Shown here: positions 1-64,000 of the stretch, one piece after another
Layout: each line of letters opens with the position of its first letter
Numbering within the stretch: position 1 is the first letter of the stretch
Assembly: GCA_949152475.1 (NCBI GenBank)
Contig: OX424561.1
Span: 434,001-498,000 of the forward strand
Origin: Terebella lapidaria
Taxonomy: Eukaryota; Annelida; Polychaeta; Terebellida; Terebellidae
Direction: 5' to 3'
Length of the DNA: 64,000 nt
Notes under the pieces: model-generated
What the model saw: the letters and a program-made list of their open reading frames with translations, nothing else
Databases searched by the model: none
Told to the model about the DNA's origin: nothing
Position numbers and translations under genes: made by a program

Positions 1-57
1 GATGGCGACAAAAAGGTCTCTTTTGAGGAGTTTGCGGCCTACATGTCTGGCAAATAA
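1..57 (+). CDS. EF-hand protein, last coding residues (partial)
   Basis: The first base opens a frame that reads DGDKKVSFEEFAAYMSGK and then TAA at 55-57. This is the second half of an EF-hand calcium-binding loop and its exiting helix. If Val6 is loop position 8, Asp1 and Asp3 are loop positions 3 and 5 and Glu10 is the bidentate position-12 glutamate. Position 6, normally Gly, is Lys here. A short tail (AAYMSGK) follows, as in small calmodulin-like or S100-like calcium sensors. The rest of the gene lies left of the window, so the family member cannot be named. It converges on WARS1, whose stop codon lies about 950 bp away on the other strand. Loop assignment is from the sequence; calcium binding is inferred from the family. 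Confidence 0.75.
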   Translation, partial: DGDKKVSFEEFAAYMSGK

Positions 58-352
58 CACATCTAACATTTGCTCTACATCAAAACTTTGGCAACTGTTC
101 AGATATGGTAAATCATTTGACACACTCATTATATAGTAAATGTTCATCATCATGATGATATCATATCATAATGTAACCATTTTGTCATGTTTTCATGATA
201 TGGTAAATGTCCATACCTCTGGGATACCATTAACATATAATGTTTCATCAAACCAACCAAAAGCCTTTTCTTTTCATTTATTCAATGCCATGTTTGTAAA
301 GTGTGATCCCAACACATTGCAATATTTATATTTCCAAGAATCGAAGAATAAA
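58..352 (+). terminator. 3' UTR and poly(A) signal of the EF-hand gene
   Basis: AT-rich non-coding DNA follows the TAA. A canonical AATAAA lies at 347-352, about 290 bp after the stop, a reasonable position for the poly(A) signal of the plus-strand gene. The short open frames here and on to 770 have no recognisable protein similarity and look like chance. Confidence 0.5.
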
Positions 353-1005
353 GCAGCTCAAAAAACTTGAAGGCTCTCGAATACATTATCAAACACTTGA
401 GTGTTTAAAAATATTCATGGACTAAAATCAAGATCATGTTGTTTTAACAAAGTTTCATTTGGATTATCCAAGGACCTGGCAGCTTGGTCAAGTTTCCCTA
501 ATGACATTCATTCTAAGTATCTTTTCGCACATTGGCTATCAACCAATAATCAGTCTCAATCAGTCCACATGTTGAATCGCAATTCATCACAACTTCCTGA
601 ACACTACAAACCCAATATTTTGACCGACACACGATGCCCATTGTACAGACCACATCCAAATCATAACTTAAGTACTCAGTGGCCGCAATGACAAACGTCT
701 CATAACCTGTATGGGTGTATCCCCCGGCCCTTATGCCTTCAGCCAAAAATATGTAGATCACACAAAGCATGTTTAGTGCACAATCAATGTTTTCATCACT
801 ATATATAGTATACGGTAAAAACCTTTCTGAATTCCCAACACTCCGATTGTGTAGTAATCGGCAACACTAAAGTTGAGATCTGCAGCCTGTGCAGTAATCA
901 CAGGGAAAACTCTGCAGACAGCAATCCACAGTGTTCACTGAACTTTGTCCAGGGTTACAATAAGTTAATAGCCTAAGTTGATAAGTTAAAATTTAACTAA
1001 ATAAA
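353..1005. other. Convergent intergenic / WARS1 3' UTR
   Basis: This is the space between the EF-hand gene and the WARS1 stop codon. I see no clear minus-strand AATAAA in 353-1005. The nearest is at 282-277 (TTTATT on the plus strand), inside the neighbour's 3' UTR. WARS1 may use a variant signal or overlap its neighbour. Nothing else recognisable. Confidence 0.4.
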
Positions 1006-1164
1006 CTAGTAATCAAAGTCTAGTTTCCGTGGTCTCATGAAGGCGAGAACATCTTCGTTGGTAATATTTTTTCTGCGCTCCTGATGTTCTGCGACTATCT
1101 TCTGTATAATATCCACCAACTCCTTCTTTAGATGACCTGTCAGAAGTTCACCGCTGCTGTACGT
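1006..1164 (-). CDS. WARS1: WARS1 coding exon 8 (C-terminus)
   Basis: Acceptor CCTCCACAG, then [29 protein letters not shown], and the C-terminus [11 protein letters not shown] followed by TAG at 1008-1006. Human has YTSGAMLTGELKKALIEVL, LIAEHQARR and FMTPRKLSFDFQ. This is the helical tRNA anticodon-binding end of the protein. The open frame runs a little further upstream as intron. Confidence 0.95.
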
Positions 1165-4100
1165 CTGTGGAGGAATACTGAGAATCAGCGGACCGCACAC
1201 ATAGACATAACAACCCCTCTTGGTACTCGAGCTATAGCGACTACATGACTAAAGTGTTCATCTCAACGACTACCTGACTAAAGTGTTCATCTCAACGACT
1301 ACATGACTAAAGTGTTCATCTCAACGACTACATGACTAAAGTGTTCATCTCAACGACTACATGACTAAAGTGTTCATCTCAACGACTGCATGACTAAAGT
1401 GTTCATCTCAATGACTACACCACTAAAGTGTTCATCTCAACGACTACACCACTAAAGTGTTCATCTCAACGACTACACCACTAAAGTGTTCATCTCAACG
1501 ACTACATGACTAAAGTGTTCATCTCAATGACTACATGACTAGTGTTCATCTCAACGACTACATGACTAAAGTGTTCATCTCAACGACTACACCACTAAAG
1601 TGTTCATCTCAACGACTACATGACTAAAGTGTTCATCTCAATGACTACATGACTAAAGTGTTCATCTCAGCGACTACATGACTAAAGTGTTCATCTCAAC
1701 GACTACATGACTAAAGTGTTCATCTCAACGACTACACCACTAAAGTGTTCATCTCAACGACTACATGACTAAAGTGTTCCTCTCAACGACTACATGACTA
1801 AAGTGTTCCTCTCAACGACTACACCACTGAGGTGTTCATCTCAACGACTACATGACTAAAGTGTTCATCTCAACGACTACACCACTAAAGTGTTCCTCTC
1901 AACGACTACATGACTAAAGTGTTCATCTCAACGACTACATGACTAAAGTGTTCATCTCAACGACTACACCACTAAAGTGTTCCTCTCAACGACTACATGA
2001 CTAAAGTGTTCCTCTCAACGACTACATGACTAAAGTGTTCCTCTCAACGACTACCTGACTAAAGTGTTCATCTAAACGACTACCTGACTAAAGTGTTCAT
2101 CTCAACGACTACATGACTAAAGTGTTCATCTCAGCGACTACATGACTAAAGTGTTCATCTCAACGACTACATGACTAAAGTGTTCATCTCAACGACTACA
2201 CCACTAAAGTGTTCATCTCAACGACTACACCACTAAAGTGTTCATCTCAACAAGCAATAAGCAAATTAAGCATTACCCGCCGTATTTCCTCCAGCCTGTC
2301 ATCATCTTCCAAGAAGAACGTGAGATATTTGTACGAGATGTCAACTTCACAATCTCCTCCCTTCTCCCTGTGTTCCTCCACGGTCGCACCTCCGCCAGAA
2401 AACGCATACTTCATGATCTGTAACAGAACGCGTACTTCATGATCTGTAACAGAACGCATACTTCATGATCTGTAACAGAACGCGTACTTCATGATTTGTA
2501 ACAGAACGCATACTTCATGAACTGTAACAGAACGCATACTTCATGATCTGTAACAGAACGCATACTTCAGGATCTGTAACAGAACGCATACTTCATGATC
2601 TGTAACAGAACGCATACTTCATGATCTGTAACAGAACGCATACTTCATGAACTGTAACAGAACAAGTACTTCATGATCTGTAACAGAACGCATACTTCAG
2701 GATCTGTAACAGAACAAGTACTTCATGATCTGTAACAGAACAGGTACTTCATGATCTGTAACAGAACGCATACTTCATGATCTGTAACAGAACGCATACT
2801 TCATGATCTGTAACAGAACGCATACTTCAGGATCTGTAACAGAACAAGTACTTCATGATTTGTAACAGAACGCATACTTCATGATCTGTAACAGAACGCA
2901 TACTTCAGGATCTGTAACAGAACAAGTACTTCATGATCTGTAACAGAACAAGAACTTCATGATCTGTAACAGAACGCATACTTCATGAACTGTAACAGAA
3001 CGCATACTTCATGATCTGTAACAGAACGCATACTTCATGAACTGTAACAGAACGCATACTTCATGATCTGTAACAGAACGCATACTTCATGATCTGTAAC
3101 AGAACGCATACTTCATGAACTGTAACAGAACAAGTACTTCATGATCTGTAACAGAACGCATACTTCAGGATCTGTAACAGAACAAGTACTTCATGATCTG
3201 TAACAGAACGCATACTTCATGATTTGTAACAGAACAAGTACTTCATGAACTGTAACAGAACGCATACTTCAGGATCTGTAACAGAACAAGTACTTCATGA
3301 TCTGTAACAGAACGCATACTTCAGGATCTGTAACAGAACAAGTACTTCATGATCTGTAACAGAACGCATACTTCATGATCTGTAACAGAACAAGTACTTC
3401 ATGATCTGTAACAGAACACATACTTCAGGATCTGTAACAGAACGCATACTTCAGGATCTGTAACAGAACAAGTACTTCATGATCTGTAACAGAACGCATA
3501 CTTCATGAACTGTAACAGAACAGGTACTTCATAATCTGTAACAGAACGCATACTTCATGAACTGTAACAGAACGCATACTTCATGATCTGTAACAGAACA
3601 AGTACTTCGTGATCTGTAACAGAACGCATACTTCAGGATCTGTAACAGAACGCATACTTCAGGATCTGTAACAGAACAAGTACTTCATGATCTGTAACAG
3701 AACAAGTACTTCATGATCTGTAACAGAACGCATACTTCATGATCTGTAACAGAACGCGTACTTCATGATTTGTAACAGAACGCATACTTCATGATCTGTA
3801 ACAGAACGCATACTTCATGATCTGTAACAGAACGCGTACTTCATGATCTGTAACAGAACGCATACTTCATGATCTGTAACAGAACGCGTACTTCATGATT
3901 TGTAACAGAACGCATACTTCATGATCTGTAACAGAACGCATACTTCATGATCTGTAACAGAACGCATACTTCAGGATCTGTAACAGAACTCATACTTCAT
4001 GATCTGTAACAGAACAAGTACTTCATGATCTGTAACAGAACGCATACTTCAGGATCTGTAACAGAACGCGTACTTCATGAACTGTAACAGAACGCATACT

Positions 4101-7100
4101 TCATGAATGGTAACAGAACAAGTACTTCATGATCTGTAACAGAACGCGTACTTCATGAACTGTAACAGAACGCGTACTTCATGATCTGTAACAGAACGCA
4201 TACTTCATGATCTGTAACAGAACGCGTACTTCATGAACTGTAACAGAACGCATCCTTCATGAACTGTAACAGAACGCATACTTCAGGATCTGTAACAGAA
4301 CGCATACTTCAGGATCTGTAACAGAACGCATACTTCAGGATCTGTAACAGAACGCATACTTCAGGATCTGTAACAGAACGCATACTTCAGGATCTGTAAC
4401 AGAACAAGTACTTCATGATCTGTAACAGAACGCATACTTCAGGATCTGTAACAGAACGCATACTTCAGGATCTGTAACAGAACTCATACTTCATGATCTG
4501 TAACAGAACAAGTACTTCATGATCTGTAACAGAACGCATACTTCAGGATCTGTAACAGAACGCATACTTCAGGATCTGTAACAGAACGCATACTTCAGGA
4601 TCTGTAACAGAACTCATACTTCATGATCTGTAACAGAACAAGTACTTCATGATCTGTAACAGAACGCATACTTCAGGATCTGTAACAGAACTCATACTTC
4701 ATGATCTGTAACAGAACAAGTACTTCATGATCTGTAACAGAACAAGTACTTCATGAACTGTAACAGAACGCATACTTCAGGATCTGTAACAGAACGCATA
4801 CTTCATGAACTGTAACAGAACGCATACTTCAGGATCTGTAACAGAACAAGTACTTCATGATCTGTAACAGAACAAGTACTTCATGATCTGTAACAGAACA
4901 AGTACTTCAGGATCTGTAACAGAACAAGTACTTCATGAACTGTAACAGAACAAGTACTTCATGATCTGTAACAGAACAAGTACTTCATGATCTGTAACAG
5001 AACAAGTACTTCAGGATCTGTAACAGAACGCATACTTCATGATCTGTAACAGAACGCATACTTCAGGATCTGTAACAGAACGCATACTTCATGATCTGTA
5101 ACAGAACGCGTACTTCAGGATCTGTAACAGAACGCATACTTCAGGATCTGTAACAGAACGCATACTTCAGGATCTGTAACAGAACAAGTACTTCATGATC
5201 TGTAACAGAACGCATACTTCAGGATCTGTAACAGAACGCGTACTTCATGAACTGTAACAGAACGCGTACTTCATGAACTGTAACAGAACGCATACTTCAT
5301 GATCTGTAACAGAACGCGTACTTCATGATCTGTAACAGAACGCATACTTCAGGATCTGTAACAGAACGCATACTTCATGATTTGTAACAGAACGCATACT
5401 TCATGATCTGTAACAGAACAAGTACTTCATGAACTGTAACAGAACGCATACTTCAGGATCTGTAACAGAACGCATACTTCAGGATCTGTAACAGAACAAG
5501 TACTTCATGATCTGTAACAGAACGCATACTTCAGGATCTGTAACAGAACAAGTACTTCATGATCTGTAACAGAACGCATACTTCATGATCTGTAACAGAA
5601 CGCATACTTCATGATCTGTAACAGAACGCATACTTCATGATCTGTAACAGAACGCATACTTCAGGATCTGTAACAGAACGCGTACTTCATGAACTGTAAC
5701 AGAACGCATACTTCAGGATCTGTAACAGAACGCGTACTTCATGAACTGTAACAGAACGCATACTTCAGGATCTGTAACAGAACGCATACTTCAGGATCTG
5801 TAACAGAACGCGTACTTCATGAACTGTAACAGAACAGGTACTTCATGATCTGTAACAGAACGCATACTTCAGGATCTGTAACAGAACGCGTACTTCATGA
5901 ACTGTAACAGAACGCATACTTCATGATCTGTAACAGAACGCGTACTTCATGAACTGTAACAGAACGCATACTTCAGGATCTGTAACAGAACGCATACTCT
6001 GTAACAGAACGCGTACTTCATGATTTGTAACAGAACGCGTACTTCATGATCTGTAACAGAACGCATACTTCAGGATCTGTAACAGAACGTGTACTTCATG
6101 ATTTGTAACAGAACGCGTACTTCATGATCTGTAACAGAACGCATACTTCAGGATCTGTAACAGAACAAGTACTTCATGATCTGTAACAGAACGCATACTT
6201 CAGGATCTGTAACAGAACGCATACTTCAGGATCTGTAACAGAACGCATACTTCAGGATCTGTAACAGAACGCGTACTTCATGATTTGTAACAGAACGCGT
6301 ACTTCATGATCTGTAACAGAACGCATACTTCAGGATCTGTAACAGAACGCGTACTTCATGATTTGTAACAGAACGCGTACTTCAGGATCTGTAACAGAAC
6401 AAGTACTTCAGGATTTGTAACAGAACGCGTACTTCATGATCTGTAACAGAACAAGTACTTCAGGATCTGTAACAGAACGCATACTTCAGGATCTGTAACA
6501 GAACGCGTACTTCATGATCTGTAACAGAACGCATACTTCAGGATCTGTAACAGAACGCATACTTCATGATTTGTAACAGAACGCGTACTTCATGATCTGT
6601 AACAGAACAAGTACTTCAGGATCTGTAACAGAACGCATACTTCAGGATCTGTAACAGAACGCGTACTTCAGGATTTGTAACAGAACGCGTACTTCATGAT
6701 CTGTAACAGAACAAGTACTTCAGGATCTGTAACAGAACGCATACTTCAGGATCTGTAACAGAACGCGTACTTCATGATCTGTAACAGAACAAGTACTTCA
6801 TGATTTGTAACAGAACGCATACTTCATGATCTGTAACAGAACAAGTACTTCATGATCTGTAACAGAACACATACTTCATGATCTGTAACAGAACGCATAC
6901 TTCATGATCTGTAACAGAACGCATACTTCATGATCTGTAACAGAACGCATACTTCAGGATCTGTAACAGAACGCATACTTCATGATTTGTAACAGAACGC
7001 GTACTTCATGATTTGTAACAGAACGCGTACTTCATGATCTGTAACAGAACGCATACTTCAGGATCTGTAACAGAACGCATACTTCATGATTTGTAACAGA

Positions 7101-10100
7101 ACGCGTACTTCATGATCTGTAACAGAACAAGTACTTCAGGATCTGTAACAGAACGCATACTTCATGATCTGTAGCAGAACGCATACTTCAGGATCTGTAA
7201 CAGAACGCATACTTCATGATTTGTAACAGAACGCGTACTTCATGATCTGTAACAGAACAAGTACTTCAGGATCTGTAACAGAACGCATACTTCATGATCT
7301 GTAACAGAACGCATACTTCATGATCTGTAACAGAACGCATACTTCAGGATCTGTAACAGAACGCGTACTTCATGATCTGTAACAGAACGCATACTTCAGG
7401 ATCTGTAACAGAACGCGTACTTCAGGATTTGTAACAGAACAAGTACTTCATGATCTGTAACAGAACGCATACTTCATGATCTGTAACAGAACAAGTACTT
7501 CATGATCTGTAACAGAACGCATACTTCATGATCTGTAACAGAACAAGTACTTCATGATCTGTAACAGAACGCATACTTCAGGATCTGTAACAGAACAAGT
7601 ACTTCATGATCTGTAACAGAACGCGTACTTCAGGATCTGTAACAGAACAAGTACTTCATGATCTGTAACAGAACGCATACTTCAGGATCTGTAACAGAAC
7701 GCATACTTCATGATCTGTAACAGAACGCATACTTCATGAACTGTAACAGAACAGGTACTTCATGATCTGTAACAGAACAAGTACTTCATGATCTGTAACA
7801 GAACAAGTACTTCATGATCTGTAACAGAACGCATACTTCATGAACTGTAACAGAACAGGTACTTCATGATCTGTAACAGAACAAGTACTTCATGATCTGT
7901 AACAGAACGCATACTTCAGGATCTGTAACAGAACGCGTACTTCATGATTTGTAACAGAACGCGTACTTCATGATCTGTAACAGAACGCATACTTCAGGAT
8001 CTGTAACAGAACAAGTACTTCATGATCTGTAACAGAACGCGTACTTCATGATCTGTAACAGAACAGGTACTTCATGAACTGTAACAGAACGCATACTTCA
8101 TGATCTGTAACAGAACAAGTACTTCATGATCTGTAACAGAACGCGTACTTCATGAACTGTAACAGAACGCATACTTCATGATTTGTAACAGAACAAGTAC
8201 TTCAGGATTTGTAACAGAACGCATACTTCAGGATCTGTAACAGAACAAGTACTTCATGATCTGTAACAGAACGCATACTTCATGATCTGTAACAGAACGC
8301 ATACTTCAGGATCTGTAACAGAACAAGTACTTCATGATCTGTAACAGAACGCATACTTCAGGATCTGTAACAGAACAAGTACTTCATGATTTGTAACAGA
8401 ACAAGTACTTCATGATCTGTAACAGAACAAGTACTTCATGATCTGTAACAGAACGCATACTTCAGGATCTGTAACAGGACAAGTACTTCATGATCTGTAA
8501 CAGAACAAGTACTTCATGATCTGTAACAGAACGCATACTTCATGATCTGTAACAGAACGCATACTTCATGATCTGTAACAGAACGCGTACTTTATGAACT
8601 GTAACAGAACGCGTACTTCATGATCTGTAACAGAACAAGTACTTCATGAACTGTAACAGAACGCATACTTCATGATCTGTAACAGAACAAGTACTTCATG
8701 ATCTGTAACAGAACGCATACTTCAGGATCTGTAACAGAACGCGTACTTCATGATTTGTAACAGAACGCATACTTCATGAACTGTAACAGAACGCATATTT
8801 CATGATCTGTAACAGAACGCGTACTTCATGAACTGTAACAGAACGCATACTTCATGATTTGTAACAGAACGCATACTTCAGGATCTGTAACAGAACAAGT
8901 ACTTCATGATCTGTAACAGAACGCGTACTTCATGATCTGTAACAGAACGCATACTTCAGGATCTGTAACAGAACGCATACTTCATGATCTGTAACAGAAC
9001 GCGTACTTCATGAACTGTAACAGAACGCATACTTCATGATTTGTAACAGAACGCATACTTCAGGATCTGTAACAGAACAAGTACTTCATGATCTGTAACA
9101 GAACGCGTACTTCATGATCTGTAACAGAACGCATACTTCAGGATCTGTAACAGAACGCGTACTTCATGAACTGTAACAGAACGCGTACTTCATGATCTGT
9201 AACAGAACAAGTACTTCATGAACTGTAACAGAACGCATACTTCATGATCTGTAACAGAACAAGTACTTCATGATCTGTAACAGAACGCATACTTCAGGAT
9301 CTGTAACAGAACGCGTACTTCATGAACTGTAACAGAACGCGTACTTCATGATCTGTAACAGAACAAGTACTTCATGATCTGTAACAGAACAAGTACTTCA
9401 TGATCTGTAACAGAACGCGTACTTCATGAACTGTAACAGAACGCATACTTCAGGATCTGTAACAGAACAAGAACTTCATGATTTGTAACAGAACAGGTAC
9501 TTCATGATCTGTAACAGAACGCATACTTCATGATCTGTAACAGAACGCATACTTCAGGATCTGTAACAGAACAAGTACTTCATGATCTGTAACAGAACGC
9601 ATACTTCAGGATCTGTAACAGAACAAGTACTTCATGATCTGTAACAGAACGCGTACTTCATGATCTGTAACAGAACAGGTACTTCATAATCTGTAACAGA
9701 ACGCGTACTTCATGAACTGTAACAGAACGCATACTTCAGGATCTGTAACAGAACGCATACTTCAGGATCTGTAACAGAACGCATACTTCATGATCTGTAA
9801 CAGAACAAGTACTTCATGATCTGTAACAGAACAAGTACTTCATGATCTGTAACAGAACGCGTACTTCATAATCTGTAACAGAACAAGTACTTCATGATCT
9901 GTAACAGAACGCATACTTCAGGATCTGTAACAGAACAAGTACTTCATGATCTGTAACAGAACAAGTACTTCAGGATCTGTAACAGAACAAGTACTTCATG
10001 ATCTGTAACAGAACGCATACTTCAGGATCTGTAACAGAACGCGTACTTCATGAACTGTAACAGAACGCATACTTCATGATCTGTAACAGAACAAGTACTT

Positions 10101-13100
10101 CATGATTTGTAACAGAACGCATACTTCATGATTTGTAACAGAACAAGTACTTCATGATCTGTAACAGAACAAGTACTTCATGATCTGTAACAGAACAAGT
10201 ACTTCCTGATCTGTAACAGAACGCATACTTCATGAACTGTAACAGAACGCATACTTCATGATCTGTAACAGAACAAGTACTTCATGATTTGTAACAGAAC
10301 GCATACTTCATGATTTGTAACAGAACAAGTACTTCATGATCTGTAACAGAACAAGTACTTCATGATCTGTAACAGAACAAGTACTTCATGATCTGTAACA
10401 GAACGCATACTTCATGAACTGTAACAGAACGCATACTTCATGATCTGTAACAGAACAAGTACTTCATGATCTGTAACAGAACGCATACTTCAGGATCTGT
10501 AACAGAACGCATATTTCATGATCTGTAACAGAACGCATACTTCAGGATCTGTAACAGAACAAGTACTTCATGAACTGTAACAGAACGCATACTTCAGGAT
10601 CTGTAACAGAACAAGTACTTCATGATCTGTAACAGAACGCATACTTCAGGATCTGTAACAGAACGCATACTTCAGGATCTGTAACAGAACAAGTACTTCA
10701 TGATCTGTAACAGAACGCATACTTCATGATCTGTAACAGAACGCATACTTCAGGATCTGTAACAGAACAAGAACTTCATGATTTGTAACAGAACAAGTAC
10801 TTCATGATCTGTAACAGAACAGGTACTTCATGATTTGTAACAGAACGCGTACTTCATGAACTGTAACAGAACGCATACTTCAGGATCTGTAACAGAACGC
10901 GTACTTCATGATCTGTAACAGAACGCATACTTCATGAACTGTAACAGAACGCATACTTCAGGATCTGTAACAGAACGCATACTTCAGGATCTGTAACAGA
11001 ACGCATACTTCATGAACTGTAACAGAACGCATACTTCAGGATCTGTAACAGAACGCGTACTTCATGATCTGTAACAGAACGCATACTTCAGGATTTGTAA
11101 CAGAACAAGTACTTCATGATCTGTAACAGAACGCATACTTCATGAACTGTAACAGAACGCATACTTCAGGATCTGTAACAGAACGCATACTTCAGGATCT
11201 GTAACAGAACAAGAACTTCATGATTTGTAACAGAACAAGTACTTCATGATCTGTAACAGAACGCGTACTTCATGATCTGTAACAGAACAAGAACTTCATG
11301 ATTTGTAACAGAACAAGTACTTCATGATCTGTAACAGAACGCATACTTCATGATCTGTAACAGAACAAGTACTTCATGATCTGTAACAGAACGCATACTT
11401 CAGGATCTGTAACAGAACAAGTACTTCATGATTTGTAACAGAACGCATACTTCATGAACTGTAACAGAACAAGTACTTCATGATCTGTAACAGAACGCAT
11501 ACTTCATGATCTGTAACAGAACGCATACTTCATGAACTGTAACAGAACGCATACTTCAGGATCTGTAACAGAACAAGTACTTCATGATCTGTAACAGAAC
11601 GCATACTTCATGATCTGTAACAGAACGCATACTTCATGATCTGTAACAGAACGCATACTTCATGATCTGTAACAGAACGCGTACTTCATGATTTGTAACA
11701 GAACGCGTACTTCATGATCTGTAACAGAACAAGTACTTCATGATCTGTAACAGAACGCGTACTTCATGATTTGTAACAGAACGCATACTTCATGAACTGT
11801 AACAGAACGCATACTTCATGATTTGTAACAGAACGCGTACTTCATGATCTGTAACAGAACGCGTACTTCATGATTTGTAACAGAACGCGTACTTCATGAT
11901 CTGTAACAGAACAAGTACTTCATGATCTGTAACAGAACGCGTACTTCATGATTTGTAACAGAACGCATACTTCATGATCTGTAACAGAACGCATACTTCA
12001 TGATCTGTAACAGAACGCATACTTCATGATCTGTAACAGAACGCGTACTTCATGATTTGTAACAGAACGCGTACTTCATGATCTGTAACAGAACAAGTAC
12101 TTCATGATCTGTAACAGAACGCATACTTCATGATTTGTAACAGAACGCGTACTTCATGATCTGTAACAGAACAAGTACTTCATGATCTGTAACAGAACAA
12201 GTACTTCATGATTTGTAACAGAACGCGTACTTCATGATCTGTAACAGAACGCGTACTTCATGATCTGTAACAGAACAAGTACTTCAGGATCTGTAACAGA
12301 ACGCATACTTCATGATCTGTAACAGAACAAGTACTTCATGAACTGTAACAGAACGCGTACTTCATGATCTGTAACAGAACGCGTACTTCATGATCTGTAA
12401 CAGAACAAGTACTTCATGATCTGTAACAGAACGCGTACTTCATGATTTTAACAGAACGCATACTTCATGATCTGTAACAGAACAAGTACTTCATGATCTG
12501 TAACAGAACGCATACTTCATGATCTGTAACAGAACGCATACTTCATGATCTGTAACAGAACGCATACTTCATGATCTGTAACAGAACAAGTACTTCATGA
12601 TCTGTAACAGAACGCGTACTTCATGATCTGTAACAGAACGCATACTTCATGATCTGTAACAGAACAAGTACTTCATGATCTGTAACAGAACGCGTACTTC
12701 AGGATCTGTAACAGAACAAGTACTTCATGATCTGTAACAGAACGCGTACTTCATGATTTGTAACAGAACGCATACTCCATGAACTGTAACAGAACAAGTA
12801 CTTCATGATCTGTAACAGAACGCGTACTTCAGGATCTGTAACAGAACAAGTACTTCATGATCTGTAACAGAACGCGTACTTCATGATTTGTAACAGAACG
12901 CATACTCCATGAACTGTAACAGAACAAGTACTTCATGATCTGTAACAGAATGCGTACTTCATGATTTGTAACAGAACGCATACTCCAGGATCTGTAACAG
13001 AACGCATACTTCAGGATCTGTAACAGAACGCATACTTCAGGATCTGTAGCAGAACAAGTACTTCATGATCTGTAACAGAACGCATACTTCAGGATCTGTA

Positions 13101-16100
13101 ACAGAACGCGTACTTCATGATTTGTAACAGAACGCGTACTTCATGAACTGTAACAGAACGCATACTTCAGGATCTGTAACAGAACAAGTACTTCATGAAC
13201 TGTAACAGAACGCATACTTCAGGATCTGTAACAGAACAAGTACTTCATGATCTGTAACAGAACGCATACTTCATGATCTGTAACAGAACAAGTACTTCAT
13301 GAACTGTAACAGAACGCGTACTTCATGATCTGTAACAGAACGCGTACTTCATGATCTGTAACAGAACAAGTACTTCATGATCTGTAACAGAACGCGTACT
13401 TCAGGATCTGTAGCAGAACGCATACTTCAGGATCTGTAACAGAACAAGTACTTCAGGATCTGTAACAGAACAAGTACTTCATGATCTGTAACAGAACGCG
13501 TACTTCAGGATCTGTAGCAGAACAAGTACTTCATGATCTGTAACAGAACGCATACTTCAGGATCTGTAACAGAACGCGTACTTCATGATTTGTAACAGAA
13601 CAAGTACTTCATGATCTGTAACAGAACGCATACTTCAGGATCTGTAACAGAATGCATACTTCAGGATCTGTAACAGAACAAGTACTTCATGAACTGTAAC
13701 AGAACGCATACTTCAGGATCTGTAACAGAACAAGTACTTCATGATCTGTAACAGAACGCATACTTCAGGATCTGTAACAGAACAAGTACTTCAGGATCTG
13801 TAACAGAACAAGTACTTCATGATCTGTAACAGAACGCGTACTTCATGAACTGTAACAGAACGCGTACTTCATGATCTGTAACAGAACGCATACTTCATGA
13901 TTTGTAACGGAACGCATACTTCATGATTTGTAACGGAACGCATACTTCATGATCTGTAACAGAACAAGTACTTCATGAACTGTAACAGAACGCGTACTTC
14001 ATGAACTGTAACAGAACGCATACTTCATGATCTGTAACAGAACAAGTACTTCATGATCTGTAACAGAACAAGTACTTCAGGATCTGTAACAGAACAGGTA
14101 CTTCATGATCTGTAACAGAACGCATACTTCAGGATCTGTAACAGAACAAGTACTTCATGATCTGTAACAGAACAAGTACTTCATGATCTGTAACAGAACG
14201 CATACTTCAGGATCTGTAACAGAACAAGTACTTCATGATCTGTAACAGAACGCGTACTTCATGATTTGTAACAGAACAAGTACTTCATGATTTGTAACAG
14301 AACGCATACTTCATGATTTGTAACAGAACGCGTACTTCATGATCTGTAACAGAACAAGAACTTCATGATTTGTAACAGAACAAGTACTTCATGATCTGTA
14401 ACAGAACGCGTACTTCATGATCTGTAACAGAACAAGAACTTCATGATTTGTAACAGAACAAGTACTTCATGATCTGTAACAGAACGCATACTTCATGATC
14501 TGTAACAGAACAAGTACTTCATGATCTGTAACAGAACGCATACTTCAGGATCTGTAACAGAACAAGTACTTCATGATTTGTAACAGAACGCATACTTCAT
14601 GAACTGTAACAGAACAAGTACTTCATGATCTGTAACAGAACGCATACTTCATGATCTGTAACAGAACGCATACTTCATGAACTGTAACAGAACGCATACT
14701 TCAGGATCTGTAACAGAACAAGTACTTCATGATCTGTAACAGAACGCATACTTCATGATCTGTAACAGAACGCATACTTCATGATCTGTAACAGAACGCA
14801 TACTTCATGATCTGTAACAGAACGCGTACTTCATGATTTGTAACAGAACGCGTACTTCATGATCTGTAACAGAACAAGTACTTCATGATCTGTAACAGAA
14901 CGCGTACTTCATGATTTGTAACAGAACGCATACTTCATGAACTGTAACAGAACGCATACTTCATGATTTGTAACAGAACGCGTACTTCATGATCTGTAAC
15001 AGAACGCGTACTTCATGATTTGTAACAGAACGCGTACTTCATGATCTGTAACAGAACAAGTACTTCATGATCTGTAACAGAACGCGTACTTCATGATTTG
15101 TAACAGAACGCATACTTCATGATCTGTAACAGAACGCATACTTCATGATCTGTAACAGAACGCATACTTCATGATCTGTAACAGAACGCGTACTTCATGA
15201 TTTGTAACAGAACGCGTACTTCATGATCTGTAACAGAACAAGTACTTCATGATCTGTAACAGAACGCATACTTCATGATTTGTAACAGAACGCGTACTTC
15301 ATGATCTGTAACAGAACAAGTACTTCATGATCTGTAACAGAACAAGTACTTCATGATTTGTAACAGAACGCGTACTTCATGATCTGTAACAGAACGCGTA
15401 CTTCATGATCTGTAACAGAACAAGTACTTCAGGATCTGTAACAGAACAAGTACTTCATGATCTGTAACAGAACGCGTACTTCATGATTTTAACAGAACGC
15501 ATACTTCATGATCTGTAACAGAACAAGTACTTCATGATCTGTAACAGAACGCGTACTTCATGATCTGTAACAGAACGCATACTTCAGGATCTGTAACAGA
15601 ACTCATACTTCATGATTTGTAACAGAACGCGTACTTCAGGATCTGTAACAGAACAAGTACTTCATGATCTGTAACAGAACGCGTACTTCATGATCTGTAA
15701 CAGAACGCATACTTCATGATCTGTAACAGAACAAGTACTTCATGATCTGTAACAGAACGCGTACTTCATGATCTGTAACAGAACGCATACTTCATGATCT
15801 GTAACAGAACAAGTACTTCATGATCTGTAACAGAACGCGTACTTCAGGATCTGTAACAGAACAAGTACTTCATGATCTGTAACAGAACGCGTACTTCATG
15901 ATTTGTAACAGAACGCATACTCCATGAACTGTAACAGAACAAGTACTTCATGATCTGTAACAGAACGCGTACTTCAGGATCTGTAACAGAACAAGTACTT
16001 CATGATCTGTAACAGAACGCGTACTTCATGATTTGTAACAGAACGCATACTCCATGAACTGTAACAGAACAAGTACTTCATGATCTGTAACAGAATGCGT

Positions 16101-19100
16101 ACTTCATGATTTGTAACAGAACGCATACTCCAGGATCTGTAACAGAACGCATACTTCAGGATCTGTAACAGAACGCATACTTCAGGATCTGTAGCAGAAC
16201 AAGTACTTCATGATCTGTAACAGAACGCATACTTCAGGATCTGTAACAGAACGCGTACTTCATGATTTGTAACAGAACGCGTACTTCATGAACTGTAACA
16301 GAACGCATACTTCAGGATCTGTAACAGAACAAGTACTTCATGAACTGTAACAGAACGCATACTTCAGGATCTGTAACAGAACAAGTACTTCATGATCTGT
16401 AACAGAACGCATACTTCATGATCTGTAACAGAACAAGTACTTCATGAACTGTAACAGAACGCGTACTTCATGATCTGTAACAGAACGCGTACTTCATGAT
16501 CTGTAACAGAACAAGTACTTCATGATCTGTAACAGAACGCGTACTTCAGGATCTGTAGCAGAACGCATACTTCAGGATCTGTAACAGAACAAGTACTTCA
16601 GGATCTGTAACAGAACAAGTACTTCATGATCTGTAACAGAACGCGTACTTCAGGATCTGTAGCAGAACAAGTACTTCATGATCTGTAACAGAACGCATAC
16701 TTCAGGATCTGTAACAGAACGCGTACTTCATGATTTGTAACAGAACGCGTACTTCATGAACTGTAACAGAACGCATACTTCAGGATCTGTAACAGAACAA
16801 GTACTTCATGAACTGTAACAGAACGCATACTTCAGGATCTGTAACAGAACAAGTACTTCATGATCTGTAACAGAACGCATACTTCAGGATCTGTAACAGA
16901 ACAAGTACTTCAGGATCTGTAACAGAACAAGTACTTCATGATCTGTAACAGAACGCGTACTTCATGAACTGTAACAGAACGCGTACTTCATGATCTGTAA
17001 CAGAACGCATACTTCATGATTTGTAACGGAACGCATACTTCATGATTTGTAACGGAACGCATACTTCATGATCTGTAACAGAACGCATACTTCAGGATCT
17101 GTAACAGAACAAGTACTTCATGATCTGTAACAGAACGCATACTTCAGGATCTGTAACAGAACACATACTTCATGATCTGTAACAGAACGCATACTTCAGG
17201 ATCTGTAACAGAACAAGTACTTCATGATCTGTAACAGAACGCATACTTCAGGATCTGTAACAGAACAAGTACTTCATGATCTGTAACAGAACGCATACTT
17301 CAGGATCTGTAACAGAACAAGTACTTCAGGATCTGTAACAGAACAAGTACTTCATGAACTGTAACAGAACGCGTACTTCATGAACTGTAACAGAACGCAT
17401 ACTTCATGATCTGTAACAGAACAAGTACTTCATGATCTGTAACAGAACAAGTACTTCAGGATCTGTAACAGAACAGGTACTTCATGATCTGTAACAGAAC
17501 GCATACTTCAGGATCTGTAACAGAACAAGTACTTCATGATCTGTAACAGAACAAGTACTTCATGATCTGTAACAGAACGCATACTTCAGGATCTGTAACA
17601 GAACAAGTACTTCATGATCTGTAACAGAACGCGTACTTCATGATTTGTAACAGAACAAGTACTTCATGATTTGTAACAGAACGCATACTTCATGATTTGT
17701 AACAGAACGCGTACTTCAGGATCTGTAACAGAACAAGTACTTCATGATCTGTAACAGAACGCGTACTTCAGGATCTGTAACAGAACGCATACTTCATGAT
17801 CTGTAACAGAACGCATACTTCATGATCTGTAACAGAACACATACTTCAGGATCTGTAACAGAACGCGTACTTCAGGATCTGTAACAGAACGCGTACTTCA
17901 TGATCTGTAACAGAACGCATACTTCATGATCTGTAACAGAACAAGTACTTCATGATCTGTAACAGAACAAGTACTTCATGATCTGTAACAGAACGCATAC
18001 TTCAGGATCTGTAACAGAACAAGTACTTCATGATCTGTAACAGAACGCATACTTCATGATCTGTAACAGAACAAGTACTTCATGATCTGTAACAGAACAA
18101 GTACTTCATGATCTGTAACAGAACGCATACTTCAGGATCTGTAACAGAACGCATACTTCATGATCTGTAACAGAACGCGTACTTCAGGATCTGTAGCAGA
18201 ACGCATACTTCAGGATCTGTAACAGAACAAGTACTTCAGGATCTGTAACAGAACAAGTACTTCATGATCTGTAACAGAACAAGTACTTCATGATCTGTAA
18301 CAGAACACATACTTCAGGATCTGTAACAGAACAGGTACTTCATGATCTGTAACAGAACAAGTACTTCATGAACTGTAACAGAACAAGTACTTCATGATTT
18401 GTAACAGAACGCATACTTCAGGATCTGTAACAGAACAAGTACTTCATGAACTGTAACAGAACGCATACTTCATGATCTGTAACAGAACGCATACTTCAGG
18501 ATCTGTAACAGAACGCATACTTCAGGATCTGTAACAGAACAAGTACTTCATGATCTGTAACAGAACGCATACTTCATGATCTGTAACAGAACGCATACTT
18601 CATGATCTGTAACAGAACGCATACTTCATGATCTGTAACAGAACGCATACTTCATGATCTGTAACAGAACAGGTACTTCATGATTTGTAACAGAACGCAT
18701 ACTTCAGGATCTGTAACAGAACGCATACTTCAGGATGTGTAACAGAACAAGTACTTCATGATCTGTAACAGAACAAGTACTTCATGAACTGTAACAGAAC
18801 AAGTACTTCATGATCTGTAACAGAACGCATACTTCAGGATCTGTAACAGAACAAGTACTTCATGATTTGTAACAGAACGCATACTTCAGGATCTGTAACA
18901 GAACAAGTACTTCATGAACTGTAACAGAACGCATACTTCAGGATCTGTAACAGAACAAGTACTTCATGATCTGTAACAGAACGCATACTTCATGATCTGT
19001 AACAGAACGCATACTTCAGGATCTGTAACAGAACGCATACTTCATGATCTGTAACAGAACGCGTACTTCAGGATCTGTAACAGAACAAGTACTTCATGAT

Positions 19101-22100
19101 CTGTAACAGAACAAGTACTTCATGAACTGTAACAGAACAAGTACTTCATGATCTGTAACAGAACGCATACTTCAGGATCTGTAACAGAACAAGTACTTCA
19201 TGATTTGTAACAGAACGCATACTTCAGGATCTGTAACAGAACAAGTACTTCATGATTTGTAACAGAACGCATACTTCAGGATCTGTAACAGAACGCATAC
19301 TTCAGGATCTGTAACAGAACGCATACTTCAGGATCTGTAACAGAACAAGTACTTCATGATTTGTAACAGAACGCATACTTCAGGATCTGTAACAGAACAA
19401 GTACTTCATGATTTGTAACAGAACGCATACTTCAGGATCTGTAACAGAACAAGTACTTCATGATCTGTAACAGAACGCGTACTTCATGATCTGTAACAGA
19501 ACAAGTACTTCAGGATCTGTAACAGAACGCGTACTTCATGATCTGTAACAGAACGCGTACTTCATGATCTGTAACAGAACGCATACTTCAGGATCTGTAA
19601 CAGAACACATACTTCATGAACTGTAACAGAACAAGTACTTCATGATCTGTAACAGAACAAGTACTTCAGGATCAGTAACAGAACAAGTACTTCATGAACT
19701 GTAACAGAACAAGTACTTCATGATCTGTAACAGAACGCGTACTTCATGAACTGTAACAGAACGCGTACTTCAGGATCTGTAACAGAACAAGTACTTCATG
19801 ATCTGTAACAGAACGCGTACTTCATGATCTGTAACAGAACGCGTACTTCATGAACTGTAACAGAACGCGTACTTCAGGATCTGTAACAGAACAAGTACTT
19901 CATGATCTGTAACAGAACAAGTACTTCATGATCTGTAACAGAACGCATACTTCAGGATCTGTAACAGAACAAGTACTTCATGATCTGTAACAGAACAAGT
20001 ACTTCATGAACTGTAACAGAACAAGTACTTCATGATTTGTAACAGAACGCATACTTCAGGATCTGTAACAGAACAAGTACTTCATGAACTGTAACAGAAC
20101 GCATACTTCATGATCTGTAACAGAACGCATACTTCAGGATCTGTAACAGAACGCATACTTCAGGATCTGTAACAGAACAAGTACTTCATGATCTGTAACA
20201 GAACGCATACTTCATGATCTGTAACAGAACGCATACTTCATGATCTGTAACAGAACAGGTACTTCATGATTTGTAACAGAACGCATACTTCAGGATCTGT
20301 AACAGAACGCATACTTCAGGATCTGTAACAGAACAAGTACTTCATGATCTGTAACAGAACAAGTACTTCATGAACTGTAACAGAACAAGTACTTCATGAT
20401 CTGTAACAGAACGCATACTTCAGGATCTGTAACAGAACAAGTACTTCATGATTTGTAACAGAACGCATACTTCAGGATCTGTAACAGAACAAGTACTTCA
20501 TGAACTGTAACAGAACGCATACTTCAGGATCTGTAACAGAACAAGTACTTCATGATCTGTAACAGAACGCATACTTCATGATCTGTAACAGAACGCATAC
20601 TTCAGGATCTGTAACAGAACGCATACTTCATGATCTGTAACAGAACGCGTACTTCAGGATCTGTAACAGAACAAGTACTTCATGATCTGTAACAGAACAA
20701 GTACTTCATGAACTGTAACAGAACAAGTACTTCATGATCTGTAACAGAATGCATACTTCAGGATCTGTAACAGAACAAGTACTTCATGATTTGTAACAGA
20801 ACGCATACTTCAGGATCTGTAACAGAACAAGTACTTCATGATTTGTAACAGAACGCATACTTCAGGATCTGTAACAGAACGCATACTTCAGGATCTGTAA
20901 CAGAACGCATACTTCAGGATCTGTAACAGAACAAGTACTTCATGATTTGTAACAGAACGCATACTTCAGGATCTGTAACAGAACAAGTACTTCATGATTT
21001 GTAACAGAACGCATACTTCAGGATCTGTAACAGAACAAGTACTTCATGATCTGTAACAGAACGCGTACTTCATGATCTGTAACAGAACAAGTACTTCAGG
21101 ATCTGTAACAGAACGCGTACTTCATGATCTGTAACAGAACGCATACTTCAGGATCTGTAACAGAACACATACTTCATGAACTGTAACAGAACAAGTACTT
21201 CATGATCTGTAACAGAACAAGTACTTCAGGATCAGTAACAGAACAAGTACTTCATGAACTGTAACAGAACAAGTACTTCATGATCTGTAACAGAACGCGT
21301 ACTTCATGAACTGTAACAGAACGCGTACTTCAGGATCTGTAACAGAACAAGTACTTCATGATCTGTAACAGAACGCGTACTTCATGATCTGTAACAGAAC
21401 GCGTACTTCATGAACTGTAACAGAACGCGTACTTCAAGATCTGTAACAGAACAAGTACTTCATGATCTGTAACAGAACAAGTACTTCATGATCTGTAACA
21501 GAACGCATACTTCAGGATCTGTAACAGAACAAGTACTTCATGATCTGTAACAGAACAAGTACTTCATGAACTGTAACAGAACAAGTACTTCATGATTTGT
21601 AACAGAACGCATACTTCAGGATCTGTAACAGAACAAGTACTTCATGAACTGTAACAGAACGCATACTTCATGATCTGTAACAGAACGCATACTTCAGGAT
21701 CTGTAACAGAACGCATACTTCAGGATCTGTAACAGAACGCATACTTCAGGATCTGTAACAGAACAAGTACTTCATGATCTGTAACAGAACGCATACTTCA
21801 TGATCTGTAACAGAACGCATACTTCATGATCTGTAACAGAACGCATACTTCATGATCTGTAACAGAACGCATACTTCATGATCTGTAACAGAACAGGTAC
21901 TTCATGATTTGTAACAGAACGCATACTTCAGGATCTGTAACAGAACGCATACTTCAGGATCTGTAACAGAACAAGTACTTCATGATCTGTAACAGAACAA
22001 GTACTTCATGAACTGTAACAGAACAAGTACTTCATGATCTGTAACAGAACGCATACTTCAGGATCTGTAACAGAACAAGTACTTCATGATTTGTAACAGA

Positions 22101-25100
22101 ACGCATACTTCAGGATCTGTAACAGAACAAGTACTTCATGAACTGTAACAGAACGCATACTTCAGGATCTGTAACAGAACAAGTACTTCATGATCTGTAA
22201 CAGAACGCATACTTCATGATCTGTAACAGAACGCATACTTCAGGATCTGTAACAGAACGCATACTTCATGATCTGTAACAGAACGCGTACTTCAGGATCT
22301 GTAACAGAACAAGTACTTCATGATCTGTAACAGAACAAGTACTTCATGAACTGTAACAGAACAAGTACTTCATGATCTGTAACAGAACGCATACTTCAGG
22401 ATCTGTAACAGAACAAGTACTTCATGATTTGTAACAGAACGCATACTTCAGGATCTGTAACAGAACAAGTACTTCATGATTTGTAACAGAACGCATACTT
22501 CAGGATCTGTAACAGAACGCATACTTCAGGATCTGTAACAGAACGCATACTTCAGGATCTGTAACAGAACAAGTACTTCATGATTTGTAACAGAACGCAT
22601 ACTTCAGGATCTGTAACAGAACAAGTACTTCATGATTTGTAACAGAACGCATACTTCAGGATCTGTAACAGAACAAGTACTTCATGATCTGTAACAGAAC
22701 GCGTACTTCATGATCTGTAACAGAACAAGTACTTCAGGATCTGTAACAGAACGCGTACTTCATGATCTGTAACAGAACGCATACTTCAGGATCTGTAACA
22801 GAACACATACTTCATGAACTGTAACAGAACAAGTACTTCATGATCTGTAACAGAACAAGTACTTCAGGATCAGTAACAGAACAAGTACTTCATGAACTGT
22901 AACAGAACAAGTACTTCATGATCTGTAACAGAACGCGTACTTCATGAACTGTAACAGAACGCGTACTTCAGGATCTGTAACAGAACAAGTACTTCATGAT
23001 CTGTAACAGAACGCGTACTTCATGATCTGTAACAGAACGCGTACTTCATGAACTGTAACAGAACGCGTACTTCAGGATCTGTAACAGAACAAGTACTTCA
23101 TGATCTGTAACAGAACAAGTACTTCATGATCTGTAACAGAACGCATACTTCAGGATCTGTAACAGAACAAGTACTTCATGATCTGTAACAGAACAAGTAC
23201 TTCATGATCTGTAACAGAACAAGTACTTCAGGATCTGTAACAGAACAAGTACTTCATGATCTGTAACAGAACGCGTACTTCATGATCTGTAACAGAACGC
23301 GTACTTCATGATCTGTAACAGAACAGGTACTTCATGATCTGTAACAGAACGCGTACTTCATGAACTGTAACAGAACGCATACTTCATGAACTGTAACAGA
23401 ACAAGTACTTCATGATCTGTAACAGAACGCATACTTCATGATCTGTAACAGAACAAGTACTTCAGGATCTGTAACAGAACAAGTACTTCATGATCTGTAA
23501 CAGAACAAGTACTTCAGGATCTGTAACAGAACAAGTACTTCAGGATCTGTAACAGAACAAGTACTTCATGATCTGTAACAGAACGCATACTTCATGATCT
23601 GTAACAGAACAAGTACTTCAGGATCTGTAACAGAACAAGTACTTCATGATCTGTAACAGAACAAGTACTTCATGATCTGTAACAGAACAAGTACTTCATG
23701 ATCTGTAACAGAACAAGTACTTCAGGATCTGTAACAGAACAAGTACTTCATGATCTGTAACAGAACGCGTACTTCATGAACTGTAACAGAACGCATACTT
23801 CATGAACTGTAACAGAACAAGTACTTCATGATCTGTAACAGAACGCATACTTCATGATCTGTAACAGAACAAGTACTTCAGGATCTGTAACAGAACAAGT
23901 ACTTCATGATCTGTAACAGAACAAGTACTTCAGGATCTGTAACAGAACAAGTACTTCAGGATCTGTAACAGAACAAGTACTTCATGATCTGTAACAGAAC
24001 GCATACTTCATGATCTGTAACAGAACAAGTACTTCAGGATCTGTAACAGAACAAGTACTTCATGATCTGTAACAGAACAAGTACTTCATGATCTGTAACA
24101 GAACAAGTACTTCATGATCTGTAACAGAACAAGTACTTCAGGATCTGTAACAGAACAAGTACTTCAGGATCTGTAACAGAACAAGTACTTCATGAACTGT
24201 AACAGAACAAGTACTTCAGGATCTGTAACAGAACAAGTACTTCATGATCTGTAACAGAACAAGTACTTCAGGATCTGTAACAGAACAAGTACTTCAGGAT
24301 CTGTAACAGAACAAGTACTTCATGAACTGTAACAGAACAAGTACTTCAGGATCTGTAACAGAACGCATACTTCATGATCTGTAACAGAACAAGTACTTCA
24401 TGATCTGTAACAGAACGCGTACTTCATGAACTGTAACAGAACGCGTACTTCAGGATCTGTAACAGAACAAGTACTTCATGATCTGTAACAGAACGCGTAC
24501 TTCATGATCTGTAACAGAACGCGTACTTCATGAACTGTAACAGAACGCGTACTTCAGGATCTGTAACAGAACAAGTACTTCATGATCTGTAACAGAACAA
24601 GTACTTCATGATCTGTAACAGAACGCATACTTCAGGATCTGTAACAGAACAAGTACTTCATGATCTGTAACAGAACAAGTACTTCATGAACTGTAACAGA
24701 ACAAGTACTTCATGATTTGTAACAGAACGCATACTTCAGGATCTGTAACAGAACAAGTACTTCATGAACTGTAACAGAACGCATACTTCATGATCTGTAA
24801 CAGAACGCATACTTCAGGATCTGTAACAGAACGCATACTTCAGGATCTGTAACAGAACAAGTACTTCATGATCTGTAACAGAACGCATACTTCATGATCT
24901 GTAACAGAACGCATACTTCATGATCTGTAACAGAACAGGTACTTCATGATTTGTAACAGAACGCATACTTCAGGATCTGTAACAGAACGCATACTTCAGG
25001 ATCTGTAACAGAACAAGTACTTCATGATCTGTAACAGAACAAGTACTTCATGAACTGTAACAGAACAAGTACTTCATGATCTGTAACAGAACGCATACTT

Positions 25101-28100
25101 CAGGATCTGTAACAGAACAAGTACTTCATGATTTGTAACAGAACGCATACTTCAGGATCTGTAACAGAACAAGTACTTCATGAACTGTAACAGAACGCAT
25201 ACTTCAGGATCTGTAACAGAACAAGTACTTCATGATCTGTAACAGAACGCATACTTCATGATCTGTAACAGAACGCATACTTCAGGATCTGTAACAGAAC
25301 GCATACTTCATGATCTGTAACAGAACGCGTACTTCAGGATCTGTAACAGAACAAGTACTTCATGATCTGTAACAGAACAAGTACTTCATGAACTGTAACA
25401 GAACAAGTACTTCATGATCTGTAACAGAACGCATACTTCAGGATCTGTAACAGAACAAGTACTTCATGATTTGTAACAGAACGCATACTTCAGGATCTGT
25501 AACAGAACAAGTACTTCATGATTTGTAACAGAACGCATACTTCAGGATCTGTAACAGAACGCATACTTCAGGATCTGTAACAGAACGCATACTTCAGGAT
25601 CTGTAACAGAACAAGTACTTCATGATTTGTAACAGAACGCATACTTCAGGATCTGTAACAGAACAAGTACTTCATGATTTGTAACAGAACGCATACTTCA
25701 GGATCTGTAACAGAACAAGTACTTCATGATCTGTAACAGAACGCGTACTTCATGATCTGTAACAGAACAAGTACTTCAGGATCTGTAACAGAACGCGTAC
25801 TTCATGATCTGTAACAGAACGCATACTTCAGGATCTGTAACAGAACAAGTACTTCAGGATCTGTAACAGAACAAGTACTTCATGATCTGTAACAGAACAA
25901 GTACTTCAGGATCAGTAACAGAACGCATACTTCATGATCTGTAACAGAACAAGTACTTCAGGATCTGTAACAGAACAAGTACTTCAGGATCTGTAACAGA
26001 ACAAGTACTTCAGGATCTGTAACAGAACAAGTACTTCAGGATCTGTAACAGAACAAGTACTTCAGGATCTGTAACAGAACAAGTACTTCATGATCTGTAA
26101 CAGAACAAGTACTTCAAGATCTGTAACAGAACAAGTACTTCATGATCTGTAACAGAACAAGTACTTCATGATCTGTAACAGAACGCATACTTCAGGATCT
26201 GTAACAGAACAAGTACTTCATGATCTGTAACAGAACAAGTACTTCATGAACTGTAACAGAACAAGTACTTCATGATTTGTAACAGAACGCATACTTCAGG
26301 ATCTGTAACAGAACAAGTACTTCATGAACTGTAACAGAACAAGTACTTCAGGATCTGTAACAGAACAAGTACTTCAGGATCTGTAACAGAACAAGTACTT
26401 CATGAACTGTAACAGAACAAGTACTTCATGAACTGTAACAGAACGCATACTTCATGATCTGTAACAGAACAAGTACTTCATGATCTGTAACAGAACGCAT
26501 ACTTCAGGATCTGTAACAGAACGCATACTTCATGATCTGTAACAGAACGCATACTTCATGAACTGTAACAGAACAAGTACTTCATGATCTGTAACAGAAC
26601 GCATACTTCATGATCTGTAACAGAACAAGTACTTCATGATCTGTAACAGAACAAGTACTTCATGATCTGTAACAGAACGCGTACTTCAGGATCTGTAACA
26701 GAACAAGTACTTCATGATCTGTAACAGAACAAGTACTTCATGATCTGTAACAGAACGCATACTTCATGATCTGTAACAGAACGCATACTTCAGGATCTGT
26801 AACAGAACGCATACTTCATGATCTGTAACAGAACGCATACTTCAGGATCTGTAACAGAACGCATACTTCAGGATCTGTAACAGAACAAGTACTTCAGGAT
26901 CTGTAACAGAACGCATACTTCATGATCTGTAACAGAACGCATACTTCAGGATCTGTAACAGAACGCATACTTCATGATCTGTAACAGAACGCATACTTCA
27001 TGATCTGTAACAGAACGCATACTTCAGGATCTGTAACAGAACGCATACTTCATGATCTGTAACAGAACAAGTACTTCAGGATCTGTAACAGAACAAGTAC
27101 TTCATGATCTGTAACAGAACGCATACTTCATGATCTGTAACAGAACAAGTACTTCAGGATCTGTAACAGAACAAGTACTTCATGATCTGTAACAGAACGC
27201 ATACTTCATGATCTGTAACAGAACAGGTACTTCATGATCTGTAACAGAACAAGTACTTCATGATCTGTAACAGAACGCATACTTCAGGATCTGTAACAGA
27301 ACAAGTACTTCATGATCTGTAACAGAACGCATACTTCAGGATCTGTAACAGAACAAGTACTTCATGATCTGTAACAGAACGCATACTTCATGAACTGTAA
27401 CAGAACAAGTACTTCATGAACTGTAACAGAACAAGTACTTCATGAACTGTAACAGAACAAGTACTTCATGAACTGTAACAGAACGCATACTTCATGATCT
27501 GTAACAGAACAAGTACTTCATGATCTGTAACAGAACGCGTACTTCATGATCTGTAACAGAACAAGTACTTCATGATCTGTAACAGAACGCATACTTCAGG
27601 ATCTGTAACAGAACGCATACTTCAGGATCTGTAACAGAACAAGTACTTCATGATCTGTAACAGAACGCATACTTCATGAACTGTAACAGAACAAGTACTT
27701 CATGATCTGTAACAGAACGCATACTTCAGGATCTGTAGCAGAACAAGTACTTCATGATCTGTAACAGAACGCATACTTCAGGATCTGTAACAGAACGCGT
27801 ACTTCATGATTTGTAACAGAACGCGTACTTCATGAACTGTAACAGAACGCATACTTCAGGATCTGTAACAGAACAAGTACTTCATGAACTGTAACAGAAC
27901 GCATACTTCAGGATCTGTAACAGAACAAGTACTTCATGATCTGTAACAGAACGCATACTTCAGGATCTGTAACAGAACAAGTACTTCAGGATCTGTAACA
28001 GAACAAGTACTTCATGATCTGTAACAGAACGCGTACTTCATGAACTGTAACAGAACGCGTACTTCATGATCTGTAACAGAACGCATACTTCATGATTTGT

Positions 28101-31100
28101 AACGGAACGCATACTTCATGATTTGTAACGGAACGCATACTTCATGATCTGTAACAGAACAAGTACTTCAGGATCTGTAACAGAACAAGTACTTCATGAA
28201 CTGTAACAGAACGCGTACTTCATGAACTGTAACAGAACGCATACTTCATGATCTGTAACAGAACAAGTACTTCATGATCTGTAACAGAACAAGTACTTCA
28301 GGATCTGTAACAGAACAGGTACTTCATGATCTGTAACAGAACGCATACTTCAGGATCTGTAACAGAACAAGTACTTCATGATCTGTAACAGAACAAGTAC
28401 TTCATGATCTGTAACAGAACGCATACTTCAGGATCTGTAACAGAACAAGTACTTCATGATCTGTAACAGAACGCGTACTTCATGATTTGTAACAGAACAA
28501 GTACTTCATGATTTGTAACAGAACGCATACTTCATGATTTGTAACAGAACGCGTACTTCAGGATCTGTAACAGAACAAGTACTTCATGATCTGTAACAGA
28601 ACGCGTACTTCAGGATCTGTAACAGAACGCATACTTCATGATCTGTAACAGAACGCATACTTCATGATCTGTAACAGAACACATACTTCAGGATCTGTAA
28701 CAGAACGCGTACTTCAGGATCTGTAACAGAACAAGTACTTCATGATCTGTAACAGAACGCATACTTCATGATCTGTAACAGAACAAGTACTTCATGATCT
28801 GTAACAGAACAAGTACTTCATGATCTGTAACAGAACGCATACTTCAGGATCTGTAACAGAACAAGTACTTCATGATCTGTAACAGAACGCATACTTCATG
28901 ATCTGTAACAGAACAAGTACTTCATGATCTGTAACAGAACAAGTACTTCATGATCTGTAACAGAACGCATACTTCAGGATCTGTAACAGAACGCATACTT
29001 CAGGATCTGTAACAGAATGCATACTTCAGGATCTGTAACAGAACGCATACTTCATGATCTGTAACAGAACAAGTACTTCATGATCTGTAACAGAACAAGT
29101 ACTTCATGATCTGTAACAGAACAAGTACTTCATGATCTGTAACAGAACGCATACTTCAGGATCTGTAACAGAACAGGTACTTCATGATCTGTAACAGAAC
29201 AAGTACTTCATGAACTGTAACAGAACAAGTACTTCATGATTTGTAACAGAACGCATACTTCAGGATCTGTAACAGAACAAGTACTTCATGAACTGTAACA
29301 GAACGCATACTTCATGATCTGTAACAGAACGCATACTTCAGGATCTGTAACAGAACGCATACTTCAGGATCTGTAACAGAACAAGTACTTCATGATCTGT
29401 AACAGAACGCATACTTCATGATCTGTAACAGAACGCATACTTCATGATCTGTAACAGAACGCATACTTCATGATCTGTAACAGAACGCATACTTCATGAT
29501 CTGTAACAGAACAGGTACTTCATGATTTGTAACAGAACGCATACTTCAGGATCTGTAACAGAACGCATACTTCAGGATCTGTAACAGAACAAGTACTTCA
29601 TGATCTGTAACAGAACAAGTACTTCATGAACTGTAACAGAACAAGTACTTCATGATCTGTAACAGAACGCATACTTCAGGATCTGTAACAGAACAAGTAC
29701 TTCATGATTTGTAACAGAACGCATACTTCAGGATCTGTAACAGAACAAGTACTTCATGAACTGTAACAGAACGCATACTTCAGGATCTGTAACAGAACAA
29801 GTACTTCATGATCTGTAACAGAACGCATACTTCATGATCTGTAACAGAACGCATACTTCAGGATCTGTAACAGAACGCATACTTCATGATCTGTAACAGA
29901 ACGCGTACTTCAGGATCTGTAACAGAACAAGTTCTTCATGATCTGTAACAGAACAAGTACTTCATGAACTGTAACAGAACAAGTACTTCATGATCTGTAA
30001 CAGAACGCATACTTCAGGATCTGTAACAGAACAAGTACTTCATGATTTGTAACAGAACGCATACTTCAGGATCTGTAACAGAACAAGTACTTCATGATTT
30101 GTAACAGAACGCATACTTCAGGATCTGTAACAGAACGCATACTTCAGGATCTGTAACAGAACGCATACTTCAGGATCTGTAACAGAACAAGTACTTCATG
30201 ATTTGTAACAGAACGCATACTTCAGGATCTGTAACAGAACAAGTACTTCATGATTTGTAACAGAACGCATACTTCAGGATCTGTAACAGAACAAGTACTT
30301 CATGATCTGTAACAGAACGCGTACTTCATGATCTGTAACAGAACGCATACTTCAGGATCTGTAACAGAACACATACTTCATGAACTGTAACAGAACAAGT
30401 ACTTCATGATCTGTAACAGAACAAGTACTTCAGGATCAGTAACAGAACAAGTACTTCATGAACTGTAACAGAACAAGTACTTCATGATCTGTAACAGAAC
30501 GCGTACTTCATGAACTGTAACAGAACGCGTACTTCATGATCTGTAACAGAACACATACTTCATGAACTGTAACAGAACAAGTACTTCATGAACTGTAACA
30601 GAACAAGTACTTCAGGATCTGTAACAGAACAAGTACTTCATGATCTGTAACAGAACGCGTACTTCATGATCTGTAACAGAACGCGTACTTCATGAACTGT
30701 AACAGAACGCGTACTTCAGGATCTGTAACAGAACAAGTACTTCATGATCTGTAACAGAACAAGTACTTCATGATCTGTAACAGAACGCATACTTCAGGAT
30801 CTGTAACAGAACAAGTACTTCATGATCTGTAACAGAACAAGTACTTCATGATCTGTAACAGAACAAGTACTTCAGGATCTGTAACAGAACAAGTACTTCA
30901 GGATCTGTAACAGAACAAGTACTTCATGATCTGTAACAGAACGCGTACTTCATGATCTGTAACAGAACGCGTACTTCATGATCTGTAACAGAACAGGTAC
31001 TTCATGATCTGTAACAGAACGCGTACTTCATGAACTGTAACAGAACGCATACTTCATGAACTGTAACAGAACAAGTACTTCATGATCTGTAACAGAACGC

Positions 31101-34100
31101 ATACTTCATGATCTGTAACAGAACAAGTACTTCAGGATCTGTAACAGAACAAGTACTTCATGATCTGTAACAGAACAAGTACTTCATGATCTGTAACAGA
31201 ACAAGTACTTCAGGATCTGTAACAGAACAAGTACTTCAGGATCTGTAACAGAACAAGTACTTCATGATCTGTAACAGAACGCATACTTCATGATCTGTAA
31301 CAGAACAAGTACTTCAGGATCTGTAACAGAACAAGTACTTCATGATCTGTAACAGAACAAGTACTTCATGATCTGTAACAGAACAAGTACTTCATGATCT
31401 GTAACAGAACAAGTACTTCAGGATCTGTAACAGAACAAGTACTTCAGGATCTGTAACAGAACAAGTACTTCATGAACTGTAACAGAACAAGTACTTCAGG
31501 ATCTGTAACAGAACGCATACTTCATGATCTGTAACAGAACAAGTACTTCAGGATCTGTAACAGAACAAGTACTTCAGGATCTGTAACAGAACAAGTACTT
31601 CAGGATCTGTAACAGAACAAGTACTTCAGGATCTGTAACAGAACAAGTACTTCATGAACTGTAACAGAACAAGTACTTCATGAACTGTAACAGAACGCAT
31701 ACTTCAGGATCTGTAACAGAACAAGTACTTCAGGATCTGTAACAGAACAAGTACTTCAGGATCTGTAACAGAACAAGTACTTCAGGATCTGTAACAGAAC
31801 AAGTACTTCAGGATCTGTAACAGAACAAGTACTTCAGGATCTGTAACAGAACAAGTACTTCATGATCTGTAACAGAACAAGTACTTCATGATCTGTAACA
31901 GAACAAGTACTTCATGATCTGTAACAGAACAAGTACTTCATGATCTGTAACAGAACAAGTACTTCAGGATCTGTAACAGAACAAGTACTTCAGGATCTGT
32001 AACAGAACAAGTACTTCATGATCTGTAACAGAACAAGTACTTCATGAACTGTAACAGAACAAGTACTTCATGAACTGTAACAGAACGCATACTTCATGAT
32101 CTGTAACAGAACAAGTACTTCATGATCTGTAACAGAACGCATACTTCAGGATCTGTAACAGAACAAGTACTTCAGGATCTGTAACAGAACAAGTACTTCA
32201 TGAACTGTAACAGAACAAGTACTTCATGAACTGTAACAGAACGCATACTTCATGATCTGTAACAGAACAAGTACTTCATGATCTGTAACAGAACGCATAC
32301 TTCAGGATCTGTAACAGAACGCATACTTCATGATCTGTAACAGAACGCATACTTCATGAACTGTAACAGAACAAGTACTTCATGATCTGTAACAGAACGC
32401 ATACTTCATGATCTGTAACAGAACAAGTACTTCATGATCTGTAACAGAACAAGTACTTCATGATCTGTAACAGAACGCGTACTTCAGGATCTGTAACAGA
32501 ACAAGTACTTCATGATCTGTAACAGAACAAGTACTTCATGATCTGTAACAGAACAAGTACTTCATGATCTGTAACAGAACGCATACTTCATGATCTGTAA
32601 CAGAACGCATACTTCAGGATCTGTAACAGAACGCATACTTCATGATCTGTAACAGAACGCATACTTCAGGATCTGTAACAGAACGCATACTTCAGGATCT
32701 GTAACAGAACAAGTACTTCAGGATCTGTAACAGAACGCATACTTCATGATCTGTAACAGAACGCATACTTCAGGATCTGTAACAGAACGCATACTTCATG
32801 ATCTGTAACAGAACACATACTTCATGATCTGTAACAGAACGCATACTTCAGGATCTGTAACAGAACGCATACTTCATGATCTGTAACAGAACAAGTACTT
32901 CAGGATCTGTAACAGAACAAGTACTTCATGATCTGTAACAGAACGCATACTTCATGATCTGTAACAGAACAAGTACTTCAGGATCTGTAACAGAACAAGT
33001 ACTTCATGATCTGTAACAGAACGCATACTTCATGATCTGTAACAGAACAGGTACTTCATGATCTGTAACAGAACAAGTACTTCATGATCTGTAACAGAAC
33101 GCATACTTCAGGATCTGTAACAGAACAAGTACTTCATGATCTGTAACAGAACGCATACTTCAGGATCTGTAACAGAACAAGTACTTCATGATCTGTAACA
33201 GAACGCATACTTCATGAACTGTAACAGAACAAGTACTTCATGAACTGTAACAGAACAAGTACTTCATGAACTGTAACAGAACAAGTACTTCATGAACTGT
33301 AACAGAACGCATACTTCATGATCTGTAACAGAACAAGTACTTCATGATCTGTAACAGAACAAGTACTTCATGATCTGTAACAGAACAAGTACTTCATGAT
33401 CTGTAACAGAACGCATACTTCAGGATCTGTAACAGAACGCATACTTCAGGATCTGTAACAGAACGCGTACTTCATGAACTGTAACAGAACAAGTACTTCA
33501 TGAACTGTAACAGAACGCATACTTCATGATCTGTAACAGAACAAGTACTTCATGATCTGTAACAGAACGCGTACTTCATGATCTGTAACAGAACGCATAC
33601 TTCATGATCTGTAACAGAACGCATACTTCATGAACTGTAACAGAACACGTACTTCATGAACTGTAACAGAACGCATACTTCATGATCTGTAACAGAACAA
33701 GTACTTCATGATCTGTAAGAGAACGCGTACTTCATGATCTGTAACAGAACAAGTACTTCATGATCTGTAACAGAACAAGTACTTCATGATCTGTAACAGA
33801 ACGCATACTTCATGATCTGTAACAGAACAAGTACTTCATGATCTGTAACAGAACAAGTACTTCAGGATCTGTAACAGAACAAGTACTTCAGGATCTGTAA
33901 CAGAACAAGTACTTCATGATCTGTAACAGAACAAGTACTTCATGATCTGTAACAGAACAAGTACTTCATGATCTGTAAGAGAACGCGTACTTCATGATCT
34001 GTAACAGAACAAGTACTTCATGATCTGTAACAGAACAAGTACTTCATGATCTGTAACAGAACGCATACTTCAGGATCTGTAACAGAACGCATACTTCAGG

Positions 34101-37100
34101 ATCTGTAACAGAACAAGTACTTCATGATCTGTAACAGAACGCATACTTCAGGATCTGTAACAGAACGCATACTTCAGGATCTGTAACAGAACGCATACTT
34201 CATGAACTGTAACAGAACAAGTACTTCATGATCTGTAACAGAACAAGTACTTCATGATCTGTAACAGAACGCATACTTCAGGATCTGTAACAGAACGCAT
34301 ACTTCAGGATCTGTAACAGAACACATACTTCATGAACTGTAACAGAACAAGTACTTCATGATCTGTAACAGAACGCATACTTCAGGATCTGTAACAGAAC
34401 AAGTACTTCATGATCTGTAACAGAACGCATACTTCAGGATCTGTAACAGAACAAGTACTTCATGATCTGTAACAGAACGCATACTTCAGGATCTGTAACA
34501 GAACAAGTACTTCATGATCTGTAACAGAACAAGTACTTCATGATCTGTAACAGAACGCATACTTCATGATCTGTAACAGAACGCATACTTCAGGATCTGT
34601 AACAGAACAAGTACTTCATGATCTGTAACAGAACGCATACTTCAGGATCTGTAACAGAACGCATACTTCAGGATCTGTAACAGAACAAGTACTTCATGAT
34701 CTGTAACAGAACGCATACTTCAGGATCTGTAACAGAACGCATACTTCAGGATCTGTAACAGAACTCATACTTCATGATCTGTAACAGAACAAGTACTTCA
34801 TGATCTGTAACAGAACGCATACTTCAGGATCTGTAACAGAACAAGAACTTCATGATCTGTAACAGAACAAGTACTTCATGATCTGTAACAGAACGCATAC
34901 TTCAGGATCTGTAACAGAACGCGTACTTCATGATCTGTAACAGAACAAATACTTCATGAACTGTAACAGAACGCATACTTCAGGATCTGTAACAGAACGC
35001 GTACTTCATGATCTGTAACAGAACAAGTACTTCATGATCTGTAACAGAACAAGTACTTCAGGATCTGTAACAGAACGCATACTTCATGATCTGTAACAGA
35101 ATGCATACTTCAGGATCTGTAACAGAACAAGTACTTCATGATCTGTAACAGAACGCATACTTCATGATTTGTAACAGAACAAGTACTTCATGATCTGTAA
35201 CAGAACGCGTACTTCAGGATCTGTAGCAGAACAAGTACTTCATGATCTGTAACAGAACGCATACTTCATGATCTGTAACAGAACGCATACTTCATGATCT
35301 GTAACAGAACGCATACTTCATGATCTGTAACAGAACGCGTACTTCATGATTTGTAACAGAACGCGTACTTCATGATCTGTAACAGAACAAGTACTTCATG
35401 ATCTGTAACAGAACGCGTACTTCATGATTTGTAACAGAACGCATACTTCATGAACTGTAACAGAACGCATACTTCATGATTTGTAACAGAACGCGTACTT
35501 CATGATCTGTAACAGAACGCGTACTTCATGATTTGTAACAGAACGCGTACTTCATGATCTGTAACAGAACAAGTACTTCATGATCTGTAACAGAACGCGT
35601 ACTTCATGATTTGTAACAGAACGCATACTTCATGATCTGTAACAGAACGCATACTTCATGATCTGTAACAGAACGCATACTTCATGATCTGTAACAGAAC
35701 GCGTACTTCATGATTTGTAACAGAACGCGTACTTCATGATCTGTAACAGAACAAGTACTTCATGATCTGTAACAGAACGCATACTTCATGATTTGTAACA
35801 GAACGCGTACTTCATGATCTGTAACAGAACAAGTACTTCATGATCTGTAACAGAACAAGTACTTCATGATTTGTAACAGAACGCGTACTTCATGATCTGT
35901 AACAGAACGCGTACTTCATGATCTGTAACAGAACAAGTACTTCAGGATCTGTAACAGAACAAGTACTTCATGATCTGTAACAGAACGCGTACTTCATGAT
36001 TTTAACAGAACGCATACTTCATGATCTGTAACAGAACAAGTACTTCATGATCTGTAACAGAACGCGTACTTCATGATCTGTAACAGAACGCATACTTCAG
36101 GATCTGTAACAGAACTCATACTTCATGATTTGTAACAGAACGCGTACTTCAGGATCTGTAACAGAACAAGTACTTCATGATCTGTAACAGAACGCGTACT
36201 TCATGATCTGTAACAGAACGCATACTTCATGATCTGTAACAGAACAAGTACTTCATGATCTGTAACAGAACGCGTACTTCATGATCTGTAACAGAACGCA
36301 TACTTCATGATCTGTAACAGAACAAGTACTTCATGATCTGTAACAGAACGCGTACTTCAGGATCTGTAACAGAACAAGTACTTCATGATCTGTAACAGAA
36401 CGCGTACTTCATGATTTGTAACAGAACGCATACTCCATGAACTGTAACAGAACAAGTACTTCATGATCTGTAACAGAACGCGTACTTCAGGATCTGTAAC
36501 AGAACAAGTACTTCATGATCTGTAACAGAACGCGTACTTCATGATTTGTAACAGAACGCATACTCCATGAACTGTAACAGAACAAGTACTTCATGATCTG
36601 TAACAGAATGCGTACTTCATGATTTGTAACAGAACGCATACTCCAGGATCTGTAACAGAACGCATACTTCAGGATCTGTAACAGAACGCATACTTCAGGA
36701 TCTGTAGCAGAACAAGTACTTCATGATCTGTAACAGAACGCATACTTCAGGATCTGTAACAGAACGCGTACTTCATGATTTGTAACAGAACGCGTACTTC
36801 ATGAACTGTAACAGAACGCATACTTCAGGATCTGTAACAGAACAAGTACTTCATGAACTGTAACAGAACGCATACTTCAGGATCTGTAACAGAACAAGTA
36901 CTTCATGATCTGTAACAGAACGCATACTTCAGGATCTGTAACAGAACAAGTACTTCATGAACTGTAACAGAACGCGTACTTCATGATCTGTAACAGAACG
37001 CGTACTTCATGATCTGTAACAGAACAAGTACTTCATGATCTGTAACAGAACGCGTACTTCAGGATCTGTAGCAGAACGCATACTTCAGGATCTGTAACAG

Positions 37101-40100
37101 AACAAGTACTTCAGGATCTGTAACAGAACAAGTACTTCATGATCTGTAACAGAACGCGTACTTCAGGATCTGTAGCAGAACAAGTACTTCATGATCTGTA
37201 ACAGAACGCATACTTCAGGATCTGTAACAGAACGCGTACTTCATGATTTGTAACAGAACGCGTACTTCATGAACTGTAACAGAACGCATACTTCAGGATC
37301 TGTAACAGAACAAGTACTTCATGAACTGTAACAGAACGCATACTTCAGGATCTGTAACAGAACAAGTACTTCATGATCTGTAACAGAACGCATACTTCAG
37401 GATCTGTAACAGAACAAGTACTTCAGGATCTGTAACAGAACAAGTACTTCATGATCTGTAACAGAACGCGTACTTCATGAACTGTAACAGAACGCGTACT
37501 TCATGATCTGTAACAGAACGCATACTTCATGATTTGTAACGGAACGCATACTTCATGATTTGTAACGGAACGCATACTTCATGATCTGTAACAGAACAAG
37601 TACTTCAGGATCTGTAACAGAACAAGTACTTCATGAACTGTAACAGAACGCGTACTTCATGAACTGTAACAGAACGCATACTTCATGATCTGTAACAGAA
37701 CAAGTACTTCATGATCTGTAACAGAACAAGTACTTCAGGATCTGTAACAGAACAAGTACTTCATGAACTGTAACAGAACGCATACTTCAGGATCTGTAAC
37801 AGAACAAGTACTTCATGATCTGTAACAGAACAAGTACTTCATGATCTGTAACAGAACGCATACTTCAGGATCTGTAACAGAACAAGTACTTCATGATCTG
37901 TAACAGAACGCGTACTTCATGATTTGTAACAGAACAAGTACTTCATGATTTGTAACAGAACGCATACTTCATGATTTGTAACAGAACGCGTACTTCAGGA
38001 TCTGTAACAGAACGCGTACTTCATGATCTGTAACAGAACGCGTACTTCAGGATCTGTAACAGAACGCATACTTCATGATCTGTAACAGAACGCATACTTC
38101 ATGATCTGTAACAGAACACATACTTCAGGATCTGTAACAGAACGCGTACTTCAGGATCTGTAACAGAACAAGTACTTCATGATCTGTAACAGAACGCATA
38201 CTTCATGATCTGTAACAGAACAAGTACTTCATGATCTGTAACAGAACAAGTACTTCATGATCTGTAACAGAACGCATACTTCAGGATCTGTAACAGAACA
38301 AGTACTTCATGATCTGTAACAGAACGCATACTTCATGATCTGTAACAGAACAAGTACTTCATGATCTGTAACAGAACAAGTACTTCATGATCTGTAACAG
38401 AACGCATACTTCAGGATCTGTAACAGAACGCATACTTCAGGATCTGTAACAGAATGCATACTTCAGGATCTGTAACAGAACGCATACTTCATGATCTGTA
38501 ACAGAACAAGTACTTCATGATCTGTAACAGAACAAGTACTTCATGATCTGTAACAGAACAAGTACTTCATGATCTGTAACAGAACGCATACTTCAGGATC
38601 TGTAACAGAACAGGTACTTCATGATCTGTAACAGAACAAGTACTTCATGAACTGTAACAGAACAAGTACTTCATGATTTGTAACAGAACGCATACTTCAG
38701 GATCTGTAACAGAACAAGTACTTCATGAACTGTAACAGAACGCATACTTCATGATCTGTAACAGAACGCATACTTCAGGATCTGTAACAGAACGCATACT
38801 TCAGGATCTGTAACAGAACAAGTACTTCATGATCTGTAACAGAACGCATACTTCATGATCTGTAACAGAACGCATACTTCATGATCTGTAACAGAACGCA
38901 TACTTCATGATCTGTAACAGAACGCATACTTCATGATCTGTAACAGAACAGGTACTTCATGATTTGTAACAGAACGCATACTTCAGGATCTGTAACAGAA
39001 CGCATACTTCAGGATCTGTAACAGAACAAGTACTTCATGATCTGTAACAGAACAAGTACTTCATGAACTGTAACAGAACAAGTACTTCATGATCTGTAAC
39101 AGAACGCATACTTCAGGATCTGTAACAGAACAAGTACTTCATGATTTGTAACAGAACGCATACTTCAGGATCTGTAACAGAACAAGTACTTCATGAACTG
39201 TAACAGAACGCATACTTCAGGATCTGTAACAGAACAAGTACTTCATGATCTGTAACAGAACGCATACTTCATGATCTGTAACAGAACGCATACTTCAGGA
39301 TCTGTAACAGAACGCATACTTCATGATCTGTAACAGAACGCGTACTTCAGGATCTGTAACAGAACAAGTACTTCATGATCTGTAACAGAACAAGTACTTC
39401 ATGAACTGTAACAGAACAAGTACTTCATGATCTGTAACAGAACGCATACTTCAGGATCTGTAACAGAACAAGTACTTCATGATTTGTAACAGAACGCATA
39501 CTTCAGGATCTGTAACAGAACGCATACTTCAGGATCTGTAACAGAACAAGTACTTCATGATTTGTAACAGAACGCATACTTCAGGATCTGTAACAGAACG
39601 CATACTTCAGGATCTGTAACAGAACAAGTACTTCATGATTTGTAACAGAACGCATACTTCAGGATCTGTAACAGAACAAGTACTTCATGATTTGTAACAG
39701 AACGCATACTTCAGGATCTGTAACAGAACAAGTACTTCATGATCTGTAACAGAACGCGTACTTCATGATCTGTAACAGAACAAGTACTTCAGGATCTGTA
39801 ACAGAACGCGTACTTCATGATCTGTAACAGAACGCATACTTCAGGATCTGTAACAGAACACATACTTCATGAACTGTAACAGAACAAGTACTTCATGATC
39901 TGTAACAGAACAAGTACTTCAGGATCTGTAACAGAACAAGTACTTCATGAACTGTAACAGAACAAGTACTTCATGATCTGTAACAGAACGCGTACTTCAT
40001 GAACTGTAACAGAACAAGTACTTCATGATCTGTAACAGAACAAGTACTTCATGATCTGTAACAGAACAAGTACTTCATGATCTGTAACAGAACGCGTACT

Positions 40101-43100
40101 TCATGAACTGTAACAGAACGCGTACTTCAGGATCTGTAACAGAACAAGTACTTCATGATCTGTAACAGAACAAGTACTTCATGATCTGTAACAGAACGCA
40201 TACTTCAGGATCTGTAACAGAACAAGTACTTCAGGATCTGTAACAGAACAAGTACTTCATGATCTGTAACAGAACAAGTACTTCAGGATCTGTAACAGAA
40301 CAAGTACTTCAGGATCTGTAACAGAACAAGTACTTCAGGATCTGTAACAGAACAAGTACTTCATGATCTGTAACAGAACGCGTACTTCATGATCTGTAAC
40401 AGAACGCGTACTTCATGATCTGTAACAGAACAGGTACTTCATGATCTGTAACAGAACGCGTACTTCATGAACTGTAACAGAACGCATACTTCATGAACTG
40501 TAACAGAACAAGTACTTCATGATCTGTAACAGAACGCATACTTCATGATCTGTAACAGAACAAGTACTTCAGGATCTGTAACAGAACAAGTACTTCATGA
40601 TCTGTAACAGAACAAGTACTTCATGATCTGTAACAGAACAAGTACTTCAGGATCTGTAACAGAACAAGTACTTCAGGATCTGTAACAGAACAAGTACTTC
40701 ATGATCTGTAACAGAACGCATACTTCATGATCTGTAACAGAACAAGTACTTCAGGATCTGTAACAGAACAAGTACTTCATGATCTGTAACAGAACAAGTA
40801 CTTCATGATCTGTAACAGAACAAGTACTTCATGATCTGTAACAGAACGCATACTTCATGATCTGTAACAGAACAAGTACTTCATGATCTGTAACAGAACA
40901 AGTACTTCATGATCTGTAACAGAACAAGTACTTCATGATCTGTAACAGAACAAGTACTTCAGGATCTGTAACAGAACAAGTACTTCAGGATCTGTAACAG
41001 AACAAGTACTTCAGGATCTGTAACAGAACAAGTACTTCATGATCTGTAACAGAACAAGTACTTCATGAACTGTAACAGAACAAGTACTTCATGAACTGTA
41101 ACAGAACGCATACTTCATGATCTGTAACAGAACAAGTACTTCATGATCTGTAACAGAACGCATACTTCAGGATCTGTAACAGAACAAGTACTTCAGGATC
41201 TGTAACAGAACAAGTACTTCAGGATCTGTAACAGAACAAGTACTTCATGAACTGTAACAGAACAAGTACTTCATGAACTGTAACAGAACGCATACTTCAT
41301 GATCTGTAACAGAACAAGTACTTCATGATCTGTAACAGAACGCATACTTCAGGATCTGTAACAGAACGCATACTTCATGATCTGTAACAGAACGCATACT
41401 TCATGAACTGTAACAGAACAAGTACTTCATGATCTGTAACAGAACGCATACTTCATGATCTGTAACAGAACAAGTACTTCATGATCTGTAACAGAACAAG
41501 TACTTCATGATCTGTAACAGAACGCATACTTCATGATCTGTAACAGAACGCATACTTCAGGATCTGTAACAGAACGCATACTTCATGATCTGTAACAGAA
41601 CGCATACTTCAGGATCTGTAACAGAACGCATACTTCAGGATCTGTAACAGAACAAGTACTTCATGAACTGTAACAGAACGCATACTTCATGATCTGTAAC
41701 AGAACGCATACTTCAGGATCTGTAACAGAACGCATACTTCATGATCTGTAACAGAACGCATACTTCATGATCTGTAACAGAACGCATACTTCAGGATCTG
41801 TAACAGAACGCATACTTCATGATCTGTAACAGAACAAGTACTTCAGGATCTGTAACAGAACAAGTACTTCATGATCTGTAACAGAACAAGTACTTCATGA
41901 TCTGTAACAGAACAAGTACTTCAGGATCTGTAACAGAACGCGTACTTCAGGATCTGTAGCAGAACGCATACTTCATGATCTGTAACAGAACAAGTACTTC
42001 AGGATCTGTAACAGAACAAGTACTTCATGATCTGTAACAGAACGCATACTTCATGATCTGTAACAGAACAGGTACTTCATGATCTGTAACAGAACAAGTA
42101 CTTCATGATCTGTAACAGAACGCATACTTCAGGATCTGTAACAGAACAAGTACTTCATGATCTGTAACAGAACGCATACTTCAGGATCTGTAACAGAACA
42201 AGTACTTCATGATCTGTAACAGAACGCATACTTCATGAACTGTAACAGAACAAGTACTTCATGAACTGTAACAGAACAAGTACTTCATGAACTGTAACAG
42301 AACGCATACTTCATGATCTGTAACAGAACAAGTACTTCATGATCTGTAACAGAACAAGTACTTCAGGATCTGTAACAGAACGCATACTTCATGATTTGTA
42401 ACAGAACAAATACTTCATGATCTGTAACAGAACGCGTACTTCATGAACTGTAACAGAACGCGTACTTCATGATCTGTAACAGAACAAGTACTTCATGATC
42501 TGTAACAGAACGCATACTTCAGGATCTGTAACAGAACGCATACTTCATGATCTGTAACAGAACAAGTACTTCATGATCTGTAACAGAACAAGTACTTCAG
42601 GATCTGTAACAGAACAAGTACTTCAGGATCTGTAACAGAACAAGTACTTCATGATCTGTAACAGAACGCGTACTTCATGATCTGTAACAGAACGCGTACT
42701 TCATGATCTGTAACAGAACAGGTACTTCATGATCTGTAACAGAACGCGTACTTCATGAACTGTAACAGAACGCATACTTCATGAACTGTAACAGAACAAG
42801 TACTTCATGATCTGTAACAGAACGCATACTTCATGATCTGTAACAGAACAAGTACTTCAGGATCTGTAACAGAACAAGTACTTCATGATCTGTAACAGAA
42901 CAAGTACTTCATGATCTGTAACAGAACAAGTACTTCAGGATCTGTAACAGAACAAGTACTTCAGGATCTGTAACAGAACAAGTACTTCATGATCTGTAAC
43001 AGAACGCATACTTCATGATCTGTAACAGAACAAGTACTTCAGGATCTGTAACAGAACAAGTACTTCATGATCTGTAACAGAACAAGTACTTCATGATCTG

Positions 43101-46100
43101 TAACAGAACAAGTACTTCAGGATCTGTAACAGAACAAGTACTTCATGATCTGTAACAGAACGCATACTTCATGAACTGTAACAGAACAAGTACTTCATGA
43201 ACTGTAACAGAACAAGTACTTCATGAACTGTAACAGAACAAGTACTTCAGGATCTGTAACAGAACAAGTACTTCAGGATCTGTAACAGAACAAGTACTTC
43301 AGGATCTGTAACAGAACAAGTACTTCATGATCTGTAACAGAACAAGTACTTCATGATCTGTAACAGAACAAGTACTTCAGGATCTGTAACAGAACAAGTA
43401 CTTCATGATTTGTAACAGAACGCATACTTCATGATCTGTAACAGAACAAGTACTTCATGATCTGTAACAGAACAAGTACTTCAGGATCTGTAACAGAACA
43501 AGTACTTCAGGATCTGTAACAGAACAAGTACTTCATGATCTGTAACAGAACGCATACTTCATGATCTGTAACAGAACAAGTACTTCAGGATCTGTAACAG
43601 AACAAGTACTTCATGATCTGTAACAGAACAAGTACTTCATGATCTGTAACAGAACAAGTACTTCATGATCTGTAACAGAACGCATACTTCATGATCTGTA
43701 ACAGAACAAGTACTTCATGATCTGTAACAGAACAAGTACTTCATGATCTGTAACAGAACAAGTACTTCATGATCTGTAACAGAACAAGTACTTCAGGATC
43801 TGTAACAGAACAAGTACTTCAGGATCTGTAACAGAACAAGTACTTCAGGATCTGTAACAGAACAAGTACTTCATGATCTGTAACAGAACAAGTACTTCAT
43901 GAACTGTAACAGAACAAGTACTTCATGAACTGTAACAGAACGCATACTTCATGATCTGTAACAGAACAAGTACTTCATGATCTGTAACAGAACGCATACT
44001 TCAGGATCTGTAACAGAACAAATACTTCAGGATCTGTAACAGAACAAGTACTTCAGGATCTGTAACAGAACAAGTACTTCAGGATCTGTAACAGAACAAG
44101 TACTTCAGGATCTGTAACAGAACGCATACTTCATGATCTGTAACAGAACAAGTACTTCATGATCTGTAACAGAACGCATACTTCAGGATCTGTAACAGAA
44201 CAAGTACTTCATGATCTGTAACAGAACGCATACTTCAGGATCTGTAACAGAACGCATACTTCATGATCTGTAACAGAACGCATACTTCATGAACTGTAAC
44301 AGAACAAGTACTTCATGAACTGTAACAGAACAAGTACTTCATGAACTGTAACAGAACGCATACTTCATGATCTGTAACAGAACAAGTACTTCATGATCTG
44401 TAACAGAACGCATACTTCAGGATCTGTAACAGAACGCATACTTCATGATCTGTAACAGAACGCATACTTCATGAACTGTAACAGAACAAGTACTTCATGA
44501 TCTGTAACAGAACGCATACTTCATGATCTGTAACAGAACAAGTACTTCATGATCTGTAACAGAACAAGTACTTCATGATCTGTAACAGAACGCATACTTC
44601 ATGATCTGTAACAGAACGCATACTTCAGGATCTGTAACAGAACGCATACTTCATGATCTGTAACAGAACGCATACTTCAGGATCTGTAACAGAACGCATA
44701 CTTCAGGATCTGTAACAGAACAAGTACTTCATGAACTGTAACAGAACGCATACTTCATGATCTGTAACAGAACGCATACTTCAGGATCTGTAACAGAACG
44801 CATACTTCATGATCTGTAACAGAACGCATACTTCATGATCTGTAACAGAACGCATACTTCAGGATCTGTAACAGAACGCATACTTCATGATCTGTAACAG
44901 AACAAGTACTTCAGGATCTGTAACAGAACAAGTACTTCATGATCTGTAACAGAACAAGTACTTCATGATCTGTAACAGAACAAGTACTTCAGGATCTGTA
45001 ACAGAACGCGTACTTCAGGATCTGTAGCAGAACGCATACTTCATGATCTGTAACAGAACAAGTACTTCAGGATCTGTAACAGAACAAGTACTTCATGATC
45101 TGTAACAGAACGCATACTTCATGATCTGTAACAGAACAGGTACTTCATGATCTGTAACAGAACAAGTACTTCATGATCTGTAACAGAACGCATACTTCAG
45201 GATCTGTAACAGAACAAGTACTTCATGATCTGTAACAGAACGCATACTTCAGGATCTGTAACAGAACAAGTACTTCATGATCTGTAACAGAACGCATACT
45301 TCATGAACTGTAACAGAACAAGTACTTCATGAACTGTAACAGAACAAGTACTTCATGAACTGTAACAGAACAAGTACTTCATGAACTGTAACAGAACGCA
45401 TACTTCATGATCTGTAACAGAACAAGTACTTCATGATCTGTAACAGAACAAGTACTTCAGGATCTGTAACAGAACGCATACTTCATGATTTGTAACAGAA
45501 CAAATACTTCATGATCTGTAACAGAACGCGTACTTCATGAACTGTAACAGAACGCGTACTTCATGATCTGTAACAGAACAAGTACTTCATGATCTGTAAC
45601 AGAACGCATACTTCAGGATCTGTAACAGAACGCATACTTCAGGATCTGTAACAGAACGCGTACTTCATGAACTGTAACAGAACAAGTACTTCATGAACTG
45701 TAACAGAACGCATACTTCATGATCTGTAACAGAACAAGTACTTCATGATCTGTAACAGAACGCGTACTTCATGATCTGTAACAGAACGCATACTTCATGA
45801 TCTGTAACAGAACGCGTACTTCATGAACTGTAACAGAACAAGTACTTCATGAACTGTAACAGAACGCATACTTCATGATCTGTAACAGAACAAGTACTTC
45901 ATGATCTGTAAGAGAACGCGTACTTCATGATCTGTAACAGAACAAGTACTTCATGATCTGTAACAGAACAAGTACTTCATGATCTGTAACAGAACGCATA
46001 CTTCAGGATCTGTAACAGAACGCATACTTCATGAACTGTAACAGAACGCATACTTCATGATCTGTAACAGAATGCATACTTCAGGATCTGTAACAGAACG

Positions 46101-49100
46101 CATACTTCAGGATCTGTAACAGAACAAGTACTTCATGATCTGTAACAGAACAAGTACTTCATGATCTGTAAGAGAACGCGTACTTCATGATCTGTAACAG
46201 AACAAGTACTTCATGATCTGTAACAGAACAAGTACTTCATGATCTGTAACAGAACGCATACTTCAGGATCTGTAACAGAACGCATACTTCAGGATCTGTA
46301 ACAGAACAAGTACTTCATGATCTGTAACAGAACGCATACTTCAGGATCTGTAACAGAACGCATACTTCAGGATCTGTAACAGAACGCATACTTCATGAAC
46401 TGTAACAGAACAAGTACTTCATGATCTGTAACAGAACAAGTACTTCATGATCTGTAACAGAACGCATACTTCAGGATCTGTAACAGAACGCATACTTCAG
46501 GATCTGTAACAGAACACATACTTCATGAACTGTAACAGAACAAGTACTTCATGATCTGTAACAGAACGCATACTTCAGGATCTGTAACAGAACAAGTACT
46601 TCATGATCTGTAACAGAACGCATACTTCAGGATCTGTAACAGAACAAGTACTTCATGATCTGTAACAGAACGCATACTTCAGGATCTGTAACAGAACAAG
46701 TACTTCATGATCTGTAACAGAACAAGTACTTCATGATCTGTAACAGAACGCATACTTCATGATCTGTAACAGAACGCATACTTCAGGATCTGTAACAGAA
46801 CAAGTACTTCATGATCTGTAACAGAACGCATACTTCAGGATCTGTAACAGAACGCATACTTCAGGATCTGTAACAGAACAAGTACTTCATGATCTGTAAC
46901 AGAACGCATACTTCAGGATCTGTAACAGAACGCATACTTCAGGATCTGTAACAGAACTCATACTTCATGATCTGTAACAGAACAAGTACTTCATGATCTG
47001 TAACAGAACGCATACTTCAGGATCTGTAACAGAACAAGAACTTCATGATCTGTAACAGAACAAGTACTTCATGATCTGTAACAGAACGCATACTTCAGGA
47101 TCTGTAACAGAACGCGTACTTCATGATCTGTAACAGAACAAATACTTCATGAACTGTAACAGAACGCATACTTCAGGATCTGTAACAGAACGCGTACTTC
47201 ATGATCTGTAACAGAACAAGTACTTCATGATCTGTAACAGAACAAGTACTTCAGGATCTGTAACAGAACGCATACTTCATGATCTGTAACAGAATGCATA
47301 CTTCAGGATCTGTAACAGAACAAGTACTTCATGATCTGTAACAGAACGCATACTTCATGATTTGTAACAGAACAAGTACTTCATGATCTGTAACAGAACG
47401 CGTACTTCATGATTTGTAACAGAACGCATACTTCATGATTTGTAACAGAACGCATACTTCAGGATCTGTAACAGAACGCATACTTCAGGATCTGTAACAG
47501 AATGCGTACTTCATGATTTGTAACAGAACGCATACTTCATGATTTGTAACAGAACGCATACTTCAGGATCTGTAACAGAACGCATACTTCAGGATCTGTA
47601 ACAGAACGCATACTTCAGGATCTGTAACAGAACGCATACTTCATGATCTGTAACAGAACGCGTACTTCATGATCTGTAACAGAACAAGTACTTCATGATC
47701 TGTAACAGAACAAGTACTTCAGGATCTGTAACAGAACGCGTACTTCATGATCTGTAACAGAATGCATACTTCAGGATCTGTAACAGAACGCGTACTTCAT
47801 GATCTGTAACAGAACGCATACTTCAGGATCTGTAACGGAACGCATACTTCAGGATCTGTAACAGAACGCGTACTTCATGATCTGTAACAGAATGCATACT
47901 TCAGGATCTGTAACAGAACGCGTACTTCATGATCTGTAACAGAACGCATACTTCATGATCTGTAACAGAACGCATACTTCAGGATCTGTAACAGAACGCG
48001 TACTTCATGATCTGTAACAGAACGCATACTTCAGGATCTGTAACGGAACGCATACTTCAGGATCTGTAACAGAACGCGTACTTCATGAACTGTAACAGAA
48101 CGCATACTTCAGGATCTGTAACAGAACGCGTACTTCATGAACTGTAACAGAACGCATACTTCATGATCTGTAACAGAATGCATACTTCATGATTTGTAAC
48201 AGAACGCATACTTCAGGATCTGTAACAGAACGCATACTTCAGGATCTGTAACAGAACAAATACTTCATGAACTGTAACAGAACGCATACTTCAGGATCTG
48301 TAACAGAACGCATACTTCATGAACTGTAACAGAACGCATACTTCATGATCGGTTAAGGAACACGTACTTCATGATCTGTAACAGGTACTTCATAATCTGT
48401 TACTATGGTGACATAATGTTGTTACAAATGCTTTATTCTCTTTACTATATATTTGAATGACCTTGTTTTTGATCTGTTTGGGAGTGTCTGTCAGGTAGAT
48501 AGACGAGGCCGCGACACTGCCGCTCATTTTGGTCTGTGCGCCCAGCAAGGACGGGATGAAGGAGGAATGGATGAGAGCAGGCTTCATGTAACCAAGTCTG
48601 GGGGCGACATCGCGTGTCATACGGAAGTACGGGTCCTGAAACACGAGAGGGCACACAAGGATCATACACAGGAAGCGTACAGGTATCACACACAGGCAGT
48701 TCACAGTACCAGAGCAGTATATAATACTATACAAATCCTAATTGTAAGGACTGTGTTTGTTCTCACCTGGTCGATGGCGCAAGGAATAAGGCATGGGATA
48801 TCTTTACGGCCATTGAATATCTGCGGGAACGCTACACTGAACGACGGCGTGGCCTGAATCGCAGGAAAGCTGATTTTGCCAATACAGTCTGTGTCTTGAA
48901 AACCAAAGATCCCACGCGCCTGATTGAATGTTACACACTTCTGGACCCGACACATTGTGGTGTAGAATGCTCGCGACTGGCTGGAACGAACAAGACAAAT
49001 TACAACCTTTCAGCATTTAAAATTCACAACTTTAGCAAAGATTTAAAGATTTATGATTTGCAACAAATATAACTGACATGTAATCATTTACTGTACTAGG

Positions 49101-52100
49101 AAAAACTAAGAAACCTGATGTAATCAGTGTCAGCAAACACAAAAGTCTTGTTGATATCTAAGCCACATGCGATGATGTCTTTGGTGTTCTCTATCGCAAG
49201 ACGTTGAACTTCTTCTATAGACAGATCTTTCCACAGGAATTTCTCATCATCAGTTAACTGCACAATCAATGGAACATTAAATGTCTCCTGCAACCACCTG
49301 TGTGAAAACAAAGCAACAAATTTAGAGTTCTCTCCTTCACAATCAATGCAGTTAATCTGATCGAGTTATCGTGATGGTACGTCCACAAAGTAATTATTGA
49401 CCAATAGTATTGATATCAGCAGCCACTGTACACTTGGTGAATATGAATGGAATCATATAAAACGCACTTGGTAAATATAAATGGAATGAGATGACCGAGA
49501 TGCATAGCGTCAGAGGATGGCCCACGACCAGTATATAGGAAAAACGGCTTCTTCTGTTCATACAGGTCCAGGATCAAATTCATGTCTCTGAAGAAAATAT
49601 TGAACATATTGAAGATTGATCTGCCCACAAGATGCTGGTATCATGTAGTTTTGTTTGAGTGTGGATCATCACAAGTGATGTATGGGGCAAAGTGATTACC
49701 TGTGAGAGAAAAATATGCCTCGCTTGAGAAGGTGGTGGGCAGGTTTGCCCGACACCCTCTCTATTCTCTCAATCAGGGCGCTGTCTACCTTGCTGCTGCC
49801 AAACTTTGCTGTGAAAAAAAAGAGAAAAACAATGCCATATTTAGTTATGTCACTATAATATGATAATGGTTTGGAATATTTTTTATGCCATATGTCATAA
49901 AATCACAGGCTCATATTATTTTCTTCAATGGGGCATGTTCAGTAATATGTGCAATCGCCAGCTGGCAGCAATGTTTTACGAGGTGAATATGACGTCATTA
50001 TTCTGTTTTTCGGGCGTTATCAATAAAATTAATTTTACCTCCATAAATCATGTCATTGTTGACTACAAACGATATCTGTTGGTGATTTGTGGGGCTTCAA
50101 CGAGTACAAAATTACCGGTAAGTGGTTACTCTTCCAAAAATATAGAGCTAAATATTGTCCAAAATAACACCAATTATTTTCGCATTTTACCAAATAAAAT
50201 CTCATTGTCAAAAACGGGTCAAACTCCCGCCTAAAATTGACACTACTAAAGTATAAGTCATTTTCACATGAAAATATACAAAACTAGACGTCAAGGCCTA
50301 AAGATGCCTTGGAGGCATTTCGGTGTGATGATTAATTTATAATATATACTAGATATCGACGAAAATGAAAAATGTCGACTCCGTCATCCATAATACATAT
50401 AAGACTAATGTCATCCATAATACATATAAGATAAATGTTGTCTAGAGCGACGAGTCCGAAAATAACGTCCGTTTCGCTCTACGACGCACCGTTTCCGAGA
50501 TATCGACGAAAACGAAAAATGCCGACTCGGCAAAAAAATTTCAAGTCAAGATCAAAGTTCATCCATAATACCCCTTAGACATGTTTGTCTAGGGCGACGA
50601 GTCCGAAAATAACGTCCGTTTCGCTCTACGAAGCATCGTTTCCGAGATATCGACGAAAACGAGAAATGCCGACTCGGCAAAAAAATTTCGGGTCAAGGTC
50701 AAAGTTCATCCATAATACCCCTTAGACATGTTTGTCTAGGGCGACGAGTCCGAAAATAACGTCCGTTTCGCTCTACGACACACCGTTCACGAGATTTCGA
50801 CGAAAACGAGAAATGCCGACTCGGCAAAAAAATTTCGGGTCAAGGTCAAAGTTCATCCATAATACCCCTTAGACATGTTTGTCTAGGGCGACGAGTCCGA
50901 AAATAACGTCCTTTTCGCTCTTCGACACACCGTTTCCGAGATATCGACGAAAACGAAAAATGCCGACTCGCCAAAAAAATTTCGGGTCAAGGTCAAAGTT
51001 CATCCATAATACCCTTAAGACATGTTTGTCTAGGGCGACGAGTCCGAAAATAACGTCCGTTTCGCTCTACGAAGCACCGTTTCCGATCGACGAAAACGAA
51101 AAATGCCGACTCGGCAAAAAAATTTCGGGTCAAGGTCAAAGTTCATCAATAATACCCCTTAGACTTGTTTGTCTAGGGCGACGAGTCCAAAAATAACGTC
51201 CTATTCGCTCTACGACGCACCGTTTCCGAGATATCGACGAAAACGAAAAATGCCGACTCGCCAAAAAAATTTCGGGTCAAGGTCAAAGTTCATCAATAAT
51301 ACCCCTTAGACATGTTAGTATAGGGCGACGAGTCCGAAAATAACGTCCGTTTCGCTCTAGGACGCACTGTTTCCGATATATCGACGAAAACGTGTTAGTA
51401 TAGGGCGACGAGTCCGAAAATAACGTCCGTTTCGCTCTAGGACGCACCGTTTCCGATATATCGACGAAAACGAAAAATGCCGACTCGGCAAAAACATTTG
51501 GGGTCAAGGTCAAAGTTCATCCATAATACCCCTTAGACATGTTTGTCTAGGGCGACGAGTCCGAAAATAACGTCCGTTTCGCTCTACGACACACCGTTTC
51601 CGAGATATGCAGGATGCCTCAAGGATGACTCAGCAAAAAAATTTCGACCTCTAGGTCAAAGGTCGTTTGACGTATCGATCCCAAAATCAATAGGGTTCTT
51701 CCCTGTTGGTATATAAACCTCCGTGCAAAATTCTGCAACTATTGCCTGAATATTTTTCGAGTTATCGTCCGGAAACCAAGTTTCAAGATCAGCCTCGATT
51801 TCATCCTCAAGGACCTCACGGACCTCGGAGCCGGATCAAAAAAAATAATACACCCTAGAGATGTTTGTATAGGGCGACGAGTCCGAAAATAACGTCCGTT
51901 TCGCTCTACGATGCACGGTTTCTGAGATATGCAGGAAGCCTCAAGGATTAATCAGCAAAAAATTATTTCGACCTCTAGGTCAAAGGTCGTTTGACGGATC
52001 GATCCCAAAATCAATAGGGTTCTTCCCTGGTGGCATATGAACCTCCATGCAGAGTTCTGGAACTATTGCGTAAATATTTTTCCAGGTATCGTCCGGAAAC

Positions 52101-53205
52101 CAAGTCTCAAAATTAGCCTTGATTTCATCCTCACGGACCTCGGATCCGGCTCAAAAAGAATAGGGTTCTTCCACATATCATTTCTGACTTGTGGAAGTCT
52201 TTTTGGATCGAAGTGATAAATCACTTCAATTCTGTGTGTTTAGGTAAAAATTTGACTGATGAAGTGTTTGCAGCTGAATTACGAGGTTACAAAATAGGTT
52301 AACGATTAACTGGTTACAAAATCTGTTACAGTTGTACCGGTTATACACTCTGTGACCGAACCATAACCGAGTACTTGTACTTGTTGAACCGAGTACTTGT
52401 TGAAGCCTTAGTGATTTGGCGCCAAAAATTCACCCCGGCTATAGTCGGCGTCATTGGTCTGTGAGCGGTGGTTTTTCGGCGATTACTCCGTCAATATTTA
52501 AGATAATCCGATGGAGTTTTGACAGGTATGTTATCTCTGAACCGCCTAACTAAGAATGCATTTTCGAGAAGATTGGATGCGAAGCAAAAAAGTTGGCCTA
52601 TCTCGTCCATAGTAAAAATCTGGTGAAATCGGCAGTGGATCGCCCCCGATCGCCGTAGCATTTCTATAAATAACGTTTTGACGTTTTCCCATTTCGTTAT
52701 ATATAGGCCAAATAGACTAACTTTTTTGTTTACACAACAATCTCTCCAAAAATTTATACCCTATTAGGCGAGTATAAAATAACACTCTTGCCAAAATTTC
52801 ATCGAAATATACAAATTATTGACGGAGTAATCGCCGAAAAACCACCGCTCACAGACCAATGACGCCGACTATAGGATGTACAATAAACAATGTTGTGGAT
52901 TGCGCAAGCCTGCCCCCTGTTGAATGAATATAAGACCTGCCCCTTTCGCAGTGTTTCATTGTGGTCTATTTTATACAAGCTCACACTGTTACACAGGGGA
53001 TTGAGTGTCTAGTATAGGAATAGGCCTACCGATACTGGCTGGAGCATAACACACCTATCAATTTGTCGTAGTCAACACCTTTGGCGGACTTGCTCTCTAC
53101 AGTCCAGGGGTCGACGAAATCATCCCCATTTTCAACCGGCTGCTCGTCCGCGCGGTTCAGAGACAATTCGGCCAAGCCGTGAGCCGGGGTCTCACTTGTC
53201 GCCAT
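1006..53205 (-). CDS. WARS1: Tryptophanyl-tRNA synthetase, cytoplasmic (whole gene, 8 coding exons)
   Basis: Class I aminoacyl-tRNA synthetase that charges tRNA-Trp in the cytosol. Coding segments on the minus strand are 53205-53055, 49808-49700, 49587-49468, 49297-49115, 48980-48767, 48635-48462, 2417-2277 and 1164-1006. They sum to 1,251 nt, or 416 residues plus TAG, with every junction in phase. The eukaryote-specific DFVDPWTV segment is at residues 29-36, the HIGH-type motif HLGH at 116-119, and the KMSKS-type motif KMSGS from 295. The C-terminus ends RPRKLDFDY, against TPRKLSFDFQ in human. Length matches human mini-TrpRS; the N-terminal WHEP domain of full-length human TrpRS is absent from the coding exons seen. 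Introns 2-5 are 112-170 bp, but intron 6 is 46,044 bp because of a minisatellite. Exon limits come from splice sites plus alignment to the human protein from memory. Confidence 0.95.
1236..2252. repeat. 29-bp minisatellite in WARS1 intron 7
   Basis: About 35 head-to-tail copies of a 29-bp unit containing ATGACTAAAGTGTTCATC and CAACGACT. Variation is limited: ATGAC versus CCACC, TTCATC versus TTCCTC, AACGAC versus AATGAC, and one unit missing two bases near 1541. The array fills about 91% of the 1,112-bp intron. It stops about 24 bp from the exon 7 donor and about 70 bp from the exon 8 acceptor. It shows no similarity to the 26-bp unit. Confidence 0.97.
2277..2417 (-). CDS. WARS1: WARS1 coding exon 7, source of the 26-bp satellite unit
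   Basis: 47 codons in phase 0 at both ends: [18 protein letters not shown], then the conserved [17 protein letters not shown]. The acceptor is CTGTTACAG, read from 2426 to 2418, and the donor is CGG|GTAATG. The first 17 bases of the exon (2417-2401) plus the 9 intron bases before them (2426-2418) form the first unit of the 46-kb array, so the working splice site is itself a satellite unit. On the donor side, about 24 bp separate the exon from a 29-bp minisatellite. Confidence 0.93.
2401..48403. repeat. 26-bp minisatellite, about 1,770 copies, made of the WARS1 intron 6/exon 7 splice junction
   Basis: A continuous 46-kb head-to-tail array. On the minus (WARS1) strand each unit reads CTGTTACAG, then ATCATGAAG, then TATGCGTT: the 3' splice site and the first 17 bases of exon 7. 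The first unit (2401-2426) is the genuine junction. Variation is mostly at a few positions on the plus strand: AACGCAT, AACGCGT, AACAAGT or AACAGGT; TTCATG or TTCAGG; GATCTGT, GAACTGT or GATTTGT. Rare length variants occur: one-base deletions at 12444, 15485 and 35998, and a short unit near 5997. The far end (48345-48403) decays into degenerate units. No long open frame exists because 26 is not a multiple of 3 and units contain TGA. Confidence 0.98.
12400..17500. repeat. Block-duplicated segment inside the 26-bp array
   Basis: Rare variants recur in the same order: a one-base-deleted unit at 12444 and 15485 (3,041 bp apart, 117 units with one 25-mer), TACTCCATG units near 12774, 12904, 15920 and 16050, and paired TAACGGAACG units near 13907-13937 and 17025-17055. 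A third copy of the whole series lies at about 35.3-37.6 kb. This shows array growth by duplication of blocks of 100 or more units. Confidence 0.85.
48404..48461. other. Unique remnant of WARS1 intron 6
   Basis: The only non-repetitive part of intron 6: 58 bp between the degenerate end of the array and the exon 6 donor, AT-rich, with no recognisable element. Confidence 0.8.
48462..48635 (-). CDS. WARS1: WARS1 coding exon 6 with the KMS loop
   Basis: Acceptor GTGTTTCAG, then [16 protein letters not shown], the ATP-binding loop TKMSGS (KMSAS in human), IYLTDT and ending KQIKNK. The donor is AAG|GTCATT, which lacks the usual purine at +3 and G at +5 and is the weakest donor of the gene. Joining to exon 7 here gives KNK-IMKYAF, the same length as human KTK-VNKHAF; no other nearby donor keeps the frame. 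Only 58 bp of unique intron separate this exon from the 26-bp array. Confidence 0.92.
48767..48980 (-). CDS. WARS1: WARS1 coding exon 5
   Basis: Acceptor TTCCAG, then QSRAFYTTM, the [12 protein letters not shown] segment, [15 protein letters not shown] and CLIPCAIDQ, with donor CAG|GTGAGA. It matches human [20 protein letters not shown] and CLIPCAIDQ closely. This is the core of the catalytic domain around the tryptophan pocket. Confidence 0.95.
49115..49297 (-). CDS. WARS1: WARS1 coding exon 4
   Basis: Acceptor TTTTCACACAG. Encodes [20 protein letters not shown], then the LWKDLS and [20 protein letters not shown] segments of the catalytic domain, with donor AG|GTTTCT. TDDEK and DIIACG are identical to human. 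The split codons give Lys127 and Ser188. Confidence 0.94.
49468..49587 (-). CDS. WARS1: WARS1 coding exon 3 with the HIGH motif
   Basis: Acceptor TTCTTCAG. Encodes [26 protein letters not shown] and LIPFIFT, with donor AA|GTGCGT. This is the ATP-binding start of the Rossmann fold: HLGH is the class I HIGH signature, and TGRGPSS precedes it as in human TGRGPSSEAMHVGH. Confidence 0.95.
49700..49808 (-). CDS. WARS1: WARS1 coding exon 2 (residues 51-87)
   Basis: Acceptor TTTTCACAG, then [18 protein letters not shown] and on to [10 protein letters not shown], then donor AG|GTAATC. It matches human RFGSSKIDKELINRIERA through RGIFFSHR in register. The split codons at both ends complete Ala51 and Arg87. 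Confidence 0.92.
49809..50351. other. WARS1 intron 1, unique part
   Basis: AT-rich intronic DNA next to the exon 2 acceptor. A 124-codon open frame at 49860-50234 on the plus strand shows no recognisable domain and no codon pattern I would trust. I see nothing else here. Confidence 0.6.
50352..51620. repeat. 147-bp tandem repeat in WARS1 intron 1
   Basis: About eight copies, some partial. The landmark ATGTTTGTCTAGGGCGACGA starts at 50581, 50728, 50875 and 51022 (147 bp spacing), then near 51165, 51312, 51392 (a truncated copy) and 51540. Each full unit carries CGAAAATAACGTCCGTTTCG, GAGATATCGACGAAAACG and AGGTCAAAGTTCA. Copies are not identical, so it is older than the 26-bp array. Its left edge (50352-50450) is degenerate. 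Confidence 0.92.
51540..52165. repeat. 322-bp composite tandem duplication
   Basis: Two diverged copies, starting near 51540 and 51862. Each consists of the head of the 147-bp unit followed by about 175 bp of extra sequence (AGGTCAAAGGTCGTTTGACG, CAATAGGGTTCTTCCCTG, TATCGTCCGGAAACCAAG, GATTTCATCCTCA). It suggests the 147-bp unit derives from a longer dispersed repeat. A third trace of the tail, ATAGGGTTCTTCC, is near 52162. Confidence 0.8.
52166..52438. other. WARS1 intron 1, unassigned
   Basis: Intronic DNA with short internal repetitions (GTTACAAAAT, ACCGAGTACTTGT twice near 52360-52400). No gene or recognisable complete element. Confidence 0.5.
52439..52874. mobile_element. 436-bp MITE with terminal inverted repeats of about 57 bp
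   Basis: The left end starts CTATAGTCGGCGTCATTGG and continues through GAGCGGTGGTTTTTCGGCG and GATTACTCCGTCAAT. The right end (about 52818-52874) is its near-perfect reverse complement. There is no coding capacity. The nearly identical arms suggest a recent insertion. The exact target duplication is unclear because the TATA at each edge is palindromic; a TA-type target is possible. It lies within WARS1 intron 1. Confidence 0.9.
52875..53054. other. WARS1 intron 1, proximal part
   Basis: Unique DNA leading to the exon 1 donor (GTGTGT). Nothing recognisable. Confidence 0.5.
53055..53205 (-). CDS. WARS1: WARS1 coding exon 1 (residues 1-50)
   Basis: Encodes the 50-residue N-terminus from [10 protein letters not shown] to DYDKLI plus one base of codon 51. 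An in-frame TGA on the minus strand at 53241-53239 lies 11 codons upstream of the ATG, which supports this start if the leader is contiguous. The donor is ATAG|GTGTGT. The acidic DDFVDPWTV segment is shared with other eukaryotic TrpRSs; in human it forms a hairpin near the active site. No WHEP helix-turn-helix precedes it. Confidence 0.88.
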
Positions 53206-53260
53206 ACGGACGTCTTTCGCTTTCCGGGACTCCGCCAGTCAGTCAGTTTAGATCTACTAG
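53206..53260 (-). other. WARS1: WARS1 5' leader next to the start codon
   Basis: GC-richer DNA upstream of the ATG with an in-frame TGA at 53241-53239. It is presumably the 5' UTR and possibly the transcription start region, but no TATA box or start site can be placed from sequence alone. Confidence 0.5.
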
Positions 53261-53527
53261 TAAATGTCTGGTTAAACACTGACACTGTAGATTCCACGTC
53301 CTTGGTCTAAACCAGATGTATATTACACGAGAGATATTTCATTTTATATGACAGATCACGTTGTTTTCACCAGTTCATGTGGTTTTTACCGACTTGAGGC
53401 AGAGCTTGCATCATCAAAATAAACTTCCGTTTGTCGCTGCATTCGCCAGATAGCAGCACATATTCAAGCGTTCATGTACACACTATCTAAACTGAAAAGG
53501 TAATTTTAGATAACCAGTCGCGCTCAA

Positions 53528-53596
53528 CCTGTCGCTTAGTTCATGCTCCGAACGTGGGGTATTATCCCACGTTCGGAGCATGAACTACCTGTCGCT
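53528..53596. mobile_element. 51-bp perfect hairpin flanked by a 9-bp direct repeat
   Basis: CCTGTCGCT at 53528-53536 and again at 53588-53596 flank a 51-bp insert. The insert is a perfect 22-bp inverted repeat (53537-53558 and 53566-53587, beginning TAGTTCATGCTCCG) around a 7-bp loop, GTATTAT. A perfect palindrome with matched 9-bp direct repeats looks like a transposition footprint; 9-bp duplications are typical of Mutator-like elements. At 51 bp it is unusually small. It lies about 320 bp upstream of the WARS1 start codon. Confidence 0.85.
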
Positions 53597-53661
53597 GTAC
53601 ATGGTCCGATAAGCCCGTCCACATTTCTTTAAACTTTAAAGTTTGTCTTTAAGTTTCTTAA

Positions 53662-54552
53662 AGTACTAGGAACATGAAAATATGATGTGAACTCAAATGA
53701 GAGACCTGGTTTTGCTAAGTAAAATGTTGTTTACGGCATGCCAATATCTCTATCGGTTAAAAAGTTGTGGCCATTTGAATGTCACATTTTGGCAGGTTAT
53801 AACATATGCTGGATTGAACACTTCTGGATTTTACGAGAAGCTAATTAGTATGCAAATGAGGTATTCGTGACGTAGAAGGGGGAATATTTTTAATTAGGCA
53901 AGTTTGAGTCTTAATATAATTGTTCTGCTCAGAATTATTGGAAACCTAAACTTTACACATTGATAGGCATGGTCAATAATCAATGTTGCTCAAAGTGTTA
54001 ATGTTGCCATGGTTACTATTCACCTGCTGGAGCCTTAGCAACCATTGGTTGCTATGGGTCCTAACTGCCGGAAACATGGGTTTGGACAGATTTTGATTAT
54101 TGTGTATTATTTATGCTTGTTGAGTCAATCCATCTTCACCTTTGGTTTTGTTTGTTCATCGATATGACTGTGGATTTGGGCCATAGCAACCCTGGTTGCT
54201 AGGGACCTTGTATCAATACTGTGCCTTTGGCAACTATCCGAATGTGAAATTCATTGACTATCAATTATGGAGAGCATGTGGAATAAACTTTGTTGAATAA
54301 TTGCAATTTCTAAAGACTTGATATGCCGATAAAACCAGCTAATTAAAAAATGTTCCCCCTGTGACGTCATGCATACAAATTTGCATATTAATGAGCTATT
54401 TGATTTTCCAAATTGTACTCTGGGCAATTTGAACTTTGAAGCTCTGTAACTTTTGAAGTAATTGAGATATTCACGTTCTGTAAGAACCGTTCTGATCAGC
54501 TCACATGGTGCTTTAATCTGAGCTCACATCATATTTTCATGTTCCTAGTACT
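53662..54552. mobile_element. 891-bp inverted-repeat element with TTAA target sites
   Basis: TTAA at 53658-53661 and 54553-54556 flank ends that match as inverted repeats for about 30 bp (AGTACTAGGAACATGAAAAT, then ATGATGTGA). A second inverted match lies deeper in each arm (53849-53905 and about 54335-54405), including TATGCAAAT and TGACGT motifs. There is no transposase frame. TTAA targets are used by piggyBac-type and some Sola elements; the superfamily is inferred only from the target. Confidence 0.8.
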
Positions 54553-54556
54553 TTAA

Positions 54557-55289
54557 GTTTAAATTTTCCCGATTTTTCTGAAATTTGGCACAGAAAGTCT
54601 CAAAAATATTTTGGACGAAAAATCACCAAGTTTGGCTTTTGGCGGGCATTTTCTCAAAAACTGTCTGATCAGTTTTGAGATTTTTGTTTCAAAACATTCC
54701 CCTCATTTACCTCAATGATGTGTATAAATTTCATTACCCTTGAATCGCCGGTCTGTGAGTGGGGACCATTTTGATTTTTTGACGGGTCAGTAAAAAAAAA
54801 GTTTTGTCCCTAATCACATTAGGCCATTTGTAGGCAAAAAAAATTTCATTTTGCAAAAAAAAATTTTTTGACCACTTTTTCCCTTCATAATGGGAGCTGC
54901 CACAAATGTACTCATAGAACGCATGAAAATAGAGCTTCAAGATATTTGAACTTTCAAATAGGAAGTCATATATGACGATTTGTGTGATGACCTTGAATTG
55001 GACCTTTATTTACCTTGGAAGGTCAAAACGACCTTTTTGACGGAAAATTTTCGTGTTTGGCAGCTTCACCTGCAAAAATACCTAAATTTATGGGAGCTCA
55101 CGTGACAACGTTCCGACCAATCAGCTTGGGCTAAAAACTATGATCGTATAATGAAAGTTAGCCTATTTATTGTACAACGCAAAACGGACTTTTACTTCTG
55201 AAACTTGACAAATTAATGTAGGCCTATATAGTGTCAGTAAGGAATTCTATTGATTACTGGTATACTGGTATTACTGGTATATATGTCAA
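54557..55289. other. Intergenic, AT-rich, unassigned
   Basis: Long A and T runs and no gene. Short frames here (for example on the minus strand at 54734-54940) are low-complexity and not credible proteins. GGTCTGTGAGTGG near 54753 resembles part of the 436-bp MITE terminus and may be a decayed relative. Confidence 0.5.
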
Positions 55290-55700
55290 TTGACCTTTGA
55301 TACAGAGCTGGAAAGAATTTTTGCTGAGTCATCCTCGAGGTTTGTTGCATATCTCGGAAACGGTGCATTGTAGAGCAAAACGGATGTCATTCTTGGACCC
55401 AGTCTTCACCGACCTCAGACTTAGATGTCTTATGGGCTTTTCTTGCTGAGTCGGTATTTTGTACGTTCGACCATTTCTCGGAAACAGTAAGTCGGAAACG
55501 TATGCTATGGAGTGAAACTGACGTTATTTTCGGACTTGTCACCAGGACTTAATATTTTCGCACATGTATGAGGGATTATTTTGGGTGGAAATTTTATTTT
55601 CTGAGTTAGCATTTTATATTCTCAATCATATCTCGGTGGGTCGTAGAGTGAAACAGACCTTATCTTATGGGTATATTGGGTGAACTTGGGTATGGGTATG
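55290..55700. repeat. Diverged reverse-orientation copies of the 147-bp repeat family
   Basis: GCATATCTCGGAAACGGTGC with GTAGAGCAAAACGGATGTCA near 55346-55390, and GACGTTATTTTCGGACTTG near 55520, are the reverse complement of the CGTTTCCGAGATAT and GTCCGAAAATAACGTCCGTT parts of the intron 1 array. At least two or three degraded copies are present. They are older than the intronic array and in the opposite direction. Confidence 0.7.
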
Positions 55701-56048
55701 TTGGTTGAACTTTTTTTGGCATATCAGCATTTCTCATTTTCGGATAGATCTATCAGGTTATAGATCGAAAAATGGTATATACGTCGATATAATGTTTTTT
55801 GTCAATACCGTAATGGTCTGAATAATCATAGCTCAGTCGACATATTCCCGAACCATCTTCAGACCTGAATTGACGTCTGGAAACTCTACACACGATCAGG
55901 AACTCACCATTACTAAGAACTTCTTCATGCATATTGTTAGTACAGTACTCCGTAATAATTCATCTTTATGTTCTGCTCTTATTCACGTAAAGCGCATAGA
56001 ACATATGGATATGCACCTGTAGCTTACCGGCTAGCCAATAGGTGATCG
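55701..56048. other. Intergenic, nothing recognised
   Basis: Unique-looking non-coding DNA; I see no gene, RNA or element ends. Confidence 0.5.
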
Positions 56049-56470
56049 GAGGTCATCATAATATTCAGTAAGTAAATAATAAGCGAGATATTAGCCATTT
56101 TGTGCTCTGACCTTGAAAATGAGGTCAAAGGTCAAATTCAAGGTCATCAGAATATATTCATATATCATTTCCTATATGTCCACAATTGATTTCTAAGCTG
56201 CAAAGTCGATAATAAGCGAGATATTAGCCAGTTTGTGCTTTGACCTTGAATATAAGGTCAGAGGTCAAATTCAAGGTCACGAGGATATTCAGCATATATC
56301 ACTTCTGATATGTCCACAATTGATTCCTAAGCTGTAAAGTCAATAATAAACGAGATATAGGCCATTTTGTGCTCTGACCTTGAAAATGAGGTTAAGGGTC
56401 AAATTCAAAGTCACGAGAATATTCAGCATATATTATTTACTATAAGTCCACAATTGATCCCAAGTCTCTA
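56049..56470. repeat. 133-bp tandem repeat, about three copies
   Basis: The landmark AATAAGCGAGATATTAGCCA begins near 56077 and 56210, with a variant near 56344 (spacing 133-134 bp). Each copy continues with TGACCTTGAA, AGGTCA direct repeats, AAGGTCA and TGTCCACAATTGAT. The first two copies contain AGGTCA-N-AGGTCA (56122-56134 and 56255-56267); the third copy has decayed there. Confidence 0.88.
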
Positions 56471-56483
56471 ATCCCAATATTAA

Positions 56484-56901
56484 CGTAGTCCGCTGCAAAC
56501 ATTGAGGTAACGGAGAGTCAAAATTTAAAAGTCATTTCTTGAAAATTATCTCTTCAAAAAAGACATTATTTTATAGAGTAAATTATCAGCATCCTAATAC
56601 TGAAAAGCAAAAAGAGGGTTACCGTGCTCGTTTCTTCTACATATTCGATCAAAATCACACATATTTACCTAAAATGACATACATTCTGGCATTTTTGCAC
56701 ATATTTTTGTCCATATTCATATCTTGCATCGTGTTTTCCATGCGAACGGATACGGTGACCCCCTATTTTCTTTTCAGTTTTAGGATGCTGAACAGTTACT
56801 CTATAAAATATATCATTTTGAAGCTCTAGATTATGTTGATACAGGTATTTATTTAAAAAAAACCTTCGACCCCCTTCCCTCACTGTTTGGAGCGGACTAC
56901 A
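56484..56901. mobile_element. 418-bp MITE with long inverted arms and TTAA target sites
   Basis: TTAA at 56480-56483 and 56902-56905. The ends begin GTAGTCCGCTGCAAAC and, in reverse complement, GTAGTCCGCTCCAAAC. Imperfect inverted arms run roughly 150 bp inward, including TTTTATAGAGTAA and CAGCATCCTAA on both sides. Its two overlapping short frames (56539-56829 plus, 56665-56883 minus) mirror each other because of the inverted arms and are not genes. Confidence 0.87.
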
Positions 56902-57034
56902 TTAAGTGCACGTTCACCATTTCTAGATCATCTAGGCCTACTGTAGATATAGATCTAGTACACATGGCCTATATACGACATTTTGAAGTAGGCTGCAGGC
57001 TAAATAGTCGAAAAAATTAGGGCTAAATAAAATG

Positions 57035-57973
57035 CAGGTTTGGCAAGTTTTTACCCACCACGGTATTTACCATGGTATTTTACCCGGTTATTACCGATAC
57101 AGTAAAAATACCTTTTTACCCTCTTTTATGGGAGAAATGAAAATTTTCTGTAAATTTTTAGTTCCATTTCTCATTGAGACATGTTTAATCAGACAGTTAT
57201 CAAATGGGATCAGAACAAACAGAAATACCAACAATCTAAAGTTCATCTAAATGTTTCCCAGTGGGTGGGGGCAGACTACATGTAGCTTGGGGGAGACAGC
57301 TGGTAAGTTACAAAATCAGGCCAGGGCTAAAGAACACTACTGCTCCATTGATATATCTATGTCTGCTGGATTTGTTGAATTGTAAAGATTTGAAATTACA
57401 ATAAACGTCACCACAGCAGTAGCGTGGTTGGATTAATTAAACTTGTTTGATTAAACAAAGATATTTGGATACAATGCTGACACCTGATTGAGATCAGCCA
57501 GGACAGGATGTCCATAGTTTGAATAATTAAAGCATTCTCAAACTAGTGGGACCGTTCTCTGTATACATACTTCAACATCTCTGGATTTGTCATTCCCAGA
57601 GTGTGATCTGTCTAATGGTATTTCTGTTCGCAAATCTAAACAAAGCACATTGAACATGTACAAAGGTGGTCGACCTAAAGATGCTATTTGGCAACGTTTT
57701 GTACTTGACATAATTTTCTTCATGCTAATCTATCTATGCTAAATCAATAAATATGAGAAATGATTTGAACCAAAGTCGTGTCTGTCTGATATTCTGATTG
57801 CAATACATTTTGGACAACATAGGCAGTGTTATTACCCCATATATTATTTGGCTTCGAGTTTCTGCCATTTCTACCATTTTTACCCGGTAATATCCCATTT
57901 CTACCATTAATACCCATGTTTTTACCCATGGTAGGGTAGAAATACTTTTTTACCCAGTAAAACGCCAACCCTG
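57035..57973. mobile_element. 939-bp non-autonomous hAT element
   Basis: A perfect 8-bp target duplication, ATAAAATG, lies at 57027-57034 and 57974-57981. The left end is CAGGTTTGGCAAG, and the right end in reverse complement is CAGGGTTGGCG; both fit hAT termini (CAGGG start, 8-bp duplication). Subterminal DNA on both sides is rich in TTTACCC and ACCATGG motifs. No intact transposase is seen; a 61-codon minus frame at 57538-57723 is too short to assign. The perfect target duplication argues for fairly recent insertion. Confidence 0.93.
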
Positions 57974-57981
57974 ATAAAATG

Positions 57982-58438
57982 TCACAAACGAGCAGTAGCC
58001 TAGGCCTGTATGGGTGATACATTTTTAAGTTGATTAATTGTATATTGGTAAGTGGATACGGCTCTTTAATTTTTCACTGAATATAGACCTAGATTAGATC
58101 TAGTTACATAGCCTATGAGACCTCATTTTTCTCACCTGGTGAGGTTATATATAGGCCACTAGGCCCTAAGGTGCAAATAAAAGTACAGCTCATGCGACAA
58201 GCGACACTAGATGCCCACAAATTATAAACCCGCCCAGACTGACTCGCTGCACAAAGCCCGTTACAAAAGTTTGACTGGTCAGCGAAGTCACAGTGACAGA
58301 AATCGGTACGTCAACTAGCGCCATCTGGCGAACATGTACCGTAGTCCAAGACAGGTTGGGGCAGAGAGTGGCTGGGGTTCCCGCAATTAACAAAACAGTC
58401 AGGCTCATACTGGGATCAGTGAATAAAATAATACAAGA
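57982..58438 (+). promoter_or_regulatory. WDR25: WDR25 upstream region
   Basis: DNA directly upstream of the WDR25 start codon, expected to hold its promoter and 5' UTR. An in-frame TAA at 58424-58426 shows that translation in this frame cannot begin upstream of 58439 on a contiguous leader. I cannot place a transcription start or a convincing core promoter motif. Confidence 0.4.
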
Positions 58439-59312
58439 ATGGAGTATTTGAGGACATATGAAAATCTCACAGATGAAGAAAATGAATCGGTGAATTCGAT
58501 TATGGGAGATATAAAATCCAGCAACAATGACAAATCGTGCATCATTACAGAATCGGATGCAAGAGTGACCCGGACAAAAGTCGTCACATGCGGCCGTAAC
58601 GATACTCTATCAGAAATACCCAGTTCTGATACGGAGTCCGTAACTGACTCTCAAAACATAGATTATTTCAGTTTACAAAACGATAGCTCCGATAATGAAA
58701 TAGAAACTGCGAGTTCTCGAACAGACAAGCACTGCCCAACAGGAACGCAACAACAGAGAAGTTATGCTGCTGACGGCAGTTTTTGGCAGGAAGATGGAGC
58801 TGCTGAGAAGTTAGAAGGACCCACGGCCTTATGGACAGAGTGCAACCCTGATACTGGGCCGATTGACAACAACATAGAGAATGGCCAGTCGACTTCCACG
58901 AAGCGAGCAAAATACAATGCTAAAATTGTTTGTCAAGATGAAATTAAAAGTACAGACTCCAACATGAAGTTAAAGAAGAATTGTTTTTATGTACACCATA
59001 GAATAGCCCCGAGGCTGTCTGGGGTCAGACAGAAGGTGTTGATACCCCGGCGGTGTGAGGTAGAATTACCTGGTCACAATGGTGCTGTAAACAGAATCAA
59101 ATGGTGCTGTCCACAGTACAGTCACCTCTTGTTGTCGGCGTCCATGGATAAAACCATCAGGGTCTGGAATGTTTTTTCTCCACAAAAAACTTGTGTGCAG
59201 AAGCTAGGTCATCATGAGCGAGCTGTCACTGATGCCAAGTGGTCCTGGGACGGGCGCCAAATTGTCAGCGGAGGCTACGACAAAACCTGCCGCATCGTGG
59301 ACGTCGAACAAG
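58439..59312 (+). CDS. WDR25: WDR25 coding exon 1 (residues 1-291)
   Basis: WD40-repeat protein of unassigned biochemical role, orthologous to vertebrate WDR25. Residues 1-180 are acidic, Ser/Thr-rich and probably disordered. FYVHHRIAPRL near 183-193 and RQKVLIPRR near 197-205 lead into the propeller. WD repeat 1 is at about 210-245 (LPGHNGAVNRIKW, then SASMDKTIRVWNV) and repeat 2 at about 256-290 (LGHHERAVTDAKW, then SGGYDKTCRIVDVE). Human WDR25 has LRGHRGPVNTIQW and SMDKTFKVWN at the same places. The first ATG follows an in-frame TAA. The frame stays open to 59434, but homology and phase put the donor at CAAG|GTTCAT (59312/59313). Confidence 0.9.
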
Positions 59313-59550
59313 GTTCATTCAGGGCTATTAATCAGTCTGTAGCATCACCATTATTGTTGCATTACCTGTCAGGCGAATTTCTAGGTAGAGCTAGAAGAGG
59401 TAGGCCTATCAACACTGATTCAGGAAATAGGTAGATCTATGTCCGCACCTTGTTTTCACACGTTACAAAACTCAAAAGCAAGTATCACATCATGAAGAAA
59501 TGCATGCAATTTACATGTTATTATCATAAAAGTTACATATCAGTTACAGA
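59313..59550 (+). other. WDR25 intron 1, start
   Basis: Non-coding DNA after the exon 1 donor. The open frame that continues to 59434 is read-through without WD40 similarity. Confidence 0.6.
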
Positions 59551-59778
59551 TGTGGCGTAAAAAATTAATTTTCTGTTTTCTCGTCCTCCTATTTTTTCAA
59601 ACTGGGTAGGGAGGGACTTTTTATTTTTCATTTTGCAAAAAATACCGTCCTCAGCCCAAGAGAGAATTGGGTAGGCACTTTTTATTTTTTTATTTTTGGT
59701 GGGACGACATATCACACATATGAAAATAAATTTGATGTATTGATAGATTGAAAAAAAAAACACTTGCACACAGACGCA

Positions 59779-59878
59779 TTCAAACCCAAATAAATCAAGC
59801 CTCTAGAATTGAAATCATGTGTAACACATGACCTCAATGAATTAATTTCTAGACGCTTGATTTATTTGGGCTTGAAAC
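59779..59878. repeat. Imperfect palindrome of about 100 bp
   Basis: TTCAAACCCAAATAAATCAAG on the left pairs with CTTGATTTATTTGGGCTTGAA on the right, with CATGTG and CACATG near the centre. The right arm carries a few extra bases. It is probably a small foldback element or MITE remnant; no target duplication is obvious. Confidence 0.7.
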
Positions 59879-60213
59879 CTCTTGGCCGGGCACCTTGGCA
59901 CTACTGGTGTGCCATCCTCCTAGCAGTCAGCACAGACAGGATGATTCTGTGTACTAGTAGTATTATTATCAAAAACCGTCAGTTGATAATATATTTCAAT
60001 GATGAGTAATTGTGGAGATCCGTTCTATCAGTTAATATGTCCATTGAAGTATTCATGAGGAATATAGTAAATCAATTCTTGATCATAATTTTGTATGTAT
60101 TACTAGTGTTACATACACGTAACCACATAAAATACCGGTAACTGTTTTTGAAAACTGGTAGCGTCTTTGTCTCATTTGGCGGAAAGTGGAAACAAGGAGG
60201 TAAGTTAAATATA

Positions 60214-60997
60214 CAGTCAAACCTCTAATTAGTGAACACCTCTAGGACCTAGCAAAAATGTTCACTATATGGAGGAGTTCACTAATCGGAAAAAGTACCA
60301 TCAACATCGAACATGTAATCTTGTATCACAGTTTCATTGTCACATGTTACCAGTGACGTCGTCAGTGATTTGTCTGGCGAGTGAGGCCATGGCTACTGAA
60401 TAACAGTTTTGATTTCTGAGAAAGAAACATTGATGAAGTCTGAAATACATCTGGTATATATACCCTCTTAAGCAACACATTAGAAACCTAGAAATCTGCT
60501 CAAGTATTGCATGTCATAGACATAAACATTACACTGGGCACTGGGCAGGCCCCATAAAACAATGCTATGTCAAGCTGAAAATAATCTGTTTGAGTAGATA
60601 AGGTCACCCTACCCTGCAATAAATACTTGTGGCTTCCTATTGTATGATCTAGGCTGTGGAGACACCAGTTAGGCAGAAACTGGACAAGATGCAATCAGGC
60701 ATAACAGTGTGTGAGACGTGTTAATTACCTTGTTGTTGCCCAGAAGATAGATTTCTCTGCCCTGTGTGATTACAGTGCATTTGCATATGTTCACTAAGTA
60801 GAGGGTCATTTGTATTGCAAATTGATATTTGGGACCATGAAACAGTGTTCACAGTAGGGAGTTGTTCATTGTATAGAGGTGTTCACTAATCGGAAGAGCT
60901 CCTCAATGTTAAAAGATGGCGTTCATTTGGGAACGGGAAAAAGTGTGAACTGGAGTTGTTCACTGACCGGAGGTGTTCACTAATGGAGGTTTGACTG
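60214..60997. mobile_element. 784-bp non-autonomous pogo/Tigger-like element
   Basis: TA at 60212-60213 and 60998-60999 flank inverted ends reading CAGTCAAACCTC followed by TTAGTGAACACCTC, about 28 bp with small differences. A CAGT start with a TA duplication fits pogo/Tigger members of the Tc1/mariner superfamily. Subterminal copies of GTTCACTAATCGGA lie near both ends. No transposase frame is present. It lies in WDR25 intron 1. Confidence 0.9.
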
Positions 60998-61283
60998 TAT
61001 GCCTAAGTTGCATGCTGTGATTCGGTGTCTCGATTATTCACTATCCTCAAAATAGGAGCGGGAACACTTTTTATTTGAGAATCGCAAATAAGAATCCGGG
61101 AGGCTGCTTTTGAACACAGGCGGGCGGGGACGAGAAAAAGAAAATTAAATTTTTTAGGCCTGATCCTTCCTTTATATAATTATATAATTTCATAATTTCC
61201 TGAATGGAAGTAGGCATGCACATATACATGAATCAGTAGAGCTATAGATGCATGTAGTGTGTGACTCCGTGTTGTCCTTGAAG

Positions 61284-61453
61284 GTGTGTGTGTACAGAGT
61301 GTGTGCGAGGATAGTTATGTGACGTGTGTGGAGTACCACCCAGTGGATTATAACCTCGTCCTAGCGGGCTCATGCAATCAGGTGACGGTCTGGGACTCAA
61401 GAGCTGCACAGAAACCAGTCCGCACCTTCCGTTACAAGGACGTATTCGGGCAA
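61284..61453 (+). CDS. WDR25: WDR25 coding exon 2 (residues 292-348)
   Basis: Acceptor CCTTGAAG, completing Gly292, then VCVQSVCEDSYVTCVEYHP, VLAGSCNQVTVWDSRAAQ and KPVRTFRYKDVFGQ, with donor CAA|GTATGT. Counting from the shared Gly, 19 residues reach the conserved HP (YHP here, FHP in human WDR25), exactly as in human, which fixes the acceptor. It encodes WD repeat 3. About 200 residues (the remaining blades) should lie beyond the window, past the 42-bp minisatellite that starts 90 bp downstream. Confidence 0.88.
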
Positions 61454-61542
61454 GTATGTCAAACACTTCCACTTTGTTGATACAAAAACAGTACTTAGAA
61501 CAAGAAAGTTGAACAAGAATTAAAACACCAAAGACATTCGTG

Positions 61543-64000
61543 CTCCATTGTGGCACCACGACCCTATCACTTTTCACTAGGAAGGTCCATTGTGGCACCA
61601 CGACCTTATCACTATTCACTAGGAAGGTCCATTGTGGCACCACGACCCTATCACTATTCACTAGGACTGTCCATTGTGGCACCACGACCCTATCACTATT
61701 CACTAGGACTGTCCATTGTGGCACCACGACCCTATCACTATTCACTAGGACTGTCCATTGTGGCACCACGACCCTATCACTATTCACTAGGAAGGTCCAT
61801 TGTGGCACCACGGCCCTATCACTATTCACTAGGACTGTCCATTGTGGCACCACGACCCTATCACTATTCACTAGGAAGGTTCATTGTGGCACCACGACCC
61901 TATCACTATTCACTAGGACTGTCCATTGTGGCACCACGACCCTATCACTATTCACTAGGAAGGTCCATTGTGACACCACGACCCTATCACTATTCACTAG
62001 GACTGTCCATTGTGGCACCACGACCCTATCACTATTCACTAGGACTGTCCATTGTGGCACCACGACCCTATCACTATTCACTAGGAAGGTCCATTGTGGC
62101 ACCACGACCCTATCACTATTCATTAGGAAGGTCCATTGTGGCACCACGACCCTATCACTATTCACTAGGACTGTCCATTGTGGCACCACGACCCTATCAC
62201 TATTCACTACGACTGTCCATTGTGGCACCACGACCCTATCACTATTCACTACGACTGTCCATTGTGGCACCACGACCCTATCACTATTCACTAGGACTGT
62301 CCATTGTGGCACCACGACCCTATCACTATTCACTAGGACTGTCCATTGTGGCACCACGACCCTATCACTATTCACTAGGACTGTCCATTGTGGCACCACG
62401 ACCTTATCACTATTCACTAGGAAGGTCCATTGTGACACCACGACCCTATCACTATTCACTAGGAAGGTCCATTGTGGCACCACGACCCTATCACTATTCA
62501 CTAGGACTGTCCATTGTGGCACCACGACCCTATCACTATTCACTAGGACTGTCCATTGTGGCACCACGACCCTATCACTTTTCACTAGGAAGGTCCATTG
62601 TGGCACCACGACCCTATCACTATTCACTAGGACTGTCCATTGTGGCACCACGACCCTATCACTATTCACTAGGAAGGTCCATTGTGACACCACGACCTTA
62701 TCACTATTCACTAGGACTGTCCATTGTGGCATCACGACCCTATCACTATTCACTAGGACTGTCCATTGTGGCACCACGACCCTATCACTATTCACTAGGA
62801 CTGTCCATTGTGACACCACGACCCTATCACTATTCACTAGGACTGTCCATTGTGGCACCACGACCTTATCACTATTCACTAGGAAGGTCCATTGTGACAC
62901 CACGACCCTATCACTATTCACTAGGAAGGTCCATTGTGGTACCACGACCTTATCACTATTCACTAGGACTGTCCATTGTGACACCACGACCCTATCACTA
63001 TTCACTAGGAAGGTCCATTGTGACACCACGACCCTATCACTATTCACTAGGAAGGTCCATTGTGACACCACGTCCTATCACTATTCACTAGGAAGGTCCA
63101 TTGTGGCACCACGACCCTATCACTATTCACTAGGAAGGTCCATTGTGACACCACGACCCTATCACTATTCACTAGGAAGGTCCATTGTGGCACCACGACC
63201 CTATCACTATTCACTAGAAAGGTCCATTGTGGCACCACGACCCTATCACTATTCACTAGGACTGTCCATTGTGACACCACGACCCTATCACTATTCACTA
63301 GGACGGTCCATTGTGGCACCACGACCCTATCACTATCCACTAGGAAGGTCCATTGTGGCACCACGACCCTATCACTATTCACTAGGACGGTCCATTGTGG
63401 CACCACGACCCTATCAATATTCACTAGGAAGGTCCATTGTGGCACCACGACCCTATCACTATTCACTAGAAAGGTCCATTGTGGCACCACGACCCTATCA
63501 CTATTCACTAGGACTGTCCATTGTGGCACCACGACCCTATCACTATTCACTAGGACGGTCCATTGTGGCACCACGACCCTATCACTATTCACTAGGACTG
63601 TCCATTGTGGCACCACGACCCTATCACTATTCACTAGGACTGTCCATTGTGGCACCACGACCCTATCACTATTCACTAGGACTGTCCATTGTGGCACCAC
63701 GACCTTATCACTATTCACTAGGACTGTCCATTGTGACACCACGACCCTATCACTATTCACTAGGAAGGTCCATTGTGGCACCACGACCTTATCACTATTC
63801 ACTAGGACTGTCCATTGTGGCACCACGACCCTATCACTATTCACTAGGAAGGTCCATTGTGGCACCACGACCCTATCACTATTCACTAGGACTGTCCATT
63901 GTGGCACCACGACCCTATCACTATTCACTAGGACTGTCCATTGTGGCACCACGACCTTATCACTATTCACTAGGACTGTCCATTGTGACACCATGACCCT
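61543..64000. repeat. 42-bp minisatellite in WDR25 intron 2 (continues past the window)
   Basis: About 58 copies of a 42-bp unit with TCCATTGTGGCACCACGACC and CTATCACTATTCACTAGGA, ending AAGG or ACTG. Changes are few (GGCACC or GACACC, CCCTAT or CTTAT). A one-base deletion near 63072 shifts the register. Because 42 is a multiple of 3, long frames stay open on both strands, giving repeating 14-residue peptides; these are a by-product of the repeat, not genes. The array starts 90 bp after the exon 2 donor. Confidence 0.97.

Follow-up and report, generated by a model that had tools for sequence, protein, structure and literature searches.

A minisatellite built on a splice junction fills nearly all of a 46-kb WARS1 intron in Terebella lapidaria

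Tandem repeats whose units straddle an intron-exon boundary have been described in a few animal genes, and are given here as their reports summarize them. In lancelets, "mirage" minisatellites are duplicates of such boundaries in Adh3, globin (BflGb6/BflGb9) and troponin C genes, and they have been likened to PGBD5 repeats (PMC3087553, PMC3902484). In BflGb6, the duplicated segment consists of the 3' end of an intron and the 5' portion of the exon that follows, and RT-PCR by the same authors suggests that lancelet mirages are spliced regularly (PMC3087553). In the human CBS gene, a 31-bp VNTR, c.1444_1467+7, is present in 16-21 copies; further, the variant c.844_845ins68 duplicates the intron 7/exon 8 junction, and its distal site is strongly favored, such that the upstream copy leaves as intron (PMC2630376). 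Human segmental duplications harbor internal tandem repeats at exon-intron boundaries, which can become intron (PMC2812944). Large or repetitive introns provide a second set of comparisons: the CACNA1C TRACT is a 30-bp intronic VNTR of 3-30+ kb (PMC13131567), an intronic VNTR of TERT illustrates that such repeats can shift splicing (PMC11830802), and transcripts of Drosophila Y-linked genes must be spliced across gigantic introns (PMC11207136) that are, by the title of another report, satellite-bearing (PMC6508621). The initial annotation of the locus detailed below knew of no described satellite made from a splice junction of a housekeeping gene; with the lancelet mirages, the human boundary repeats and the CBS VNTR all published, its claim of novelty is not upheld.

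In this report, we analyzed a window of 64,000 nucleotides from Terebella lapidaria (assembly GCA_949152475.1, contig OX424561.1, positions 434,001 to 498,000) that contains a complete WARS1 gene. Its features are as follows (a slash within a sequence marks the splice junction).

1006..53205, minus strand: WARS1 coding region, complete gene, 8 coding exons, 416 aa
53055-53205, minus strand: WARS1 coding exon 1
49700-49808, minus strand: WARS1 coding exon 2
49468-49587, minus strand: WARS1 coding exon 3
49115-49297, minus strand: WARS1 coding exon 4
48767-48980, minus strand: WARS1 coding exon 5
48462-48635, minus strand: WARS1 coding exon 6, 174 bp, donor AAG/GTCATT
2418..48461, minus strand: WARS1 intron 6, 46,044 bp
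48404..48461, minus strand: the 58 bp of intron 6 that lie outside the array
2401..48403, minus strand: 26-bp tandem array of 1,770 units, CTGTTACAG/ATCATGAAGTAYGCGTT, by wraparound alignment
2401..2426, minus strand: gene-touching unit, comprising the last 9 intron bases (2418-2426) and the first 17 exon 7 bases (2401-2417); putative working acceptor
2277-2417, minus strand: WARS1 coding exon 7, 141 bp
1006-1164, minus strand: WARS1 coding exon 8

The range first assigned to the array, 2277..48461, does cover exon 7 and intron 6, but not the array alone. We consider it likely that the array arose by duplication of the intron 6/exon 7 boundary, grew within the intron, and is spliced by exon definition to its last unit.

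The product of the host gene is cytoplasmic tryptophanyl-tRNA synthetase. Its 416 codons run without a stop, and GT and AG are present at all seven introns, whose lengths, from intron 1 to intron 7, are 3,246, 112, 170, 134, 131, 46,044 and 1,112 bp; introns 2-5 thus measure only 112-170 bp against the 46,044 bp of intron 6. The whole protein matches Pfam tRNA-synt_1b (E 5.1e-22). With a query that carried one wrong residue, a 158-aa part matches human TrpRS (E 8.5e-70), and relatives reach 82% identity over 94%. The top named relatives are from a nemertean (Tubulanus), an oyster and an annelid (Capitella), and the catalytic loop KMSGS is common to Capitella, Helobdella and others. By these affinities alone, the host would be placed among the lophotrochozoans, perhaps with the annelids.

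Intron 6 begins AAG/GTCATT and ends CTGTTACAG/ATC, with exon 7 opening ATCATG. Aligned to this junction, the repeat unit scores 52, and the maximum among 500 mononucleotide shuffles is 21, which bears out the annotated composition of the unit as the end of intron 6 joined to the start of exon 7. Two marks of mirage minisatellites are a unit that straddles one of the host gene's exon-intron boundaries and copies that bear potential splice signals. Further traits of such minisatellites are a normal mRNA in spite of the repeats, length polymorphism and somatic instability, the present analysis covering one haplotype. The unit here comprises 9 intron and 17 exon bases, and AG is kept at 1,602 of 1,768 upstream acceptor positions, a count that leaves aside the truncated first unit. 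Of the 1,765 full-length ungapped units, 231 have the sequence of the gene-proximal one, CTGTTACAG/ATCATGAAGTATGCGTT, itself counted.

That the gene-touching unit is the one in use, as initially proposed, is supported by protein homology rather than by RNA. We aligned WARS1 with the best 120 listed of 8,000 scored relatives, a set dominated by oysters whose rows are not independent. None of the 121 rows has a gap in the 37 columns around the exon 6/7 junction, and among the readings tried, the one that joins KNK to the start of exon 7 is gapless. Such continuity in the relatives makes it very probable that the acceptor in use is the gene-touching unit. The 17 exon bases of the unit code for IMKYAF, where 116 of the 120 relatives have [IV]NKYA[FY]; given this conserved and gapless place, the natural direction of the copying is from exon to array.

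Traffic in the other direction is unlikely, though it deserves consideration. The array could be a large store of variant exon starts, and gene conversion between it and the live exon could make the minisatellite and the opening codons of this essential enzyme's exon co-evolve. Array units do hold variants of the exon-start codons (I/F at codon 1, M/L at codon 2 and A/L at codon 5), and the live exon has M at codon 2, where N is found in 119 of the 120 relatives and M in one; this change from N to M would be one product of such conversion. The case for an array-driven change is weakened because the sole relative with M (P0224) also has the rare V after KMSGS. The T. lapidaria protein has V at this position, too (in exon 6, 48462-48635), and its loop differs from those of nearly all 120 relatives. 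That P0224 carries both residues suggests that the V and the codon-2 M are coupled substitutions.

Another possibility is that this copy of WARS1 is broken or not expressed and that the enzyme is supplied by a second one. Twelve of 222 near-invariant columns deviate in this protein, including N319M, D300V and Q290L, and this count ranks third highest among the 121 rows, a set rich in oysters. However, it is near the counts of other lophotrochozoans (Capitella and Lineus each have 11), and the frame is open with GT and AG at every intron. We therefore consider a broken copy quite unlikely.

Wraparound alignment resolves the array into 1,770 units, the first of them truncated, with 15 bases deleted and none inserted, in agreement with the initial estimate of about 1,770 copies; also upheld is the statement that the array makes up all of intron 6 but 58 bp. 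Tandem Repeats Finder (TRF) places the array at 2401-48384 with 91% matches. There are 60 distinct unit sequences, the commonest in 433 copies, and mean pairwise identity is 0.908 in a sample of 20,000 pairs. Heterozygosity is below 0.02 at 20 of the 26 unit positions; nearly all variation is held by positions 9, 10, 13 and 21-23. On average, heterozygosity is 0.023 at the nine intronic positions versus 0.129 at the 17 exonic ones. The G of the acceptor AG falls at position 9, which is A instead in 159 units. At the exon 6-side edge, the units are degenerate.

The 58-bp non-array stretch is no more similar to the unit than shuffles are (fraction 0.46; inner 37 bases, 0.23), nor is the end of exon 6 with the start of intron 6 (fraction 0.17). 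Birth of the intron itself from the duplication was considered and rejected, as neither of these segments is more unit-like than shuffles. For the remainder of exon 7, the shuffle fraction is 0.013, one of four tests and uncorrected. A 20-base pattern of the unit has two single matches in 257 billion bases of bacterial and archaeal contigs, where about one is estimated by chance, and no match in viral contigs.

The internal order of the array points to its mode of growth. Autocorrelation of unit types peaks at 0.20, against 0.13 by chance, for lags of both 363 and 3 units, followed by 13 and 121 (0.18 each). Among 175 twenty-unit blocks, 50 have an exact twin elsewhere in the array and 93 have one that agrees at 80% or more; spacings of 363, 121, 469 and 789 units recur. 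This pattern fits growth by block duplication and not simple expansion during assembly. That the length of the array is largely an assembly artefact is improbable for another reason as well: the longest exact repeat found in it is 1,705 bp, which is short relative to long reads, so that such reads could be placed uniquely. Along with the block structure, the gradients of variants look biological.

The 10 units nearest the working unit differ from it by 0.90 mismatches on average, versus 2.07 for the whole array; 1.0% of windows of neighboring units are as low, and for the nearest 80 units no window is as low, these windows being overlapping and the fractions not probabilities. For BflGb6, a homogenized interior from which the edges are excluded is reported; in the present array, the units at the exon 6-side edge are degenerate, and the neighbors on the exon 7 side resemble the edge unit more, not less. 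Local exchange with the gene-side edge, or seeding from it, would explain the similar neighbors. In the order suggested by this one genome, a short stretch running from the intron 6 acceptor into exon 7 would first have been duplicated in tandem, and copies lying after the donor and before the last acceptor would have turned into intron. Unequal exchange or slippage, including duplications of blocks of about 120 units, would then have expanded the array to about 1,770 copies, with the last unit kept in place by selection on the protein.

How a single acceptor is chosen among some 1,770 was posed at the outset as a mechanistic puzzle. The premise of near-identical copies stands: 190 of the 1,768 upstream 23-mers (20 intron plus 3 exon bases) are identical to that of the working acceptor, and the core acceptor therefore cannot decide the choice. 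In the last 120 intron bases, the part examined here, branch-like A's are found 20, 23 and 30 nt upstream of the end of intron 6 and recur with every unit, which makes the array look like a string of acceptor modules. Donors are another matter. The motifs AGGT, GTAAG and GTGAG each occur 0 times in the 45,986 bases of the array. By a simple nine-base count, the best donor-like array sites (19 of them) match the consensus at 6 of 9 positions, and the donors of WARS1 introns 1-7 match at 7, 7, 7, 6, 8, 7 and 6. The lack of donors is thus not absolute, because those of introns 4 and 7 equal these 19 sites; the intron 6 donor, at 7, lies within the gene's range of 6-8 and is no outlier.

It is established for animal genes that a downstream donor confirms an acceptor, a process termed exon definition. 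In exon 7, 141 bases separate the last acceptor from the donor, and only 4, 6, 9 and 13 upstream units lie within 250, 300, 400 and 500 bases of this donor. Exon definition would then leave a handful of sites in competition rather than 1,770. The donor of exon 7, at 2276, would pair with the nearest competent upstream acceptor, i.e., the last unit, and the acceptors of the remaining array would, for want of a good donor, not be defined as exons. Given also that AG is absent at 166 of the 1,768 upstream positions and that the array has no AG/GT, the difficulty of the choice was probably overstated. The cost of error is plain: all 1,602 AG-bearing upstream acceptors lead to a premature stop, which for 1,582 of them lies 10 codons beyond the junction. 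Since 26 cannot be divided by 3, the frame is shifted and runs into a TGA in the unit. Misuse of near-by acceptors would thus produce transcripts with premature stops, presumably cleared by nonsense-mediated decay.

A selector based on RNA structure was also considered. A tandem of the unit is predicted to form a long nested hairpin. For four unit variants, this fold is no more stable than those of dinucleotide-shuffled tandems (fraction as stable, 0.275-0.53 with RNA and 0.125-0.305 with DNA parameters), and the predicted pairing of the last ACAG, 0.11, is no different from the average over 36 array units near by (0.11, sd 0.16). With unexceptional stability and a true acceptor that is paired as much as its near-by copies, we rejected the hiding of array acceptors in hairpins as the selector.

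There is little likelihood that the array is excised piecewise, by recursive splicing through its own acceptor-like and donor-like sites. The regularly recurring branch-like A's and a weak GT in the units (GAA/GTAYGC, by eye) would suit such a process, but classical recursive splice sites are AG/GT, which the array lacks, and the piece from AG to GT within a unit is 8 nt long and out of frame (by eye). It is very improbable that an alternative donor, GTAAAG, 16 nt into intron 6, is joined to the next-to-last acceptor, which would keep the frame open and place an in-frame 14-aa insertion before IMKYAF, since none of the 120 relatives has an insertion there and the AAG/GTCATT donor already matches as well as the gene's others.

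The window holds other repeats and genes. A 29-bp minisatellite of 35 copies (1238-2251) occupies most of WARS1 intron 7; its unit has no match to the flanking splice junctions. A 42-bp array of 58.5 copies (61544-64000) runs to the end of the window just downstream of an exon of a WD40 gene, and both of its strands contain long open frames. In three tests, neither the 29-bp nor the 42-bp array matched its flanking sequence. WARS1 intron 1 contains a 147-bp repeat family (50438-52141) with about 6.5 copies and related longer repeats, and similar sequence seems, by eye, to recur near 55237-55549. The WD40 gene lies head-to-head with WARS1 from 58439 on, and is probably WDR25, the best of five matches with a gene name (52% over 30%); human WARS1 and WDR25 are neighbors as well. 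At 1-57, the end of a plus-strand frame reads DGDKKVSFEEFAAYMSGK-stop and appears EF-hand-like by eye.

Set beside the described systems, the WARS1 array shares with the lancelet mirages its boundary-spanning tandem units, many copies of which keep AG and GT signals, and BflGb6 duplicates the same side of the intron. The scale and the hosts differ: the two haplotypes of BflGb6 carry 6 and 3 units, each of 150-160 bp, and Adh3 has units of 10-72 bp, against 1,770 units of 26 bp here, and the mirage hosts are lancelets, not a lophotrochozoan-like animal. The CBS VNTR is alike in that its unit, by its name, comprises 24 exon and 7 intron bases, but it lies on the donor side; the ins68 variant has two copies only, and the paper's wording for it is "splice donor sites". 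The human boundary repeats are also minisatellites, with units of about 30 bp, but have about 4 copies and average 160 bp. The CACNA1C TRACT is similar in unit length and array size, with a splice junction unmentioned in its abstract, and the Drosophila Y introns are of megabase scale, their abstract being silent on units that contain a splice site. Among the open-licence titles and abstract openings listed, we found no boundary repeat of comparable copy number. As far as these searches show, the copy number (1,770 versus a handful to 21), the near-total occupation of the intron and the lophotrochozoan-like host are new. The WARS1 array is thus an extreme but real case of a known type of repeat, not a new category. 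It takes boundary minisatellites to a copy number far above the few in the papers cited here, presents an essential-gene intron that such a repeat has enlarged to 46 kb, and offers a natural experiment in acceptor choice, in which about 1,600 AG-bearing near-copies, 190 of them identical over 23 bases, lie upstream of the one that the protein requires.
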